Shown here piece after piece: positions 1-64,000 of a stretch of DNA of 64,000 nucleotides. How positions within the stretch are numbered: the stretch's first letter is position 1; each line of letters starts with the position of its first letter. Origin of the DNA: Streptomyces diastatochromogenes (lineage in GTDB: Bacteria > Actinomycetota > Actinomycetes > Streptomycetales > Streptomycetaceae). Where the stretch lies: NCBI GenBank assembly GCA_026913215.1, contig JAPTYK010000007.1, forward strand, positions 248,001 through 312,000. Reading direction: 5' to 3'. Both the position numbers and the translations under genes were made by a program. The notes under the pieces are model-generated. The model did no database searches and was not told the origin of the DNA. It saw nothing but the letters and a program-made list of their open reading frames with translations.

Positions 1-467
1 GCCACACCGACTTCGAGCGCAACCAGCCGCGGTCCGAGGCGGTGGCCGAGTCGTTGCTGCAGTGGTCGCGTGACCTGAAGCGGCGCCTGGTGGTCGACAC
101 CCACCCGGGCGGAAGTGAGTCCACCTACGGGGCGATGGCGGCTGCTCGTGTGACCGTCGTACCGGCTGTGCTGGGGAATGAGGAGCTCCGTGCCTTGGAG
201 GGCCTTCTGAAGAACCTGCCGGACTACCCTCTCCTGCTCATCCCGTACAAGGTCGGGCGGAGCCCTGCCGCTTGGCTGCTTGACGAGCTTGAGCGCCTCG
301 CAGAGGAGAACAAGGCTGAGATCGGTCCTGCTGTGGGTGACTACTACTGGATCCCGCAGCGTCGGCTTCGGGTGCCCATCTGTGCGAGCCCGGTGTCCAA
401 GCGGACGGCGCCGTTCGTCGAGGAGATGAAGGCTGTCGCGGAGGCGGTGGAGAAGTATGGCCGATGA
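1..467 (+). CDS. parA: ParA-family partition ATPase, 3' part only
   Basis: The reading frame is open from base 3 to the TGA at 465-467, so the 5' end (including Walker A) lies outside the window. The visible 154 residues begin just before a Walker B-like segment (VVDTHPGG), followed by the alternating hydrophobic strand and helix pattern (VTVVPAVLGNEELRAL) of the ParA/MinD fold. ParA proteins hydrolyse ATP while bound to DNA and move plasmid copies apart with a centromere-binding partner. The next gene starts 11 nt before this stop, so the two are translationally coupled, as in par operons. The fold assignment rests only on the C-terminal half. Confidence 0.6.
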   Translation, partial: HTDFERNQPRSEAVAESLLQWSRDLKRRLVVDTHPGGSESTYGAMAAARVTVVPAVLGNEELRALEGLLKNLPDYPLLLIPYKVGRSPAAWLLDELERLAEENKAEIGPAVGDYYWIPQRRLRVPICASPVSKRTAPFVEEMKAVAEAVEKYGR

Positions 468-1704
468 ATCGTCGACGCAGCCGCAGGCCGGCATGGCTGC
501 GCTGCGAGCCCGTAAGGGCACCAAGAAGACGGCTGCTGCAACCCAAGGCACCACCAAGGTGGCCGAGGCCCCCGTTGAGACGGCACGACGGACTCCGCCG
601 CCGCCGAAGTTTCCGAAGGCATCTGCCGCAGAAGGCTCCAGCGATGCAGGGGATGCTGGCGTTGCCCCGGCGGAGCAGAACGGCGGACGCTCCGTCGCCC
701 AGGCGGCGGCGGAGCAGCCGGTCAGCGTGCCGGCTGCTGATTCTGAGGTGACGGACGTCGAAGGCGCAGATACCGGGCGTCAGCGGGTCACGACCTCGGG
801 GCCGGAGGAAGCGCCCGCACAGGAGCAGATGGAGCACAGCCCCGGCGACGAAGGGGCGGCAGTGGCGACTGCTGCCCCGGCGGCGGAGGGGGCGGCGCTG
901 CCGGTCGACAAGCCGGACGCCGGGGATATCTCTACTCAGGGCGGAGGCTCCCCGAGTTCTGCTGACATCCCGGTGCAAGCGCGGACTCCAGAAGCGCAGC
1001 AGGCTCCCAAGAGCTCCGACGGCGATCGTGTGGCTGATGCCCAGGAGAAGGCTGCTGCTGTCCCGCATCGGGTAGAGGCAGCCCAGCCGGCTGTGGCAGA
1101 GCCTGCGACCGGGCATCAGACGGCCGATGAAGCGGCGGCTGACGGCACCCAAGGTGCCAGCGGGGACACCCCCGGCGCCGCGCTCGAACGCCGCTCGGCG
1201 CAGGCCCCTGTCACCGTCACGAGCCAGTGGGACCGGCATGTTCCCCCGCCGGTCAACGAGGGGTTCCCTCGAGCTGAGGAGATCCTGAACCAGCGGTTCA
1301 TCACCAGGGAGGCACTGAACGCATCGGTGCCTGCCGAGCTGCAGATCCCTCACCGGCTGCAGCTGCTCAAGGTCGTGTCCCGGATAAACCACATCCCGCC
1401 GGCCGACCTGGTCGCTGTGGCCGTGGACTGGTTCCTTCGAGGTGGCAAGGCTTCGGCCGACGACATGCTGCCGCCGTGGAACCGATACACGGGGCACGGC
1501 ACCCCTGAGGACATCCGTCCGGCTGAAGTGGTGCTCAACGAGCGGTTCATCACGCGTGAATCTCTCAAGTCGCAGGTGCCGAGGGACCTGCAACTGAATC
1601 ATCGGCTGGCCATGTACCGAGTCCTGAACCGGCTGGAAAAGATGCCCCCTGCCGACATCGTCACGGTCGCCCTTGACCGGTGGCTGAGGGTCATGCGGTT
1701 CTGA
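457..1704 (+). CDS. ParB-like partner with two RHH-like C-terminal modules
   Basis: This 415-residue protein has an Ala/Pro/Glu-rich low-complexity N-terminal part (about residues 15-250) and two similar C-terminal modules of about 60 residues. Each module reads R-F-I-T-R-E-x-L-x-x-x-V-P-x-x-L-Q, then H-R-L, then P-P-A-D-(L/I)-V, then V-(A/V)-(V/L)-D-x-(W/F)-L-R. The VP-x-x-L strand followed by two helices resembles ribbon-helix-helix DNA-binding domains, as in plasmid centromere-binding proteins. It overlaps the parA stop by 11 nt, which supports a ParA-partner role. A single polypeptide with two modules could form an intramolecular dimer. The RHH identity is inferred; no homolog is recognised by name. 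Confidence 0.6.
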   Translation: MADESSTQPQAGMAALRARKGTKKTAAATQGTTKVAEAPVETARRTPPPPKFPKASAAEGSSDAGDAGVAPAEQNGGRSVAQAAAEQPVSVPAADSEVTDVEGADTGRQRVTTSGPEEAPAQEQMEHSPGDEGAAVATAAPAAEGAALPVDKPDAGDISTQGGGSPSSADIPVQARTPEAQQAPKSSDGDRVADAQEKAAAVPHRVEAAQPAVAEPATGHQTADEAAADGTQGASGDTPGAALERRSAQAPVTVTSQWDRHVPPPVNEGFPRAEEILNQRFITREALNASVPAELQIPHRLQLLKVVSRINHIPPADLVAVAVDWFLRGGKASADDMLPPWNRYTGHGTPEDIRPAEVVLNERFITRESLKSQVPRDLQLNHRLAMYRVLNRLEKMPPADIVTVALDRWLRVMRF

Positions 1705-1722
1705 CCAGCTCTTATGGAAGGA

Positions 1723-1758
1723 CGAATGCCCGCCACCTGCCCAGGTGGCGGGCATTCG
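1723..1758 (+). terminator. Strong hairpin after the par operon
   Basis: A perfect 16-bp stem (CGAATGCCCGCCACCT and its complement) with loop GCCC lies 19 nt after the stop of the two-module gene. There is no U-tract, which is usual for actinobacterial terminators. Confidence 0.65.
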
Positions 1759-1760
1759 TC

Positions 1761-1832
1761 GCTAGGTAGTACTAGGCTTTCATCCGTCCGAACGCCTAGA
1801 ATCATAGCCGTTTCCATAGCCGTATCCCTAGG
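1761..1832. promoter_or_regulatory. CTAG cluster and short repeats upstream of the RHH-like gene
   Basis: Four CTAG tetramers (1762, 1772, 1796, 1828) fall within 70 bp, although CTAG is normally rare in this type of DNA. The stretch also contains the palindrome TAGTACTA (1768-1775) and a near-duplicate CATAGCCGTTT / CATAGCCGTAT (1804 and 1815). It is visibly AT-richer than its surroundings and sits between the two par-type DNA-binding genes. A centromere or autoregulatory operator is the likely role; this is inferred from position and composition. Confidence 0.4.
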
Positions 1833-1855
1833 TGTCCCTACGTGGAAGGAAAGAA

Positions 1856-2200
1856 GTGCCGCGCAGAGTATCCCTGGCCCGCAAAGCCCAGGAGCTGGCC
1901 GACGCCCTGAAAGCTCAGGAAGAGCGCGAGGGCGGTGCAGTCACGGATTTCAGCCCGCATCCCGAGACCGAAGCCCTCCTGATGCGCCGGGGAGTGGATA
2001 GGGAGCAGCTGAACTACGCCGTCCCTGAGCAGCTAGAGCTGAAGCGCCGCCTCAACGCGTACAACGTCGAACGCGGCGGCCTCGGCGTGGGCAACCTCGT
2101 TGCGGCCGTTCTCGACGCCTTCCTGCGAGCGGAGGGCTACGCACCCGACCTGGACCACCACAAGGGCGACAGGTCCGGCAGTCAACTGCCGCCGGACTGA
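1856..2200 (+). CDS. Small RHH-like DNA-binding protein (third module copy)
   Basis: The GTG at 1856 is chosen because GGAAGGAAAG lies just upstream; the GTG at 1832 lacks such a site. The 114-residue product ends with the same module seen twice in the preceding gene: DREQLNYAVPEQLEL, then RRL, then GNLVAAVLDAFLR. The N-terminus is basic and helical. It probably binds DNA as a dimer and may be a second centromere-binding protein, or the repressor of the par region that recognises the CTAG-rich stretch before it. The exact role is not established. Confidence 0.65.
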   Translation: MPRRVSLARKAQELADALKAQEEREGGAVTDFSPHPETEALLMRRGVDREQLNYAVPEQLELKRRLNAYNVERGGLGVGNLVAAVLDAFLRAEGYAPDLDHHKGDRSGSQLPPD

Positions 2201-2238
2201 GAAAGCGGACCTCGACTCTGGGCTGAGGAGTCGCCGGA

Positions 2239-2278
2239 TTCGCGGGAACGGGACTGTGGCCGCTCCGCTTCCTACCTT
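2239..2278 (+). promoter_or_regulatory. Shared bipartite promoter, copy 1
   Basis: TTCGC at 2239 and TACCTT at 2273 (start-to-start 34 nt), 37 nt before the ATG of the 2315 gene. It is one of 19 matching sites in the window, described in the findings. Confidence 0.7.
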
Positions 2279-2314
2279 CTGGGTCGTCAGCAATCGAACG
2301 ACCCAGGAGCAGCG

Positions 2315-2680
2315 ATGACCACCGCGTACACCGAGACGATCAGGGAGACCACCCCGGCAGGCCACCAGCGTGCCGTCGCGTTCGCACTGTCGCAGCTCCT
2401 CACCGAGTTCCCGGAGCTGCCGACGCCGCACTGGTCGATCCCGATCCCGCAGCCGGAGGACGACCGGGCGCTGTACGGGTACCTCCAGCGTGAACACGAG
2501 ACGCTGGAGGCGTTCCAGGCGTACGTGAAGGCGCTGGGCGGCGAGGTCACGAGTTGTGCCCCGGTGGAGATGTACGGACGCCTCGTGCGCACGCACACCG
2601 TGGTCGCGCAGTGGAAGGGCGTCCGGGTGGACGTCACCGTCACTCTGCCCGCCAGCATCGACGTGCAGGCAGCGCTGTGA
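2315..2680 (+). CDS. Hypothetical protein, first gene of a coupled pair
   Basis: A 121-residue protein with no family I recognise. It begins MTTAYTETIRE, is predicted mostly helical in its first half, and ends with strands (HTVVAQWKGVRVDVTVTLP). There is no signal peptide, membrane segment or Cys cluster. It is driven by the shared bipartite promoter at 2239-2278 and overlaps the next gene's GTG start by 4 nt (GTGA), so the two are translationally coupled. Third codon positions are strongly G/C, supporting this frame. Confidence 0.75.
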   Translation: MTTAYTETIRETTPAGHQRAVAFALSQLLTEFPELPTPHWSIPIPQPEDDRALYGYLQREHETLEAFQAYVKALGGEVTSCAPVEMYGRLVRTHTVVAQWKGVRVDVTVTLPASIDVQAAL

Positions 2681-2976
2681 CGGCCACCGTAGGCGCCGAC
2701 CACCGGCTGCGGCTGGACGTCGGCGCGCTCGCACTCGGCCCCAACGACGTGCACGCGCTGCTCTGCTACGCCTACGGCGGCCACACGAATTCCCTGCCCG
2801 TCGACCTGACCCAGGAGCAGATCGAAGGTGCCATCCGGGCTGTCGTGATCATGTACGGCCTGACCGGCGCTCTGCGCTGGGAGTCTGGAGTCGAACCCCA
2901 TCAGGCTGCCCAGGTCTCCTCGTGGGCCTGGCGCTTGATCGAGCGCCGGTTCCCCACGCTGATCTTCACGACCTGA
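2677..2976 (+). CDS. Hypothetical protein, coupled to the preceding gene
   Basis: The GTG at 2677 overlaps the upstream stop (GTGA), which fixes the start. The product is 99 residues, with a short strand-rich N-terminus (DHRLRLDVGALAL) and a helical C-terminal half (EQIEGAIRAVVIMYG, SSWAWRLIERRF). No domain is recognised. Its tight coupling suggests that the two products act together. A strong terminator follows at 3054. Confidence 0.72.
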   Translation: MTATVGADHRLRLDVGALALGPNDVHALLCYAYGGHTNSLPVDLTQEQIEGAIRAVVIMYGLTGALRWESGVEPHQAAQVSSWAWRLIERRFPTLIFTT

Positions 2977-3053
2977 CCTCCTGACCAGCCGCGCCCTGCA
3001 TCCCCCTGCGGGCGCGGCACCGCCGACCGGCCTCCCCCTCAGCCGGTCGATGA

Positions 3054-3096
3054 CTGCCGCCCCGCACCGTGACCCCCTCACGGTGCGGGGCGGCAG
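3054..3096 (+). terminator. 17-bp perfect hairpin terminator
   Basis: CTGCCGCCCCGCACCGT pairs with its exact complement at 3080-3096 across a 9-nt loop, 78 nt after the stop of the coupled pair. Confidence 0.75.
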
Positions 3097-3216
3097 GTCG
3101 TTCGGGCGCTCGACCGTGGCCTCCATCGTGAGCCCTGCTGTCCGCACCGTCCGAAGACCGTACGGAGCCGGCGTCTGGGTCTTGCTGCTCGCCGCCGGCC
3201 GCGCCTCATAAGGCAA

Positions 3217-3257
3217 CTCGCCACTTCTGGGGAGGGCACCGACGCGGTGCTTACCTG
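3217..3257 (+). promoter_or_regulatory. Shared bipartite promoter, copy 2 (CTCGC variant)
   Basis: CTCGC at 3217 and TACCTG at 3252 (35 nt), upstream of the 3343 gene. The first base of the upstream box differs from the TTCGC consensus. Confidence 0.5.
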
Positions 3258-3342
3258 TCACCGCGACAGGCCAGCGACGACGGTGAACCTGCCGCTGTCT
3301 CCTCGCACACCGCCCCGCACCAAGGACTCCAGGAGCCCACCC

Positions 3343-3906
3343 ATGGCCAGCGTCAACGAAACCGTTCGTCAACTGATAGAGCGCTACCCCTGCGGCTACC
3401 CGCACCGCACGGAAGCTCTGCATCAGATCCTTGTAGTGCTCGGCGCCGGGTACGAGTGGCGTGATGGCCAAGTCGTCAGCCGGTTTCTCCCCGACGATGA
3501 CACGTGCGCCCGCATGCACCGGGGCTTCCAGTACTCGGCTGAGCGGGTAGCCGAGTTGACGGAGTTCGGCATCGAGGTGAGGGAACAGTTCATCACCGGG
3601 CAGTGCCCGAACGAGGACCTCCGCAGCCGAGCAGACGAGCTGGCCCAGAAGACGGGGAAGCTGCTGCACGGCCCGTACCAGCCGCATCCGACTCTGCTCT
3701 TCCTGGACGTTCCGGCAAATGCCAATGCGGACTGGGCCGCTGCTGCGGCAGAGATCGCAGCGGTGGTTGGCCCTCTGTGGGCTGCCGGAGCTGACCTGGA
3801 GCTGGACCCGTACGAGCGGACGGATTATGTCTTGAAGGAGAGGGACAAAGCTCTCCGTCGCCTGGAGGCGGTCTACGGTCCCGATGTCATCAACGCCGTC
3901 TCGTAG
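3343..3906 (+). CDS. Hypothetical soluble protein
   Basis: The ATG at 3343 is chosen over the upstream GTG at 3247 because AGGAG sits 8 nt before it and the upstream frame covers the promoter. The product is 187 residues and mostly helical, with one compact hydrophobic strand (PTLLFLDVP) followed by an Ala-rich helix (DWAAAAAEIAAVVG). It has no Cys cluster, signal peptide or membrane helix. I do not recognise the family. It is a single-gene unit between the promoter at 3217 and a hairpin at 3927-3970. Confidence 0.7.
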   Translation: MASVNETVRQLIERYPCGYPHRTEALHQILVVLGAGYEWRDGQVVSRFLPDDDTCARMHRGFQYSAERVAELTEFGIEVREQFITGQCPNEDLRSRADELAQKTGKLLHGPYQPHPTLLFLDVPANANADWAAAAAEIAAVVGPLWAAGADLELDPYERTDYVLKERDKALRRLEAVYGPDVINAVS

Positions 3907-3926
3907 ACGCGTGGTTGGCCGCAGGT

Positions 3927-3970
3927 GAGTGGCGGGCCCCCGGATCCCACGGATCTCGGACCCGCCACTC
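3927..3970 (+). terminator. Probable terminator hairpin
   Basis: GAGTGGCGGG and CCCGCCACTC form a 10-bp stem 21 nt after the stop of the 3343 gene. The remaining gene-free sequence to 4331 holds only the next promoter. Confidence 0.45.
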
Positions 3971-4234
3971 AGCCGTTGCGCGCCTGCCGTCAACGCAGGG
4001 ATTGGCAGCGGCGGTCCGGGCGCCTTGGGGCCCTCTTGGCGTGCAGCGATCTGCGAGTAGTGCTCAGAGCCACCGGTCACGCAGCGTGCGGGGTCTGTCC
4101 GGCCCTGGATGTGCTGGACGAGGCGAAACGGGGGCCGGCGGAGAGCGCGTAGCCCCGGTGGCTCAGCTGCGGGCGTCAGTCACGCTACCCAGCGATCAGC
4201 TAAGGGGGAGCTGTGACCAGGCAGTGGTAGAGGA

Positions 4235-4275
4235 TTCGCCGCAAGTGCTGACTTGCGGCCGGCCGCTTCTAGCTT
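4235..4275 (+). promoter_or_regulatory. Shared bipartite promoter, copy 3
   Basis: TTCGC at 4235 (within GGATTCGCC) and TAGCTT at 4270 (35 nt), 57 nt before the GTG start of the 4332 gene. Confidence 0.65.
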
Positions 4276-4331
4276 TCGGGACGTCAGGCCACGGCGACCG
4301 GTCCGTGGCCCCGTTCGAAGGAGTACTGCGC

Positions 4332-5195
4332 GTGCAGAGTCTGCTGAACGATCCGGCATACGGGCACAAGCTGCGTCAGGCGTACGGCGAGGTCAGCCGG
4401 GTCTCTTCCCGTCTGTGGCTGGACCTGTGGCCCGGCGATTCCGTGCCGCGAGACACGCCTCAGAGTCGGATCATGCTCGGTGCCGTGCCGGAGGAAGAGG
4501 TCCGCATTCCGGCAGTCTCCGAGACCACTGACGTGAAGGCCGACGACCTCGTGGTCGTCATCGATACGGCGGGGTCCTCCCACGCCGCCTACGACATCCT
4601 GGGAGTCCTCACCGGCCGAGAAGTGATGGGCCTTGATCACGTCACCCTCAAGGTGGCGCGGGTCGTTTCCACCGCAGCCAAGACCATCTCCGTCGTCACG
4701 GTCCCGACGCCCGCCGATGGCTGGGAGTGTGACCTGACCAACTTCGCTGACCGGGCCTACGACTCCGTCCCCACGACGCTCACGCTGAAGACCAAGACCC
4801 GTCGTATCGGCCGTCTCGGGACCGTGGAGGAGCTCCGGCAGCGGATCAGGGAGCATGCTCTGTTCGACGAGTGGAAGCAGGAGTACGAGAACGCCAAGGA
4901 CGTCCAGCGGGGTGCGCAGGAAGCGGCCCTGAAGCAGCAGGCCGACGAAGCGCGACGGCAGGAGGCGCTCCTGAAGATCGGTCACATCGTCAACCGGGCC
5001 CTCGGCTTTGACCTGTTCTGCCTGAACACCCAGGGGCAGGTCGTGTTCTCGTACTACAACCACTTCCTGCAGGACGCGGCTAACCTGCGCGTGCATATGG
5101 CGGGACTGCACGCGCTGGGCAAGTTCACCGACGACGAGTACGACCTCGTTCGAGACCAGCTGGCCATTGCCGGCCTGCTTCCCGCGCGGCAGTAA
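4332..5195 (+). CDS. Paralogous family member A (coiled-coil protein)
   Basis: The GTG at 4332 with GAAGGAG upstream gives 287 residues. Order of parts: a helical start containing LWLDLWP, a strand-rich core (ADDLVVVIDT, VARVVSTAAKTISVVTV), the landmark RRIGRLG followed by LRQRIREHALFDEWKQEY, a charged coiled coil, and a C-terminal helical segment (LRVHMAGLHALGKFTDDEYD). The same order and landmarks recur in the genes at 6000 and 10950, so this is a local three-member family. The function is unknown, and no catalytic motif is obvious. All three carry the shared bipartite promoter. Confidence 0.8.
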   Translation: MQSLLNDPAYGHKLRQAYGEVSRVSSRLWLDLWPGDSVPRDTPQSRIMLGAVPEEEVRIPAVSETTDVKADDLVVVIDTAGSSHAAYDILGVLTGREVMGLDHVTLKVARVVSTAAKTISVVTVPTPADGWECDLTNFADRAYDSVPTTLTLKTKTRRIGRLGTVEELRQRIREHALFDEWKQEYENAKDVQRGAQEAALKQQADEARRQEALLKIGHIVNRALGFDLFCLNTQGQVVFSYYNHFLQDAANLRVHMAGLHALGKFTDDEYDLVRDQLAIAGLLPARQ

Positions 5196-5213
5196 CAGCA
5201 CCAACCCCTCTCA

Positions 5214-5254
5214 GCGGCTCCACCGGCCTGGTTCCAACGGTCCGGTGGAGCCGC
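5214..5254 (+). terminator. Terminator with T-run
   Basis: A 13-bp stem (GCGGCTCCACCGG and its complement) followed by CTTTTG, 19 nt after the preceding stop. Confidence 0.8.
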
Positions 5255-5382
5255 TTTTGTGACCTGCACCGGGGACCACCGGTGCGTACTTCAGGTGACC
5301 GGCGCTGTCCACGCCGGCAGCACCGCGGTGCTGCCGGCCGGCTGCCGGGAGTGGATACGAGCCGATCACCTAGTCGGGCAGA

Positions 5383-5422
5383 TTCGCGAGAGCTGGGGTC
5401 GTGCGTCCCGCAGGGCTACCTT
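5383..5422 (+). promoter_or_regulatory. Shared bipartite promoter, copy 4
   Basis: TTCGCGAG at 5383 and TACCTT at 5417 (34 nt). It is a strong match but precedes only two doubtful small frames (5500 and 5612), so its target is uncertain. Confidence 0.65.
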
Positions 5423-5499
5423 CACTCCTGTTGGGCCGCCCGGACGGACCGGGCGGGGCAGATCCCAGCACATCCTCCTGGTCCTCTTCCGCCCGGATA

Positions 5500-5612
5500 T
5501 GAACCAGGCCCCGAACGCGGCGGTGCGAACCAGCCAGCGTGCGCCCTCCCCCCGGCGCCGCTCGGTCCTTCGCACCGCCGCTCCGACGTTCCTGCCGCCC
5601 GGGCCTACGTGA
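5500..5612 (+). CDS. Possible small basic protein
   Basis: A 37-residue frame starting MNQAPNAAV and ending in a Pro-rich tail. Support is contextual only: it is the first ATG after the strong bipartite promoter at 5383, and its stop overlaps the ATG of the following frame (TGATG). There is no clear ribosome-binding site and the sequence is Arg-rich, so it could be spurious. Confidence 0.25.
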
Positions 5613-5878
5613 TGCGAACGTCGACGGTCGGATCTTCCAGGGACGTGCGGCCGTGTTCGCCGGCCGCGGCCGGGATCCTCGATCCCTCGAGCTACCTCAG
5701 GTGGGCAAGCCTGTTGCTGGACGTACAGCTAGGTGCCGCACGACGCGTCGACGGCCGCGGGAGACCTCAGGCTCCACCTCGTACAGAGGAAACCGCCAGT
5801 TCAGAGGCCCTGCACCACCTTGCTCGAAACCCCTGGTCATACGGCTTCCGAGGCTCGAACGCCCCACTTCTACGGTGA
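5612..5878 (+). CDS. Possible small protein coupled to the 5500 frame
   Basis: An 88-residue frame beginning at the TGATG overlap. It contains a plausible hydrophobic helix (LRWASLLLDVQL), but G/C at third positions falls in its second half, so coding is uncertain. It lies in the 745-bp stretch between the terminator at 5214-5254 and the gene at 6000, which otherwise holds only two copies of the shared promoter. Confidence 0.25.
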   Translation: MRTSTVGSSRDVRPCSPAAAGILDPSSYLRWASLLLDVQLGAARRVDGRGRPQAPPRTEETASSEALHHLARNPWSYGFRGSNAPLLR

Positions 5879-5909
5879 CGAAGCCGCCTCCGCCCGTGCC
5901 CGACAAGGG

Positions 5910-5950
5910 TTCGCGCGACCTGCGGCCTTCCCGGCCGACGTACCTACCTT
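5910..5950 (+). promoter_or_regulatory. Shared bipartite promoter, copy 5
   Basis: TTCGC at 5910 and TACCTT at 5945 (35 nt), 50 nt before the ATG of the 6000 gene. Confidence 0.65.
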
Positions 5951-5999
5951 CCACCTCGTCACGGCGCCTACCGAGGCGCTCCGAACCGGAAGGAACCCC

Positions 6000-6800
6000 A
6001 TGAACGTCCCCAACTCCGCTCGCGTCAAGGCTGGTCAGCTCGCTTCGCAGATCGTCAGCGAGCTGTGGCCGCACGCCGATGACCTCAAGCCCACGTGGGC
6101 CCGACGTCACCCGGACGACAGGCCTCTGCAGAAGGACCGGCTCTCCCAGGTCGCCTCGGCATCCGACGTAGAGGTCGATGACCTGGTGCTGATCTACGAC
6201 GAGACCAGCCGTACTCTGTTCGACCTCCTGGGGATGTGGACCGCTCGTGAGGCCGTCTTCTGCCGGGAAGCTGTCATAGCCCGGGTGACGTCCAAGACAG
6301 CACGCACGCTGACCGTCGTCGAGTGCACCAAGCCCACGGGCTACTGGAGTTCGTGCGTCATCTCCCGCTTCGGCACGCCCCGCAAGGACGCAGCCGAGCG
6401 GACGCTGAGGCTGAACACCACCCGTCGGCAGATCGGGCGCCTGGGCGCGGTGACCGACCTGCGAGAGCGCATCGCCGAGCACCCGCAGTTCGAGCAGTGG
6501 AAGGCTTCCCACGCCGCCGCCAAGATTGAAGCGGACGAGGAGAGGGCGGCCTGGAAAGCAGAGCACGAGCGGCGTGCGGAGCAGGTGCGCCCGCAGCGTG
6601 AAGCGGTCCGCACCCTGAACGAGGCTGCCGGTGAGGAACTGGTCGGATGGTACGAGCCTTGGGGAGGCCCCAAGGTCAACGAATGGTTCGCCGGTGAAGG
6701 GCGCTTGAGGACGTACCTGGCAGGCCTGAACGCCATCGGGACTATGGCGGACGACGTGTATGCCGAGGCTCTTCTCCATGTTGAGGTCCTCGGCTACTGA
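6000..6800 (+). CDS. Paralogous family member B (coiled-coil protein)
   Basis: The ATG at 6000 has GGAAGGAA upstream; product 266 residues. It matches the 4332 and 10950 proteins in order of features: SELWP near the N-terminus, a strand core (VDDLVLIYDE, VIARVTSKTARTLTVVE), the RRQIGRLG landmark with LRERIAEHPQFEQWK, a Glu/Ala/Arg-rich coiled coil, and GRLRTYLAGLNAIGTMADD near the C-terminus. The function is unknown. The conserved tail suggests a structural or protein-binding role rather than an enzyme. It is separately transcribed from its own bipartite promoter. Confidence 0.8.
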   Translation: MNVPNSARVKAGQLASQIVSELWPHADDLKPTWARRHPDDRPLQKDRLSQVASASDVEVDDLVLIYDETSRTLFDLLGMWTAREAVFCREAVIARVTSKTARTLTVVECTKPTGYWSSCVISRFGTPRKDAAERTLRLNTTRRQIGRLGAVTDLRERIAEHPQFEQWKASHAAAKIEADEERAAWKAEHERRAEQVRPQREAVRTLNEAAGEELVGWYEPWGGPKVNEWFAGEGRLRTYLAGLNAIGTMADDVYAEALLHVEVLGY

Positions 6801-7119
6801 GCCAAGACGGTCAGAGGGTGACCGCAGTGCGCAGCAGCTTGGATCTACGGGCTGCGCGCGCTGCGGTCAACGGGCGTCCGGTACGTTCACCCGGACGCGC
6901 CGGACGCCGGCGGGCAAGCGGCGCCCACTGGAAGACGGCGGGCGTTACCGTACCCGCAGGCAGTTCAACGCCTGCCTGGCACACCCGTCAGCGCCCATGC
7001 CGTCCGGGATGCAGCCGCAAGGAGTTCCGGCCCGGCCGGGGACGTCACTGACCCAGCGTTGACCTCGTTGGATCGACTCTGCCTTCGTCGGCGGCATGGG
7101 AGCCGGGAAAGCCAAGGAC
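6801..7119. other. Gene-free stretch with degenerate zinc-finger-like coding
   Basis: No gene can be supported. Two overlapping plus frames carry pieces of a Cys motif (CARCGQ in one, CRPGCSRKEF in another), which may be the remains of a small zinc-finger gene broken by an indel. No promoter copy or terminator was seen. Confidence 0.3.
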
Positions 7120-7635
7120 ATGCCCCAGCGCAACCGCAAGGTCCAAAGGGCCGCGCGGCAGCAACTCGTGAACGGCCAAGGCCTCTCCTACACCGATGCA
7201 CGCGCTCAAGTTCGGCGCGGCACGAGAGTGACCAGGTTGGCCCCGGCCAGGACCATGCTCGCCGATGGCGTGTGGTCGCGGTACGGCCGCTGGATTCACG
7301 GCACCGAGGACTGGACCCAGTGGCGCTTCCGCTGCGGGACGTGCGGCCACGTCCAGTCCCCGGCTGACAACGCCCACGACGGTGAGCTCTGCCCTGAGGC
7401 GGCGATGTGGCAGTGCGCGGCCGGCCAGACGCCGGCCTGTCCACCCGCTGGTGAGAGCCCCGAGTACTACCAGGTGTTCGGCTATCACGGCCATGGCCGT
7501 GTGTTCCTCTTCGACTTCGCGGGGGACCGTCTGGAGCACCCGCCGCTGACGGACGCAGACGACGAGATCGTCGAAGTGCCGGGAGTGACGGCACCGGCGC
7601 GCGGATCGAGCTCGTGGGAGAGCCGCGCGCGGTAA
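7120..7635 (+). CDS. Hypothetical protein with CxxC zinc-ribbon-like centre
   Basis: The ATG at 7120 is preferred to the one at 7096 because the product then starts MPQRNRKVQRAARQ, a basic helix, with GGGAAAG upstream. The protein has 171 residues: a basic N-terminal third, then FRCGTCGHVQSP with further Cys residues downstream (CPEA, CAAG, CPP), suggesting a zinc ribbon, and an acidic strand-rich C-terminus (RVFLFDFAGD). DNA or RNA binding is plausible from the basic region plus zinc site, but the family is not recognised. A palindromic terminator follows directly. Confidence 0.65.
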   Translation: MPQRNRKVQRAARQQLVNGQGLSYTDARAQVRRGTRVTRLAPARTMLADGVWSRYGRWIHGTEDWTQWRFRCGTCGHVQSPADNAHDGELCPEAAMWQCAAGQTPACPPAGESPEYYQVFGYHGHGRVFLFDFAGDRLEHPPLTDADDEIVEVPGVTAPARGSSSWESRAR

Positions 7636-7652
7636 CCGACCTTCCCCAGACC

Positions 7653-7680
7653 GAGGGTGCGCCGAGCTCGGCGCACCCTC
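7653..7680 (+). terminator. 28-bp palindromic terminator
   Basis: A complete palindrome (GAGGGTGCGCCGAG and its complement) followed by TCTTGC, 18 nt after the preceding stop. Confidence 0.75.
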
Positions 7681-7783
7681 TCTTGCTGTCCTCCTTACCG
7701 CGGCGTGCCGCCCCGCGGTGGCCATGTGCCACCTGGTATCCGGCGTGCGTGGGCCGGCGGCTCTCGCGTAGTGGTGAGCAGGA

Positions 7784-7823
7784 TTCGCCAGCAGTCGGCC
7801 GGGCGCTGCCGCACATCTACCTT
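7784..7823 (+). promoter_or_regulatory. Shared bipartite promoter, copy 6
   Basis: TTCGCC at 7784 and TACCTT at 7818 (34 nt), 39 nt before the ATG of the 7862 mini-gene. Confidence 0.65.
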
Positions 7824-7861
7824 CAGCACCGCACCCGCCCCCATCACTGGAATCGAGTCCG

Positions 7862-7996
7862 ATGCTGCCGAAGCTCTACGAGCCCCACGAGCCCTACGAC
7901 GACGAGGAGCCGTGCGAGGACTGCCAGGCGCCGGTGGGGATGCCGTGCACCCCGACCTGCCCCAACGGGATGAGCCCGTACGAGCGTCCCTACTAG
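7862..7996 (+). CDS. 44-residue Cys-rich zinc-finger-like protein
   Basis: The product starts MLPKLYEPHEPYDD and carries CEDCQAPVGMPCTPTCPNG, a CxxC pair followed by two spaced Cys. This resembles the small Cys-x2-Cys...Cys zinc motifs common in Streptomyces accessory proteins. The mini-gene is the first after a strong bipartite promoter and lies 19 nt before the HAD-like gene, so the two are probably co-transcribed. The zinc site is inferred from Cys spacing. No start other than 7862 fits. Confidence 0.6.
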   Translation: MLPKLYEPHEPYDDEEPCEDCQAPVGMPCTPTCPNGMSPYERPY

Positions 7997-8015
7997 CCGC
8001 GCCCACGGAGCGATC

Positions 8016-8579
8016 GTGTCCCGACCTCTGCTTTTCATCGACATCGATGGAGTTTTGAACCCATTCAAATCTGGCCCCGCCTCTGAGGACCACGGGTTCG
8101 TACGTCACTACCTGCGCCCCACCTGCTGGATCGACCAGCACCCGCACCTGCGCCCCCGCGACGTCCCCCACGTACCGGTGTGGCTGCACCCGGACCACGG
8201 AGAGGAACTCCTCGACCTTCCGTATGAGCTGATCTGGGCCACAACATGGGAGGACGAGGCGAACACGTACGTCAGCCCGCGAATCGGCCTGCCCGAGCTA
8301 CCCGTCGTCACCTGGAGCACCCGAGGCGGGTACGGCCCGGACGGCACATACTTCAAGACCGCCGACGTCATCCGTCACGCCGCTGGCCGCCCGTTCGTCT
8401 GGCTCGATGACCAGCTCAGCGCAGCCGACCGAGCCTACGTCCAGCAGCACCACACCGGGGCGGCGCTGCTGTACGACATCGACCCCGCCGTCGGACTGGA
8501 CCTGGACGACTTCGAGGCGCTCGCCCAGTGGGCCGACACGCTGACCGAGCCCACCGCACAGACCGGGGCAGTCCGATGA
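8016..8579 (+). CDS. HAD-superfamily phosphatase-like protein
   Basis: The GTG at 8016 with GGAG upstream gives 187 residues. Motif I is LLFIDIDGVLNPF (D9, D11), the signature of HAD phosphatases and close to the HAD domain of bacterial RNA-repair (SAK-type) proteins. A hydrophobic strand before WATTWED fits motif II, and FVWLDDQ near residue 130 fits the acidic motif IV. Members remove phosphate from nucleic-acid ends or small molecules; the substrate here is unknown. It is likely co-transcribed with the Cys-rich mini-gene at 7862. Confidence 0.75.
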   Translation: MSRPLLFIDIDGVLNPFKSGPASEDHGFVRHYLRPTCWIDQHPHLRPRDVPHVPVWLHPDHGEELLDLPYELIWATTWEDEANTYVSPRIGLPELPVVTWSTRGGYGPDGTYFKTADVIRHAAGRPFVWLDDQLSAADRAYVQQHHTGAALLYDIDPAVGLDLDDFEALAQWADTLTEPTAQTGAVR

Positions 8580-8665
8580 GCCGCTGGCGCTACCGACGGC
8601 TACCGCGCGACGCCTTATGACGGCGGTCGACCCCGGAGCAGATGTCCGCCAACGGCAACGCCCTT

Positions 8666-8696
8666 GGCCCAGGCCGCGACGATCGCGGCCTGGGCC
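8666..8696 (+). terminator. 14-bp perfect hairpin terminator
   Basis: GGCCCAGGCCGCGA and its complement around a CGA loop, 87 nt after the HAD-like gene. Confidence 0.65.
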
Positions 8697-8816
8697 GGAG
8701 TACGCCGGGCACATGGAGCACGTTCCCACGTCTCTCGGGAGATGGGATCGATGCCTCCCGCGCACCTAACTTCCGCCGTGCCAGTCACCACGAACTGAAC
8801 GCACGAGGAGATCGGG

Positions 8817-9197
8817 ATGACGAAGAGCGACACTGCTGCGCTCCTTCACAGTGGCCGCGGCGCGCGTGGACTTCTCCACGCCCTGCCCCTGGGATACGAG
8901 AACAACAGCGGGCATTGGACGCGCTCGCCGGCACTGTGCGGGGCCCTTGTCGAGATGCCTCCCGTCCCGGCGCAGGTCCGTTTCGGATTCGGCTGGTCGG
9001 CCGCGATGTGGCAGAGGAGCGGCCACCTGCGCACCTACGGCAGCCACCGCCCGCTCGCGGACTTCCACAGCCGCCGTCTGCGCCGCCTCGCTCATACGCG
9101 GTCGATCGACACGCACGTGTGCCGCAAGTGCCGTAAGGCAATTCACCGGATGACGCACCCTCGTTGGACGGGAAACCTGAAGCCGTCGGCGGCCTAA
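8817..9197 (+). CDS. Hypothetical basic protein
   Basis: The ATG at 8817 follows GAGGAGATCGGG. The 126-residue product is Arg/His-rich in its C-terminal half and ends with CRKCRKAIHRMTHP, a CxxC followed by His residues that could bind a metal. The 45 nt before the gene closely resemble those before the 9643 gene, including a TAACTTC box and the run CGTGCCAG...ACCGCACGA, so the two 5' regions are probably duplicated. Its -10-like TAACTT is at 8767, but the upstream TTCGC box is degenerate (CTCGG at 8734). Family not recognised. Confidence 0.6.
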   Translation: MTKSDTAALLHSGRGARGLLHALPLGYENNSGHWTRSPALCGALVEMPPVPAQVRFGFGWSAAMWQRSGHLRTYGSHRPLADFHSRRLRRLAHTRSIDTHVCRKCRKAIHRMTHPRWTGNLKPSAA

Positions 9198-9556
9198 GCG
9201 TCGGCAATCCCTGACAGGGCATCCACACAAGGCCACTCGCGCCGCCCCCACCCGCGCCGAGCGGGGAGTGCTGGGCCTACCTGGTGCCCCTCACCGCCCC
9301 CGCCATGGTCAAACCCGGTACGTCAACGTTCGAGACGTGCCGGGTGCTCGTGTGCACGGCCAGTGCCAGCGGATCAACGCTTCCAGGTGGTCATCGGAGC
9401 CGCCAAGAGGCGGCGTGCGACCTCGACAGGCTGAGCGCTGAACGAAGAGGTGACGCGGCCAATCGCTGTCCGCTCCGGCGCACCCCCGTCTGCGGCTGCG
9501 AGCTGCGGCTTTCCGCTCCTCGGCTGCCTCGGCTTCGGTCACCGCATAGCGGCAGA
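9198..9556. other. Gene-free stretch
   Basis: No frame with convincing codon bias or a ribosome-binding site was seen on either strand. The 100-residue plus frame from 9284 is Arg-rich and lacks a start signal. The region ends at promoter copy 7. Confidence 0.4.
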
Positions 9557-9596
9557 TTCGCGAGAAATCGAGCCAGACCGCTGTAAAACCTAACTT
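9557..9596 (+). promoter_or_regulatory. Shared bipartite promoter, copy 7
   Basis: TTCGCGAGAAATC at 9557 and TAACTT at 9591 (34 nt), 47 nt before the ATG of the 9643 gene. Confidence 0.7.
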
Positions 9597-9642
9597 CTGT
9601 CGTGCCAGCCGCCACGGGCTGACCGCACGAAGGAGAGAAGCG

Positions 9643-9960
9643 ATGACCGAGACCGCCACGCAGACCACGCAGACGGCCACCATCGACACCCTGGCCACCG
9701 CCCTGCAGAACGTCCTCGGCAGCAGCTGGACGATCACCGCGCGCTTCGACCACATCCTTGCCACCACCCCGCTGTGCGACCGCATCAACATCACGCCGCT
9801 GGACTACAGCTACACCGACATCTCCTGGACGCTCGTGCCGGTCCGCCGCACCATCCCCGCCCAGACCGTGCGGGAGACCCCGGACGCCGACCTGACCGCC
9901 GACGTGGCGACCGCGCTCCGGAGCCTGTCGTACCGGCACCACGCCCTGCCGACCGCCTGA
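9643..9960 (+). CDS. Hypothetical protein
   Basis: The ATG at 9643 follows GAAGGAGAG; product 105 residues. A Thr-rich N-terminus leads into DTLATALQNVLGSSWTI, then strands (TDISWTLVPV). The DxLAxxLxxVL...W pattern weakly resembles the start of the 12176 protein (DALADTLHKVL), so the two may be distant paralogs. No known domain is recognised. A very strong hairpin follows the stop. Confidence 0.7.
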   Translation: MTETATQTTQTATIDTLATALQNVLGSSWTITARFDHILATTPLCDRINITPLDYSYTDISWTLVPVRRTIPAQTVRETPDADLTADVATALRSLSYRHHALPTA

Positions 9961-9970
9961 CACGCCCCCC

Positions 9971-10005
9971 CCGCCCGCCGCCGGGCCTTACCCGGCGGCG
10001 GGCGG
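9971..10005 (+). terminator. 15-bp perfect hairpin terminator
   Basis: CCGCCCGCCGCCGGG and its exact complement with loop CCTTA, 10 nt after the stop of the 9643 gene. Confidence 0.75.
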
Positions 10006-10040
10006 AGAACCCGCGACTTTCGACCGAACGGAAGCAGTAA

Positions 10041-10736
10041 GTGAGCAGTCAACACGCCCTCGTTCACCTGGCCCCGGAGCCGGACGCTACCGCGAGCGAC
10101 CTCGCCAACGAGGCCGAAGACACCCTCTGGGACCTGCCTGGCGGCTGGGAACGGGTGCTGGTCACCCACCCCGAGAACCAATACGCCGGGACCTTCCCTC
10201 TGCGGAACGGAGCCGACCCGAACCACCCGCAGCTCATACGCGTCAGCGGCGGCACCACCACCCGTTACGCGGGCGGCCCGGTCGGCCTTCTCGACCTGCA
10301 CGCGTGCCGTACTCGGGCCGTTGATCGTGCCGCGCGCCTGCACGACACCTGGACCCAGGCCGTAGCGACCATGCCGCCGGTCAGGCCGCTCGCCGACTAC
10401 CTTTCTGACGCCAAGGACTCCGTGTACGCCGGGCTCGCTTTCAGGCAGCAGCCGCACATCAAGGTCGCCGTCAGTCTGGCGGGCGCGCGGCTCTCCTGGG
10501 CTGATCAGGAGGCCCTGGTCGCGTTGGACCGGGATGCGTTCGTGGAGCGTGCCCGCGTCCAGGCCGTCACAGGGAACAGCCTGCTTCAGCTCGACGGGAC
10601 GTGGCTTGTCAGCCCGACCTGGGCGGACCCCCAGGCTCCCGAGACGGCGGCCGCCGAGTACCACCAGCGCGTCAACGCTTACCTCGACAACCTGCCCGCG
10701 GACCACGTGATCGTCGGAGCCGACTTCATCCGCTGA
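10041..10736 (+). CDS. Hypothetical protein
   Basis: The GTG at 10041 follows CGGAAG; product 231 residues. The first third contains short strands (RVLVTHPENQYAGTFPL, PQLIRVSGG), and the rest is mainly helical with a second strand pair near the C-terminus (LLQLDGTWLVSP, DHVIVGADFI). There is no signal peptide, membrane helix or Cys cluster. No copy of the shared promoter sits directly upstream, so it may depend on read-through past the 9971 hairpin or on an unseen promoter. The family is not recognised. Confidence 0.7.
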   Translation: MSSQHALVHLAPEPDATASDLANEAEDTLWDLPGGWERVLVTHPENQYAGTFPLRNGADPNHPQLIRVSGGTTTRYAGGPVGLLDLHACRTRAVDRAARLHDTWTQAVATMPPVRPLADYLSDAKDSVYAGLAFRQQPHIKVAVSLAGARLSWADQEALVALDRDAFVERARVQAVTGNSLLQLDGTWLVSPTWADPQAPETAAAEYHQRVNAYLDNLPADHVIVGADFIR

Positions 10737-10745
10737 CCAGCAGGG

Positions 10746-10793
10746 ACCGCGCGGACCCCTTCCGGTACTGACCGAAAGAGGGGCCCGCGCGGT
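10746..10793 (+). terminator. Imperfect hairpin terminator
   Basis: ACCGCGCGG pairs with CCGCGCGGT, extended by CCCCT/AGGGG after a one-base mismatch, 9 nt after the stop of the 10041 gene. Confidence 0.55.
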
Positions 10794-10866
10794 ATCTGTT
10801 GGCCAGCGTTCCTGTCCGCCGGCTCCAGGCCCCCGACGGCACGGCCGCCGGCGGACCCGGCCTCAA

Positions 10867-10906
10867 CTCGCGCGAGCGTGGGGCGCGCCATGCCGCCCGC
10901 TAACGT
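10867..10906 (+). promoter_or_regulatory. Shared bipartite promoter, copy 8 (CTCGC variant)
   Basis: CTCGCGCGAG at 10867 and TAACGT at 10901 (34 nt), 44 nt before the GTG of the 10950 gene. Confidence 0.55.
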
Positions 10907-10949
10907 CCGCTGCGCCAACACATCCACCCCTCACCCGCTAGGAACCCCC

Positions 10950-11705
10950 GTGATCCACTCCAAGGCGTCGGACGCTGCCGCGGCTCTCACCCACCAGGTC
11001 TGGCTGGACCTCTGGCCGACGGCACCCACGCCGGGCATCAGCCGTGTCACGTCAGCGCAGCAGCTCCAGGACGACGACCTCATCGTGACCCTCGGCGCTG
11101 GACCGGATGCGGCCACGCTGACGGACCTCAGCGCGCGCGACGCCGTGCGCGAAGCCGGCACCCGAGTGTGGCGAGTGGTCTCCACCGGCGCCAGGACGGT
11201 ACGAGTCCGCCCGGTCGCAGTGCCTGATGGGACCTGGAACGGGACGCCCGATCTGGCCCGGCTCGGTGAACCGTGGGTGAAGGACGCACCCTCCAGGCAG
11301 TTCTACATCCCCGCCGCGAAGCGCCAGATCGGCCGGCTCGGACCGATGGATGCCCTGCGGGAGCAGATCACCGGCCACCACCTCTTCGGGGAGTGGGAAC
11401 GGACCTACGAGGCGGCCGAAGCCGAGGAAAGCGAGGAGCGGGCCGCCGCGAAGGCAATATGGGACCAGATCGTGGCACGGCGAGAGTCCTGTCGTGAGCT
11501 GGTCGAGCGGCTGAACAAGATCGCAGGGGACCAGCTCGTGTACTGGGCCGACTTCGGCGGCAGCGACGGCGCCGGTTCGCTAAGCGGCTGGCTGGCCTCA
11601 AAGGGTCGACTCCGCACTTACCTCCTGGGCCTTCAGGCGGCGAGCCTGATCACCGAGGAACAGTTCGAGGAAGCCGAGAAGTGCATGGCCTTGCTCGAAC
11701 AGTGA
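10950..11705 (+). CDS. Paralogous family member C (coiled-coil protein)
   Basis: The GTG at 10950 has TAGGAAC upstream; product 251 residues. It repeats the family order: VWLDLWP, strand core (DDDLIVTLGA, VWRVVSTGARTVRVRPV), KRQIGRLGPMDALREQI with HHLFGEWERTYE, a Glu/Ala-rich coiled coil, and GRLRTYLLGLQAASLITEE. The VWLDLWP start is closer to the 4332 protein, while the C-terminus is closer to the 6000 protein. The function is unknown. A GC-rich 12-bp hairpin follows at 11708-11740. Confidence 0.8.
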   Translation: MIHSKASDAAAALTHQVWLDLWPTAPTPGISRVTSAQQLQDDDLIVTLGAGPDAATLTDLSARDAVREAGTRVWRVVSTGARTVRVRPVAVPDGTWNGTPDLARLGEPWVKDAPSRQFYIPAAKRQIGRLGPMDALREQITGHHLFGEWERTYEAAEAEESEERAAAKAIWDQIVARRESCRELVERLNKIAGDQLVYWADFGGSDGAGSLSGWLASKGRLRTYLLGLQAASLITEEQFEEAEKCMALLEQ

Positions 11706-11707
11706 CA

Positions 11708-11740
11708 GCCCGGGCGGGCGGCTGGGCTGCCCGCCCGGGC
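11708..11740 (+). terminator. 12-bp hairpin terminator
   Basis: GCCCGGGCGGGC and its complement, directly after the stop of the 10950 gene. Confidence 0.65.
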
Positions 11741-11804
11741 AGTCCGCAGGTGTCCGCGTCGGCGGGCCTGCGCCGCAGGTAGCGAGCAGGCTCCGGCACC
11801 TCAT

Positions 11805-11845
11805 CTCGCCGAACCGCGCATCGTTCCCCGTGTCGCTCGTAGCTT
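11805..11845 (+). promoter_or_regulatory. Shared bipartite promoter, copy 9 (CTCGC variant)
   Basis: CTCGCC at 11805 and TAGCTT at 11840 (35 nt), 38 nt before the ATG of the 11883 gene. Confidence 0.55.
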
Positions 11846-11882
11846 CTGACCCACACCAAGATCACCAATCAGGAGCACCGAG

Positions 11883-12179
11883 ATGCCGCTCGACATGACC
11901 GGCCCTGCCAGATGGAAGCGCGAGGTCCACTACCGCCGTTACCTGAGCAACAGCGGCAGTGTCATCCCCATCTGTGTGCAGGACTTCGACTACCCCGACT
12001 ACGACCCCAGCCGCTTCGTGGACCTTGCCGACTTCCCCACCGAGCAGGAGGCCGCTTTCACCCCCCTTCGCCCGGAGGACGTGATCGACACCGCAGCGAC
12101 CACCCCTGATGATCACGTTGCCGCAGGTCAGGCAGTGCGCCTCCTGGCAGCCATCGGCAGTCACTGGAGCGCGACGTGA
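11883..12179 (+). CDS. Hypothetical protein, first of a coupled pair
   Basis: The ATG at 11883 follows AGGAGCACCGAG. The 98-residue product is acidic in its centre (DFDYPDYDPSRFVDLADF) and ends in a helical stretch. Its stop overlaps the GTG of the next gene (GTGA). There is no recognised domain. It is controlled by the bipartite promoter at 11805. Confidence 0.7.
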   Translation: MPLDMTGPARWKREVHYRRYLSNSGSVIPICVQDFDYPDYDPSRFVDLADFPTEQEAAFTPLRPEDVIDTAATTPDDHVAAGQAVRLLAAIGSHWSAT

Positions 12180-12550
12180 GCACTTGGTTCCTCAGCCCTG
12201 AGCAGCGCCCCGCTCCGCAGCCCCCGCACCCGCTGGACGCGCTGGCCGACACCCTGCACAAGGTTCTGACCCCGCAGGGCTGGGAAGTGTGGTCATTCCT
12301 CAACAACATCGAGGTGATGTGCCCGCATGGCCCACGGTTCACCGTCGCCATGGACAACGCCGAGGGCGTCAGAAGGTGGACGCTGACGCCCTCGGCGGAG
12401 CCGGCCGGCTCCGCCGTCCTGACAGACCTCGCCGGCCTGCACAGTGCCGACTACGTGAGCAGCACTCTGGGCTTTCTGCTCTCGGCACACCGACGACGTT
12501 GCCACCGTCGCGCCGCAGGGATAGGTAGACGGCGGCCGCCGACGCCGTGA
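12176..12550 (+). CDS. Hypothetical protein, coupled to the preceding gene
   Basis: The GTG at 12176 overlaps the upstream TGA. The product has 124 residues; HPLDALADTLHKVL is followed by strands (FTVAMDNAEGVRRWTLTP) and a Leu-rich helix. The last about 20 residues (RRRCHRRAAGIGRRRP) are Arg-rich and may be poorly conserved read-through. A weak resemblance to the 9643 protein in the N-terminal helix suggests distant paralogy. No known family is recognised. Confidence 0.65.
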   Translation: MSTWFLSPEQRPAPQPPHPLDALADTLHKVLTPQGWEVWSFLNNIEVMCPHGPRFTVAMDNAEGVRRWTLTPSAEPAGSAVLTDLAGLHSADYVSSTLGFLLSAHRRRCHRRAAGIGRRRPPTP

Positions 12551-12603
12551 ACAGGGCCGGCTCTCGTTGTCCGAACGCGGCTGGTCCTGCGGGCAGGAGC
12601 CGA

Positions 12604-12644
12604 TTCGCCAGCAGTCGTGACACCGACACCTTCTTGCCTACGGT
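12604..12644 (+). promoter_or_regulatory. Shared bipartite promoter, copy 10
   Basis: TTCGCCAGCAGTC at 12604 and TACGGT at 12639 (35 nt), upstream of the SRA-domain gene. The first 13 nt also match copy 6 at 7784. Confidence 0.6.
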
Positions 12645-12682
12645 CCCGGACACGTTCCCCGTTCCCAGGCAAGGACCCTGCC

Positions 12683-13609
12683 ATGACCTTCCCTCTCAGT
12701 CCCGGCGCCACCATCAGCCGGTCCGACCTTCACCAGCTCGTCGGCGGTCGACCCCACGGCCGCATCAGCCCGAGCAAGACGACGCCCAACATCTGCCTTT
12801 TCACGTCGCCAGGAGCCCACGACAGTCAGCACGACGGCTGGACCGGCGAGCACTACCACTTCCAGGGGGAGGGACAGGGAGACCGGGAACAGGTGATCAA
12901 GAACGGCAACCGTGCTCTCGCCGACCACGCGCAGAACGAGGGCCGCACCCTGCGGCTGTTCTCCACGGTGCCCGGCCCCTCAGTCCGCTACCTCGGCGCC
13001 TACCGCCTCGACAGCGACGTCCCCTATGTGCGGACGTCGCTGCCGGTCATCGGCGTCCCGGACCAGCCTCACCGCACCGGCTACGTCTTCCGGCTCGCGC
13101 CCGAGGACGGAACTCCTCCACCCAGCGGTGTCTTCACCGTGGACCCGCTCAGCAATCACACGATCGTCCAGGAGCGTGACCTCGACGTTCCCTTCCGCCC
13201 CCGGCCGGGCGACGAACGGGGACGTGAGCGCACGTTCATGGAGGACGTCGCGGAGCAGCTGCTCCGCAGTTACAGCTCCCATCTGCGGTCGATGGGCCAT
13301 GACGTCCGCCGTCACACGGTCACTCCGGCCCTGGAGCTCATCCCCCTGCCCGTCGACCTGGTTGATCACAGCACCAACGAGATCGTCGCGTGCGCGGGGA
13401 GCGTCGCCCGGACCTACGTACGCGCAGCCTTCGGTGAACTCCTCGACATGCGACGGTTCTTCAACCCGACCCCGCGTCGAGTCATGCTCCTTCCGTCCCG
13501 CCCGCGCCCCGACCTTGCCGACCTGTGCGGCCGGAACGGCATCACCGTGGTCTGGCCGAGTCCGGGCGGATTCGAGAGGGCAGAACCGGACGCTCTCGTC
13601 CGTGACTAG
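12683..13609 (+). CDS. ScoMcrA-type SRA protein with PD-(D/E)xK-like domain
   Basis: The ATG at 12683 gives 308 residues. Residues 8-110 match the SRA-type domain of ScoMcrA-like Type IV restriction proteins: SRSDLHQLVGGRPHGRISPS, then YHFQGEGQGD, GNRAL and LRLF. That domain reads modified bases in DNA. Residues about 185-292 resemble a PD-(D/E)xK nuclease fold (V-D-x-x-x-x-N-E-I-V, then VRAAFGELLDMRRFF and RVMLLPSRPRPDL). Where relatives have E-x-K-x-S after the acidic residue, this protein reads EIVACAGS (E233, C237), so the catalytic Lys seems to be Cys. It may bind modified DNA without cutting it. It has its own bipartite promoter. Confidence 0.7.
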   Translation: MTFPLSPGATISRSDLHQLVGGRPHGRISPSKTTPNICLFTSPGAHDSQHDGWTGEHYHFQGEGQGDREQVIKNGNRALADHAQNEGRTLRLFSTVPGPSVRYLGAYRLDSDVPYVRTSLPVIGVPDQPHRTGYVFRLAPEDGTPPPSGVFTVDPLSNHTIVQERDLDVPFRPRPGDERGRERTFMEDVAEQLLRSYSSHLRSMGHDVRRHTVTPALELIPLPVDLVDHSTNEIVACAGSVARTYVRAAFGELLDMRRFFNPTPRRVMLLPSRPRPDLADLCGRNGITVVWPSPGGFERAEPDALVRD

Positions 13610-13808
13610 GCTCCGCGCCGACCTGAGCACTGCGCCCCATCGCATTGCCCAGGTTGGCGCGCAGCGGCGTCGATCCCCGGATCGGCTGGCCCCCCGCACA
13701 CGATGTGGGAGGCCGGCGCGTCCTGGTCAGCGACCCAGCCCTGTCCGGTCCGGACGCTGGCCCTCGAGGGCAGCGTCCCGGCGCCTCCCGGATCCGGCGT
13801 CCGCGGAT

Positions 13809-13848
13809 TTCGCGGGCACGTGATCAGCCGCTGTCTGGCTCCTACCGT
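13809..13848 (+). promoter_or_regulatory. Shared bipartite promoter, copy 11
   Basis: TTCGCGGGC at 13809 and TACCGT at 13843 (34 nt), 51 nt before the ATG of the 13899 gene. Confidence 0.65.
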
Positions 13849-13898
13849 GCGCAGCATCGCCGAACGCCGACGAGCCCACCGAAGACGAAGGAGCCGAC

Positions 13899-14174
13899 AT
13901 GGCCTGCCTGACCCTCTGCTACAGCGCCCCGTGGACCGGGTTTTCGGCAGCGCTGACGGGTGCCCTGATCGCCGCTGGGGCCACCAGCAGCGCAAGCGAC
14001 GGCAGGCCCACCTCCTTTTACGACTACGAGTGCGTGCTGAACGACCTGGCCGTCATCCAGGGGCACTGCGAGAAGACCAAGGACCCCGTCACCCTCTCCG
14101 CCATCGAGGAAGACGTCGCCGACCTGCTCGCCGAACAGGCCGACATCATCACCGCGTTGGCGGCGTACCTCTGA
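13899..14174 (+). CDS. Small hypothetical protein
   Basis: The ATG at 13899 follows GAAGGAGCC. The 91-residue product has a weakly hydrophobic N-terminal stretch (TGFSAALTGALIAAGAT), which could be a membrane-associated helix, then an acidic helical C-terminus (SAIEEDVADLLAEQADIITAL). Family not recognised. The next gene starts 48 nt downstream without its own promoter copy, so the two may form an operon. Confidence 0.68.
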   Translation: MACLTLCYSAPWTGFSAALTGALIAAGATSSASDGRPTSFYDYECVLNDLAVIQGHCEKTKDPVTLSAIEEDVADLLAEQADIITALAAYL

Positions 14175-14222
14175 ACCGCAGCGACACAGCGCTGAGACCC
14201 GCGACCCGAAAGCTCTGCACCT

Positions 14223-14690
14223 ATGCCCGACGCCCTCACACGTCCCGACGGGGCCCCCACCGACTGGCCCGAGTTCCCTGCCGTTCCTCCGCTGGTCACC
14301 GACCATCCGCTGCCGCCTGAGCGGTGGCCCGCCCTCGCCCTGTCGTGGCGGCTGGTCACCGCGCACGTGCTCCACCCCGACCGCGGTGACATCATCAGCG
14401 CGTGGCTCACCCAGCCTGGCGCTCCCGGGCCGCTGGCTGTCACCTACCGGCACCGTTTCAACCACTCCCACCCATACGGGTGGGCATGCGGCATCCACGT
14501 GTTCAGCGTGCCGGTCCCCAACGGGAACCGCGCCGACGCCCGCCTGTCCTACGACTGCACACGAAGCGGCATCACACGCACTCCAGAGGAAGCCCGGGCC
14601 CAGGCGCTGCGCCACGTCGCCGAGCTGCACCAGGACGCGGCTGTGCCGTACGCCGCCCGCTCACTGAGGGCCGGACGCTTCTACTGCTGA
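14223..14690 (+). CDS. Hypothetical protein
   Basis: The ATG at 14223 gives 155 residues. A Pro-rich N-terminus leads into strands (ALSWRLVTAHVLHP, PLAVTYRHRFNHSH, GIHVFSVPVPNGN) and a helical C-terminus (TPEEARAQALRHVAELH). No Cys cluster, signal peptide or known domain was seen. Probably co-transcribed with the 13899 gene. The ribosome-binding site is weak. A 13-bp hairpin follows at 14701-14745. Confidence 0.65.
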   Translation: MPDALTRPDGAPTDWPEFPAVPPLVTDHPLPPERWPALALSWRLVTAHVLHPDRGDIISAWLTQPGAPGPLAVTYRHRFNHSHPYGWACGIHVFSVPVPNGNRADARLSYDCTRSGITRTPEEARAQALRHVAELHQDAAVPYAARSLRAGRFYC

Positions 14691-14700
14691 CGACCCGGTG

Positions 14701-14745
14701 CCGGTCCCGGCAGCTGGTTGAACGCTGGCCACCTGCCGGGACCGG
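14701..14745 (+). terminator. 13-bp hairpin terminator
   Basis: CCGGTCCCGGCAG and its complement, 10 nt after the stop of the 14223 gene. Confidence 0.65.
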
Positions 14746-14938
14746 GGCCACCCCCCCGGCCTGGGAGTGTGCCTCATGATCCGCATGGGTGGACGCCCAA
14801 CCGCCGGCCGCGTGCTCACCGGGCGGCTCCATGAAGCGGACATGAGTCCTGTCCACCATGCGCCCGCGCCCTCACCTCGGCCCGCCCCCTGCCGGACAGG
14901 TCCGCGGCCGCAGCCCCAGCCCTGCTCCCTCAGTCGGT

Positions 14939-14978
14939 TTCGCGGCAGCTCGGCACGTGCCTGGCGAGCTCGTAACTT
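14939..14978 (+). promoter_or_regulatory. Shared bipartite promoter, copy 12
   Basis: TTCGCGGCAG at 14939 and TAACTT at 14973 (34 nt), 59 nt before the ATG of the 15037 gene. Confidence 0.65.
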
Positions 14979-15036
14979 CCTCACTGCCAGCTCGCACCGG
15001 CCAACCGAGTCACCAACCCCTTCCAGGAGCGGACCA

Positions 15037-15773
15037 ATGAAGCGCAGCCTTCGCCGTCGCATCGAACGGACGATCAACCAGTCGTGGATGACCACCGACC
15101 GAGATGATCGCGGCACGGTCGGAGTGGCGCTCATCTTCCCGCCCGACGCATTCGCTGACGCGCCGACCTGGACGCCCGGCCCCGACTTCCGGGCGTTGAA
15201 CAACGAAGGAGCGACCAACACCGCGTTCGTCCGCGACAACGGGGACGGCACGGAGACCGTCGTCGTCGGTGGTATCGGTCCCGCCCAGCGCCCGGGCATG
15301 GACGGCGGCCCCTGGACGGAAGAGGAGGTATGGACGGTCACCGCCCCCGTCGACGACTTCGACGGTTGCGGGCTGGGCAACAACACCCAGGGCATCACCT
15401 GGATGCTCGACCGGCCCCGCGCGGTCATCCACCGGGAGCGGTACGCAACCCACCCTCTGGCGACCGTTGAGGCGTACTGGGAGAACTTCAAGGAGGTCTG
15501 GGGTTCCTGCCCTCCGGTGAGCTGCGCTGGTACGGAGGGTGGCCGTTCGGCGAGGGCCGGGAATGGGCCTACCTGGTCTGCCGTCCCGTGTGGGCGTCGG
15601 AAGAGGAGAACGAGGTCGCGCTCCTGGAGGACGTCGTCACGCTGGCCCGTCTGTTCAGCGCGGAGGTCCGCGTCTACCCGTACGACCTCCAGAAGCGTGA
15701 GATAGCCGGGCCTCTCGGCAGCTCGCGCTGGGAAACCTACCTCTCGGACGTGACGCGTCGCCTGCGGAAGTGA
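15037..15773 (+). pseudogene. Hypothetical gene with a frameshift near 15500
   Basis: The ATG at 15037 follows CCAGGAG. The first frame codes well through ATVEAYWENFKEVWG, then turns into Arg/Ser-rich nonsense ending at 15705. From the G-run at 15500-15503 the alternative frame continues naturally: FLPSGELRWYGGWPFGE, then AYLVCRPVWASEEENEVALL, to a stop at 15773. Adding one G to the four-G run restores a single protein of about 246 residues. This is either a disrupted gene or a sequence indel; no classical slippery heptamer is present. The family is not recognised. The protein is acidic and strand-rich in its first half. Confidence 0.6.
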
Positions 15774-15781
15774 CCTGCACC

Positions 15782-15813
15782 GGCTCCGGGCGTACCTCGG
15801 TACGCCTGGAGCC
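15782..15813 (+). terminator. Hairpin terminator
   Basis: GGCTCC and GGCGTAC pair with GTACGCC and GGAGCC, with one mismatch, 8 nt after the stop of the preceding gene. Confidence 0.55.
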
Positions 15814-16012
15814 TCCGCCACTCACTGTGCGGCACGGGTGGGAGGCTCGGTGACTCACCTCCCGCCGGTCGGCCTGTCCAGACATCGACGCCCGCGGTAC
15901 AAGGCACAGGCCGGCTTCTCAAACGCCCAGACTCGCGCCCGGTCGATCGCTGCGAGAGCTCATGGTGCAGTGCAGCCATCACACCAGCCCTTACGGAACG
16001 GACCGCTCGGCC

Positions 16013-16273
16013 ATGCACACCACGTTCTCCGCGCCCGGCTCGTCTACCACGCTGACGACCGCGGCGGCCGACAACATCCTGTGCCGCATGAACCTCGACG
16101 ACACGGTGCGCAGCCTCCCGGCCGACCAGTTCGTCAGCCGTCTGCTGTCGGCCATGACCGTCGCATCCGCAGACCGAAGTGCCAAGGGTGCGGTGCGGCT
16201 CTCTGCGATGCGGCGTCTGCACACGCTGGCAAGCCGCACGCAGGGCACCGGTCAGCCGATCACCTGGAGCTGA
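16013..16273 (+). CDS. Small hypothetical helical protein
   Basis: The ATG at 16013 gives 86 residues: a Ser/Thr-rich start, then helices (AAADNILCRMNLDDTVRSL, DQFVSRLLSAMTVASADR, VRLSAMRRLHTLA). An upstream ATG at 15962 is less likely because no ribosome-binding site precedes it. No shared promoter copy with a good -10 was found: CTCGC at 15932 has no TANNNT at the right distance. A very strong 17-bp terminator follows immediately. Confidence 0.6.
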   Translation: MHTTFSAPGSSTTLTTAAADNILCRMNLDDTVRSLPADQFVSRLLSAMTVASADRSAKGAVRLSAMRRLHTLASRTQGTGQPITWS

Positions 16274-16275
16274 CG

Positions 16276-16313
16276 GCAGACCCGGGGCCGTCGCCTGACG
16301 GCCCCGGGTCTGC
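16276..16313 (+). terminator. 17-bp perfect hairpin terminator
   Basis: GCAGACCCGGGGCCGTC and its exact complement with loop GCCT, just after the stop of the 16013 gene. Confidence 0.8.
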
Positions 16314-16373
16314 TGTCTCGCTCTCCCGAGCGCCCTTCGGGCAGCCCCAATCCCTTACGAGGAGCCCCACACC

Positions 16374-16784
16374 ATGCCTTCGCAGCCCGCTCCACTCGAC
16401 ACAGATGCCCTCCTTGCCGCGGTGGAGCAGGGCGCCGAGCAGGTCCGGCAGGCTCGGGCACGTCTTGCTCTGGCCAGCCTCGGCCTCATCACGGCCCGCA
16501 TCCGCGCTGACCATCCCGCAGCTCGATACCTCCAGCTGGGCTTCACCGTCAGCATGAAGACCTACACGGGCCGGACAGAGGCCGGGCGGATCTGGCTTCA
16601 GGAATCCGAGCAGGCAGGCCGCTGGCGGGCGTGCCTGGACGACGACGCCCGATCGGACCTCGAAGGCTGGTGCACTCACCTCGGCCAGGACATCGAGGAA
16701 CTGCTGCCGACGCTCTGGGTGCGAGACCCAACAACCGGGCTGCAAGTCGTCGACCTGGATGCCGTGGTGGCCGCCCTATCGTGA
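16374..16784 (+). CDS. Hypothetical helical protein
   Basis: The ATG at 16374 follows ACGAGGAGCC; product 136 residues. The N-terminal half is a long amphipathic helix region (TDALLAAVEQGAEQVRQARA) and the middle carries IWLQESEQAGRWRACLDDDA. No recognised domain or metal site. It is bracketed by the 16276 and 16793 hairpins, so it is probably transcribed alone. Third-position G/C is high and continuous, supporting the frame. Confidence 0.68.
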   Translation: MPSQPAPLDTDALLAAVEQGAEQVRQARARLALASLGLITARIRADHPAARYLQLGFTVSMKTYTGRTEAGRIWLQESEQAGRWRACLDDDARSDLEGWCTHLGQDIEELLPTLWVRDPTTGLQVVDLDAVVAALS

Positions 16785-16792
16785 CGACGCGG

Positions 16793-16829
16793 TGCCCGGC
16801 GCCGGCAGGACCCCCGCCGGCGCCGGGCA
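16793..16829 (+). terminator. 14-bp perfect hairpin terminator
   Basis: TGCCCGGCGCCGGC and its complement with a 9-nt loop, directly after the stop of the 16374 gene. Confidence 0.75.
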
Positions 16830-16903
16830 TCGTTGTGCACCTGCAGAGAGTCCGTACAGGGGCCCACTACCGCCCCGCCACCTGTCCTGCCTTGTATCCG
16901 CAG

Positions 16904-17053
16904 GTGAGTGACACCCGACGCTGGCCGCCTCCACAGGGCTGGCCGGCCTGGGGTCCCTTGAACGAAGCGCACTACATCGTCCATCCGGAAAACCCTGTAA
17001 CCACGGTGGTTACATACAGTCTGTTCATGCTGCCTAGTCGTACTCGGCGCTGA
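16904..17053 (+). CDS. Possible 49-residue protein
   Basis: A GTG-started frame (VSDTRRWPPPQGWPAWGP...) ends at 17053. The composition (Trp, Pro, Asn, Glu, His) looks more protein-like than typical shadow frames, but there is no ribosome-binding site. The 19-bp palindrome at 16996 lies inside it, which argues against coding. Confidence 0.2.
   Translation: MSDTRRWPPPQGWPAWGPLNEAHYIVHPENPVTTVVTYSLFMLPSRTRR
16996..17014. promoter_or_regulatory. Perfect 19-bp palindromic operator-like site
   Basis: Arms TGTAACCAC and GTGGTTACA flank a single G. It is immediately followed by CATACAGT, whose TACAGT fits a -10 box. It has the form of a dimeric repressor site, but no gene begins convincingly downstream before the minus-strand AAA+ gene. 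Confidence 0.5.
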
Positions 17054-17601
17054 CGCGTCTTGGCGGTGCCGCCCGCGCGCTGAGCTCACCTGGTCACCTT
17101 GCGTCGGGCCACGTCCTGATCACGACCGCGCAGCGAGGCAACCGTCACCGCGTCCCGACCGAGCTGCCTTCCACCCGGACATCGAGTACCGAAGACCACC
17201 AGAAAACAGGCCGGCCGGGGCACAGCGGTGCCCCAACAGATTCGGATAGGTCCGGCCGGGGCCTGCCGCTGCTGGCTCGGGCGGCGTAGATCATCGGGGC
17301 CGTAGAGGTGCGCTGGCCATCCCGCTGGTTGGGTCGTTACGGTAAGGCCAGCAGGAAGCGCTCCGTCATGGCCTGATCGAGCGTCGTAGAGGATTGACGC
17401 CGGTATCGAGAGCGCTCTGGGTACCGGCGTCAGCCATGTCTGAGCCCCGGCTGGTCATGGTCCGCTTCTCCTCGGTCATGGCTGCCCAGCGAGCAAGGGC
17501 GCGCCCTCCTCGCCGAAGGGGTGCCCACCGAGAGCGGGGCCACCGTGAGTGAGTGGTGCACCCGATGCGCCCAAGTGCTGGTGCTGTCCGGCGGCCGGCC
17601 T
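17054..17601. other. Gene-free stretch with hairpins
   Basis: About 550 bp without a supportable gene on either strand. It contains an inverted repeat, GACGCCGGTA / TACCGGCGTC (17396-17431) around the palindrome AGAGCGCTCT, and the repeated GGCCGGGGC at about 17210 and 17254. It could hold a small RNA or the remains of an inserted element. Confidence 0.35.
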
Positions 17602-17662
17602 GGAACCAACCCGCTGTTGCGGGCCCCGCTTGAACGGGGCCCGCAACAGCGGGTTGGTTCCA
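17601..17662. terminator. 28-bp perfect inverted repeat, terminator of the AAA+ gene
   Basis: TGGAACCAACCCGCTGTTGC continues to a 28-bp stem around the 6-nt loop CTTGAA. It lies just beyond the stop of the minus-strand AAA+ gene and can act on both strands. Confidence 0.75.
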
Positions 17663-17665
17663 CGA

Positions 17666-18976
17666 TCAGACCTGGCCTCCCAGAGCCAGGGCCTTGACGG
17701 TCACACCGAAGACCTTCGAGGCCACATCGGTCACCGTCGGCACGTCCTCCGGCCGGGGGCACTGACCCACGATGACCGAGGCCGCGAACATCACGCCCGC
17801 CGTCTTGGCCACCGTCGAGGCGAGCAGCAGCTCACGCATCTGGGGAACCCACACCCCGGTACCACCGTCCTCACGGTCCTTGGCATCCTTCGTGCGCAGG
17901 TTCTCCGCGAGCCTGATGAACTTCGCCGGAACGCCCAGAGCCTTGGCCGCGTCGAGATCGGTGGTGACCTCCACCGGGACCGCGAAGCGGGACACCAGGG
18001 CGTCATCGAGCTGCCGCACTCCGATGCCCTCGGGGTTGTAGCCGCACAGCGCATAGAACCCCGGCGCTGCCGTCACCACCGGCGCGTCCGGCTTGTCATC
18101 GAGGCTGAGCGTCCCGCGCCCGTCGAGAACCGAGTACAGCACGGCCAGAACCTCAGACGGGATACGGGTGATCTCGTCGACGAACAGCGGACGCCCCTCC
18201 TTCATCGCGCGGGTCAGCGGGCCGTCGGCCCACTTGAACGTGCCATCGTTCTGCGGCAGGTAGGAGCCCACGAAGTGGGAGACGGTCATGTCACCGTGAC
18301 CGTTGATCGTGATCAGGTCCCGGCCGAAAGCAGCCTCCGCCAGCGCGGACTTGCCGGTGCCGGGCAGGCCGTACAGTCGCACCGGGATACCGGCCGTGCG
18401 CAGGTGCTTGAGCAGCGCCACGTCGTGGTGGCCGCCCAGGTCACGCGGCCGGTAGATCTGGCCGTTGGGCCGGTAGTACTCCCGCTCACCCTTGATCATG
18501 GCGTCGCGCTGGTCGGCAACCTGAGCACGGGGGGCCGCCACGGCAGGCTGCGCAGCCTGGGAGAGCTGACGCTTCACGAACATCTGCGCGAGGGTGCGCG
18601 GCTCATCGGCGCGAACGTGGGCACCGGACGGGCTCTTCGACTCCACCTCGAAGTACTCGATGGTCTTGCGGGGGTCCTTGGAGTCTTCCTCGCTCAGGCC
18701 CGAGTCCTCGATGACGATCGGCTGAATCAGAATGTTGGTGTAGTTCTTGCGGCCGTGCTTGTCGGCCCACTTGCTCCGGAGCGCCCCCCAGGCGAGCTTG
18801 GCCAGCTCGTTCGGGTTCCTCGTGCCGGTTTCACCGTAGGCACCGGCCCGCCGGTACACCGGCTTGGTGTGCCCAGCGCTCGCCGTGTGGCAGTAGCCGT
18901 TGGACGTCGCAACGGCGACGTACGTCTTCTGCTGCGCGCTGGCGAGGTCCTGGACCTTGAAACCGAGAAGGAACAT
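17666..18976 (-). CDS. MoxR-type AAA+ ATPase
   Basis: The ATG at 18976 (GGAGA upstream on this strand) gives 436 residues; an upstream in-frame start at 19072 would run through the operator. Residues 1-150 are a family-specific N-terminal domain. The AAA+ domain has Walker A GLPGTGKSAL (203-212), Walker B LFVDE (264-268) and a sensor-like CGYNPEG (311-317). MoxR-type ATPases act as chaperones or remodelers with VWA partners for metal loading or complex maturation. The adjacent divergent gene encodes a VWA protein, which fits that pairing exactly. An inverted repeat overlapping its promoter suggests repression. Confidence 0.8.
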   Translation of the reverse strand: MFLLGFKVQDLASAQQKTYVAVATSNGYCHTASAGHTKPVYRRAGAYGETGTRNPNELAKLAWGALRSKWADKHGRKNYTNILIQPIVIEDSGLSEEDSKDPRKTIEYFEVESKSPSGAHVRADEPRTLAQMFVKRQLSQAAQPAVAAPRAQVADQRDAMIKGEREYYRPNGQIYRPRDLGGHHDVALLKHLRTAGIPVRLYGLPGTGKSALAEAAFGRDLITINGHGDMTVSHFVGSYLPQNDGTFKWADGPLTRAMKEGRPLFVDEITRIPSEVLAVLYSVLDGRGTLSLDDKPDAPVVTAAPGFYALCGYNPEGIGVRQLDDALVSRFAVPVEVTTDLDAAKALGVPAKFIRLAENLRTKDAKDREDGGTGVWVPQMRELLLASTVAKTAGVMFAASVIVGQCPRPEDVPTVTDVASKVFGVTVKALALGGQV

Positions 18977-19023
18977 GGGGATCTCCGGGTGTCTCGTTCG
19001 GGAAGGGATCTTGCGATGCCCTG

Positions 19024-19052
19024 AACTTATGAGAACCCCGGCAAACGCCCAA
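19024..19052 (-). promoter_or_regulatory. Promoter of the MoxR-type gene
   Basis: On the minus strand, -35 TTGGGC (19052-19047) and -10 TAAGTT (19029-19024) are separated by 17 nt. The -35 lies within one arm of the operator-like inverted repeat. Confidence 0.6.
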
Positions 19053-19078
19053 CTTCGGGCTGTCCGGCGCAAGTTGGG
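19048..19078. promoter_or_regulatory. Operator-like inverted repeat
   Basis: CCCAACTT (19048-19055) and AAGTTGGG (19071-19078) are perfect 8-bp arms with 15 nt between. The element covers the -35 of the MoxR-type gene, so a bound dimer should block it. Confidence 0.6.
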
Positions 19079-19394
19079 CCCTTTCGGACGCTCGTTGTAA
19101 GCCCATCAACGACCTGTCGACTTCCGATCTTCAGCGGCTTTGGGCAGCTCGGCGGGCTATGAGTCACGCGTCGTTCTTCAGGCACGATCCACGATCCATG
19201 TCGGTGGCCAGACGCCACCGACGGCAGCCGGCGGGAGGGTTCCGGCGAGCTCGCGGCGGTGCTGTCCGCGGCGCATCCCAGGCGCCACAAGGCCTTTTCC
19301 ACCTTCAGATTCTTGGATTCGCGGCGAGTCGTTCCGAGGCCGTGGGCGGTGGCCCAATCAGGGCGCAACGAACCGCCGACTGAAAGGCCCCGCG

Positions 19395-21320
<1,926 letters not shown>

Positions 21321-21327
21321 CCACCCC

Positions 21328-21353
21328 GAGGGGGCCGCCCGAGCGGCCCCCTC
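21328..21353 (+). terminator. 11-bp hairpin terminator with pyrimidine tail
   Basis: GAGGGGGCCGC and its complement, loop CCGA, followed by CCCTTCTTTCC. It ends the VWA gene. Confidence 0.75.
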
Positions 21354-21456
21354 CCCTTCTTTCCGTATTCCTCCAGCCAGTCAGCCGGCGCGGGCTGCGC
21401 TGTCCGCTGCGGACGCGACAGTCGGCGGACGGACGCCACGAACAGGAGTAGCCACC

Positions 21457-21705
21457 GTGACCCCACCCAAGGACCCAGATGCTCCCCGCACTCATGCCCG
21501 GCGCCGCCCCGGACTCCTGCGGGGTCAGGGCCGGCACCTGATGAACGCCGGCTACCTCAGCTTCATCGTGTTCGGCGTAGGCGCCCTGACGCTCACGGAC
21601 TGGGTGCGCGGAGCCGACGGGTGGATATGGCTGCCCGCCGTGGTGCCCGTGACCTTCGTGATCGTCGGAGCAGCGGTCCAGACCCGCGACGAACACACCG
21701 GCTGA
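21457..21705 (+). CDS. Small membrane protein, two transmembrane helices
   Basis: The GTG at 21457 follows AACAGGAGTAGCC. The 82-residue product has a basic N-terminus (RRRPGLLRGQGRH) and two hydrophobic segments, YLSFIVFGVGALTL and WLPAVVPVTFVIVGAAV, joined by a short polar loop, so both ends are probably cytoplasmic. No family is recognised. It may be an accessory of the MoxR/VWA module or an independent unit: a terminator separates it from the VWA gene and no shared promoter copy precedes it. Confidence 0.7.
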   Translation: MTPPKDPDAPRTHARRRPGLLRGQGRHLMNAGYLSFIVFGVGALTLTDWVRGADGWIWLPAVVPVTFVIVGAAVQTRDEHTG

Positions 21706-21792
21706 CGGCGGCGGACAGGCGCCTTGAGCAGCGCCCGGCCTGTCCTGACACAGGCCGGTGACCAGCTCCAGCCCGCCCTCCGCCGCCCGGCA

Positions 21793-21832
21793 TTCGCGAC
21801 CAGATGAGCTTCTACCGCCGCGTTCGTAGCTT
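21793..21832 (+). promoter_or_regulatory. Shared bipartite promoter, copy 13
   Basis: TTCGCGAC at 21793 and TAGCTT at 21827 (34 nt), 64 nt before the ATG of the AcrVA2-like gene. Confidence 0.65.
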
Positions 21833-21895
21833 TCGGCCACGGTCCCGCCTCCGGGCGGCTCCGTGGACCCCCGCCGCCAACGACCAGGTAGAGCC

Positions 21896-23044
21896 ATGCC
21901 GAACTCTCACGCACGAGCGCTGCGCACCCACGACATCAACGAGGTCTTCGTTCAGGAGCTGAAGGCCCGTGAGGACCAGCTCCGCTCGAACCACGTCTGG
22001 ATCGCTCCCGTTCTCGACCAGCTCTCCGGCGGCCGCGTGGTCACCCCGCCGCGTCACGTTCCGGCTCGCTTCACCCTTGCGGACCAGGCCGACGTGATCG
22101 ACGATGCCTCTCACGTCGGCATCTACCGGATGTGGGCCCGGCGCGGCCGGGTGACGTTCGATGTGAACGAGCACCTGGCCGCCGAGCTGTATCGGTCGAC
22201 GTACAAGGAGCTGCCCGGCCGGATCTTCGACCACCTGCCCTACATCAATCCGCTGGTCGTCCTCCCGGACCCGTGGCCGATCCGCTACCAGAGGTCGGAC
22301 GGGCTGGTGAGAGGCTTCTTCGTCCACGGGTACAACCAGATGCCCGAGCGGCAGACGTACACCGACGAAGACATCGAAGGCCTCGGTCTGCTCTTCGTCA
22401 TCGACCTGCTCGACGACGACACCGGAGAGGTGCGGGACCAGACGTACATACGCCTCCACATCCCCACCGGGCTGCGGCAGTTCACCCTGAAGCAGGCGGT
22501 CGGCTTCGCCGCAGCGCGAGCGGAAGCCCGATGGGCACGCACCCCTGAAGAGAAGCCGGTCCTTGCCCTGTTCGAGGCCCTGCTGAAGCCCGCTCTCAGC
22601 ATCTTGGTGTACCTGTGCTGCGACAACCGGGACGTCGTCGAACCTCCCGTCGTCAAGCCCACCCGCAAGAAGCGCAAGAGGCCTGCGCCGCGCGACCGGG
22701 ATCCCTTCTTCGTTGAGGTCGGCTGGCGCGTGGGTCCCCGCCTCCACGCGGCCAGGCGTGCTGCTGGAAGGGTTACGGAAGGCGACGGTGTGCCCTCCGG
22801 AGTGCAGCGAGCGCCGCACCAGCGGGCCGGGCACTTCCACCGCTACTGGACCGGCCCGAAGCGGACTCAGGAGGTCACGATGTTCGTCGAACCGCACTGG
22901 GTCAACTTCCACCTGCTGCCGGAAGACGTAGACCCGATCACCACGGTCGTCCCGGTGGACCCGCAGCGGCACGATCCACTCCGCAGGCGCGGTCTGCGCA
23001 GCCACACCGGGAAACCGTCGAAGGCGTTGGCGTACGCGGCGTGA
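21896..23044 (+). CDS. AcrVA2-like protein (candidate anti-CRISPR family)
   Basis: The ATG at 21896 gives 382 residues. Features recalling the widespread AcrVA2 family are a strand-rich N-terminal half (LPYINPLVVLPDPWPIRY, GLGLLFVIDLLDDDTG), the helix ILVYLCCDN (236-244), a basic Pro-rich linker (VKPTRKKRKRPAPR), and a C-terminal block VEVGWRVGPRLHAARR...QRAPHQRAGHFHRYWTGPK (273-322). AcrVA2 of Moraxella blocks Cas12a production; distant homologs occur on plasmids with unproven targets. The assignment rests on motif memory, not a search. It belongs to the shared-promoter set. Confidence 0.5.
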   Translation: MPNSHARALRTHDINEVFVQELKAREDQLRSNHVWIAPVLDQLSGGRVVTPPRHVPARFTLADQADVIDDASHVGIYRMWARRGRVTFDVNEHLAAELYRSTYKELPGRIFDHLPYINPLVVLPDPWPIRYQRSDGLVRGFFVHGYNQMPERQTYTDEDIEGLGLLFVIDLLDDDTGEVRDQTYIRLHIPTGLRQFTLKQAVGFAAARAEARWARTPEEKPVLALFEALLKPALSILVYLCCDNRDVVEPPVVKPTRKKRKRPAPRDRDPFFVEVGWRVGPRLHAARRAAGRVTEGDGVPSGVQRAPHQRAGHFHRYWTGPKRTQEVTMFVEPHWVNFHLLPEDVDPITTVVPVDPQRHDPLRRRGLRSHTGKPSKALAYAA

Positions 23045-23053
23045 CCGGCTTAC

Positions 23054-23081
23054 GCCGGCCCCGGAGGAACCCGGGGCCGGC
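23054..23081 (+). terminator. 11-bp hairpin terminator
   Basis: GCCGGCCCCGG and its complement with loop AGGAAC, 9 nt after the stop of the AcrVA2-like gene. A second inverted repeat, CGGAAGGTGAG / CTCACCTTCCG, lies within 23200-23275. Confidence 0.65.
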
Positions 23082-23285
23082 GACCGCCGAGGACCTGATC
23101 CGGGACGGCCGGCCTGTCCGTCCTCACCGCCGCCGGCTCGCGGAGCCGTGGCCCGCACCGCCGGCACGGCAGCGGCCCAGGCACAGGCCCGGACGGTCGT
23201 ACCGAGCGGAAGGTGAGCGCCGCCCGGAAGGGCGCCCCGTCCGCGGGCCGTAGACGGCCTCACCTTCCGTGATCGCAGACGCCGA

Positions 23286-23325
23286 TTCGCCGTGCCGTGC
23301 GCACCGGAGGCCCTCCTCATACCTT
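23286..23325 (+). promoter_or_regulatory. Shared bipartite promoter, copy 14
   Basis: TTCGCC at 23286 and TACCTT at 23320 (34 nt), 83 nt before the ATG of the 23408 gene. Confidence 0.65.
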
Positions 23326-23407
23326 CGCTCCCGCCCCAAGGCCGACCGCAGATCGCGGTGACGCCCGAGGGCCCTGAACCCACTCGATCCGCCTTGGAGC
23401 CTTGACC

Positions 23408-24850
23408 ATGTCTGCGCCGACACATACGCCCCGCACGGTCGGCGTGCCTGGCATCGGCACGCTGACCATCCACGACACCGTTCTGCCCCACGGACGGGTC
23501 CAGTTCAAGGTCACCGGCCCGCACATCAAGGGCACCTTCATCGTGGCGCCGGAGGCCAAGCGAGGTGGCACCGTGCTGCCCACGACGGTCCAGGTGCAGT
23601 ACGGCGACGGACTCGAGCCGCAGACGTACTACACACCGCGGCCCGACGAGCCCGTCGTCTACCGGGTCGGCGTCCATGGCCACACCGCCGGGCTCGACCC
23701 GGATAACATCCCGACGCGCTACTTCCTTGGCCCGTACGCCGTAGCCTCCGGCCGGACGTTCCTCACCGAACGACTGCCGGACGGCACCCGCCGACGTACC
23801 GAAGCCGTGGTCCGCTGCCTCCTGGAGCTGTGGCGCGACCGCGACGATGTCGCCGAGCTGAAGCTGGCGGCTGCGGTCGCCCGAGCAGACGAGCACGCAA
23901 GGTACGAGGAGCAGCAGGCCGACCAGCTCGAGGCCGAAATCCAGAAAGTGACCGCCCAGCGAGCCTCGGCCCGCCGAACGGTCAACCAGCTCACCGGCAT
24001 CCTGCGCCGGCGGGCCGGCGTTGTCCTTCCATCAGACCCGACCCCGGTGAAGGTGCCCTTCTTCGACCGCCACGGTCACCAGATGGGCATCCTGACCGTA
24101 CGAGAGAACCCCGCCCCGGCCGGCGCACGGCCTGGCAGCGTGGTCTACACCGTCCAGGGCGCCAGGGTCGCCGGATCGTTCACTGTGGAGCGCTACCGGT
24201 ACAACAACACCCCCTGGCCGGAAGGGATCAACATCACGTACGGGATCCCGACCAGCCGCTACGGCCATGAAGCACGCGACGAACCGACCATCAACACCAT
24301 TCGACTGAGCGGCGGCTGGAGCAGCAGCGGCGACACGGGACGCATCACCCTGACCACCCCCGAGCGACTGCCGGCCCGCATACGGCTCTCTCCCACCACC
24401 GGCTGCTCCGCACCGGTGGCCACCGAACGACGGGCGTCTGGTGTGCTGCGGGCACTCGCGTTGCGGTATCTCGCGCGGCCGGACGCAGAGGCCCTGCACC
24501 TGGCCGCTGCCAAGGACCGCGCCCCGGCGCTTCTCACTGCCACACGGCAGCAGCTGAAGGAGCTGCGCGAACAACAGCAGAAGCTGACCCGGAAGGCGGC
24601 CGAGCACCGCAAGCGCGCCGCGCAGTACCGCGAGCTCCTCGCGCCTCTCCGCACGCTGCCGGATATCCAGTCGGACCCGTCGGTGACCATCGCCGAGCAG
24701 GAGGCGCGCGGCGGACCTGGTCGAGCAGACGTGGGCAGACGAAGGCGGAGATCTCCCCGGATGCTGAACGCCCGCGGCCGCGACTCGATAGGCCCGCGGG
24801 CAGCCCTCGGTGATCAGCGACGATCGACACCGGCCGTACGGCCAGGGTGA
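23408..24850 (+). CDS. Two-copy beta-domain plus coiled-coil protein
   Basis: The ATG at 23408 gives 480 residues. The protein is an internal duplication. Each half has a strand-rich domain (VQFKVTGPHIKGTFIV with TVQVQYGDG in half one; VVYTVQGARVAGSFTV with INITYGIP in half two), then a helix, then a long coiled coil (EEQQADQLEAEIQKVTAQ; KELREQQQKLTRKAAEHRK). No catalytic motif is seen; a scaffold or binding role is likely. The last 45 residues are Arg-rich and unlike the rest. A +1 shift near 24708 would give DLVEQTWADEGGDLPGC and a stop at 24767, so the true end may be there. Confidence 0.7.
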   Translation: MSAPTHTPRTVGVPGIGTLTIHDTVLPHGRVQFKVTGPHIKGTFIVAPEAKRGGTVLPTTVQVQYGDGLEPQTYYTPRPDEPVVYRVGVHGHTAGLDPDNIPTRYFLGPYAVASGRTFLTERLPDGTRRRTEAVVRCLLELWRDRDDVAELKLAAAVARADEHARYEEQQADQLEAEIQKVTAQRASARRTVNQLTGILRRRAGVVLPSDPTPVKVPFFDRHGHQMGILTVRENPAPAGARPGSVVYTVQGARVAGSFTVERYRYNNTPWPEGINITYGIPTSRYGHEARDEPTINTIRLSGGWSSSGDTGRITLTTPERLPARIRLSPTTGCSAPVATERRASGVLRALALRYLARPDAEALHLAAAKDRAPALLTATRQQLKELREQQQKLTRKAAEHRKRAAQYRELLAPLRTLPDIQSDPSVTIAEQEARGGPGRADVGRRRRRSPRMLNARGRDSIGPRAALGDQRRSTPAVRPG

Positions 24851-25004
24851 ATCCTGCGGTGAGCCAGGTGCAGATCATCGTCCCAGACGGCTCCCCGTCG
24901 GCCCGGGTGGGAGCCCGCGCGCTCCAGGCGAGCGCGCTGTCCGGCAGTACGTGACACCGACGCGCAGCTGCGGGCGTGTGCTGCCGGACCTCCGGAAGGG
25001 GACT

Positions 25005-25045
25005 TTCGCGGCGCCGAGGGGTCGTTCACCGAGGCTGCCTACCTT
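25005..25045 (+). promoter_or_regulatory. Shared bipartite promoter, copy 15
   Basis: TTCGCGGCG at 25005 and TACCTT at 25040 (35 nt), 55 nt before the ATG of the 25100 gene. Confidence 0.65.
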
Positions 25046-25099
25046 CAGCTCCATAAGACAGCGGCTGATCAAGAGCAGCCCGGACCGAAGGAGCGCCAC

Positions 25100-25327
25100 A
25101 TGAGCACGTCGATGCTGCAGCCCGCTGACGAGGTCGTCATCTCCACCGTGCGGACCCCGGACCTTACCCGCCCGCACCGCGTGCTCCCCATCGGTCAGCA
25201 GCACATCGACGACCAGGCCCCCATGGGCCGGTGCACCGACTGCGACGCCGTCGGAGAGTGGAACGCACTCGTCGACCTGGCGCCTTCCGCGTACGGCTGC
25301 CCCGGCCGCCCGCCCTACGGCGCCTGA
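25100..25327 (+). CDS. Small CxxC protein
   Basis: The ATG at 25100 follows GAAGGAGCG; product 75 residues. It contains GRCTDCDAVGEW and a later Cys (AYGCPGRPP), with His residues in LPIGQQHIDD, so it may bind zinc. No known domain is recognised. It is one of several Cys-containing mini-proteins in the shared-promoter set. Confidence 0.68.
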   Translation: MSTSMLQPADEVVISTVRTPDLTRPHRVLPIGQQHIDDQAPMGRCTDCDAVGEWNALVDLAPSAYGCPGRPPYGA

Positions 25328-25594
25328 GGCACCGCCGGAGCGCGGCCCGCGTGGGCCGCGCTCCACAGGCATGACCTCCGCTGTCCGCTCTTCCCGGAAC
25401 CATGGGCACCCGCCCCCGCCGCCTGGCACCCCGGCCGGAACGCCCACGGCCCAGCAAGGGCTTCGGCTCGGAACACCTCACCCCGCTCACACGCCCTCAA
25501 GCGGCTCTCCCCGGTTTCGCGCGCGCTGAGGAGATCGGGCCGTGTGGTGCGAATCTCCACCTCGTCAAAGCGACCCAACCCCGGAGGACACATC

Positions 25595-25873
25595 ATGCGT
25601 AAGCTCGCCCTGATCCTGGCACTCGGTCTCCTGTGGGCGGCGCTCCCGAGCCTGGGCATGGTCCTCTTCAGCATCGTCTGCTCCGTGATCAGCGCCGTGC
25701 TGGTCGTCGTAGCGCTGGTCAAGGCTCACCTGACCTTCATCTGCTGCATCGGCGCGGTCGCTGTGCTGGCCCGCACGAACCCCACCGCCATTCCCAGGGC
25801 GACCCGCTGGCTGGCCCGCGCGATTGCCGACTCCGTCGCGGCCGTCATGCCGCAGAAGACCGACAAGGCCTGA
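25595..25873 (+). CDS. Small membrane protein, paralog of the 29541 product
   Basis: The ATG at 25595 follows CCGGAGGA; an upstream in-frame start at 25544 is rejected. The 92 residues are a basic start (MRKL), a long hydrophobic span (LALILALGLLWAALPSLGM, VLFSIVCSVISAVLVVVALV), a second segment (LTFICCIGAVAVLA) and an amphipathic C-terminal helix (RATRWLARAIADSVAAVMP). The 29541 product has the same layout and clear similarity. It probably sits in the cytoplasmic membrane; function unknown. A TTTCGC box at 25515 lacks a TANNNT at the expected position. Confidence 0.75.
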   Translation: MRKLALILALGLLWAALPSLGMVLFSIVCSVISAVLVVVALVKAHLTFICCIGAVAVLARTNPTAIPRATRWLARAIADSVAAVMPQKTDKA

Positions 25874-25877
25874 TCTT

Positions 25878-25921
25878 CCCGGGCCCGGCAGGGGCGACAT
25901 CCCGTTCCTGCCGGGCCCGGG
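25878..25921 (+). terminator. 15-bp perfect hairpin terminator
   Basis: CCCGGGCCCGGCAGG and its exact complement with a 14-nt loop, 5 nt after the stop of the 25595 gene. Confidence 0.75.
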
Positions 25922-25962
25922 CCCCCGCTGTTTCCCGACCGAACGGCCTGGCCGAGGGAGAG

Positions 25963-26295
25963 ATGTTGCAGGTCACCGCTACAGTCACGATGACCGATGT
26001 CACGCGGTACATGATCGTTTCCGGCGCTCCCGCGTACGTGGTGATGGACGGCGCCGACGTGGCGTACATCCTCGACCCGGAGGCGGTGGTCATCGAGTAC
26101 CGCAAACGGCCGGACGAGGCGGCCTACACGCCGTTCAAGGCCACCGTGACCGGCTATCGCCTCGGCCCGGAAGGCCGCATCGGTGACGAGCGGGCCTCCG
26201 GCTGGCAGATGCTGGGAACCTCTGAACCCGACGAGACTCCGCAGTGGCTGCGAGACCTGGCAGAGCGGCACAGGCCCAGGAACAGCGACCTCTAG
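25963..26295 (+). CDS. Hypothetical strand-rich protein
   Basis: The ATG at 25963 follows GAGGGAG; product 110 residues. The first 75 residues alternate short strands (MLQVTATVTMTDVTRYMIV, AYVVMDGADVAYIL, AVVIEYRK, KATVTGYRLG), suggesting a small beta-barrel or sandwich, and the C-terminus is a helix (TPQWLRDLAERHRP). No known domain. It has no promoter copy of its own and sits just after a strong terminator, so its transcription is unclear. Confidence 0.68.
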   Translation: MLQVTATVTMTDVTRYMIVSGAPAYVVMDGADVAYILDPEAVVIEYRKRPDEAAYTPFKATVTGYRLGPEGRIGDERASGWQMLGTSEPDETPQWLRDLAERHRPRNSDL

Positions 26296-26326
26296 ACGTG
26301 GGAAGGCCGCATGGCACCGCTCGGCG

Positions 26327-26647
26327 TCAGTCCGCCCACACGATGCGGAGGATGATCACGAAACGCTGCTTGGCCTGCGCATTCCGCTCCGGATCATGGA
26401 CCTGGTAGGGGATCACCAAGGAGCCCTCCGCCGCCACCCGGTCCCACTCAGGCCGGCTTGGTGAACGAGTCGACCCTGCCTTATACGGATCGGCGATGAT
26501 CCGTCGGATCATCGCGTCGACGGCATCCTGCGGCGTCGGGGCAGCCGGGTGACTGGTCAGCTCCTCGTACTGGGCGCGGGCCTGCTTGGACGGGGCCCAC
26601 GGCCACGTTCCCGGCGGCTGTGAAGAACGGCCGTCGTTCTCGCTCAC
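26327..26647 (-). CDS. Toxin-like protein of a candidate TA pair
   Basis: The GTG at 26647 overlaps the stop of the upstream gene (GTGA), fixing the start; product 106 residues. It has TWPWAPSKQARAQYEEL, DAVDAMIRRIIADPY, and a strand-rich end (SLVIPYQVHDPER, RFVIILRIVWAD). The short helix-helix-sheet outline and the coupling to a small acidic upstream protein resemble RelE/ParE-type toxins of type II systems, but no diagnostic catalytic residue was identified. It is on the opposite strand to its neighbours and probably forms an independent operon. Confidence 0.5.
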   Translation of the reverse strand: MSENDGRSSQPPGTWPWAPSKQARAQYEELTSHPAAPTPQDAVDAMIRRIIADPYKAGSTRSPSRPEWDRVAAEGSLVIPYQVHDPERNAQAKQRFVIILRIVWAD

Positions 26648-26914
26648 TGGCCACTCGCCAGCGACCACGGCTCCGCGAGGTCCAGGTCGCCAGCCATGCC
26701 GGCGTCGCTGTCCGAATCCAGCTGCGCATCACGAGCGGTCACCGCCCGAGCCCACCACTTGTCCCTGAAGGCAGCGACGCGCGTGAGGTCCTCCAGGTCG
26801 AGGCCGTCGCGTTCGGTCTCGAACGCCGCCACCTGGTCGGCAGGCAGAGCCTCCGGATTCCGCGCAGCGTCTTGCGGGGTGCCGCGGTGCCGGCTCTACA
26901 GGCTGCGCAGTCAT
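26644..26914 (-). pseudogene. Antitoxin-like gene with a frameshift near 26880
   Basis: An ATG at 26914 with GGAGGG upstream starts MTAQPVEPAPR, then the frame becomes Cys/Arg-rich. Removing one base in the GGGGTGCCG region (about 26877-26885) joins it to TPQDAARNPEALPADQVAAF and on through FRDKWWARAVTARDAQL, a small acidic helical protein ending at 26644 with GTGA overlap into the toxin-like gene. Without the correction only the GTG at 26832 would be usable, and it lacks a ribosome-binding site. Role as antitoxin is inferred from order, size, charge and coupling. Confidence 0.45.
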
Positions 26915-27027
26915 GGAGACCCTCCTTGTCCGGGCGGTGGATCGGTTCGCTCCCCGCCAGCAGGCGCGCCTTCGAGGATATGGCCCGCTGGCCCACCCCT
27001 TCCAGCGAACGCCACCAGCCGCCCGAA

Positions 27028-27068
27028 TTCGCCAGCTTTCCGAGGATGCGCCCTCTGACGTCTAGCTT
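27028..27068 (+). promoter_or_regulatory. Shared bipartite promoter, copy 16
   Basis: TTCGCC at 27028 and TAGCTT at 27063 (35 nt), 54 nt before the ATG of the 27122 gene and divergent from the TA-like operon. Confidence 0.6.
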
Positions 27069-27121
27069 CGGTGGCGTCAACCCCGACCAGCCCCACCGAC
27101 CACCAGGAGCACGCCACCCGC

Positions 27122-27370
27122 ATGACCCTCACGATCTACGCCCCCGCCCTCCCCTGCGGCCGGTTTCCCGCTCAGTGCACGAACGACGGCACCACCGAGC
27201 ACGCCGCCCACGACTGGAATCTTCCCGGTGCCACCCACGCCGGGTGGCACTGCTACGGCTACAGCACTACCCCCAGCGGCACTCGTGTCGGCTGGGCCGG
27301 CGGCACCGAGGAACCCGGCGACGCCATGGACCTTTGCCAGAACAACCCCGCCACGCCTGCCGCCAGCTGA
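27122..27370 (+). CDS. Small hypothetical protein
   Basis: The ATG at 27122 follows CCAGGAGC; product 82 residues. It holds four Cys (PCGRFPAQC, WHCYGY, DLCQ) and several His, and its second half is Gly/Thr-rich. A structural metal site is possible. No known domain. It is first in a likely two-gene operon with the 27400 gene, under promoter copy 16. Confidence 0.65.
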   Translation: MTLTIYAPALPCGRFPAQCTNDGTTEHAAHDWNLPGATHAGWHCYGYSTTPSGTRVGWAGGTEEPGDAMDLCQNNPATPAAS

Positions 27371-27399
27371 CGCGGGAGCCCACTACGGGAAGGGAGCTC

Positions 27400-27636
27400 A
27401 TGAACGCACTGACCGGCGACGCCCTCCTCGTCCTCGCCTCTGCCACCCATGTCACCGAGCTGGAAGACACCTCCGCGCAGGACGCGTACATCCAAGACCG
27501 CCTTGGTCTGCCGACCGCCACGTACTGGAGCGTCCTCCAGGACGTGCTGGACGACCCTTCGGCCACGCACCATGCCCCGGCAACGATCACAGCCCTGCGG
27601 GAACGGCACGGACGACACGCGTACCCCACCCCGTGA
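27400..27636 (+). CDS. DUF3263-like helical protein
   Basis: The ATG at 27400 follows GGGAAGGGAG. The 78-residue product carries DAYIQDRLGLPTATYWSVLQ, which matches the actinobacterial DUF3263 pattern (acidic helix, I-x-x-R-x-G-(M/L)-x-x-x-x-Y-(W/Y)-x-x-L), a helix-turn-helix-like motif of unknown role. The C-terminus (ITALRERHGRHAYPTP) is basic. It follows the 27122 gene by 29 nt, so it is probably co-transcribed. DNA binding is plausible but inferred. Confidence 0.65.
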   Translation: MNALTGDALLVLASATHVTELEDTSAQDAYIQDRLGLPTATYWSVLQDVLDDPSATHHAPATITALRERHGRHAYPTP

Positions 27637-27637
27637 C

Positions 27638-27683
27638 GACCGTGCTGGTCGTCTGCCTCGCGAAGCAGACCACCAGCACGGTC
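27638..27683 (+). terminator. Two-tier hairpin terminator
   Basis: Outer stem GACCGTGCTGGT with its complement and inner stem GTCTGC/GCAGAC, beginning 1 nt after the stop of the 27400 gene. Confidence 0.75.
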
Positions 27684-27760
27684 CGCCGCTGCTGACCGGT
27701 TCGCTTCGCAGCATGTCGCTGAGGCACCAGGCAGGACCCCGCCGACCGGAGCGTCCCTGA

Positions 27761-27801
27761 TTCGCGTGGGGGCGCTCCCTGAAAGCGGCTGCTCCTAACC
27801 T
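27761..27801 (+). promoter_or_regulatory. Shared bipartite promoter, copy 17
   Basis: TTCGCG at 27761 and TAACCT at 27796 (35 nt), 40 nt before the start of the 27841 gene. Confidence 0.6.
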
Positions 27802-27840
27802 CGCCGACGTCCGTTTGCCCAGAGGGAAAGGCCTTCTCGG

Positions 27841-28104
27841 TTGAACACCATCACCTCCGCAGCATCCTCTGCCGATCCCGTCACTGTCCGCCTCATCCAC
27901 GCCTCAGGGCAGTGGAGCTTGGAGATCTACGACGATCAGCGCACCCGCTTCCCCGTCCGCAGCAGGGACGAGGCTTCGCCCGAGCCACCGACCGACACGG
28001 CAGCGACGCTGCTGCTGAACACACACAGCGTGCTGGTCCCCGACGGCGCCGTCTGGGCGCACCGGGCACCAGGCATCTTGGAGGTCCGCGCGCGCCGGAT
28101 CTGA
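27841..28104 (+). CDS. Small hypothetical protein with TTG start
   Basis: The only start that fits the AGAGGGAAAGG ribosome-binding site is TTG at 27841; product 87 residues. Strands (VTVRLIHASGQWSLEIYD) are followed by a Pro/Glu-rich loop and further strands (SVLVPDGAVWAHRAPGIL). No known domain or metal site. It is transcribed alone between promoter copy 17 and the 28115 hairpin. Confidence 0.65.
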   Translation: MNTITSAASSADPVTVRLIHASGQWSLEIYDDQRTRFPVRSRDEASPEPPTDTAATLLLNTHSVLVPDGAVWAHRAPGILEVRARRI

Positions 28105-28114
28105 AGCGAGCCCG

Positions 28115-28149
28115 CCCAGGGAGCCCTGGCAGAAGCCGGGCTCCCTGGG
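28115..28149 (+). terminator. 12-bp hairpin terminator
   Basis: CCCAGGGAGCCC and its complement; the flanking GCGAG/CTCGC can extend the stem. It starts 11 nt after the preceding stop. Confidence 0.7.
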
Positions 28150-28263
28150 CTCGCAGGTGCTGCCCGTTTCGCCGACCGCGGCACCTGTCCGGGCCTTCCC
28201 CAAGCTGAAGGAGCGGGCGGCACCCGGGCCCTATGCGGATCCGCCTGCCCGTGCGGCGCCGGA

Positions 28264-28303
28264 TTCGCCGCAGCTGCCACCGCAGGGTGCCCTCTGGTCA
28301 GCT
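28264..28303 (+). promoter_or_regulatory. Degenerate bipartite promoter upstream of 28346
   Basis: TTCGCC at 28264 with TCAGCT at 28298 (34 nt). The -10 lacks the A of TANNNT, so this is a weaker relative of the shared element. Confidence 0.4.
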
Positions 28304-28345
28304 CTGGCCACAGAACAGCCCTCCCCGCATCGGAAGAAGCCTTCG

Positions 28346-29512
28346 ATGAGTACAGCCGCACCAGCAGCCGTCCCGCCCATGCCCGCATCAGTCACGCCGG
28401 CTGCCGAGCTCGACGACACGTCCATCACGGACGAGATCGCTGCTCTCCTCCAGTGGGACCGACGGCACCTCCTGGCCACCGGTGAAGGACCCCACATACC
28501 CCGCGGTGAACCGAGCCGCATCGCCGTCTGCGCTCTCGTCGGTCGCCTCAGGGAGCTCGAGCGAGTTCGGAAGCAGCGCGCGGACGACGCCGCGCGGACG
28601 GCGTTCCAGAACCAGGAGATCCAGCGCAAGGCTGACAACCAGGCCCGTGCGAAGTTCGGGCCGCTCATCCGCAGCAGCAACGGCTCCTACACGTACGTGG
28701 TATCAGCGGACGGCCTCGGTGAGCTCGGCACCGTCAGCCGACGCGGCGGCGGCAGAAAGTGGCAGTACCAGCGGGCGGGCACCGGTTCTTCCGGCCCGGA
28801 GTACGACACACGCCGCGAAGCCGCCGGAGACCTCGTGTGGCTCGGAGACCTTGCCGCTGAATCCGCGGCACGTCAGCAACAGCAGGACGCCGCCCGCACT
28901 GCAGTGCCCGACGGATGGACATGGGGCGACTGGGACGATCTCGGCGAGGACGACACCATCCGTACCCCGATGTACGGCCGGGCCGAAGACGGAACGCTGT
29001 ACCCGCGAGCGTGGCGCCCGGCCGCGGAGGTGCTGGCCGTTGCCCGGCTGGGCAACGGCTGCGTGGTCGTATCCCTGGCCGGCCCCGGGGGCTCGTACGC
29101 CGATCCGCTGTTCGTCAGCAGCCAGGACATGAAGGACGTCGGATTCCTCTGGCCCACCGGCCGGGTGCGGCCGACGCCGCGGCCTTACCGCCACAAGCTC
29201 CGGATCCGGATGGCCGACATCGCCGACGACATCGCGACTGTCCAGCGCCGGCTCGGCCCTACGCCCGAGATTCGGAGCCTGGTGGAGTTGGTCGGCCGGC
29301 TGGAGCGGGCACGGACGCCCGACCTTTTCGCCGACCTTCGGCGGGTGGAGGCGGGCACTGCGAAGCTCCGGGCACAGGTCAGCGACCACGAACAGTCCTA
29401 CGAGGTCCAAAGGATCAAGAGCTGGGCGGTAGCCGCCCACATCAAGGCTCAACAGGCCCTCGCAGCGTTCTCCGCAGACCCGGACTTTGCATCGGCGGTG
29501 CCGACCGCCTGA
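28346..29512 (+). CDS. Hypothetical coiled-coil-containing protein
   Basis: The ATG at 28346 follows CGGAAGAAG; product 388 residues. Helical N-terminal half (RLRELERVRKQRADDAAR, QNQEIQRKADNQARAKFG), then a strand-rich centre (SYTYVVSADGLGELG, NGCVVVSLAGPGGSY, ADPLFVSSQDMKDVGF), then a helical C-terminal third (ADIADDIATVQRRLG, LVELVGRLERARTPDLFAD). No catalytic motif was found and the family is unknown. An earlier start at 28157 would run through the promoter and is rejected. The 29541 gene follows by 28 nt and is likely co-transcribed. Confidence 0.7.
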   Translation: MSTAAPAAVPPMPASVTPAAELDDTSITDEIAALLQWDRRHLLATGEGPHIPRGEPSRIAVCALVGRLRELERVRKQRADDAARTAFQNQEIQRKADNQARAKFGPLIRSSNGSYTYVVSADGLGELGTVSRRGGGRKWQYQRAGTGSSGPEYDTRREAAGDLVWLGDLAAESAARQQQQDAARTAVPDGWTWGDWDDLGEDDTIRTPMYGRAEDGTLYPRAWRPAAEVLAVARLGNGCVVVSLAGPGGSYADPLFVSSQDMKDVGFLWPTGRVRPTPRPYRHKLRIRMADIADDIATVQRRLGPTPEIRSLVELVGRLERARTPDLFADLRRVEAGTAKLRAQVSDHEQSYEVQRIKSWAVAAHIKAQQALAAFSADPDFASAVPTA

Positions 29513-29540
29513 CTGCCGGAATCCCCGAAAGGTGACTTTC

Positions 29541-29831
29541 ATGCGCTCGAAGCTCGGGCTTCTCCTCGCTCTCGGCCTCCTGGCCATCGCCTTCCCCAAC
29601 GCGACGATGCTGCTCTTCGAGACTCTGTGCATGATCGTCAGTGCTGTGATGATCACGGTCGCGTGGGTGACCGCACACCTGTCGCTCGTGTGCTTCGTCG
29701 GCTCCGTGAGCGTGCTCCTCTACTTCTTCCCCGGCACCTTCCGGCGGGCCGCCCAGTGGCTGGGACGAGCCCTGGCCGATGCCGTGCGCACCGTGTTTCC
29801 CCAGCAGACGCAGAGCCCCACCGCCCGATGA
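29541..29831 (+). CDS. Small membrane protein, paralog of the 25595 product
   Basis: The ATG at 29541 follows GAAAGGTGAC; product 96 residues. Its layout matches the 25595 protein: basic start (MRSKL), long hydrophobic span (GLLLALGLLAIAFPNATML, LFETLCMIVSAVMITVAWV), second span (LVCFVGSVSVLLYFFP), and an amphipathic C-terminal helix with RRAAQWLGRALADAVRTVFP, close to the paralog's RATRWLARAIADSVAAVMP. The role is unknown. Two copies within 4 kb indicate duplication within this block. Confidence 0.75.
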   Translation: MRSKLGLLLALGLLAIAFPNATMLLFETLCMIVSAVMITVAWVTAHLSLVCFVGSVSVLLYFFPGTFRRAAQWLGRALADAVRTVFPQQTQSPTAR

Positions 29832-29893
29832 AGAGGCCGCGCGGCCGTCGCACTGACGGCCGCGCGGCTGCCGACGCCAGAAAGCCCTCTACC

Positions 29894-30538
29894 GTGAGCA
29901 CCGACCACCCACCCCGACAGACGCTCAAGTCCGCCGCGCTCGCGGCTGCCGCCCGAGGCTGGCGGGTATTCCCACTCCGGCCCGGCACCACCACGCCCGC
30001 TGTCCAGAACTGGCAGCAGAAGGCGACCTCCGACACCCACAAGATCAACGCTGCCTGGGACCACGGGCCGTACAACGTCGGACTCGCTCCCTGCCCGTCC
30101 GGCCTCCTCGTCCTCGACCTGGTGCCGGCCAACGGGGAACTCCCGCCGCTGCGTCACCGCTCCCCGGGTATCCAGGACGGCGCGGACATCCTGGCCGACC
30201 TGACCGACAAAGAGGGAGCGCGGTTCCCCGTCGAGACGTTCTCGGTACTCACGCCCGGACGCGGCCTCCAGCTGTACTTCACCCATCCCCACGGCCGCTG
30301 CCCCCAAGCCAGCCTGGGAGCAGACAGCCCGCTGGGCTGGCACGTCGCGATCCGGTCGGCGGACTCGTTCGTTCCTCTGCCGGTCAGCACCACCGCCGAA
30401 GGCGCCTACGAGATCGCCCATCCCGGGCGGGTCAGTGCCTGGCCCGACTACCTGACCCGGAAACTCCCCACCGCTGCCTCGTCCCGTACGTGCCCCGGAC
30501 GAGCCGCCACGCAGCAGGAAGCTCTACCTATCGGCTGA
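29894..30538 (+). CDS. Small Prim-Pol-like protein, probably catalytically altered
   Basis: The GTG at 29894 gives 214 residues. The start matches the N-terminal domain of bifunctional DNA primase/polymerases: AALAAAARGWRVFPLRPG, then NVGLAPCPSGLLVLDL. The family's metal-binding D-x-D, normally in this last strand, reads DLV (D75, V77), and the later GxD-x-R/PPS block reads GWHVAIRS...LPVS. Activity is therefore doubtful. No helicase or Rep domain is attached. It may be a regulator or a decayed replication accessory. It follows the membrane gene with a 62-nt gap. Confidence 0.65.
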   Translation: MSTDHPPRQTLKSAALAAAARGWRVFPLRPGTTTPAVQNWQQKATSDTHKINAAWDHGPYNVGLAPCPSGLLVLDLVPANGELPPLRHRSPGIQDGADILADLTDKEGARFPVETFSVLTPGRGLQLYFTHPHGRCPQASLGADSPLGWHVAIRSADSFVPLPVSTTAEGAYEIAHPGRVSAWPDYLTRKLPTAASSRTCPGRAATQQEALPIG

Positions 30539-30562
30539 TCAGGCACATCCTCCGGTCTCCCC

Positions 30563-30588
30563 GGCCCCGGCAGGTGTCTGCCGGGGCC
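30563..30588 (+). terminator. 11-bp hairpin terminator with CTTCTT tail
   Basis: GGCCCCGGCAG and its complement with loop GTGT, then CTTCTTG, after the Prim-Pol-like gene. Confidence 0.8.
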
Positions 30589-30706
30589 CTTCTTGTGCCT
30601 ACAGCCACCTGAGCCGCCCTGTCCGGCGTCCCACCCGTGAGCGCACACCGCTATGGCGGCCCAACGGGCTGGTTACGACCGCCTCCTGGCCTGTCGGGCA
30701 GTCAAA

Positions 30707-30747
30707 TTCGCCGGACCTCTCGACCTCGCCGGCGCTCTGCGTAGCTT
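30707..30747 (+). promoter_or_regulatory. Shared bipartite promoter, copy 18
   Basis: TTCGCC at 30707 and TAGCTT at 30742 (35 nt), 46 nt before the ATG of the 30793 gene. Confidence 0.65.
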
Positions 30748-30792
30748 CCGGTCGGCACCCCGCGACCCACCCCGACAGAGAAGGCGACCGCC

Positions 30793-31335
30793 ATGGACAC
30801 CGACCCGGCAGCAGACGACCACCACGCGGAGACCCGGCAGGCGCTGCGCCGGTGCGGAGACGCCATCGGACTCGAGGCAGCCCGCCAGAACCTTCCGGCA
30901 GACCTGTACGTCGCCTTGTTCGGACGCATGCAGGAAGGGCTGCTGCGCGGCATGGTCCACCAGCTCGGAGACGGCGAGCACACCCTCAAGGTCTTCACCG
31001 ACCTCCCGGGCGACACCCTCGTCATCACCGCACCGACACCCGATCACGACCGTCATCTCGGCCCGGACCTGGCCCGCGCGGCGTTCCTCCTCCTCGCAGC
31101 CCACGGCCCGAGCCACTCGGCAGGCATCACCGCCTGCACCGTCCACGCGGACGGACACAGCACCCTCCAGGGATGGGTCGTCCTGGACGGCGTCCCGAAG
31201 CCGCTGTCGGCCGACGTACTGCAGACCCTGTGCTCCGTGGGAGGGCAGCTCACCGAAGGCTCGGCGACCGGCGGCCGGATCGACTACGTCAACGCCTTCA
31301 CGCCGGTCCCCCTGCCCGCAAAGAAGGGGGCCTGA
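30793..31335 (+). CDS. Hypothetical protein
   Basis: The ATG at 30793 follows GAAGGCGACC; product 180 residues. It is mostly helical (ETRQALRRCGDAIGLEAARQ, RMQEGLLRGMVHQL) with strands in the middle (EHTLKVFTDL, DTLVITAPTPD, GITACTVHADG). No recognised domain. It is followed directly by the Cys-rich mini-gene (1-nt gap) and then the zinc-finger-like 31493 gene, so these form a three-gene operon under promoter copy 18. Confidence 0.72.
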   Translation: MDTDPAADDHHAETRQALRRCGDAIGLEAARQNLPADLYVALFGRMQEGLLRGMVHQLGDGEHTLKVFTDLPGDTLVITAPTPDHDRHLGPDLARAAFLLLAAHGPSHSAGITACTVHADGHSTLQGWVVLDGVPKPLSADVLQTLCSVGGQLTEGSATGGRIDYVNAFTPVPLPAKKGA

Positions 31336-31491
31336 GTGCCTCCCTGCGGCTTCACCCCGCATTGCGGCGACTGCGGGGAAACCGACATCACCCTCAACAG
31401 CAATGGCAGGACGACCTGCTGCGACGCCCCCATATGCGAAGGCGCCTCTGACGCCGCCTACCGCAACGACCGGACCACAAGGAAGAACTGA
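31336..31491 (+). CDS. 51-residue Cys-rich protein
   Basis: A GTG start directly after the preceding TGA. The product begins VPPCGFTPHCGDCGETDITL and later has TTCCDAPICEG, seven Cys in 34 residues with CxxC spacing, a zinc-finger-like arrangement. The last residues are polar (AYRNDRTTRKN). Its stop lies 1 nt before the ATG of the 31493 gene. Its size and position between two coupled genes argue for a real gene. Confidence 0.55.
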   Translation: MPPCGFTPHCGDCGETDITLNSNGRTTCCDAPICEGASDAAYRNDRTTRKN

Positions 31492-31492
31492 C

Positions 31493-32311
31493 ATGCCCGC
31501 CCGCTCCAACGACAACGGCAGGTGCACGGAGCCGCGAAGTGTTCACGCTCCCACGCTCACAGCCGACGCCCGGCTTCTCGTGAAGGGCCGTCACCGCGCC
31601 GGCATCAAGCCCGTGCACGCCGACGGAGAGCCTTGTCCTCACCGGAAGGGCGAGGACTGCCCCGGACGTGAGTACCGGGCCCAGTGCAAGAACGCGGGAT
31701 GCCACTTCGACAAGCAGTTGGATGCCCGCGTCCAGCTCGAGTTCGTGCGTGACACCAGCGCCTGCCCGACGCTCCCCTCCTTGGCTGACACGGACGCCGC
31801 CGGCGCCGCGAACGAAGAGGACGGCGCAGAACCGGTCGACGAGAAGCCACAGCAGGCGGCGCCACAACTTCCGCTGCAACCGCAGATCCGTAAGACCGGG
31901 CCCGCATCCCAGCCCTACCGACTCACCTGCCCCGAGCAGGGCTGTGGCCGTCTTGGTGACTACGCCACCCGGCGGATGGCATCGGATGCCTTCGGAGAGC
32001 ACGTCGACCTCGTACATCCTGCACTCACCCCGCTGGACCTGATCCGCAGCGTCGTACAGCTTGAGGGAGACGGCGACGGCCGGTGGACTGTGGGCGACCT
32101 GTCCGGTCACCGCTATACGGTGCGGCGCATCGGCGAGAACACCTTCCGGGTCGACGTGGACGGTCGGGCGGTCACCGTCGTGGACCCCCTGGCGACCCTG
32201 GAGCGGGCCCGGCTCTGTATCGCTCAGCTCGCCCGAATCGTCCACGGCCCCCGAGCGGAAGCCGCCCGCATCCAGCTTCTGCGTGAGGAAAGGGCAGCGG
32301 CGCCCAGTTAG
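31493..32311 (+). CDS. Hypothetical protein with two Cys/His clusters
   Basis: The ATG at 31493 gives 272 residues. Cluster one is CPHRKGEDCPGREYRAQC with a further Cys and His (NAGCHFD). Cluster two is CPEQGCGRLGDY followed by H-x5-H (EHVDLVH), which looks like a C2H2-type zinc finger. Between them is a Pro/Gln-rich linker. The C-terminus is a beta-rich domain (RWTVGDLSGHRYTVRRIG, TFRVDVDGRAVTVVDP) and a helix. A nucleic-acid-binding role is plausible. It ends the operon begun at 30793. Confidence 0.68.
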   Translation: MPARSNDNGRCTEPRSVHAPTLTADARLLVKGRHRAGIKPVHADGEPCPHRKGEDCPGREYRAQCKNAGCHFDKQLDARVQLEFVRDTSACPTLPSLADTDAAGAANEEDGAEPVDEKPQQAAPQLPLQPQIRKTGPASQPYRLTCPEQGCGRLGDYATRRMASDAFGEHVDLVHPALTPLDLIRSVVQLEGDGDGRWTVGDLSGHRYTVRRIGENTFRVDVDGRAVTVVDPLATLERARLCIAQLARIVHGPRAEAARIQLLREERAAAPS

Positions 32312-32331
32312 CAGCAGCCGGCTGCTCGGGA

Positions 32332-32372
32332 TTCGCGCGCGCTCTGTAGGCACCCAGCCTCCGGCATACGTT
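32332..32372 (+). promoter_or_regulatory. Shared bipartite promoter, copy 19
   Basis: TTCGCGCGCG at 32332 and TACGTT at 32367 (35 nt), 75 nt before the ATG of the 32447 gene. It is the last copy seen in the window. Confidence 0.6.
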
Positions 32373-32446
32373 CCCCGGCGTCACCACAGACCGGCACCGA
32401 GCGCCGAGCGGGCGCCGTCCCCAACGACCGAGAGAAGACCACATCC

Positions 32447-32719
32447 ATGCGCACGATCGACACCAGCGACGAACTCCTCACCAGCCGCCTGCGCGAACGG
32501 CTCACCGACGTCCGCTACTACGGCCTCGACAACGAGTACGCCGGAAAGGCGGTGCTCTCGGGCACGGCCTGGAAGGCTCTGGACGAGCCCGGCGCGCGCC
32601 TCGTGGAAGTGAACGCGCTGCTCGGCATCTACAAGATCATCCTCGACGACCACCGCTGGTATCAGCTTCGTCCCGCTGTCGAGTTCGAGCCTCTGCCGCC
32701 GGTCGTCCAGGCCGCCTGA
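32447..32719 (+). CDS. Small hypothetical protein
   Basis: The ATG at 32447 follows GAGAGAAGACC; product 90 residues. It contains RYYGLDNEYAGKAVLSG and a hydrophobic C-terminal half (RLVEVNALLGIYKIILDDHR). No recognised domain. It begins a run of closely packed genes (32779 mini-gene, 32886 gene), so it may head an operon under promoter copy 19. Confidence 0.68.
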   Translation: MRTIDTSDELLTSRLRERLTDVRYYGLDNEYAGKAVLSGTAWKALDEPGARLVEVNALLGIYKIILDDHRWYQLRPAVEFEPLPPVVQAA

Positions 32720-32778
32720 TCCACGCCGGGCGGGCCCGCGCCTACGCGCGGGCCCGCCGAGGAGAAAGCCCCACACCC

Positions 32779-32886
32779 ATGAGCCTCGTTGCCCTCGCCG
32801 CCATGACGGTCACAGCCCTGATCGGCATCGTGGCTGTCGCCTACGCCGTCAGCCCCACCCGGCACACCGGCCTGGACAGACGCTGA
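32779..32886 (+). CDS. 35-residue membrane mini-protein
   Basis: The ATG at 32779 follows GGAGAAAG. The product is MSLVALAAMTVTALIGIVAV, a single transmembrane helix, then a short polar tail ending in RHTGLDRR. Its TGA overlaps the ATG of the next gene (TGATG), implying coupled translation. Too small for family assignment. Confidence 0.6.
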   Translation: MSLVALAAMTVTALIGIVAVAYAVSPTRHTGLDRR

Positions 32887-33386
32887 TGCCCACTCCGCCC
32901 CGCCGTCGCATCGTGATCATCAGCTGCGGTTCCCATAAGACCCAGCCCGCCGGCAACCTGCAAGAAGTGCCGGCCGGGAAGCTCTACATCGGGCACTACC
33001 ACCGTTCGCTGCGCGCTGCCGCAGAAGCACTCACCAGCAGCCCCTCGCAGATCCTGATCGCCTCAGCGTTGCACGGGCTCGTCACGGTCAGCCAGCCCCT
33101 CGTCCCATACGAAATGACGATCGATCACCCTTCCTCGGTGACCAGCGACCACCTCCGCCAGCAGGCCACCACGTTCGGCCTGCACAGCGCAGAGGTCATC
33201 TTCCTCGGCAGCAAGCGCTACGCCCACAGACTCCTTCCCGCGATCCCGCAGTGCCTGCGGCCGCTCACCGGCGGCATGGGAACCCAGCGCGGACAGTGCC
33301 GGGCGGTAGCCGAACAACCGGAGCTTCAGCGCCAGTGGTGGGAGGAAGCCGCAGCTCTCCTGCGCGATCACCGTCGTACGGGCTGA
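32886..33386 (+). CDS. DUF6884-like protein
   Basis: The ATG at 32886 overlaps the preceding stop; product 166 residues. It has RIVIISCGSHKTQPAGN, GKLYIGHYHRSLRAAAEALT and ILIASALHGLV followed by PYE, the ordered motifs of DUF6884 proteins, an alpha/beta family related in outline to deazapurine/TGT-associated and YaaA-like domains. Its biochemical role is unknown. It is translated with the membrane mini-protein upstream and is followed 86 nt later by the DUF2637 pair. Confidence 0.7.
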   Translation: MPTPPRRRIVIISCGSHKTQPAGNLQEVPAGKLYIGHYHRSLRAAAEALTSSPSQILIASALHGLVTVSQPLVPYEMTIDHPSSVTSDHLRQQATTFGLHSAEVIFLGSKRYAHRLLPAIPQCLRPLTGGMGTQRGQCRAVAEQPELQRQWWEEAAALLRDHRRTG

Positions 33387-33472
33387 CCACACGGACCCCG
33401 ACCGGCCGGAGAGAACCCTGCCGCGCGCTGGCTCCACGGGAGGTGTCCGCTTCGCTTCCTACCGTGCGCCGC

Positions 33473-33571
33473 ATGACCACCCGTACTGATCACCGCGGCG
33501 ATCTCGGCACCTGCGGCCTTACCCCATGCGAGACAGCCAGGGCCACAGAACCGTTGGGAGTCCGCCAGTGA
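33473..33571 (+). CDS. 32-residue leader-like protein coupled to the DUF2637 gene
   Basis: The ATG at 33473 begins MTTRTDHRGDLGTCGLTPCE; its stop overlaps the GTG of the 33568 gene (GTGA). A TACCGT -10-like box lies 13 nt upstream at 33460, without a TTCGC partner at 34-35 nt. Small genes placed this way are common before DUF2637/Spd-type genes in Streptomyces plasmids. Confidence 0.5.
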   Translation: MTTRTDHRGDLGTCGLTPCETARATEPLGVRQ

Positions 33572-35118
33572 CCCCGCCCGACGTAGAGCAGCCACAGCCC
33601 ACCCGGGCTCCACGCGCTCACGCTCTTCTCGTCGCTGTGATCACCGGCGGCGGCCTGATCATCGCTCTGATCGGCTTCATCGGTTCCTACGCGGCTGTCC
33701 AAGACCTAGCGGAGGCCAAGGGGTTCGGCGACTTCGCGCGCCTGTACCCGATCGGCGTCGACGCGGGGATCGTGGTCTTGCTCGCCCTCGATCTGCTGCT
33801 GAGCTGGATCAGAATCCCGTTCCCGCTGCTCCGGCAGACGGCGTGGCTCCTGACCGCCGCCACCATCGCCTTCAACGCCGCGGCGGCGTGGCCGGACCCG
33901 CTCGGCACAGCCATGCACGCCGTCATCCCCGTCCTGTTCGTCGTGACAGTCGAAGCCGCCCGACATGCGGTCGGGCGCATTGCGGACATCACGGCCGACC
34001 GGCACATGGAAGGCGTCCGGCTGACCCGATGGATCCTGTCGCCGGTGCCCACGTTCCGGATGTGGCGTCGGATGAAGCTCTGGGAGCTTCGCTCCTACGA
34101 CCAGGTCATCAAGCTCGAGCAGGACCGGCTGATCTACGAAGCAGGGCTGGAAGTGCGGTACGGGCCCGCCTGGCGGCGCACAGCACCCATCGAGGCCCTG
34201 ATGCCGTTGCGGCTGGCGAAGTACGGCGTTCCCGTGCAGGCCGATGCCCTACCGGTCCTACAGCGGTCCAACGCACCCGAACTTCCGGCCCCGCCCCCCG
34301 ACCGGTCCGAAGGCGCCCCGACCACCTCGCAGGCCGATCCGCCGCCGGCCGACCCACCGAGCGCCACCCCGCAGGAGGAACCACCGCCCCCCGACCTGCC
34401 TGAAAGCACCCCGACCGCCGCGCAAGGAGACCCGCCGCCGTCCCCCCAGGAGGAAGAACTCCCTGCTCCACCCGCAGACGGTCGCGCCGCTGTAAAGACG
34501 GCTTACGACGCCCTGACCTCGCCAGATGCGGACCTGTCCGCCCGGAAGCTGGCCCAACGTCTTGCGCCCAGCCTCGGGCTGACCGAGAACACCGTGCGGG
34601 TCTACATCACCGCGCTCCGCAAAGAGCGCAGTCGCCTGAAAGTCGTCCCCGACCCCACCGAGGAGGGCGAGTCCCAAGCCTCCGAAGCGATCGACACCGC
34701 TACTGGCACTCCCGCTGACGCCGACCCTCACCCGCACCGCATGAGAAGAGCCCCCATGAGTTCCATCGCACCCAATCCGTACAGCCCCCACGCTGACGCA
34801 GATCCCCGGTACCGGCACATCCTCCCCACGCCGGCATCTCTCGGTGCCCCGCCTTCCGGCGCCCTGCTCCCCACGTCCTGCGGACGACTGGCCGTCGTCC
34901 CCGACGAGGCTCTCCGCCTGGCCGCCGGCACCGATCTCCCTGACGGGCTCTGTCCGGCATGTCTCGCTGCGCTGCGTGGCGAGGAGCTGCCGGTCGACGT
35001 ACGGCCGATCGGCAACTGCGCCTGCGGGATGACCACCGAACACGACGGCCGCTGTGCCCTGTGTCGGCAGGAAGACCACGACGAGTGGTGGCCCACCCGC
35101 GGAACCGCAGCAGCCTAA
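33568..35118 (+). CDS. DUF2637 membrane protein with wHTH and a fused CxxC tail
   Basis: The GTG at 33568 overlaps the upstream stop; product 516 residues. The first about 110 residues hold four hydrophobic segments (LLVAVITGGGLIIALIGF; GIVVLLALDLLLSWI; TAWLLTAATIAFNAAA; AVIPVLFVVTVEAA), the DUF2637 pattern of Spd-type plasmid transfer proteins. Then come a basic region, a Pro-rich linker and a winged-helix-like segment (SARKLAQRLAPSLGLTENTV). From M397 (base 34756, MSSIAPNPYSPH) a separate-looking domain follows with CPACLAAL, CACGMTTEH and CALCRQED. It may be a second gene fused by loss of a stop, or translated internally. Intermycelial spread of a plasmid is the known role of Spd proteins. 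Confidence 0.75.
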   Translation: MTPPDVEQPQPTRAPRAHALLVAVITGGGLIIALIGFIGSYAAVQDLAEAKGFGDFARLYPIGVDAGIVVLLALDLLLSWIRIPFPLLRQTAWLLTAATIAFNAAAAWPDPLGTAMHAVIPVLFVVTVEAARHAVGRIADITADRHMEGVRLTRWILSPVPTFRMWRRMKLWELRSYDQVIKLEQDRLIYEAGLEVRYGPAWRRTAPIEALMPLRLAKYGVPVQADALPVLQRSNAPELPAPPPDRSEGAPTTSQADPPPADPPSATPQEEPPPPDLPESTPTAAQGDPPPSPQEEELPAPPADGRAAVKTAYDALTSPDADLSARKLAQRLAPSLGLTENTVRVYITALRKERSRLKVVPDPTEEGESQASEAIDTATGTPADADPHPHRMRRAPMSSIAPNPYSPHADADPRYRHILPTPASLGAPPSGALLPTSCGRLAVVPDEALRLAAGTDLPDGLCPACLAALRGEELPVDVRPIGNCACGMTTEHDGRCALCRQEDHDEWWPTRGTAAA

Positions 35119-35119
35119 C

Positions 35120-35198
35120 TGTGACGACGCAACCTTGTTGGCAAATCACAGAGTCGGCGCGTGGTGGTCAACGCGTTGTGACGCTTCGTAGTTGGCAA
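35120..35198. repeat. Two-copy TGTGACG...TTGGCAA repeat
   Basis: TGTGACG (35120) with TTGGCAA (35138), and again TGTGACG (35177) with TTGGCAA (35192); GTTGTTGGC follows at 35211. This AT-richer patch lies between two convergent genes, and the rest of 35199-35345 holds nothing recognisable. A protein-binding site is possible. Confidence 0.4.
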
Positions 35199-35345
35199 GA
35201 ATGCCGCAGTGTTGTTGGCGTGCTGATGTCACTGTGAGTGGCCATCGTGAGGTTGCATGTCCCGGCTGTCCCCAACTGCCGCCTGAGTTGGGCGGGTGCG
35301 GAACAGCGGTTTCAGAAGCAGCAAGGGAGCGTCGTCCGGGGCAAC

Positions 35346-35403
35346 GGCGGCTCACGGTGTCGGGCTGCACACCGCCGTGTGCAGCCCGACACCGTGAGCC
35401 GCC
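35346..35403. terminator. 27-bp perfect inverted repeat between convergent genes
   Basis: GGCGGCTCACGGTGTCGGGC continues to a 27-bp arm, with loop CGCC and an exact complement. It lies between the convergent 35118 and 35465 gene ends, so a bidirectional terminator is likely. Confidence 0.7.
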
Positions 35404-35464
35404 GACCGGCAGGCAGAGCTCAAAAGCCAGTTCTCGGTCGCCCGGCCTGCGGTCGCGGCGTGAT

Positions 35465-37260
35465 CTACTCCTTCGGCTGCCCGGCGGCTGCTGCGACGGC
35501 GCCGCAGCAGGGAAAGTAGTCCCCCTGGCACGGGCGCGGCCTCACCAGTGCCGCCAGCTCCTCCCACGGCGTGACACGGGGACCTGTTTCCACCAGCGCG
35601 TCCACCGCAGCGACGAGGGATTCGTTGGCACTTCGCGCCAGCCCTTGGAGGGGCGTTGGTACCTCGGGATGCCACACGGCGTGCTCGATCGCGGCGGCGA
35701 GCTCCACCGGCAGCCCCTGGGCCGGTAGGAGGAGAATCCGGTCCTGGTCGGTGATGACGAAGCCGACGGCAGGAGCCGACTGCCCGTACCCGCCGACCGG
35801 CTCGGTGCGCAGCAGCACGACCTCCAGCGGCGAGCCTGCTGAGGAAGTGAGCCCGGTCATGGCCCGCGGTACGTGGAGAGCGACGAGTCCGGTGCCGGAG
35901 GAGGTGGCGCACCATGCCGGACCGGTGGCCGCCGGCCAGGTTCCCAGGGTGGACCCGGCAGCCGCCGCGGGGTGAGCGTCGAGAGCATCGAGAACACGTT
36001 GCGCGCGGTAGCTGCCGGAGGGGCCGGCGGGGGTGATGCGGTCGATGAACCGGGCACGCAGCTGGGGAGGCAGTTGGTTCGTGTCGATGAGCACGGTCCC
36101 GGCGCTACTGGGATCTGCGAAGGAGCGCAGTGCGTCGTGTGCCAGGCGCTGGGAGGGAGCGTGGTCCATGACCCATTCGAGACCCTCTTCGTAGCCGCTG
36201 CTCGTCGCGGGGATGGGTGGCAGGTTGAACTCGACGGCGACCTGCCAGATGCGGGCGTCGCAGTCTTTGGGCAGCGCTGCGTGGTCGGGGAGTGTGCCGC
36301 GGCGCCATCCCGAAGTGGCCATGTACCAACGGGACATGCCCAGCTTCAGCACGGAGTCGCGCAGGGTGCCCTGAAGCTCGGCGGCGGCGCTTTCGCAGCG
36401 GCGGAGGAACGCCTGCGCTTCGGCCAACGGCGGGGGACGTGCTCCGGCCGCTGCGGGGCGTCCGGCGCCCAGCTGGAGACGAGGGCCGGGGTGGCGCAGC
36501 CGGGCGGCCACCAGGGCAGCCGGTGCCCCAGCGCCAGGGCCAAGTCCCCCAGCTCGGCGTGGGAAGGCCGTCGTTGGCGGAGGCGGCTATGGAGGCGCTC
36601 TGGGGCGCGGTCGCCCACGTCAGCCTTGTGGAGCTGGAGCATGCGCACGTCCCCGGACATGGAGCCGAACTCGGGTTCCGCGATGGTCGGGAGAAGCACC
36701 AGTGTGCCCAGCAGGTCGGTGTCCGGGAGGTCATCGGGCTCGACATCGGCGAGGATCTCGTGGACCAGGTGATCCAACGGACTTCCATGAGGCCACTCGT
36801 GCGGCCAGCCGAGCAGGTGGCGCATCTCGCCCGGGGCCAGCACGGTCGCCAGCCACACGGACGGGCCACTGCCGTCGGCGGCGGTGTAGCAGGCGACATG
36901 GACGTCGATCGGCGGGCGCCGCAGGTCGGGGTTGTCGGGCAACTCCTTCTGGCGCAGTTGCAGCGTCTGCTGACTCTCGCGACGCAAGTGCGGGCCATCC
37001 GGCCCCGGCATCAGCCAGGACGCGGTGCGCGGCGGCAGACGCCGGCCGGTACGTGCGCACCAGCGAGCCACGGTGTCACCACGCCACATCGGCCGCGTCG
37101 CGGTGCTGTTCGGAGCATCGGGCTCAGGAAGGGCGTCGGGCTCGTCGGTGCTGCGCAGTTGGGACACCCGCCCGCGGGTGAGACCGGTCAGCCGGGCGAT
37201 GTCGGCAGCGGAGTAGGCGTCGGCAAGGCGGCGGTTGGTACGCGTCCAGGGAAACGTCAT
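35465..37260 (-). pseudogene. HTH-domain protein gene with a frameshift near 36432
   Basis: An ATG at 37260 starts MTFPWTRTNRRLADAYSAAD, leading to IARLTGLTRGRVSQLR, a helix-turn-helix. The frame codes well to WAPDAPQRPEHVP, then turns Arg/Ser-rich. The second half (PPLAEAQAFLRRCESAAAEL through FPCCGAVAAAAGQPKE) lies in another frame. One extra C in the five-C run (five G on the plus strand, 36432-36436) joins both into about 598 residues. The rest of the protein is unrecognised. The palindrome just upstream suggests autoregulation. Disruption or sequence error cannot be told apart here. Confidence 0.6.
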
Positions 37261-37268
37261 CGCCCCAG

Positions 37269-37287
37269 ACTAAACGAAACGTTTAGT
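37269..37287. promoter_or_regulatory. Palindromic operator before the HTH gene
   Basis: ACTAAACG-AAA-CGTTTAGT: perfect 8-bp arms, 8 bp upstream of the HTH gene's ATG on the minus strand. A second palindrome, GCGCTAGCGC, follows at 37290-37299. The AT-rich arms stand out in this GC-rich DNA. Confidence 0.65.
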
Positions 37288-37642
37288 GGCGCTAGCGCTT
37301 TTGGATTTCCAGTTGGGGCGGCTACCTCGGCGAAGTGACCGTCCGTGCCAGCATCTGATGGTCCGCCCCTCCAGGGCACACACCGTGGCCGTGGGCCATG
37401 AGCGCCCGCAGCCCGAAGCCGGCCCCTCGTATCAGCCCTGTTCGTCCTATTCACTCGACAGTTCATCGCACAGCTGGCTCAGCTCCCCGCGTTGCTCTCC
37501 AGGTTCCGCATAGTGTCCGGCCGGTCATCACGCGTGGGGTGAGGACCATTTCAGGACGGCTTCCGGCACCTTCGGCCGACTTGGCCCGGATGACAGCGCA
37601 GATGGTCATGATGAACAGGCCAGCGATCAACGAGGAGGGGCA

Positions 37643-37981
37643 ATGTCGGACGTCTGGGTGCTCACCAACCCTGCGGATTCGAGCAAGCGGCAGGTGATCC
37701 GAGCCGACGTGATCACCAACGTCATCGGCGGCAAGGAGCAGGTCCACGCAACCTGGACGGGTCGGCAGATGCCGGTGACGCTCGTCGAGTGGTCGACGAA
37801 GTTCGACAAGCGCGACCCGTTGCCGGCTGGGTTCCACATCGCGTTCCTGCAGGCACTCGACGAAGCGAAGCGCCAGGACGAGAACCGCGACCAGGTGATC
37901 TACGGAGAGTGGATCATCGATCAGCAGCAGTGGAAGTGGCTGGTCAAAGACGTCGAGGACCTCGACCCGAAGCAGTTCTAA
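37643..37981 (+). CDS. Hypothetical protein
   Basis: The ATG at 37643 follows GAGGAGGGG; product 112 residues. A strand-rich N-terminal half (SDVWVLTNPAD, KRQVIRADVITNVIGG, VHATWTGRQMPVTLVEW) is followed by helical charged sequence (FLQALDEAKRQDENRDQ) and IDQQQWKWLVKDVEDL. No known domain. It is paired with the 38053 gene (71-nt gap) and precedes the convergent terminator at 38507. The 37288-37642 stretch upstream holds no further gene. Confidence 0.7.
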   Translation: MSDVWVLTNPADSSKRQVIRADVITNVIGGKEQVHATWTGRQMPVTLVEWSTKFDKRDPLPAGFHIAFLQALDEAKRQDENRDQVIYGEWIIDQQQWKWLVKDVEDLDPKQF

Positions 37982-38052
37982 CGCCACGCGGCACAGGGGG
38001 GCGGGCAGTGCGCGCCCGCTGCTCGCGATGTCGCGCGTGAGGAGGTCCACGG

Positions 38053-38493
38053 ATGTTCATCGACGAGAAGGACACGTGCCTGCTGGTCGAGCAGGCGCTA
38101 CCACGATTGCCGTTCCTCGGCGTCGACAACGAGTTCTTGACCTACGACGAGCTGGAGCAGCTGAAGGACAAGTCGCAGGTCACATCGGTCAAGCACACAC
38201 CGCCCGAGCAGTGGTACGCGAGGATCAGCGCGCCGCTGTGCGAGTCGCTCGTCGAGGTCGGGCACAAGCAGGTGTTCGCCGCCCTCCGGATCGTCGCGTT
38301 CCACGACCGCGAGAACAGCCCATGGGGAAGCGCCACCGCCGAACTCCACGAATGGGTGCTTGCCCCGGACGACGCGGATCGAAGCCAGCCCAGCGAGGGT
38401 GCCGCCGTCGCCGTGCTGCTGGCGACCTTGTACGGCGAGCAGGGCTGCTTCTTCCTTCCGGTAACTGACCCCGAGGCGGTGCAGACCAGCTGA
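38053..38493 (+). CDS. Hypothetical protein
   Basis: The ATG at 38053 follows GAGGAGGTCC; product 146 residues. It has alternating helices and strands (LVEQALPRLPFLGVDN, VFAALRIVAFHDREN, AAVAVLLATLYGEQGCFF). No Cys cluster or membrane helix. The family is not recognised. Likely in an operon with the 37643 gene; both differ slightly in codon use from the 2-33 kb block. Confidence 0.7.
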   Translation: MFIDEKDTCLLVEQALPRLPFLGVDNEFLTYDELEQLKDKSQVTSVKHTPPEQWYARISAPLCESLVEVGHKQVFAALRIVAFHDRENSPWGSATAELHEWVLAPDDADRSQPSEGAAVAVLLATLYGEQGCFFLPVTDPEAVQTS

Positions 38494-38506
38494 CGACCAT
38501 CGGGAG

Positions 38507-38538
38507 CAGGCCGAGCCACCAGGGTGTGGCTCGGCCTG
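38507..38538. terminator. 13-bp hairpin between convergent genes
   Basis: CAGGCCGAGCCAC and its complement, between the 38493 and 38549 gene ends; it can serve both. Confidence 0.7.
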
Positions 38539-38548
38539 GGCATCAGCG

Positions 38549-39157
38549 TCAGGTCAGGGACACTCCGCGGCCTCCGAAGAAGTCGGCGAAGGTGGCGACG
38601 GGCAGGCTCGCGGTGCGGGCCTGATCGGTATGGCCGGACGGGTTACGGAAGTGGACCGTGTCGCCCTGTCGGCCGGTGACGAGCACGAGGTGGCCGCCTT
38701 TGCCGGGGGCAGGGTTCTCCGGGCGGCGGATCTCCTTGTGCACCGAGGCCATTACGAGTCGTTCGCCGTCGAGCAGGGTGAGGAGGTCGGGCACGGTCAG
38801 AATGCGGTGCACCTCAGCGTCCAGCGGGTGGACGTCGAGCACGTACTGGACGAACGGGGCGTAGATCAGGCCGCGGATCTCTCCGGTGTCCGCGTCCTCG
38901 GTGTACGCCCCGTACTTCCGGGCTCCGTCGAGGAGCTCGAACATGGTGGGTGCATGGCCGGTACGGGCGAGGAGCGCCATGCGCAGGCAGGCGATGCCGC
39001 ACATATGGCCGGACCACCGGCTGTAGGTCTCGAGGTCGGGGGCGCCGGTCTCGGGCCAGCGGGGGTCGTCGTCGTGAGCGCGGCCCTCGTAGGCGAAGGC
39101 GGCGATCAGGTCAGGGCTGGCGTACTGCGTGACGGTGTCGAACGGGTGGTCAGACAT
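38549..39157 (-). CDS. C39-type cysteine peptidase-like protein
   Basis: The ATG at 39157 gives 202 residues. HMCGIACLRMAL puts a candidate nucleophile at C53. GGHLVLVTG gives H156, and RNPSGH gives N172, the Cys-His-Asn/Asp order of papain-like C39 peptidases. There is no signal peptide, so it acts in the cytoplasm. It is last in a minus-strand operon with the PLP enzyme and ATP-grasp ligase, so it may trim or transfer the peptide they make. The substrate is unknown. Confidence 0.7.
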   Translation of the reverse strand: MSDHPFDTVTQYASPDLIAAFAYEGRAHDDDPRWPETGAPDLETYSRWSGHMCGIACLRMALLARTGHAPTMFELLDGARKYGAYTEDADTGEIRGLIYAPFVQYVLDVHPLDAEVHRILTVPDLLTLLDGERLVMASVHKEIRRPENPAPGKGGHLVLVTGRQGDTVHFRNPSGHTDQARTASLPVATFADFFGGRGVSLT

Positions 39158-40142
39158 GTAGGGGTTCCTTCCGGTGTGCGGGCTGGTTGATCAGCCGGTG
39201 GAAGGTGGGCAGGTCCACGCCGCCGCCAGAGATCACCACCCCGATCATTCCGGACTCGTGGGGGACGTGGCCGGCGAGGACGGCGGCCAGGGCGCAGGCG
39301 CCACTCGGTTCGGCTACGACCTTCAGGTGCCGGAAGGCGAAGGCCATGGCGGTGGTGATGTCCCGGTCGGTCACGGTCACGATGGCGTCGAGGAGCCGGG
39401 AGTTCACGGTCCACGTCAGCGGGGAGGGGCTGGTGTGCCCGAGGCCGTCGGCGATGGTGGCGGGGACCTCGGGCAGGGCGATGCGCTGGCCGCAGCGCAT
39501 CGACAGCAGGGTGTCGGCGCCTTCCTTCGGTTCCACGCCGATGATCTTGATGCCGGGGTGGAGGTGCTTGGCGATTGTGGCGGTCCCGGCGGCGAGGCCA
39601 CCGCCGCCGACGGGCACGACGAGGGTCTCGATCTCGGGGTGGTCGGTGAGCAGTTCCAGGGCGGCGGTCCCGGCGCCGGCCATGATGTGCCGGGAGTTCG
39701 CCGAGGGGACGACGGCCATGCCGTCACGGGCGGCGATCTCGGCCACGAGGGCGTCCCGGTTCTCGGAGCCCCGGTGATAGGTGACGACCCTGCCGCCCAG
39801 CGCGCGGATGCCTTCGACCTTCGGGGTCGGCGCATCGGCGGGGATGACGACGGTGGCCGGCACTTCAAGGAGTCTGCCGGCGAGCGCGAGGGCCTGGGCG
39901 TGATTCCCGGAGGACGCGCCGACCAGGCCGCGGGCGCGTTCTGTGGCGGGAAGGGAGGAAGCGTGGTGGTAGGCGCCGCGGAACTTGAAGGATCCGGTGC
40001 GCTGGAGGCTCTCGGCCTTGCATACGACCGGCCAGCCGGCAGCCTGGTCGAGGGAGAGCGCGGACAGGGCCGGGGTGCGGGCGGCGACCGGTTCGATGTT
40101 GGTGGCGGCGTCCTGGACGTCGCGGGCGGTCAGCTCGGTCAC
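39150..40142 (-). CDS. PLP-dependent serine/threonine dehydratase or racemase
   Basis: The GTG at 40142 overlaps the stop of the ligase gene (GTGA); product 330 residues. It is a fold-type II PLP enzyme: TGSFKFRGA carries the Schiff-base Lys, SSGNHAQ binds substrate, and VPVGGGGLAAG is the phosphate loop. Length and the lack of a regulatory domain match catabolic threonine dehydratases and eukaryote-like serine racemases. Next to a Ddl-type ligase, supplying a D-amino acid such as D-Ser is an attractive role, but deamination is equally possible from sequence. Its 3' end overlaps the C39-like gene by 8 nt. Confidence 0.75.
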   Translation of the reverse strand: MTELTARDVQDAATNIEPVAARTPALSALSLDQAAGWPVVCKAESLQRTGSFKFRGAYHHASSLPATERARGLVGASSGNHAQALALAGRLLEVPATVVIPADAPTPKVEGIRALGGRVVTYHRGSENRDALVAEIAARDGMAVVPSANSRHIMAGAGTAALELLTDHPEIETLVVPVGGGGLAAGTATIAKHLHPGIKIIGVEPKEGADTLLSMRCGQRIALPEVPATIADGLGHTSPSPLTWTVNSRLLDAIVTVTDRDITTAMAFAFRHLKVVAEPSGACALAAVLAGHVPHESGMIGVVISGGGVDLPTFHRLINQPAHRKEPLHV

Positions 40143-41095
40143 GGCCGGTACCCCTCGGCTGTGTGGGCGGTGGCGAGGATCAGGCGGATGAGCCGGTCGT
40201 AGTCGATGCCCGCCGCGGCCGCCATGGTGGCGAGGTTCCCGGTGTGGGAGAGGCCGGGCAGGGTGTTGATCTCCAGCCAGACCGGGCGCCCGTCCGGGGA
40301 GACGATGAAGTCGGAGCGGGAGTAGCCGGAGCAGCCCAGGGCGTCGTGCGCGGTGAGCGAAGCGGTGGTGATCGCTTCGAGGGTGGAGCCGGGGAGATCG
40401 GCCGGGCACTCGTAGCGGTACTTGGTCTTGTCCCGCTTGGTGGCGTAGTCGTAGAACTCGGCGTCGGTGGGGATCGTCGCCAGCGGCGGCAGGGCTACGG
40501 GCAGGCCGTCGAGCTCCAGGACTCCGCAGCTCACCGGGGTGCCAGTGGTGAACGGCTCGGCGAACCAGCCCTCGGCCGGGTCGATCGTGCGCAGGGCGGC
40601 GGCGAGCTGGTCGGTGTCGCGGCAGACCGTCATCCCGATCGAGCCGCCTTCGGACAGCGGCTTGAGGATCAGCGGGAAGGAGATCGTGCCGGTGATGGTC
40701 TGCGTGCTCACGTCGCCGTCGCGGGCCGGGAGGGTGACGCTGGGCAGGACCGCCACCCCGGAGGCCGCCGCGAGGGCCTTGGCGCGGGCCTTGTGCATGC
40801 CGACGGCGGAGGCCGCCACACCGGAGCCGGTGTAGGGGATGTCCAGGTACTCCAGTAACCCCTGGAGCTTGCCGTCCTCGGCGTACTGCCCGGCGATGGC
40901 CAAGAACGCCACATCCGCGCCCCGGATCTGGTCGGCGAAGTCCTTGTCGGCGGCGTCGAGGAACACCGTGGTGTATCCCTGCCGGTCCAGGGACTCCAGG
41001 GCGGCGCGGCCGGACATCAAGGACCGCTCCCGCTCGGTGGACCTGCCGCCGGAGACGACGGCGATTCGGCCGGGCTGAAGAGACTGCATCGTCAT
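40139..41095 (-). CDS. Ddl-type D-Ala:D-X ligase (ATP-grasp)
   Basis: The ATG at 41095 (AGGGG upstream on this strand) gives 318 residues. VVSGGRSTERERSLMSGR is the N-terminal Ddl signature; PLSEGGSIGM, SRSDFIV and WLEINTLPGLSHTGNLATMA match the ATP-grasp core and the DdlB-like C-terminal loop. The omega-loop of D-Ala:D-Ala ligases usually contains E-A-K-Y. Here it reads YATKRDKTKYRYECPADL, so the Tyr that sets acceptor choice appears to be Arg. It may join D-Ala to a different acceptor. It is divergent from murF and coupled to the PLP enzyme. Confidence 0.78.
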   Translation of the reverse strand: MTMQSLQPGRIAVVSGGRSTERERSLMSGRAALESLDRQGYTTVFLDAADKDFADQIRGADVAFLAIAGQYAEDGKLQGLLEYLDIPYTGSGVAASAVGMHKARAKALAAASGVAVLPSVTLPARDGDVSTQTITGTISFPLILKPLSEGGSIGMTVCRDTDQLAAALRTIDPAEGWFAEPFTTGTPVSCGVLELDGLPVALPPLATIPTDAEFYDYATKRDKTKYRYECPADLPGSTLEAITTASLTAHDALGCSGYSRSDFIVSPDGRPVWLEINTLPGLSHTGNLATMAAAAGIDYDRLIRLILATAHTAEGYRP

Positions 41096-41228
41096 CAGGT
41101 TGTACCCCTGTTCATCGGTGCTGTGGCCGGTCTCAGCTGCCCCGGCACGCGAAGGCGCTACGGTCGGATGGACTGAACCGGTGGGCGCGTGCCGTGCCGG
41201 GCAAGCCTGCTGATTCGGAGTGCGTTTC

Positions 41229-42629
41229 GTGATCCCCCTTTCGCTCGAAGCCGTCGCGGCCGCCGTCGGCGGACGCCTGTGGGACGTACCGGACCCGTCC
41301 GTGCTGATGACCGCGCCCGCCGTTGTCGACTCGCGCACGGTCGAGCCCGGTGGTCTGTTCGCTGCGCTTCCCGGTGAGCACACCGACGGTCACGCCTTCG
41401 CGGCGAGCGCCGTGAAAGCCGGCGCGGTGGCGGTCCTTGCCGCCCGGCCCGTCGGTGTCCCGGCCGTGGTCGTCGATGACGTGCTGGACGCGCTCGCCGC
41501 CCTGGCCCGCACCGTGCTGGCCGCCGTGCCGGAGGCGACGGTGATCGGGCTGACCGGCTCGGCAGGCAAGACCAGCACCAAGGACCTGATCGCCCAGGTC
41601 CTGCCCGAGCTCGGCCCGACGATCGCGACGGTGAAGTCGTTCAACGGCGAGATCGGCATGCCGCTGGCGGTGACCCACCTGGACCAGGGCGTGCGCTACA
41701 TCGTGCTCGAGATGGGCGCCCGCGGCATCGGCCACATCACCCACCTCACCCGTATCGCCCCGCCCTCGGTCGGTCTGGTCCTCAACGTGGGCACCGCCCA
41801 CGTCGGCGAGTTCGGCGGACGCGAGCAGATCGCCCAGGCCAAGGGCGAGCTCGTCGAGGCACTCCCCGCGGACGGGCTGGCGATCCTCAACGCCGACGAT
41901 CCTTTGGTCGCCGCCATGGCCTCGCGTACCTTCGCCCGGGTGCTGACCTTCGGTGTCGACAACGACGCCGACGTCCGCGCCCTGGACGTCACCGTCGACA
42001 CGTCCGGCCGGGCCTCCTTCACCCTCGCCGCCGCCGGCACCAAGGCGCGCGTCGAGCTGTCCCTGCATGGCGTGCACCATGTGTCGAACGCGCTGGCCGC
42101 GGCCGCCGTCGCGATCGGGCTGGGCGCCAGCGTGGAGACGACGGCGGCCGCGCTGTCCCGCGCTGTCCTGGTCGCGTCGGGACGCATGGAAGTCACCGAC
42201 CGGCCCGACGGGATCCGGATCATCAACGACGCGTTCAACGCGAACCCCGATTCGATGAAGGCAGCCTTCACGGCCCTCGCGGCCATGAAGGACGGCCGCC
42301 GGACCATCGCGATCCTGGGCGAGATGAAGGAACTCGGTGCCGAAGGCGCCGAGGAGCACCGGCAGGTCGGCCGTCTCGTCGCCACCGCCGGCATCGACGT
42401 GCTGATCGCGGTCGGCGGCGACGACGCGCACGCCATGGCCGAGGCCGCCCAGCAGGACAACCCGCAGCTGAAGGTCGTGCGCGCCTCCGACCGGGACCAT
42501 GCCCTCACCCTGGCCCGCGACCTCATCCAGCCGGGGGACATCGTCCTGGTCAAGGGCTCCCACAGTGTCGAGCTGGAGCACACGGCGGAGCGCCTGGCCC
42601 AGCCCGACACCCTGGTCGGCGACCGCTAG
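41229..42629 (+). CDS. murF: MurF-type UDP-MurNAc-tripeptide:D-Ala-D-Ala ligase
   Basis: The GTG at 41229 with GGAG 9-13 nt upstream is preferred to the GTG at 41220; product 466 residues, the usual MurF length. Domains in order: N-terminal UDP-binding domain (VDSRTVEPGGLFAAL), central ATPase with P-loop GLTGSAGKTSTKD (about residues 112-124), VLEMGARGIGHI and LNVGTAHVGEFG, and a C-terminal domain with INDAFNANPDSM. All key MurF motifs are intact. Being outside a dcw-type cluster and next to a changed Ddl suggests a specialised paralog for a modified muropeptide or a natural product. Confidence 0.85.
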   Translation: MIPLSLEAVAAAVGGRLWDVPDPSVLMTAPAVVDSRTVEPGGLFAALPGEHTDGHAFAASAVKAGAVAVLAARPVGVPAVVVDDVLDALAALARTVLAAVPEATVIGLTGSAGKTSTKDLIAQVLPELGPTIATVKSFNGEIGMPLAVTHLDQGVRYIVLEMGARGIGHITHLTRIAPPSVGLVLNVGTAHVGEFGGREQIAQAKGELVEALPADGLAILNADDPLVAAMASRTFARVLTFGVDNDADVRALDVTVDTSGRASFTLAAAGTKARVELSLHGVHHVSNALAAAAVAIGLGASVETTAAALSRAVLVASGRMEVTDRPDGIRIINDAFNANPDSMKAAFTALAAMKDGRRTIAILGEMKELGAEGAEEHRQVGRLVATAGIDVLIAVGGDDAHAMAEAAQQDNPQLKVVRASDRDHALTLARDLIQPGDIVLVKGSHSVELEHTAERLAQPDTLVGDR

Positions 42630-42636
42630 ACGACGG

Positions 42637-44039
42637 TCAGGGGCCGGTCCGCGGGCGCCAGCAGCAGCGCCCCAGACCGGCCACCGCGCCCACGCCCATC
42701 GTGAGGACCACGTCACCCGGCGCGGCGAGCGCGGCGACCGCATCCACGGCCTGGGCCAGGCCGTCGACCCAGAACACGTGGGCGCCGGCCCCGACGGCCG
42801 CTTCCTCGATCTCGTCACCGGCCGCCGGTCCGGCCTGCGAGGGCACCGCGTTGCGGACGGGCAGGAGCACCACCTCGTCCGCGGCCGCGAGCGCCGCGCC
42901 CATCCGCGCCCCGAGGACCCGCACTCGCGTCGCCCCGCACGGCTCGAACGCGACGATCACCCGCCCGACGGCCAGCTCGCGCGCGGTGGTGATGTCCGCG
43001 GCGATCGCGGCGGGGTGGTGGGCGAAGAGTCCACCACCCGCACGCCCCGCCGCTCGCCGACCATCTCCATCCGGCGGCGCACGCCCGCGAATCGGACAGT
43101 CCCGCCGCCAGCGCCTCGGGCCGCTCGCCCAGGACCCGGCCCGCCGCGTACGCGGCGAGCGACGCGAGCACCGCCGGACGACCGGGCGTACGCACCGTCC
43201 ACGACACCCGCGCGCCGTCGACGTCGAGCACGGTCACCTTGCTGCCGGCCTGCGCCGGCACCGCCGACAGCAGCCGCACGTCGGCGCCGGGCGCTCGCGC
43301 CGAAGGTCACCACCTGCACGTCGCCGTGGCCACGGACCCGGTTGGCCACCTCACGGGCCCCGGCGTCATCGGCGCATACCACCAGGGCCCTGGCCCCGGC
43401 CGCGAAGTCCGTCAGCGTGGCCACCACGTCACCGGTACCGGCGAAGGTCTCCGGGTGGTCGTCGTCGGCGTTCAGCACGACCGCGACGTCCGGCCGGTAC
43501 AGCGCCACGCTGCGGTCGGACTCGTCACCCTCGGCGATCAGCAGGCCCGAGCCGGTACGCCCGTTGACGGAGCCGGCGGGTGCGGCACCGGCCACCCACG
43601 ACGGGTGCAGGTGCCCCACGGCCGCGGCCAGCAGCATCGTGGCCGTCGACTTCCCGTGCGTCCCGGCCACGACAACCGACCGGTCCGCCTCGGCCACGAG
43701 CTGCGTCAGGACGTGGGAGCGGTGCGCCACTGGCACTCCCGCCGCCCGCGCCGCGATGATCTCCGGGTTGGCGGCGTCGATGACGCTGGACCACACGACT
43801 ACCGACGCCCCCACGGTGTTCGCGGCGTCGTGCCCGGCCCGCACCCGGCAGCCCGCCTCCTCCAGCGCGGTCGCGCTCTCGCCCATCCGCAGATCCGAGC
43901 CGGAGACCTGCGCGCCCCGGCCGGCCAGCAGGTGGGCCAGCGCGGACATGCCCGCCCCGCAGATCCCCACGAAGTGAGGACGGCTCAGGTCCAGCGGACC
44001 GGCGGGCGGCGGGATCTCCACGTACCTGGTTTCAACCAC
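42637..44039 (-). pseudogene. murC: MurC-like ligase gene broken by three frameshifts
   Basis: From the GTG at 44039 the frame gives PHFVGICGAGMSALAHLL, VAGTHGKSTATMLL (P-loop) and EGDESDRS, the MurC order. It then breaks near 43291; a second frame gives GADVRLLSAVPAQAGSKVTV and AGRVLGERPEALAAGLSD. It breaks again near 43093 to give FAGVRRRMEMVGERRGVRVV, and again near 43027 to give FAHHPAAIAADITTARELA and on to the stop at 42637. Together they cover a full MurC-like protein of about 467 residues with an unusual GICGAG in place of GIGGxG. Three breaks within 270 bp suggest decay. It converges on murF. Confidence 0.7.
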
Positions 44040-44261
44040 AGCAGTGTCTCCTCGAGTCGAGGTGGTGCCTGATGTGACGCTCCTCCCGCCGACCGCGGAA
44101 GGAGAAGGAGCGGAGGGGCACCGGCGAGGCCCGGATGGTCCCCGCCGGGGACCCTGAGCCCCATGACGATGAGTCAACAGGCAGACGCACAGCGTGGACA
44201 GCTGCCACAATGTCTGCCAGTTGTAGACCCGTTGTGAACCAGGACCGACGATCGGCCGGAC

Positions 44262-45539
44262 ATGACTCTCGGGGAGCGCATCCGCGCGGCACGCCAAGCC
44301 AGACTGCCCAGGTGCAGCCAGGCGAAGCTCGCAGACGAGCTGTCGGTGGCGCGCTGGGGGAAGGCCGGGTTTCTCGACCGGCAGCAGGTCTACCGCTGGG
44401 AGACCGGACGACGGGTCCCCACGGAATGGCTCCCGTTCATCGAACAGGTCCTCCAGCTTGATCTATCCGGGGAGAATGAGGCTCCGTTCGCCGATACCGT
44501 GGCCTCAGTCATGTGCTTGGGAGGCAGCGACGTGTTGGACCGACGGCAGATCCTCACAGCGTCCGCTGCCGTCGGCCTTGCCGCGCTCGATCTCCCCGAC
44601 GCCGAGGCGGTCACCCGGCGCGCGAACCGCGCCGGTCCCGTCGCGGTGGGCATGGGCGAGGTGACGGCCGTCCGCACCATGACTACCACCCTGGGCGATG
44701 TCGCCTCCGAGCTAGGCGGCGGACACGCCCGCCACCTGGCTGTCCGCTACCTCACCATCGACGTCAACCACTGGCTGGACGGCCGCTACACCGACAAGGT
44801 CGGCCGCGAGCTGTTCGCCGCCACCAGCGAGCTCGTGCACCTGATCGGCTGGATGGCCCGAGACGAGGGCAACCAGGGGCTGAGCCAGAAGTACAACCTC
44901 TACAGCTACCGGCTCGCCGCCGAGGCCGGCGAGAACGAACTCGCCGCCACCGCCCTGCGCGGCCTGGCGGACCAGGCCATCGACCTGGGCCACATCCCCA
45001 CAGCCGTACGGCTTGCCGAGGCGTGCGAGCAGCGCGGACGGAAGCTGACCAACCCCAAGGCACTGGCGTACTACCGCAACACGTTCGCCCGCGCGGCAGC
45101 CGCCGACGGCGACCGCACCACGGCCGCGAAGCTCCTGACCTTCGCCCAGACCGCCATCGAGCACGCCCCCACCCGGCCCGGCCAGTCCTGGGCCAGCCAC
45201 TACAGCCACGGCCGGTGGGCGCACGAGGCCGGCATGATCCATGCGCAGATGGGCAACCTCGCCGCCGCCGAGGAGCACCTGCACCTGGCCCTCGACATCC
45301 ACGGCCTCGACCGCAAACGCACCCGGGCGATCGTGCTCGCAGACCTGGGCCACGTCCAGCTCAAGCGCGGCAACATCGCCCAGGCCCTGGCGACCTGGGG
45401 CGAGTTCCTCGACTGTGCCGACGGCGTACAGTCCGTCCGCATCAACGACGGCCTGACCAACATCGCCGCCCGCCTACCCGGCATCCCCGACAGCCCGGCC
45501 GCCGCCGAGCTCAGCGAGCGCATCACCGCCCGAGCATGA
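44262..45539 (+). CDS. XRE-type regulator with TPR-like C-terminal domain
   Basis: The ATG at 44262 gives 425 residues. The N-terminal 75 residues are an XRE-type HTH: TLGERIRAARQARLPRCSQAKLADEL followed by QVYRWETGRRVP. After a linker (DRRQILTASAAVGLAAL), the rest is a run of helical repeats (ARHLAVRYLTIDVNHWLDG; YNLYSYRLAAEAGENELAA; LAYYRNTFARAAAADGD; NLAAAEEHLHLALDIHGLD) typical of TPR domains in Streptomyces regulators. It is divergent from the MurC-like gene, so it probably controls the muropeptide cassette. Confidence 0.78.
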   Translation: MTLGERIRAARQARLPRCSQAKLADELSVARWGKAGFLDRQQVYRWETGRRVPTEWLPFIEQVLQLDLSGENEAPFADTVASVMCLGGSDVLDRRQILTASAAVGLAALDLPDAEAVTRRANRAGPVAVGMGEVTAVRTMTTTLGDVASELGGGHARHLAVRYLTIDVNHWLDGRYTDKVGRELFAATSELVHLIGWMARDEGNQGLSQKYNLYSYRLAAEAGENELAATALRGLADQAIDLGHIPTAVRLAEACEQRGRKLTNPKALAYYRNTFARAAAADGDRTTAAKLLTFAQTAIEHAPTRPGQSWASHYSHGRWAHEAGMIHAQMGNLAAAEEHLHLALDIHGLDRKRTRAIVLADLGHVQLKRGNIAQALATWGEFLDCADGVQSVRINDGLTNIAARLPGIPDSPAAAELSERITARA

Positions 45540-45869
45540 GCGCATCCCTGTCACACGCTGATCCAGCGCGACCGGGCAGACGGATGCTTTCGCACTCCGA
45601 GGCCGGGAACGGCTGACGGTCTCGCCGGGCACTGGTCGGGCGGACCGCCGCACCGGGCGGAACAGGACCAGGCAGGCACGATCGTCATTCAGAAGCACCA
45701 GGCAGCACGTCCGCGTGACGGCGGCCCCGGGTGCCGGGCAGGAACCGGGGCCGCTCAACGGCGCAAGCCCTGCGTGGGGTCAGAGCAGGCGCACGTTCGC
45801 CATCCTCAACGGCGCCAACGGCATGCGGGACACAGTCGGGCCACCGCTGGGCCCCCAGCGCACATGCGT
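45540..45869. other. Gene-free stretch
   Basis: No gene with convincing codon use. It contains one inverted repeat, CGGCCCCGG / CCGGGGCCG (about 45721-45753), probably the terminator of the XRE/TPR gene. Confidence 0.4.
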
Positions 45870-45895
45870 CCGCCCCCGGCCACAGCCGGGGGCGG
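45870..45895 (-). terminator. 11-bp hairpin terminator
   Basis: CCGCCCCCGGC and its complement with loop CACA, 22 nt beyond the stop of the minus-strand 45918 gene. Confidence 0.65.
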
Positions 45896-45917
45896 CGCAC
45901 GGTTCGAGGTGCTGTTT

Positions 45918-46205
45918 TCAGTCCTCGCGGGCCGCCAGGACATCCTCGGCGTTGTCCCTCAGCAATCCGGCCAGGTCCCGCAGGCCGGCCAGGCCCTGGT
46001 ACTCGTCGCGGATGGCGGGGTCGACTCCGTCGGCCTTGAGCTTCTCCCACAGCCCGTCGACGTAGTCGTACAGCTCCTCGCGGGCGTCGCGCTGCTCGCG
46101 CAGGTGCCCGGTGCTCAGCGCCTTGAGACCGGTCTGGTCGTGGGGGCTGATGTCCTCGCCCAGCTCCATCGCGGCGAACTGCAGCGATTCGAATTCCAGC
46201 GCCAT
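45918..46205 (-). CDS. Small acidic helical protein
   Basis: The ATG at 46205 follows GGGAGGGACATCAC; product 95 residues. It is almost entirely helical and acidic (REELYDYVDGLWEKLKADG, LAGLRDLAGLLRDNAEDVLA). No known domain, metal site or membrane segment. It is a single-gene unit ending at the 45870 hairpin. An antitoxin-like or partner role would fit the composition but nothing in the context proves it. Confidence 0.68.
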   Translation of the reverse strand: MALEFESLQFAAMELGEDISPHDQTGLKALSTGHLREQRDAREELYDYVDGLWEKLKADGVDPAIRDEYQGLAGLRDLAGLLRDNAEDVLAARED

Positions 46206-46316
46206 GTGATGTCCCTCCCGTGATCAACCGGTTCTGTGCTCCCATCTTGCCTGGTCACACGGACATCCGGGTGTGGAGCCGGTTGGCGCCGTCCGCTGTC
46301 CGGGGCGCCGAGGAGC

Positions 46317-46340
46317 CGCCTCGGATGTGCATCCGAGGCG
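46317..46340. promoter_or_regulatory. 10-bp hairpin upstream of the STAS gene
   Basis: CGCCTCGGAT and ATCCGAGGCG around GTGC, 86 nt before the STAS gene. It could be a terminator or a leader structure. Confidence 0.35.
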
Positions 46341-46425
46341 CGCGTGGACAGCTCCGGAGCTCCCGGCGTCTCCTGGAGACAAGCCCCTGCGCGGGGCACC
46401 GGCGGTATCGGACCAGAGGGCGCTG

Positions 46426-46746
46426 GTGAACGAACTCATCGATATCAAGGTGCAGACCACGGACCAGGGCAGCTGCCTGGTGAGTGTGGCCGGGGAACTC
46501 GATGTCGTCACGGCCCGCGAGGTCCGCCTGGCGCTGCACGCGGCCATCGACCATCACGACCGGATTGTCGTCGACCTGGGCCGGCTGCACTTCTGTGACT
46601 GCGCCGGGCTGGCCGCCTTGCTAGCCGCCAACCGTGCTGCCCGCGCCAGGGGTGTCGAGATGCGGCTGCGCGCCATCCCGCACGCGCTCGCCCGGATCAT
46701 CCGCCTGACAGGCGCCGGCGGGGCCTTCTCCATCGACCCGCCATGA
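46426..46746 (+). CDS. STAS-domain anti-sigma antagonist-like protein
   Basis: The GTG at 46426 follows CCAGAGGG; product 106 residues, the size of single-domain SpoIIAA/RsbV/BldG-type proteins. It has CLVSVAGELDVVTAREV, IVVDLGRLHFCDCAGLAALL and ARIIRLTGAGGAF. These proteins bind anti-sigma kinases and are switched off by phosphorylation of a Ser in D-S-S-G or D-C-S-G. Here the motif is D58-C-A60-G, so the phospho-acceptor is Ala. It may be constitutively active or use another switch. Confidence 0.78.
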   Translation: MNELIDIKVQTTDQGSCLVSVAGELDVVTAREVRLALHAAIDHHDRIVVDLGRLHFCDCAGLAALLAANRAARARGVEMRLRAIPHALARIIRLTGAGGAFSIDPP

Positions 46747-46832
46747 TCCGGGCAGGCCACCGCCGAAGATGACCGGATTTCACTCATCGCATTCCGTTGC
46801 GTTCATCGCAATTCCTTGCAGAGAATGCATCT

Positions 46833-47267
46833 GTGAGTGCCTACGACGACATCGCAGCCATCGTCCATCCCATGCCCGAACCCGGCGACGTACCGGAGGA
46901 CGTCTTCAACGACGTCTGCCACGACGTCGACGCCGCCAGGAGGGAACTGGCGTTCAACCTGGAGATGGCCTGGGACGCCGACTCGGAAAACGAGCCGCTG
47001 CTCTCGGCCATCGGAGCCGCCCGCAACCGCAAGGAACAGGCCGAGGCGGAGATCCGCCGCCTGGTCGCCTACGGGCGGGAGTTCACCCGCCCCCGCCCCT
47101 ACAAGCTCGCGGACCTGGCCGCCGCGTCCGGAATGTCGGTCTCCGGCGTCCGCACGGCCTACGGGCACGGCGACGTGGCCGCGGTCGAGCAAGTCATCGG
47201 CCGCAAGCCCCGCGAATGGCGAGCAACCTCCCCGGACGACCCGCCCGAGTCCGGGAGCGAAGCATGA
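46833..47267 (+). CDS. Small HTH-like protein
   Basis: The GTG at 46833 (GAGAATG upstream) gives 144 residues; an in-frame start at 46797 is possible. An acidic helical first part (EDVFNDVCHDVDAARRELAF, ARNRKEQAEAEIRRLVAYGR) is followed by YKLADLAAASGMSVSGVRTA, a helix-turn-helix-like segment, and a polar tail. The stop overlaps the ATG of the next gene (ATGA), so the two are coupled. DNA binding is inferred. Confidence 0.68.
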   Translation: MSAYDDIAAIVHPMPEPGDVPEDVFNDVCHDVDAARRELAFNLEMAWDADSENEPLLSAIGAARNRKEQAEAEIRRLVAYGREFTRPRPYKLADLAAASGMSVSGVRTAYGHGDVAAVEQVIGRKPREWRATSPDDPPESGSEA

Positions 47268-47479
47268 ACAAGCCTGCCCCGCAGCCACGGCCGGACACCT
47301 GCACCTGTTCCCGGCCCTGGGCCGAGCTGATCACGGTCATCGAGGGCCGGCGCCTCGCCGCCCGTCCCGCCGAGAGCCTGGGGCCGGCCGCCGCTCTCTA
47401 CCAGGCTCGCTGCGCCTCCTGCGGCGCGACCTACCAGGGTCCGTGGCGGCTGGTGCCCGGCCAGACCAGGGCGGCGTGA
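47264..47479 (+). CDS. Small CxC/CxxC protein
   Basis: The ATG at 47264 overlaps the previous stop; product 71 residues. TCTCSRPW near the N-terminus and YQARCASCGATYQGPW in the second half give four Cys in C-x-C and C-x2-C pairs, a possible zinc site. Translationally coupled to the HTH-like protein, it may be its partner. No family name can be given. A 10-bp hairpin follows at 47517-47543. Confidence 0.68.
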   Translation: MNKPAPQPRPDTCTCSRPWAELITVIEGRRLAARPAESLGPAAALYQARCASCGATYQGPWRLVPGQTRAA

Positions 47480-47516
47480 AACACCGGCCTCACGCGTCCG
47501 CCGACGAGGTTCGGCA

Positions 47517-47543
47517 GCGGGGCAGCCCCGTCCGCTGCCCCGC
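47517..47543 (+). terminator. 10-bp hairpin terminator
   Basis: GCGGGGCAGC and its complement with loop CCCGTCC, 38 nt after the stop of the 47264 gene. Confidence 0.55.
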
Positions 47544-47764
47544 CCCAGCCGAACGGACGCGCTCCCTCGACGTCCGCTTCGTGCCGGACCGCCCCGCTGG
47601 GTGCCCACGCGGTGCGGAACGGTCGGGCCCATTTCACCACCCGGGCCGAGGCTGGCCCCGCCCGGGGGCACGCCGAAGCCGTTGAGCACCCATCGCCCGG
47701 CCCGCGAGCCGGATCCGCTGAGCAGCCGACGGCAGGGCGAGGCCCGTCAGCGGCATTGTCCGAG

Positions 47765-47780
47765 GTGGGCGGCATCATGA
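47765..47780 (+). repeat. 16-nt repeat at a mini-gene start, copy 1
   Basis: GTGGGCGGCATCATGA is identical to 55083-55098. In both places its final ATG opens a mini-ORF just upstream of a larger gene. Confidence 0.5.
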
Positions 47781-47881
47781 GGCTCATGAACGATCAGTAC
47801 GGAAGTGACCAGGGCCCGGTGCGCGACGAGGACCGCGAGGCCGGCTGGGACGACGAGGACGCCTACGAGCACCAGGGCTGA
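47777..47881 (+). CDS. 34-residue acidic mini-protein
   Basis: The ATG at 47777 (another in frame at 47786) starts MRLMNDQYGSDQGPVRDEDR; the product ends with an acidic tail (WDDEDAYEHQG). It opens within a 16-nt sequence repeated at 55083 and lies 38 nt before the recombinase-like gene, so it could be a leader peptide. No ribosome-binding site is evident. Confidence 0.35.
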   Translation: MRLMNDQYGSDQGPVRDEDREAGWDDEDAYEHQG

Positions 47882-47919
47882 CAGCCCGCCGAAAAGGACC
47901 AGCACCACACGACAGGGGG

Positions 47920-49940
47920 ATGGACGACATCGTGGCAGTTGCTCAAGACCAACGCTCCGGAGGCGGCGCCGCCGGGCTCTCGCCGCTGCAGGCTGCCGTA
48001 GTGGAGCAGCTCGTGGCCTCGCTGCCGGAGATAGGGCGTGCCCGGGCCGAGCGGGTCGCCTCCGTCATGCACGGGGCAGCCCGCCGGGTGGTGCGTGATC
48101 ACCTGGCTCAGCATCCGGATGCCCTGGTCAGCGGCAGCTCGCTGGCCCCGCCGGCCGTACAGCGGCTGATCCAGACCCTGGCAGAGGCCGGAGTCGACCG
48201 CGTTCAGGTGCCGGCCTGCCACCGCTGCCGCCGCGTGCGCCCGCTGACCAACGCTGTGGAGGGCGGTCGCGTCTGCGCGGGTGCTTCGGAGCGTTGGCGT
48301 ACGCCGCCGCGGTGGGCGTGTGCCGGGAGTGCGCCCGGACCCGGCCCCTGCCGTCCCAGGGCCTGTGCGCTGCCTGCTACGCCCGCGGCCTCCTCAAGCG
48401 GACACCGAAGACACCCTGCGCCGAGTGCGGGCAGCAGCGGGTGTGCCGCCGGTCGCGCACCGACGGTCGCTCGCTGTGCGACAGCTGCCGGCCGCGGCCC
48501 GCGGAGAACTGCGCGTTGTGCAGCGCATCTGACCAGGTCATGGCCCGGTGGCCGGTCGGCCCCGTCTGCCGTAACTGCTACGCACGGGTGCGGAACAATC
48601 CGGCCCCGTGCCCGGCCTGCGGCGTCACCCGGGCGCTGATCGGCCGCAACGGCAACGAGCCGATCTGCGGCCCCTGCTCCGGGACGGACATCGATTACCT
48701 CTGCAAGCGCTGCGCCGGACCCTCGGACTCCACCGGCAGCTTGTGCGTGAGCTGCGCGCTCACCGCCCAGGCGGAGCGCTACTTCGGCGGCATGCCCGCC
48801 GCCTTGCAGGTCCAGCTACAGCCGTTTCAGGACCGCCTCACGGGCGGCGATCAGCCACGGGCGGCCCTGTCCTGGCTGAGGCTCTCCGCCTCCGCGCGCC
48901 TGCTCGCCGACTTCACCTCCCGTGGGAAGCGCATCAGCCATGAGGGGCTGGATGCCGTCTGCCGGGAGCCCGGCCGCGGGCAAGCCGCCGGTTATCTGCG
49001 CGACGTCCTGGTCGACGCCGGCGTCCTTGCCCCGCGCGATGAGCACACCGCGAGCGTCGAGCGCCGCTTCGCCGAGATCATCGGCGCGCACCCTGACCTC
49101 GCCGCCCATCTGCACGCCTACGGCTACGGGTCCGTCCTCCCGCGCCTGCGCGGCCGTCAGCGTCCGAGCACGGAGTACGTGGCCCAGTGGGCCACCGCCC
49201 GCATGGGATCGGCGGTGGAGCTGCTGACCTGGGCGCGCGGCCGGAGCCTCGCCCTGGACCAGCTCGCGCAGGACGACGTGGACCAGTGGCTCGCCGAGGG
49301 TGCGAGCACCCGGCACAACGTGCGGGACTTCCTCGTCTGGGCAGCCGAGGACGGCCGTGCGCAGCCCCTGCTTGTCCCACACCGCGACAAGCCGGTGCCG
49401 ATCGGCATAGGAGACCACGTCCGCTGGGAGCTGCTCCAGCGCTGCCTGCGTGAGGAAGCCCTCCCGCTCGAAGTCCGTGTCGCCGGCGCGCTCGTGCTCC
49501 TGCACGGCCAGCAAGCCACCCGGATCGTCGCCCTGGACCGCGCCTGCCTTCGGCAACGGGGCGAGAACGGCTACCTGCTTCTGGGCGAGATACCCGTGAT
49601 GCTGCCGCCGGCGCTCACGCGGCTGATCAACGACCTGGCGTCTGCCGCTCCCGAAGACCCTGACAGCGGTGAACGGAATTCCTCCCGCTGGCTGTTCCCT
49701 CACCCGCACAACCGCTTGCGCCACCGGACCGCCGCCTCGCTCACGGCCTGGCTCAACGAGCACGGCATCACTATCAAGCCGGGCCGCGCCGCGGCCCTGA
49801 TGAACGCCGCGGTGGAACTGCCGCCCGCCGAGCTGGCCGCCAAGCTGGGGGTGCACCTGCTCACCGCAGAGCAGTGGCGACGCCTGGCCTCCCGGGCATG
49901 GACCGCCTACCTCCAGACGCCCATAGCGGACGACGTGTAG
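47920..49940 (+). pseudogene. CxxC-rich tyrosine-recombinase-like gene with a frameshift near 48277
   Basis: The first frame (from ATG 47920) gives helical sequence to CHRCRRVRPLTN, then breaks. Adding one base near 48277 joins it to GALAYAAAVGVCRECARTRP and on to the stop at 49940, about 673 residues. The middle holds eleven CxxC pairs (CREC, CAAC, CAEC, CDSC, CALC, CRNC, CPAC, CGPC, CKRC and others). The C-terminal part has LLHGQQATRIVAL and LGVHLLTAEQWRRLASRAW followed by TAYLQ, the outline of Streptomyces tyrosine recombinases with a candidate catalytic Tyr. It probably acted in site-specific recombination of a mobile element. Confidence 0.6.
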
Positions 49941-49961
49941 AAGCCGGCGTTCAGGCGAGGG

Positions 49962-50008
49962 CCCTTTCCCGTGCTGCGGGCGGCCGCCGCCCGCAGCACG
50001 GGAAAGGG
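49962..50008. terminator. 22-bp perfect hairpin between convergent genes
   Basis: CCCTTTCCCGTGCTGCGGGC extends to a 22-bp stem with loop CCG and further outer pairing, between the 49940 and 50051 gene ends. Confidence 0.75.
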
Positions 50009-50050
50009 GCCCGAGCGTCAACTGCCAGTCTTGCCAGTCGGGGCGTGCTC

Positions 50051-51475
50051 TCAGCCCGTCATCGGCCGCAGCGAGACGACGATGTCCTTGTCCGTGTTGC
50101 GGGTGATGAAGAGGCCGGAGTTGTCCGGCAACGTCAGGTAGGGGACCTCAGTGCCGACGCTGAGAACCTTCGGGTCCCCGGTCACCGTCCGGAGGTTGAG
50201 CTGTGCCGGGACGGGTTCAGTGTCGCTGCCGATCGAGTCGTCGCGGACGGCGCCGTAGGCGGTGCCGTCGTCGCGGACGGAGGCCAGGACGATGGTCTTG
50301 CGGTTCCCGTCGCCCTCGAGGCAGATGCCCCGCTTGGTCTGCAGGTCGAACGCGAGTGGGCCGGCGGCCAGGTAGCGGCCGTCGGGCGAGGTGATGACGG
50401 GGAAGTCGCGGCTGGCGCTGGTCTCGTCGGGGATGTCGTAGTCGCAGACGACCTGCGCGGTGAGCGTGCCGGTGGCCAGATCGTGCACGGACCATACGGC
50501 GTTGTCGTCACGGCCGTACCTGCCGCCGGTGTTCCAGCCCGCCAGGACATAGCCGTGGGCGGCTGCGTAGACGGTGCCGTTCCAGGAGTCGAGGATGCCG
50601 GTGGTGGCGTTGACCTGCTTGGGCTTGATGGAGTCGCTGAACCACTTCCCCGGGATGCCGAAGCCTCCGCCGCCCATGCCGACCAGCGGGCCGTCGGGGG
50701 TGGCGGCCATGACGCGGCTGCTGTTGCAGGCGGCCGCCTTCTCACACTGCGGCAGGAGCTTGTTGGCGTCCTCGTAGACGGTCGTCTTGCCGGTGGTGAT
50801 GTCCACCGTGGCCGAAGAGCGGGGGAACGCACCGCTCTCGCCCCAGGCCACCAGCAGTCGGCTGCCCGATGCCTGCACGCGGATCTGTCCGGGGGACGCG
50901 GAGACGGGGACGTCGATCTCCTTCACCGGCTTGACCGCCGAGCCGGAGGCGTCGGCCGGGTAGAGGGCCAGGCGGACCACCTCGACACCCTCGTGGAGAT
51001 CGTCCTTGCCGCGCATGCCGTGCGCGTAGGCGACCACATAGCGTCGGCCGTCCTGTTCGAAGCCCATCACATCGGGGATCTCGGCCGTCTCACCGGTCGT
51101 GCCGTCGCCCTGCGCACCGTCAACCGGGGTTGGCGGGTTCCACGGCGCGGACCGCCAGGCGACCTCGCCGCTACCGTCCGACCGCGCGGTGATCGTGTAG
51201 CCGTTGGAGGCCACCTGCATCACAGCGACCGTCTGCGTGCCCGGAACGTTGGTCACCGGCAGCGTCGTCACCGACTGCGGCACCCAACCCAGCTTCTCGT
51301 CCCAGCCCTTCGCCGCGTCGTAGGCCGCCGGCACGCTCAGCTTCACCAGCGGCTCCGCGCGATCCAGCGGCCCCGTGCCGCCCGGCTTGGCCGAACCGGC
51401 ATCCGACCCGGAGCCCGAACAGCCCGTCACCACCGTCAGCACCAGTGCCCCGGCCATCGCCGCACGCGCTCGCAT
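50051..51475 (-). CDS. Secreted lipoprotein, predicted beta-propeller
   Basis: The ATG at 51475 gives 474 residues. The signal sequence MRARAAMAGALVLTVVTGCS has a basic start, hydrophobic core and a lipobox ending at C19, so the mature protein is anchored outside the membrane. The rest is a run of repeated strand patterns (TQTVAVMQVASNGYTITARS, GRRYVVAYAHG, SRLLVAWGESG, SRVMAATPDGPLVG, DGRYLAAGPLAFD, KTIVLASVRDDG) typical of PQQ- or WD-like propellers. The role is unknown. Monocistronic, ending at a shared terminator. Confidence 0.75.
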   Translation of the reverse strand: MRARAAMAGALVLTVVTGCSGSGSDAGSAKPGGTGPLDRAEPLVKLSVPAAYDAAKGWDEKLGWVPQSVTTLPVTNVPGTQTVAVMQVASNGYTITARSDGSGEVAWRSAPWNPPTPVDGAQGDGTTGETAEIPDVMGFEQDGRRYVVAYAHGMRGKDDLHEGVEVVRLALYPADASGSAVKPVKEIDVPVSASPGQIRVQASGSRLLVAWGESGAFPRSSATVDITTGKTTVYEDANKLLPQCEKAAACNSSRVMAATPDGPLVGMGGGGFGIPGKWFSDSIKPKQVNATTGILDSWNGTVYAAAHGYVLAGWNTGGRYGRDDNAVWSVHDLATGTLTAQVVCDYDIPDETSASRDFPVITSPDGRYLAAGPLAFDLQTKRGICLEGDGNRKTIVLASVRDDGTAYGAVRDDSIGSDTEPVPAQLNLRTVTGDPKVLSVGTEVPYLTLPDNSGLFITRNTDKDIVVSLRPMTG

Positions 51476-51696
51476 GATCCCCCGCCCTCGTGATTGCCAT
51501 GATCCGATCAGCTCTGCACCCTAGCAACGCGCTCCGGACCCCTTCGTCCGCTGGCTCCGCGATCAGGCCACCTCTTGCGGCATCGCCCGACGAGCACACA
51601 CAGGTACGCGGCAGGAGCGAAGCGGCAGCACGCGTCTGGCCCCGGCCTCCGGCGGGCCGGGAGTATCCTCAGCCCGGTGAGGGGGAGCATCAGCTC

Positions 51697-51867
51697 ATGA
51701 TCTACGCAAGCCACCGCGCCAAGGGCGCCCCAGTGCTGGGCGCCCTCCCCGGACAGGAAGGCCCCTTCGGCCGCCGCCCCGCCCCGGACGAGGACCAAGA
51801 CGCGATGGGGGACGTTGAGCAGCAGGCCGCCCACGTGCCCGCGCCCCGGGCCGGGAGCCAGCGGTGA
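51697..51867 (+). CDS. Small protein, first of a coupled trio
   Basis: The ATG at 51697 follows GAGGGGGAGCATCAG; product 56 residues (MIYASHRAKGAPVLGALPGQ...), polar, without a recognised domain. Its stop overlaps the GTG of the next gene (GTGA). The arrangement of three overlapping small genes supports its reality. Confidence 0.5.
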   Translation: MIYASHRAKGAPVLGALPGQEGPFGRRPAPDEDQDAMGDVEQQAAHVPAPRAGSQR

Positions 51868-52097
51868 CGCTGTGGCGGCAGGTGCTGGCCGCCCTCAGTG
51901 ACGACACCCTCGACGACGCGACACGCGAGGCGATCGTGGCCCGCGGCGCCGCCCAGCTCGCCGTCCGCCGCGCTCCCGAGGGCCAGCAGGCCACGCCCGA
52001 TGCCGTCCTCGACACCGCCTTCCACGAGTTCAGCCTCCTTCTCACCGTCGAACAGGCGCGCGAAGCCCTCCGCGAAGTCGGCCGCGCCCATGAGTGA
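51864..52097 (+). CDS. Small helical protein, second of a coupled trio
   Basis: The GTG at 51864 overlaps the preceding stop; product 77 residues. It is helical throughout (LWRQVLAALSDDTLDDATRE, FHEFSLLLTVEQAREALREV). No recognised domain. The next gene's ATG lies 8 nt inside its 3' end, so all three are translated together. Confidence 0.6.
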   Translation: MTLWRQVLAALSDDTLDDATREAIVARGAAQLAVRRAPEGQQATPDAVLDTAFHEFSLLLTVEQAREALREVGRAHE

Positions 52098-52323
52098 CCC
52101 GCGCGGCGTAGAAGGCGTTGAAGCCGGTGTGACCACGACCATGCGGTTCACGCCGGTCATCGGCGTCCAGCGCACCGGGAGCGAAACGGTTCCCCGCCCC
52201 GACCTGGAGCCGGTATTCGCCGAGCTCGCCGCACGGTGGGCCAGCGCCGGCCGGACGGTGCCCGGCCGACCGGATGAGGAGTGGACGGTCCTCGCCCGCC
52301 GCTCACCCTGGCCCGTACGCTGA
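52090..52323 (+). CDS. Small protein, third of a coupled trio
   Basis: The ATG at 52090 overlaps the preceding gene by 8 nt; product 77 residues. It contains MRFTPVIGVQRTGSETV and FAELAARWASAGRTVPG and ends near WTVLARRSPW. No known domain. It probably forms a complex with, or acts in the same process as, the other two products. Confidence 0.6.
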   Translation: MSDPRGVEGVEAGVTTTMRFTPVIGVQRTGSETVPRPDLEPVFAELAARWASAGRTVPGRPDEEWTVLARRSPWPVR

Positions 52324-52632
52324 CCGCGCGGCGCGGGCACGGCCCCACCGCCACTGCACCGCACCCCAAGGAGCTTTCGGCGCCGTACGGCGCCTCGCTC
52401 CCCGGGCTGCTGGACCGGCACACCGTGGTTGGGCCCGCCGGTCCGGCAGCCCGACCAGTCCACCACCCCGGTCCGGGGTACGCGGAACAGCGCCTGGCAG
52501 CACGAAGGCCCTGACGGCTCGGGGGATGATCAGGATCCTCGTATCACCGAGCCGACGCGGCATTGCCATCAAGGTGCGATCGGGACCCCGGACTGCACCG
52601 GCCGCCGCGCGGCGGCCGGACGAGTCTGGGAT
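52324..52632. other. Gene-free stretch
   Basis: Several overlapping short frames are present but none has a start signal or consistent codon use. No hairpin stands out. Confidence 0.35.
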
Positions 52633-52833
52633 TCAGACGACGCTGACCGCGGTGGCCTGCGGGCCCTTCGTGCCGTTGGCGACCTCGTAGGCGACCCGCT
52701 GGCCCTCTTCGAGACTGCGGTAGCCGGTGGCCTGGATCTCGGAGTAGTGGACGAAGAGGTCGGGGCCGGAGTCCTGCTCGATGAAGCCGAATCCCTTTTC
52801 CGCGTTGAACCACTTCACGGTTCCCTGCGCCAC
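52633..52833 (-). CDS. Cold-shock-domain protein
   Basis: The GTG at 52833 follows AGGAGCGAGC on this strand; product 66 residues, the normal size. It has [18 protein letters not shown] (RNP1 K-G-F-G-F-I), DLFVHYSEI (RNP2-like, with Tyr where Phe is usual) and [20 protein letters not shown]. Such proteins bind single-stranded RNA and DNA. The frame is open for a further 84 codons upstream, to an ATG at 53085 with protein-like sequence ([20 protein letters not shown]), so an upstream gene fragment may be fused in frame. The internal start is preferred because of its ribosome-binding site. Confidence 0.85.
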
Positions 52834-53170
52834 GCTCGCTCCTGAATGTCGTGCCGGTTGCAGCCGCCATTGTCGGCGCATGCGGGTAACTGCTGGACCG
52901 GCGACACGCCACGGCGGCGCGGGTTCCTCGACGGCGGCGGGCGCCACGGCCCGCAGTACGGACAACGGCACGATCCCCGGCCAGCCCAGCACCCGCACGG
53001 TCTCGAACCCGTTGCCGGCGTCGATGTGCAGGCCCGGGACACCGGATGTCCACCGGGGCTGACCGCCTGGTGCGGCGTGTGTCATGGCTCATCCTGACCG
53101 CTGCACGGTCGGCGCCCGCCGGCGACACTCCGGACAGATCGCCTCCCCAGCGGGCGGGCCGAGTCGGTGG

Positions 53171-54775
53171 TCACGGCGGTGACTGGGCGGGGCCGTAGCG
53201 CAGAAGGTCGTAGAGGCACACGCACTTGTGGAACGCGGTCGCGTGGGAGGTCCCCGGCCCGCACTGGTCCATGCGCTGCAGCAGGATCTTCCGCAGCTGC
53301 TCGGGGTCGTAGTCGCCGGGGTCGAGCAGCGGGGCGAGATGGACGAGTTCCACCAGGCCGAGGTTGTCGAGGTCGGCCGGGGTGCGCGGCCGCGGCGTGA
53401 GGTTGACGAAGCGTTTGACGTAGGACGCGCTCGGCCTCAGGTCCTCGACGCGCCTGCCGGTGACGGTGGTGATGCGCTCGTCGAGGCCGTCGGTGTCGAC
53501 GGTGCCTTCGGCGCTGATGCGGCCGGTCTCGCGCAGGTACTTCCACAGCGGCACGTACTTGGTGGTGCGCAGCAGGTGGGGCAAGGCGTTGGCCAGGACA
53601 CCTTCGGCGCGCAGCGGCTGCTCGCCGGTGCCCAGGACGTCGTGGACGAGGTCGATGCGGGCCAGGCTGCGGTAGCCGAGGTCGGCGATGTCGCCTGCGT
53701 CGAAGCGGCCCACCCCGAAGACGACCCGCATGCCGGCTGCCTGGGGGCTGTCGATGTCGGCGACGACGAGCGAGGACGGTTCGCTCGGCGGGTTGAGCAC
53801 CAGCTGGTAGACGTGGTCACGCAGAGTGCGCAGAAGTGCGGCGGGGAAGGGCCGGTCGAGGGCAGCCAGGGCGCGAAAGACGGGCCGGAAGTCACCGGCG
53901 CGGATGAGGGTGATCGGGACGAGGGCCTGGTCGAACACGAGTGTGGAGGGCGCCATCTGCGGCTCCTCCGTCTGAGGGTGCCACTCGACGGCGATCAGCC
54001 GGTTGGCGAGGTGGCCGATGTTGCGGCTGGTCAGGCACGCGGTGATGGCCTTGAGGATGGAGGTGACGTTGCGGTCCGACAGGCTGTAGCCGAGGAAGAT
54101 CACCGGATGCTCTACGAAGATCGTGAGCAGCTTGGCAGCGAGGTAGGCATTGCGTTCGTCGAAGCGCTCGTAGTCCTCGGCGGTCAGCACGAGGCTGTCG
54201 GGTTCGGTGACGTTGCCGTGGATGTAGTAGGTCTCGGCGATGCCCATCGCGTCGCTGAACAGCAGCTGGTCCTGCCCGACGTAGGAGCGGAACTCGGGGA
54301 AGATCTCCGTCAGCAGGGTGTCGTAGTTGGTGGTGACGACCCCGTCGATGGTGGCCTGCCGCAGCAGCTCGAGTTCCTCGGCGAGGGTGCCGTCCTCGCG
54401 CAGGCGGGCCGAGTCGGTGATACGGGAGCGAGAGGCCAGCTCGCGGGCGATCTCCCTCTTGAGGGCGGACTGCGGCCCGGACGGCGCCGGAGCGCCGCCG
54501 CGCCGGTCGGCGTAGCCGGGGCCCCACCACACCTCGTGGAAGTCGGCGGCCATGAGACTGGCGGTGCCGGGCAGGTCGCCACCGGCCGTGGCCCGGTAGT
54601 ACGCGTACGGGCGGGGCAGGTCCGCGCTGAACTGCTCCAGCAGCTCCTCCCAGCCGGGCAGGCCCAGGTAGCGGCGCGACATGCCGCTGCCGACGAACAG
54701 GAACGGCGCCGCGGTCAGCTGCGAGAGGTGCGCGGTCAGTCCGGCCTCAAGCTGCGCTTCGTCCACATTTTCCAT
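53171..54775 (-). CDS. SIR2-domain protein, candidate defence NADase
   Basis: The ATG at 54775 follows GGAGGGAGC; product 534 residues. The N-terminal about 290 residues form a SIR2-like domain: FLFVGSGMSRR (25-35), VVTTNYDTLL (147-156), YIHGN with H186, and FLGYSLSDRNV (227-237). In anti-phage proteins this domain degrades NAD after infection is sensed. The C-terminal about 240 residues (LVVADIDSPQAAGMRVVFG, PHLLRTTKYVPLWKYL) are an unrecognised, possibly sensing, domain. Its neighbours (cold-shock, endonuclease VII-like, primase-helicase) support a defence setting. A defence role is inferred. Confidence 0.75.
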   Translation of the reverse strand: MENVDEAQLEAGLTAHLSQLTAAPFLFVGSGMSRRYLGLPGWEELLEQFSADLPRPYAYYRATAGGDLPGTASLMAADFHEVWWGPGYADRRGGAPAPSGPQSALKREIARELASRSRITDSARLREDGTLAEELELLRQATIDGVVTTNYDTLLTEIFPEFRSYVGQDQLLFSDAMGIAETYYIHGNVTEPDSLVLTAEDYERFDERNAYLAAKLLTIFVEHPVIFLGYSLSDRNVTSILKAITACLTSRNIGHLANRLIAVEWHPQTEEPQMAPSTLVFDQALVPITLIRAGDFRPVFRALAALDRPFPAALLRTLRDHVYQLVLNPPSEPSSLVVADIDSPQAAGMRVVFGVGRFDAGDIADLGYRSLARIDLVHDVLGTGEQPLRAEGVLANALPHLLRTTKYVPLWKYLRETGRISAEGTVDTDGLDERITTVTGRRVEDLRPSASYVKRFVNLTPRPRTPADLDNLGLVELVHLAPLLDPGDYDPEQLRKILLQRMDQCGPGTSHATAFHKCVCLYDLLRYGPAQSPP

Positions 54776-55082
54776 GCTCCCTCCGCATCCGTCCGGCCGC
54801 CGCTCTGCACTGGGCGCGCCGGTCCGGAGCGGGAGTCGAGATCAGGCGTGGCGTGTCCTTGCCGGGCCTGGGAGCGTTGAACGGGGTGACGCGTGCACGG
54901 GTCGCAGGAAAGCCTTCATGGACCTGTGCAGGTCGGCGGCCCCGGGTACCGCGCCCGGCGCCCGGGGCCGCAACACGTTCGACCCGATCTCCTCCGATGC
55001 CACCCCGCTACCGGCGCCCGGGCGCCGGGCTCGGCGGCACGGCGCTGCTGTCGGCCACAGGGGCTGGCGTCGGGCCACCCGC
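54776..55082. other. Intergenic stretch upstream of SIR2 and Sua5 genes
   Basis: No supportable gene. It contains the hairpin GCGGCCCCGGG / CCCGGGGCCGC (54936-54971), which recalls the GCGGCCCCGGGT repeat near 45720. Confidence 0.35.
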
Positions 55083-55098
55083 GTGGGCGGCATCATGA
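55083..55098 (+). repeat. 16-nt repeat at a mini-gene start, copy 2
   Basis: Identical to 47765-47780 (GTGGGCGGCATCATGA). Confidence 0.5.
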
Positions 55099-55166
55099 AG
55101 CCGAAGGGCTGTGCAGTCGGCTCGTCGCATGGCGGCGAGGCGGCGGACGCGGCGAGCGGACCGTGA
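55095..55166 (+). CDS. 23-residue possible leader peptide
   Basis: The ATG at 55095 lies in the repeated 16-mer; the peptide starts MKPKGCAVGSSHGGEAADAA and ends 15 nt before the Sua5-type gene. Like the 47777 mini-ORF, it may be a translated leader that influences the following gene. Coding is unproven. Confidence 0.3.
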   Translation: MKPKGCAVGSSHGGEAADAASGP

Positions 55167-55181
55167 GAGGGAAGTACGAGG

Positions 55182-56159
55182 GTGACGGCAACCAGCAGTG
55201 ACATCGAGAAGGCGGCCGGTGTGCTGCGTGCGGGCGGCCTGGTGGCTCTGCCGACGGAGACGGTCTACGGGCTGGGCGCCAACGCTGAGGACCCCGCCGC
55301 TGTCACGCGGATCTTCGAGGTGAAGGGGCGTCCGCCGACCCACCCGCTGATCGTCCACGTCGCCGCCGCAGCCCAGCTGGACGACTGGGTGGCCGAGGTG
55401 CCTCCGGCCGCGCGCCTGCTGGCCGACCGCTTCTGGCCCGGGCCGCTGACCCTGGTCCTGCGGCGCGGCACCCGGGTGCCGCTGGAGGCGACGGGCGGAC
55501 TGGAGACGGTGGCCGTGCGGGTGCCCGACCACCCGGTCGCGCTCGCGCTGCTGTCGGCCTTCGGAGGCGGTGTCACGGCCCCGTCCGCCAACCGGTTCGG
55601 CCAGGTAAGCCCGACCACCGCCGCCAACGTCCGCAGCGAGCTCGGCGGCGCCGTCGACTTCGTGCTGGACGGCGGGCCCTGCGAGGTCGGCGTCGAGTCG
55701 ACCATCGTCGACGTCACCGGCGAGCAGCCGGCCATCCTGCGTCCCGGCGGGGTGACACGCGAAGACCTCGCAGCGGTGCTGGGGCACCCGGTCGCCGTGC
55801 CCTCTACCAGCGGCGTCCGAGTGCCGGGCCAGCACCCCTCGCACTACGCACCGAGGGCGCGGGTCGTTCTCGTCGAACCGAAGAAGATCCTCGCCGAAGC
55901 CGAGCTCGCCCAGGAGGACGGTTGCCAGGTCGGTGTCTTCCTTCCCCCGCAGCTTGCCGATGCTCCGGTGAAGGCGCACGCCGTCGTGGTCCTGCCCGAG
56001 TCACCGGCTGCCTACGCCCGCGGGCTGTACGGGTTCCTGCGCGAGCTCGATCAGCAGGGGTGCGACCTCATCGTCGCCTCCCTGCCGCCGGAGGAGGGGC
56101 TGGGGCTGGCGATCGGCAACCGGCTGCGCCGCGCCGCAGGTCCCCGCGCCGTGACCTGA
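55182..56159 (+). CDS. tsaC: Sua5-type L-threonylcarbamoyladenylate synthase
   Basis: The GTG at 55182 follows GAGAGGGAAG; product 325 residues. Residues 1-205 are the YrdC/Sua5 domain (LVALPTETVYGLGANA, KGRPPTHPLIVH, FWPGPLTLVLRR, VAVRVPDHP, VTAPSANRFGQVSPT). The rest is the Sua5-specific C-terminal domain (GQHPSHYAPRARVVLVE). The enzyme makes the intermediate for t6A37 of ANN-decoding tRNAs. This is normally a chromosomal housekeeping gene; a copy in this accessory setting could be a spare, a substrate-recruited enzyme, or a sign that this end is chromosomal. Confidence 0.9.
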   Translation: MTATSSDIEKAAGVLRAGGLVALPTETVYGLGANAEDPAAVTRIFEVKGRPPTHPLIVHVAAAAQLDDWVAEVPPAARLLADRFWPGPLTLVLRRGTRVPLEATGGLETVAVRVPDHPVALALLSAFGGGVTAPSANRFGQVSPTTAANVRSELGGAVDFVLDGGPCEVGVESTIVDVTGEQPAILRPGGVTREDLAAVLGHPVAVPSTSGVRVPGQHPSHYAPRARVVLVEPKKILAEAELAQEDGCQVGVFLPPQLADAPVKAHAVVVLPESPAAYARGLYGFLRELDQQGCDLIVASLPPEEGLGLAIGNRLRRAAGPRAVT

Positions 56160-56177
56160 GCAGATCTGGCGGGCGGT

Positions 56178-56816
56178 TCAGGACGCGGCGATGGCCGCCG
56201 CGTCGAGGCCGCGGGCGGCGACGAGCTGGGCGCTGCCGTCGGCCAGCCGGTAGGACAGGCCCACCACAGCGGTCCGGCCGTCGGCCACCGCGTCGGCCAG
56301 GACGCGGGAGCGCTCCAGCAGCAGGTCCACGGTGTGCTCGATGTGCTCGGCCAGGATCTCCTCGGGCTTCTCGCGTCCGGCTGCGCGGGCGGCCAGCACA
56401 CTCGGGGTGACCCGCTCGACGACGTCGCGGACGAAGCCGCTCGGCGTCTGGCCGTCCTTCAGGGCGGAGCAGGCCGCAGCGACGGCGCCACACGAGTCGT
56501 GGCCCAGGACGACGACCAGCGGCGCACCCAGAACGCTCACGCCGAACTCGATGGACCCGAGCACTTCGGTGCCGGCGACGTGCCCGGCGGTGCGGACCAC
56601 GAACAGGTCGCCCAGACCGCGGTCGAAGATGATCTCGGCGGCCAGGCGGGAGTCGGAGCAGCCGAACAGCACAGCGAATGGCTGCTGGGACGGTGCGGTC
56701 TCGCTACGGCGGGCGGCGTCCTGGTTCGGGTGCTCGGCGGTACCGGACACGAACCGCTCGTTGCCGGCCAGGAGCATCTTGAAGGCGTCCTGGGGTGTGG
56801 GTGTCTGGGAAGTCAT
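56178..56816 (-). CDS. Beta-class carbonic anhydrase
   Basis: The ATG at 56816 gives 212 residues. It has the zinc-binding pattern C-x-D-x-R (FGCSDSRL) and H-x2-C (LGHDSCGAVAAAC), with VRTAGHVAG between, as in beta carbonic anhydrases. It has no signal peptide, so it is cytoplasmic and interconverts CO2 and bicarbonate. It converges on the Sua5 gene with 18 nt between stops; no terminator is evident there. Confidence 0.9.
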   Translation of the reverse strand: MTSQTPTPQDAFKMLLAGNERFVSGTAEHPNQDAARRSETAPSQQPFAVLFGCSDSRLAAEIIFDRGLGDLFVVRTAGHVAGTEVLGSIEFGVSVLGAPLVVVLGHDSCGAVAAACSALKDGQTPSGFVRDVVERVTPSVLAARAAGREKPEEILAEHIEHTVDLLLERSRVLADAVADGRTAVVGLSYRLADGSAQLVAARGLDAAAIAAS

Positions 56817-57002
56817 GGCCGCAGCCTACGGCTCGGCTCTTCTACGCCCGGGTGACCGCCGCTCCCACCGCCCACGCACGCCCGGACGCCACCGCAATCG
56901 GTAACAACTGACCAAACCACGCCAGACGGGATGAATCGGGCTGCCGTTGTGTGGCTGAAGGCCGGCCGCTGTCCACAGGCGGATGCTCCGAGTCTGTCCG
57001 GC

Positions 57003-57803
57003 ATGACCTCAGCACATCACCTGTATGCACTGCCGGAGCACCGCCGTCTGGATCTGGTCGACCGCTTCCAGGATCTGAGCGAGCAGCAGATATCCGACAA
57101 GCTCGGCCGCAACCTCGACCACTTCGGGCCCACCTGCCCTCGCGCGGACAAGCGTCGGGGCCACCTGCCGACGGTCGCGCTCCTCGGCGATGACGGCCGC
57201 TGGCACCTGCGCCTGGGCAACACCATGGTCTGCTCGGTCCGGGCCCGTGTCTTCCTCGACGCCGATACCACTGGTTCCGCCCCCGGGCCGGGGGCCGTGA
57301 TCCACCACGAGCAGTGGGCGCACTGGTGGACCGACGGCCGCCGGTACCGCATCGAGAGCCCTGGGCCGCACATCGGGACGACCGGCTCCAGGACCGTGGA
57401 ATGGGACGTCACCCTGACCGGCGAGGAGAAGCGGCCCGATCTGGTCCGCCCATGGGAGCGGTGCCAGATCAGCGTCCACGAGGGCGACTGGGACCCCTGC
57501 CGCATCGCGCCGCGGGGCAGTTGGCGGGTCCACCGCCGCACCGAGTACATCGACGTCGGCGGCCGGATGTGCCACGCGTGCGGAGACAGCCTGGCCCAGG
57601 ACCTCGAGTACGACCGGCACACCAGCCTCATCCGCGGAGTGCTATGCCAGGAGTGCGCCAGCAGCGTCACCGAGTGCCCGCACCCGGGCGGCTGCTACCG
57701 GGCCGACTACCTCAACTCTCCGCCCGCAGGGCACCTCCGTAGGACCTACTACGTCGGTGGCAACCGTGACGACCGCAAGCGACCAGGTCCTCGAGCAGCC
57801 TGA
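57003..57803 (+). CDS. Endonuclease VII-like protein
   Basis: The ATG at 57003 is chosen over the frame's earlier start at 56931; product 266 residues. The last third holds CHACGDSLAQDLEYDRHT followed by LIRGVLCQECA, close to the recombination endonuclease VII pattern C-x2-C...D-H-x-H...R-G-x-L-C-x2-C, except that the acidic-His core reads E-Y-D-R-H. The N-terminal part is unrecognised (LVDRFQDLSEQQISDKLG, RRGHLPTVALLG). A His-Me-type nuclease is likely, with activity uncertain because of the altered core. It is two genes from the primase-helicase. Confidence 0.6.
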   Translation: MTSAHHLYALPEHRRLDLVDRFQDLSEQQISDKLGRNLDHFGPTCPRADKRRGHLPTVALLGDDGRWHLRLGNTMVCSVRARVFLDADTTGSAPGPGAVIHHEQWAHWWTDGRRYRIESPGPHIGTTGSRTVEWDVTLTGEEKRPDLVRPWERCQISVHEGDWDPCRIAPRGSWRVHRRTEYIDVGGRMCHACGDSLAQDLEYDRHTSLIRGVLCQECASSVTECPHPGGCYRADYLNSPPAGHLRRTYYVGGNRDDRKRPGPRAA

Positions 57804-57934
57804 CGGTCACCGACGCCTCCCTGTGTCCTGTCCTCCGGTGCCCGGATCCAACTGCCCTCGCCTGTTTCCACTCTGACGGACGAAGCGGTCAGCCGGGCTC
57901 ACTGCGGCAGGCGGCCTGAGAACGCGCCCGAACC

Positions 57935-58816
57935 TCAGGAGGTCGGCTCGGGGGCCGGGTTGAGGCGGAGGTGGGCGAGGGCCTTGTCGTCGTGGCGCTT
58001 GTAGCGGGGCCAGCGTCGGCCGTCGGGATCTTGGGCTTCGGCTTCGTGGATGGTCCGCACGACATGACCGGGTCCCTGGGTGCGGCAGGCGTCGGCCATC
58101 TCTTCCCAGGAGGAGTACAGCCGGTAGTCCTCGACGCCGGAGCTGACGCCGTCCGTCATCACGAGGATGTCGGTGATGCCGGAGGCGGGCCAGGAGCGCA
58201 CGACGGCGTGCCGGGCGGCCTCGGGGACGGCTTCGGCGACCCAGTAGCCACCGGGCACGTGCTGGTTGATGTGGAGCATCTGGTGGGCCCGCAACTGCTG
58301 CAGGCTGGCCCGGTGTTCGGGGTTGTCGAAGCCTCGTCCGGACCGCAACGCTGCCTGGAACGCGGTGCGCTCGGGTCGGTCGGCGACGAGCCGGGCGAGC
58401 CGGTCGTCGCGGACCTGGAGGATCTCTCCGCTGGTCCTGAAGGCCACGACGGGGCTGTCGGCCAGCACGAGGGTGTCGATGCGGTCGCCGCGGTGGCGCA
58501 GGATCGAGACGGTGGCGGCGGGTGAGGCTCCCGGGACCAGGCCGTGGTCATGGACCATGGAGGCGATGGCGCTTTCAAGCAGCTGCCGCAGATCAGCGTC
58601 GGGCTCGTCGTTGAGGCCGGCGACCAGGTTCTCGCCGAGGATCTGGGCGTACCAGCCCCCGCGCGGCTTGCCGTCGGAGACGGTGGAGACGCCGTCCAGC
58701 ACGATGACGGCCCCGGGTGCTTGGTGGATGCGGTCTTCGCTGGGTCGGTCGCCGCCGGGGAGCTCCCCGGTTGTGACGGAGAAGCCGGTGTGGATCACGT
58801 GCCTGGGGGTCGCCAT
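57935..58816 (-). CDS. PP2C-like serine/threonine phosphatase
   Basis: The ATG at 58816 gives 293 residues. The PP2C metal-binding landmarks appear in order: RPSEDR (about residue 25), [31 protein letters not shown] and [11 protein letters not shown], where the final D-D corresponds to the metal-binding D-N/D. There is no membrane or sensor domain. It is divergent from the primase-helicase gene (90 bp between starts), which suggests joint control. Confidence 0.78.
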
Positions 58817-58906
58817 AGCGCGATCATTCCAGTTGTCGTACCCGCAACGACCACGTTCCGGTCAACATCGTCGATTCCCCGGCGCGCGGGCCCGACCGCC
58901 TGGATC

Positions 58907-61555
58907 ATGATCGCTGTGGAGGACTGGTCAGACCCCGTCGAACTGCGGATTCGGCTTGATGTGGCACTTGAGGAGAACGCCGAGCTACACGCAACGATCG
59001 CCCGGCTTCAAACCGAGATCGCCCAACTGAAGAACCCCCCGACATCGCTCGTCCAGCCGCACCAGCCGCTGCTGCCGTCCATCGTGGAGCCCGCTCCGGC
59101 GGTGGTGCGGGAGCCCGGAGACCTTCCGTACGCCGACGCCTCCTCCGGCACCGACGCCAAGATTGCCCTCTTTCGGGCCCTGTTCGCTGGGCGCGAGGAC
59201 GTGTACGCCAAGCGCTGGGTCAGCACCAGATCCGGCCGCACAGGTTGGAGCCCCGCGGAGGACAACCCCTTCGACCGGAACAAGGCCGAGGAGGACCGGG
59301 TCTTCTGGCCGCTCACCGACGAGGCCGTCTACCGCCACCTCGACCCCACCCGAGGGCGCGGAGAACTCCACCTCGGGCTCTACCCCATGCTGGCAGGCGA
59401 CACCTGCCGGCTCCTCGCGGTCGACTTCGACGGCAAGGACGGCAGCGACTGGCGCGCCGACGCGACCGCATACGCCACAGCCTGCCGCGAAGCCGGCGTC
59501 CCCGCGCTGGTCGAGATCTCCCGCTCCGGCGCCGGCGCGCACGTGTGGACGTTCTTCACCGCCCCCGTTGCGGCCGCCACCACCCGCGCCCTGGGCATGG
59601 CGCTGCTGCGCCGCGCCATCGACGCCCGCGGGCGGATGACCCTCGCCAGCTACGACCGGCTCTTCCCCGCCCAGGACTTCCTGCCGGACAAGGCCAAGGG
59701 CAGCTTCCGGTTCGGCAACCTGATCGCTCTGCCGCTGCACGGCATCTCCCGGGCCGGCGGCACCACCGTCTTCGTCGACCCCGACACCTGGACCCCGTAC
59801 CCCGACCAGTTCGCCCACCTCTCCCACCTCGAGCGGCTGTCACCGGCCGACGTCGAAGGGCTCGCCGACAAGCTCGGCCCCGTCAAGGCCGGCCCGGCCG
59901 CCACCGCACCCGAACTGGGCCCCAAGCCCCGACGCAAGCATCTCGGCAAGGCACCGGCCGTCGTACACGCCCGGCAGGCGGCCATGCTGGAGATCTCCAC
60001 GACCGGCCTCCCGCCGCAGCTGCTCGCCGCGCTGAAACACACCGCCGCGTTCCACAACCCGGAGTTCTACCGGCGCCAGAGCCAGCGCTTCTCCACCTGG
60101 GGCACGCCCCGCCTCGTCTGCTGCTTCGACGCCACCGACCCGGACTGGTTCCGCCTGCCGCGCGGCCTGCACGACGAGGTCGCCCAGCTCATCGCCACCG
60201 CCGGCGGCACGCTGAACGTCACCACGGACCTGCCCGAACCCGAGACCATCACCGCCCGGTTCACGGGCGAGCTGACCGACGTCCAGGGCGAGGCCGTAGA
60301 CGCCCTGGCGCCGCACCTCACCGGTGTTCTTGTCGCACCCCCGGGCTCCGGCAAGACTGTGATGGCGTGCTCGCTGATTGCCCGCCATCGCGTGCGCACC
60401 GCCGTCATCGTCAACCGCGCCGAGCTCCTGGACCAGTGGAAGGAGCGGCTGACGACCTTCCTCGACCTCGGAGATGCCCACGTCGGCACGCTCGGGGGAG
60501 GCAAGGACCGCCGCACCCACGCCGTCGACCTGATCATGCTGCAGACGCTGACCCACCGCGACGCGCCCGCCGGCCTCCTGGACGGCTACGGCCTGGTCAT
60601 CGTCGACGAGTGCCACGCCGTGGGCGCGCCCGGCGCTGAGGCGGCCATCCGCACGGCGAAGGTCCGGCGCTGGCTCGGGCTGTCCGCAACGCCCTACCGC
60701 GCGGACCAGATGGACGCCCTGATCACCATGCAGTGCGGCCCCATCCGCCACGAGATCGAGGACACCAGTACCTTCGCCAAGCACCTCGTGGTGCACCCCA
60801 CCACGTTCACCACCGACGAGCCAGGCACCGACGGCGCCTCCATCCAGGCCATCTACAACGAGCTGGCAGGCGACGCTGACCGCAACGCCATCATCGCCGC
60901 CGACATCGCCGACGCCGCCGCCCGCGGCCGCTGCAGTCTCGCCCTGACCAACCGCGTCGAACACCTCCACCAACTCACCGCCGCCCTGGCCACCCACGGC
61001 ATCCAGCCGCTCACCCTCCACGGCAAGATGCCTCCGGCAGAGCGCGCCCGGGTCCGCGCCGCCCTGGCCGCCGACAGCACGGAACCCCTCGTACTCGTCG
61101 CGATCGACAAGCTCGCCGGCGAAGGATTCGACCAACCACGCCTGGACACGCTGTTCCTGACCAGCCCGATCTCCTTCAAGGGACGCGTCATCCAGCAGGT
61201 CGGCCGGATCATGCGCAACACCGAGGCCCGCAAGTCCCACGTCGAAGCACACGATTACCTCGACCCCGACGTCCCTCTCCTGGAGCGCATGCACCACAAA
61301 CGCCGACGCATCCTCGAACGACGTGGCTTCGACGTCACAGCACCCGCGACTCTGCCGACAGCCCCCACTCGTGCCGCCGTCCCCGCCCGCCGCACTCCCA
61401 CGCCCGAGCCCGCTTCACCTGCTGTACCGCCGGTGGCCGAGGTGCGGCAGTGGGCCAAAGGCCGCGGCATGGACGTACCATCGCGCGGCCGGCTGCGCAC
61501 CGAAATCTGGGACGCCTGGCGTGCTGCGCACGCCCCCGCGCAGTCAGCCGGCTGA
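58907..61555 (+). CDS. TOTE-type primase plus SF2 helicase with Lsr2-like tail
   Basis: The ATG at 58907 gives 882 residues; a GTG 9 nt later is also possible, and no strong ribosome-binding site distinguishes them. Order: a short coiled coil (20-43); an AEP primase domain with AVDFDGKDG (D173, D175), SGAGAHVW (H212) and IALPLHG; a linker; an SF2 helicase with Walker A APPGSGKT (477-484), DECH (567-570), [13 protein letters not shown] and a motif [10 protein letters not shown]; and a C-terminal Lsr2-type DNA-binding segment ([19 protein letters not shown]). All catalytic residues look intact. AEP-helicase fusions of this type belong to conflict systems found by comparative genomics. Confidence 0.82.
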
Positions 61556-61620
61556 AACAAACTCGGGACGGCACGGCGTGAAGCACCAGGCACCGCCGTC
61601 GAGCCCGGACGTAGTCCGGG

Positions 61621-63491
61621 TCATGATCCGTCTACGCTGCCCACGCCGCTGCGGAGGATGCCAGCGGTGTAGCGCGCGAGCTGCGTGCGCAGATGTTGAT
61701 AGAAGTGCTGACCGGCCGACGGGCGCAGGAGCTGGGAGATCAGCGAGATATCGGTGAGGGTGGGGCCGCTCGGCGTCAGGGGTGGCTGCATGCTGGGTGC
61801 GAGCCGCCACTCGCTGCCGGTGAGAAGAGACCAGGCCATGGCGGAACTGCAGGCGTGAAGACGCCGCTCCTTGAGCGAGCCGGCGGCGATGCGCCGCCGT
61901 CGGCCGCGGTACGCCGCAGTGATCTCGTCCAGGTCTGGCGCCGGCAGTGTCCAGTGCGCAAACTCTCGCGTCGAGCCCGGTAGTCGGTTGTCGGTTGGCG
62001 CGCGATGTGCGTGGTGAGGCGCTGGAAGACCTCCACCAGATCGGCTCGGCGCCCGTGAATCCGTTCCTCCAGGGGGCGGAATCTGAACCAGTCATCCATC
62101 CAAGCCGAGGGGATCCCAAGGTAGGTCCCCGCTTCCCTCAGTGACAGGTCGGTTGCAGCCTGGACGAGCTGGGCGGCAACGCTCCTGCGTAGAGGTAGAT
62201 GTCCGCGACCTCTTTTGAGGAAAGCGTCGGAGAGGATGGCCACCCAGTCATCGGGAAGCCACTGAGGGATCACCTCAGGCGGGTACGTTGGCCGTCGAGC
62301 GGAGAGAACCGGCAAGACGGGGACCTGGGTGGGAAGGGGCCGGGGGAACCGCTGCTCAAGCGCTTGAAGGACTTCGTGCTGGAAGAGCGGCGAGCTGTCG
62401 CGCTTGAGCATCAGCCAGGTGTGACCCCAGGCAGCTTCGTCGCGGCTTGGCAGCTGGGCAACGACGTGCCGGAGCTCGCTTCGAAAATCCGGCACCGGAA
62501 GAGCCAGCAGGTGCACCGCGATACTCACAAGCGCGGCCGTGCCGGGCGCTGAGAATGGGTCGCTGTCCCAGCGTGGGCCGGTGGTGGTCGACAGCCTCAG
62601 CGAGGGTGCCGGGCCGGGGCGCTTCAGATCCTCATGTAGTGCCTGAGCAAGTTCCTTGCTCGGCGCGTGGAAGGCCGTAAGTGGCCAGGTCGCACGGACG
62701 AAGGCGGCCAGGATGAAAAGGTCCGTCATGCGGTTGTGGCCGGCCAGCGGGTCCAGTGAGCGGCCAGCGCCGTACGGGCGGGCTTGCAGCAGGCGCTGTT
62801 GCAGGTCGAGTAGGTCGTCCGAGAGGAAGTCGCTGGCGTTGAGATCGGCGGTGTCGAGCCGGGCGCCGCAGGGGCCCCGTCGAGGGTCGACGACGTTGCG
62901 GCACTGCGCTGGGTGGAGGGGGTCGACGTGCGGCTCGACGATCAGACTTCGTGAGGCGCCTCGGATCATCTGTGCCGGCAGCTTGCAGGCGGGGCAGGTG
63001 GTGCGAAGGAAACAGCGGTGCTCCAGGCAGGCGAAGTTGGCCGCCATCCGCCATGCCAGTTTCCAGGGTCCACCGTGGCGTTGCTGGATGGCCGAGCTGT
63101 CACCGGCAAGGCAGGAGGGGCAGTAGCGCGTCGATGTCGTCAGCAGCCAGGCGGGGAAGACCCCGCGGGGGGCGGGCGTCAGGCCGCGCATGCCCAGGAG
63201 GGCCTCGGCGACGGGCGGATAGCTGTTGACGTGGGGCTTGAAGGTGAGCGCATCCGCATCGTGCGCCGTCATGCCGGTGGTCGCGCAGAAGGCGGCCAGC
63301 ACGTCCTTCTCCAGCATGAACATCCGGCGCGCGGGTGCCGAGTGGCTGTTCGGGGCGATCAGGCCGGTGTGCTGCAGCAGGACGACGGGCTTCATGTCCA
63401 GGCGGTGGGCGAGCCGCAGGATGAAGCCGTGAAGGTCTTCGCCGGGCAGTGGTGAAAGGCTCCGGGGCAGTTGTTCGAGCGGGTGGCGCAC
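61621..63491 (-). pseudogene. tniQ: TniQ transposition protein, frameshift near 61953
   Basis: From the ATG at 63491 the frame shows EDLHGFILRLAHRLDMKPVV and a zinc site (RYCPSCLAGDSS, HRCFLRTTCPACKLP), the TniQ N-terminal domain. It runs through FPAWLLTTSTRY and YLGIPSAWMDDWFRF, then turns Arg/Ser-rich after ARRESLRT. Inserting one base near 61953 continues it as WTLPAPDLDEITAAYRGRRR through SQLLRPSAGQHFYQHLRTQL to a stop at 61621, about 623 residues. TniQ selects targets in Tn5053/Tn7-like transposition. It starts 4 nt after tniB ends, so they form an operon. Confidence 0.75.
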
Positions 63492-63494
63492 GGA

Positions 63495-64000
63495 TCAGCC
63501 TGCGGCCTGGTCGGTTCGGGGCCCGTGGTCGTCGAAGACGGTGTTGCGGCCGCGGGCGCGGCGCTTGGCGGGCTTGGGCGTCGGGGCAGCGGCCTCGCTA
63601 TCCGGGGGGTGGGTGAGGTCGTCGCGGCCGATGACGATCTCGTCGAGCAGGGCTTCGTCCAGGAGCTCCCTTCCGCTGGCCATGGCTTCCAGGCAGCCGT
63701 CTTCGATCAGCCGGCCGAGGAGCCCGACGACTCCGCCTGTCCGGCGCATCAGGTACTCGGGCATGGTCCCTTCGGTGAGCATCCCGTCGGGGGCGTTCAG
63801 CAGCCGCAGGTGTTCCTCGATGCCCTGGAGGTGGTTCACGAACGCCTGGATCCCTGCTTGGGTGGTGGTGCGGAACCGGTCGAGTTCCACGAGTTCGAAG
63901 CGCCGCTCGGTCTGGGTGACTTCCAGGCCGTGGACGCGGGTGGACTCCAGGGGCGGCATCACCCATGAGCGCTGCTTGGAGTGCCAGCGGGCTTCGCGCA
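63495..64000 (-). CDS. tniB: TniB AAA+ transposition regulator, 3' part
   Basis: The frame is open from the window edge (64000) to the stop at 63495; about 168 residues are visible and the start and ATPase core lie outside. The segment RTTTQAGIQAFVNHLQGIEE, then YLMRRTGGVVGLLGRLIEDG, is the C-terminal helical region of TniB/TnsC-type AAA+ proteins, and the tail is basic (PKPAKRRARGRN). TniB communicates between the target selector TniQ and the transposase TniA, which is presumably just beyond the edge. Confidence 0.75.
   Translation of the reverse strand, partial: REARWHSKQRSWVMPPLESTRVHGLEVTQTERRFELVELDRFRTTTQAGIQAFVNHLQGIEEHLRLLNAPDGMLTEGTMPEYLMRRTGGVVGLLGRLIEDGCLEAMASGRELLDEALLDEIVIGRDDLTHPPDSEAAAPTPKPAKRRARGRNTVFDDHGPRTDQAAG

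What the first reader, a model, noticed from the sequence alone, without database searches (positions are those of the whole stretch)
2239..32372. A shared bipartite promoter repeated at least 19 times: TTCGC, 29-30 nt, TANNNT
Nineteen plus-strand sites carry TTCGC (three CTCGC) starting 34 or 35 nt before a TANNNT box, most often TACCTTC, TAGCTT or TAACTTC; a twentieth (28264) has a degenerate -10. Upstream boxes: 2239, 3217, 4235, 5383, 5910, 7784, 9557, 10867, 11805, 12604, 13809, 14939, 21793, 23286, 25005, 27028, 27761, 30707, 32332. Nearly all sit 30-85 nt before a start codon. The intervening bases are not conserved, and TTCGC lies about one helical turn above the usual -35 position, which suggests an activator site. 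None were seen after 33 kb. One regulator apparently controls a block of about 30 orphan genes, as in a plasmid early-entry or transfer-induced regulon.
Basis: seen in the sequence. Interest (0 to 1): 0.9.

Follow-up and report, generated by a model that had tools for sequence, protein, structure and literature searches.

The report
Shared plasmid promoter for entry-type genes
A 30-kilobase block of small unknown genes on a large Streptomyces plasmid is wired, nearly gene by gene, to one repeated two-part promoter, and related plasmids wire comparable blocks to repeated promoters of their own, which suggests a set of genes switched on together, perhaps when the plasmid enters a new cell.

Summary
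[TC]TCGC-N29/30-TANNNT occurs 18 times on the plus strand of window 2.2-32.4 kb and never on the minus strand; shuffles give about 0.5. The TTCGC form occurs nowhere else on the 375-kb contig or in 360 kb of chromosome. Two listed sites (3217, 28264) are imperfect. Eighteen of 20 sites lie 36-86 nt before a start codon.

The same promoter, plus strand only, is in the matching stretch of an S. anulatus plasmid (15 sites) and an S. diastatochromogenes contig (5). Of 20 regions fetched by homology to block genes, 15 carry a repeated promoter, 14 with another upstream box. One core gene sits within 300 nt behind its own plasmid's promoter type in 11 of 14 loci, across five types (four share an RTTGC core). 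In pFRL6 inverted operators flank the promoter.

Most likely this is a plasmid-specific regulon of establishment/counter-defence type, near a conjugation system, driven here by an activator bound one turn above -35. A repressor (zygotic induction) remains possible. The best regulator candidate is a multi-HTH protein coded outside the window, whose gene carries the promoter in 3 of 3 replicons. Timing, regulator and function are inferred. New variant of a known kind.

The parts
2239..2278 (+). promoter: TTCGC-N29-TACCTT, before ORF 2315-2680
3217..3256 (+). imperfect promoter: CTCGC-N29-TTACCT, before ORF 3343-3906 (LigT match below cutoff; relatives in other plasmids)
   Evidence: does not fit TANNNT
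4235..4275 (+). promoter: TTCGC-N30-TAGCTT, before ORF 4332-5195
5383..5422 (+). promoter: TTCGC-N29-TACCTT; only a 37-aa ORF close behind
5910..5950 (+). promoter: TTCGC-N30-TACCTT, before ORF 6000-6800
7784..7823 (+). promoter: TTCGC-N29-TACCTT, before 44-aa ORF 7862-7996 and ORF 8016-8579 (HAD_SAK_2)
9557..9596 (+). promoter: TTCGC-N29-TAACTT, before ORF 9643-9960
10867..10906 (+). promoter: CTCGC-N29-TAACGT, before ORF 10950-11705
11805..11845 (+). promoter: CTCGC-N30-TAGCTT, before ORF 11883-12179
12604..12644 (+). promoter: TTCGC-N30-TACGGT, before ORF 12683-13609 (308 aa, widely shared)
13809..13848 (+). promoter: TTCGC-N29-TACCGT, before ORF 13899-14174
14939..14978 (+). promoter: TTCGC-N29-TAACTT, before ORF 15037-15705 (own-type promoter at 7 of 10 loci, window included)
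21793..21832 (+). promoter: TTCGC-N29-TAGCTT, before ORF 21896-23044 (own-type promoter at 11 of 14 loci, window included)
23286..23325 (+). promoter: TTCGC-N29-TACCTT, before ORF 23408-24850
25005..25045 (+). promoter: TTCGC-N30-TACCTT, before ORF 25100-25327
27028..27068 (+). promoter: TTCGC-N30-TAGCTT, before ORF 27122-27370
27761..27801 (+). promoter: TTCGC-N30-TAACCT, before ORF 27841-28104
28264..28303 (+). imperfect promoter: TTCGC-N29-TCAGCT, before ORF 28346-29512
   Evidence: does not fit TANNNT
30707..30747 (+). promoter: TTCGC-N30-TAGCTT, before ORF 30793-31335
32332..32372 (+). promoter: TTCGC-N30-TACGTT, before ORF 32447-32719
21896..23044 (+). 382-aa gene with relatives in 13 plasmid records; weak AcrVA2 resemblance, phrog_6160
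2315..33000 (+). block of mostly short, mostly family-less plus-strand genes; not every gene has its own promoter
42..1704 (+). ORFs left of the block, guessed by eye to be the end of parA and a parB; no Pfam hit and no match in the S. anulatus stretches searched
   Evidence: S. anulatus has an annotated ParA gene at the corresponding place

Best explanation
The sites are one plasmid-specific promoter repeated through a block of small genes, so that one plasmid-coded regulator controls them together. In this lineage the YTCGC box sits one turn above the -35 place, at a nearly fixed distance from a housekeeping-type -10 and without a conserved -35. The regulator therefore most likely binds the box and helps the main RNA polymerase onto the -10 (activator logic). 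The block most likely holds establishment or counter-defence genes used when the plasmid enters a new cell. Shown: the array, its strand bias, spacing and position before genes, its presence in two related replicons, and other repeated promoters at orthologous genes of related plasmids. Inferred: activation, identity of the regulator (a multi-HTH protein coded at contig 334055-335575, or a Wbl-HTH protein coded near FtsK), timing at entry and gene functions.
For: 18 of 18 exact sites on one strand at gaps of 29/30 nt. Same promoter in S. anulatus (15 plus, 0 minus in 50 kb) and S. diastatochromogenes (5 plus, 0 minus in 21 kb). In 44 pooled sites no conserved -35; other lineages have a conserved TTGC or TTGA there with mostly 17-18 nt spacers. 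Own-type promoter within 300 nt of the 382-aa gene in 11 of 14 loci and of the 222-aa gene in 7 of 10, window included. 70 of 82 sites in seven plasmid regions are intergenic and within 300 nt of a same-strand gene, at coding fractions 0.61-0.85. The multi-HTH gene has the promoter in 3 of 3 replicons. TcpC, an AAA_10 protein and a TraG/TraD match below cutoff lie on the minus strand left of the block in S. anulatus, with orthologs in this contig. HAD_SAK_2 above cutoff; weak AcrVA2 match.
Against: No expression data. pFRL6 promoters are flanked by inverted operators, which fits repression. Best -35 matches are slightly above random here (4 or more of 6 letters: 7 of 44 sites, about 3.7 expected; 3 or more: 27, about 19 expected), so a weak -35 is not excluded. 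Of 30 window proteins scanned with Pfam, 27 have no hit above cutoff, so counter-defence is a thin label; no ArdC or methylase was among the 30. The AcrVA2 match is weak (E 0.003 and 0.016) and no structure match backs it. The regulator is a guess: the replicons share other genes too, and large plasmids NBC_01643 and NBC_01717, which code multi-HTH relatives, showed no repeated promoter in the 50 kb seen. Several shared genes do not sit directly behind an own-type promoter (308-aa 3 of 14, 166-aa 0 of 7, LigT-like 1 of 4 loci outside the window).
Confidence: 0.5

Rival explanations
1. Repressor logic with zygotic induction: YTCGC is part of an operator; a resident repressor keeps the promoters off in the donor, and they fire in a repressor-free recipient until repressor builds up.
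For: pFRL6 has close copies of TGACGCTTAAG before and CTTAAGCGTCA after the core promoter at 8 plus-strand and 4 minus-strand sites. In Bacillus p576 the Reg operator lies immediately upstream of -35 and in two of four cases also after the start (PMC8708921 sections 3.7 and 4.1), close to where YTCGC lies here.
Against: No conserved -35 in this lineage, so the bare promoter looks weak; no downstream partner box seen; very strict spacing suits a contact with polymerase.
Confidence: 0.3
2. A constitutive housekeeping promoter spread with the genes by duplication; the box has no regulator.
For: The -10 is of ordinary type.
Against: The spacer is not conserved, unlike recent copies; lineages have other boxes at orthologous genes; TTCGC form absent from the rest of the contig and the chromosome sample.
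Confidence: 0.1
3. An alternative sigma factor reads YTCGC as its -35.
For: Strict two-box layout.
Against: A 29/30-nt gap is far beyond known sigma spacings (recalled); the -10 is of housekeeping type. I made no dedicated search for a shared sigma factor.
Confidence: 0.06
4. Single-strand DNA promoters of the Frpo kind.
For: Leading-region plasmid genes elsewhere use them (PMC11541004, passages).
Against: 18 of the 20 promoter regions folded as DNA: z-scores -1.38 to 1.75, no shared fold.
Confidence: 0.02

Closest known systems
Establishment regulon of Bacillus plasmid p576 / clade II of the pLS20 family (Reg repressor, EGeRS2 promoters)
   Same: Several plasmid promoters share a regulator box next to -35; the reg gene is in its own regulon; gene content is variable and set in several transcription units (PMC8708921: abstract, passages, sections 3.7 and 4.1).
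   Different: 4 such regions on p576 against 18-20 here; the box is YTCGC, not TTATCCCnnTTATCCC; no conserved -35 here; the candidate regulator is multi-HTH, not RHH; host is Streptomyces.
EGeRS1 regions of pLS20
   Same: A repeated upstream region in front of several establishment operons (same paper).
   Different: EGeRS1 is 400-600 bp of conserved sequence without a strong sigma-A promoter; here two short boxes.
Leading-region anti-defence islands with Frpo promoters
   Same: Block of same-strand genes of counter-defence type (PMC11541004, passages).
   Different: No conserved hairpin; double-strand type -10.
T4 MotA middle promoters and Wbl-sigma activators (recalled; for Wbl only a search listing)
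   Same: An upstream box stands in for -35 while the -10 is kept.
   Different: Box position and sequence differ; no protein shown here.

Membership tests
p576/EGeRS2 establishment regulon | several promoters share a regulator-type box adjoining the -35 place | tested here: met
   18 exact sites, box 34/35 nt above -10
p576/EGeRS2 establishment regulon | operator is the dual heptamer TTATCCCnnTTATCCC | tested here: not met
   box consensus is (A)YTCGC
p576/EGeRS2 establishment regulon | strong promoter with a -35 box | tested here: not met
   no conserved -35; best matches only slightly above random in 44 sites
p576/EGeRS2 establishment regulon | RHH repressor gene under its own copy of the promoter | tested here: inconclusive
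   a multi-HTH gene has the promoter in 3 of 3 replicons; no RHH regulator identified, none searched for by profile
p576/EGeRS2 establishment regulon | an anti-restriction gene (ardC) in the regulon | tested here: not met
   none among 30 window proteins scanned; an ArdC-like gene is annotated in the Kitasatospora region
p576/EGeRS2 establishment regulon | transient expression in the recipient | not testable with these tools
   needs RNA data
EGeRS1 (pLS20) | 400-600 bp conserved upstream regions | tested here: not met
   only two short boxes conserved
Frpo single-strand promoters | hairpin that mimics a double-strand promoter | tested here: not met
   18 folds, z -1.38 to 1.75
Wbl/class II activator promoters | activator bound just above the -35 place contacts sigma region 4 | not testable with these tools
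   geometry fits; a Wbl-HTH gene is in S. anulatus and S. diastatochromogenes, and in this contig as a 74-aa matching ORF; contact unknown
AcrVA2 anti-CRISPR (gene 21896-23044) | homology along the protein | tested here: inconclusive
   C-terminal ~100 aa only, E 0.003 and 0.016; poor model, no fold match

The most novel reading that the evidence does not exclude
Large Streptomycetaceae plasmids share a kind of establishment regulon of unusual size, in which many small counter-defence genes carry one plasmid-specific promoter, and the promoter code differs from lineage to lineage while orthologous genes stay, so that each plasmid answers only to its own regulator. Two logics occur: an activator box above a missing -35 (this plasmid) and operators flanking or overlapping a full promoter (pFRL6 and others).
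Probability: 0.5. Interest if true: 0.85.

Novelty: new variant of a known kind. Interest (0 to 1): 0.72.

Why it matters
If true, the promoter gives a simple way to list plasmid entry genes in a group where most are unnamed: find the box that repeats in front of same-strand small genes. It would also let one ask how a whole set of promoters changes its code, and it offers many candidate anti-defence genes in antibiotic-producing bacteria.

Tried and rejected
Frpo-type promoters: rejected, no shared fold. Wbl-HTH as sole regulator: kept as a candidate only; S. diastatochromogenes has it too, but I saw no promoter copy at its gene, and in this contig only a 74-aa ORF matches it. Tandem XRE, TetR, GntR and DUF3263 proteins as regulators in other lineages: seen in some blocks; TetR genes in L025 and L106 and a GntR gene in L099 have own promoter copies, not resolved. 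Plasmids NBC_01643 and NBC_01717, fetched for their multi-HTH relatives, show no repeated promoter in the 50 kb seen. AcrVA2-like fold: model too poor (mean pLDDT 48.8), Foldseek gave nothing at E <= 0.001. PADLOC gave one marginal hit among 10 proteins. Phage collection: no match to the 382-aa protein at E <= 1e-5. De novo control chr5 scored 29.6, but 5 of its 7 hits lie in a 43-bp tandem repeat. Actinacidiphila (L102) gave no strong TANNNT-linked motif; a looser search found GTTGCGG in 14 of 40 upstream regions, but over the whole 50 kb that 7-mer stands 20 times on plus and 13 on minus, so it is left unclear. Paper searches with words for such a regulon in Streptomyces showed none in their listings; the listings were capped (15 of 19, 8 of 134 and 8 of 20 shown), and only open-access papers are held.

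In checking this report I found that three fetched regions (L102, L104, L105) had been left out of the count; one search adds them, which lowers the 222-aa gene from 7 of 8 to 7 of 10 and the 166-aa gene to 0 of 7.
Full report
Observation. The pattern [TC]TCGC-N29/30-TANNNT is present as described: 18 exact plus-strand matches between 2239 and 32372 and none on the minus strand. In window 1-33.5 kb, TTCGC stands 29 or 30 nt from TANNNT 16 times and at no other gap between 5 and 59. Shuffling gives 0.68 on average for the 16 (100 shuffles) and 0.54 for the 18 (300 shuffles, largest 4). The TTCGC form is absent from the rest of the 375-kb contig and from 360 kb of chromosome; the YTCGC form has 3 plus and 1 minus matches in the rest of the contig. 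Sites 3217 and 28264 lack a full TANNNT. Eighteen of the 20 sites stand 36-86 nt before a start codon; 5383 and 7784 have only short ORFs close behind.

Setting. The window is G000:C7:248001-312000. Its closest relative among the plasmid records is NZ_CP109401.1 of Streptomyces anulatus, with which the contig shares a large part of its genes. In S. anulatus a ParA gene stands left of the block, and left of that, on the minus strand, genes matching TcpC, AAA_10 and, below cutoff, TraG/TraD; orthologs lie at contig 233-244 kb. The block thus points away from what looks like a conjugation system. Many orthologs in G000 appear in pieces in this comparison, so its assembly probably holds frameshifts.

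Same promoter in relatives. S. anulatus has 15 plus and 0 minus matches in the 50 kb around its block and 20 plus, 0 minus in the whole plasmid, of which some outside the block may be chance. A Streptomyces diastatochromogenes contig has 5 plus and 0 minus in 21 kb. In 44 sites pooled from the three, -10 is TANCTT-like and the YTCGC-to-TANNNT distance, start to start, is 34 in 24 sites and 35 in 20. There is no conserved -35: four or more letters of TTGACA match in 7 of 44 sites (about 3.7 expected at random), three or more in 27 (about 19 expected).

Other promoters in other relatives. I fetched regions by homology to block genes. Through the 382-aa protein came L021-L025 (5 of the 13 plasmid records) and G193, G065, G069, G300, G147, G140 and G163 (of the 12 other genomes; G124, also fetched, is the same plasmid as L025). 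The last four are distant relatives (32-33% identity) on shorter stretches. Through the 308-aa or 222-aa protein came L099-L106 (8 of the records). A search for 5-mers at a fixed gap before TANNNT found a strong repeated promoter (score above 20) in 15 of these 20; one of the 15, L021, is the TTCGC type. The misses are G300, G147, G140, G163 and Actinacidiphila L102. Types include ATTGCTTACTTC (L022, L024), RTTGCTTAAnTCTATGA (L023, G065, G069), ATTGCGTAA (G193), GTTGC types (L025, L099, L101, L106), TATTGAATG (L100), GCGTTATTCATGG (L103), ATTTGAC (L105) and TGACGCTTAAG...CTTAAGCGTCA around a core promoter (pFRL6, L104). Many of these share an RTTGC core at the -35 place, so they are not all unrelated. 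Strand bias is strong but not complete: 10 of the 15 regions have their exact motif on one strand only; the others have it on the major and minor strand as follows: L023 8 and 2, G069 9 and 3, G065 12 and 4, L104 8 and 4, L105 5 and 1. Controls: 18 stretches, 36 strand scans, gave nothing or scores up to 10.1, save one at 29.6 that is mainly a tandem repeat; two further large plasmids reached at most 10.4. Opposite strands of the block regions reached up to 27.9, partly as the antisense of the same sites.

Promoter exchange at orthologous genes. The 382-aa gene has its own plasmid's promoter type within 300 nt upstream in 11 of 14 loci counting the window; L024, L129 and L130 lack it (L128 is counted, because the script misplaced its start). 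The five types are TTCGC and four with an RTTGC core. Distant relatives of this gene in G300, G147, G140, G163 and the other genomes are not in the count. The 222-aa gene has an own-type promoter in 7 of 10 counting the window, not in L103, L104 and L105. Less tidy genes, outside the window: LigT-like 1 of 4, 308-aa 3 of 14 (L102, with no defined motif, not counted), 231-aa 3 of 3 though not directly in the window, 166-aa 0 of 7. Some of these may be inner genes of operons.

Regulator. The gene for a protein with several HTH-like repeats (by eye; no Pfam family above cutoff) at contig 334055-335575 follows CTCGC-N29-TAAGCT. Its relatives in S. anulatus and S. diastatochromogenes have the same kind of promoter: 3 of 3. 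It was not found in three genomes with other promoter types. A WhiB-like protein with a possible HTH, coded near FtsK in S. anulatus, is also in S. diastatochromogenes, and a 74-aa ORF matches it in this contig; two of three other genomes have only weak matches to its WhiB part and one has none. Neither candidate is proven.

Function. Of 30 window proteins scanned with Pfam, three have a hit above cutoff: AAA_5 (17666-19072), HAD_SAK_2 (8016-8579, E 4.4e-7, an RNA-repair-associated domain) and DUF2637 (33526-35118). PHROGs gave two clear hits to phage families of unknown function among 10 proteins, NCBIfam none above cutoff among 10, and PADLOC one marginal hit among 10. The 382-aa protein resembles AcrVA2 weakly at its C-terminal part (E 0.003, profile 0.016). 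Regions of other plasmids are annotated with DNA methylases, DprA, ligase, RNA ligase, ADP-ribosylglycohydrolase and an ArdC-like protein. That makes an establishment or counter-defence role likely but unproven.

Comparison. The nearest described system is the establishment regulon of Bacillus p576, with a repressor box immediately upstream of -35 and in two of four cases also after the start (PMC8708921; abstract, passages and sections 3.7 and 4.1 seen). This plasmid works like it in outline but misses its box, its -35 and, as far as seen, its RHH repressor. It is a new variant, not a member.

Noticed in passing
window 21896-23044: 382-aa protein shared by big Streptomyces plasmids, invariant YLCCDNRD in 7 aligned members, weak C-terminal resemblance to anti-CRISPR AcrVA2.
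   Followed up: partly
window 17666-19072 (-) and 19140-21320 (+): Divergent pair, AAA_5 ATPase (GvpN match below cutoff) and a family-less partner, 82% and 88% identical in S. anulatus over the matched parts; no array promoter before either.
   Followed up: no
L104 (pFRL6), e.g. 24620, 28184, 30682: Promoters flanked by near-exact inverted operators TGACGCTTAAG / CTTAAGCGTCA, 8 plus-strand and 4 minus-strand sites.
   Followed up: partly
contig C7 204844 and 334038 (outside the window): CTCGC-type promoters with counterparts at the matching S. anulatus genes, one before the multi-HTH gene.
   Followed up: yes
L128 9977-10804: S. diastatochromogenes copy of the 382-aa gene lacks about the first 100 residues but keeps the promoter.
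   Followed up: no
L102 (Actinacidiphila), e.g. 35032, 37917: Possible weaker repeat GTTGCGGGTGTTG before some genes of a block between ParA and a MobF relaxase.
   Followed up: partly
genome G000: Many orthologs appear as neighbouring pieces and completeness is 88.96, suggesting frameshift errors in the assembly.
   Followed up: no
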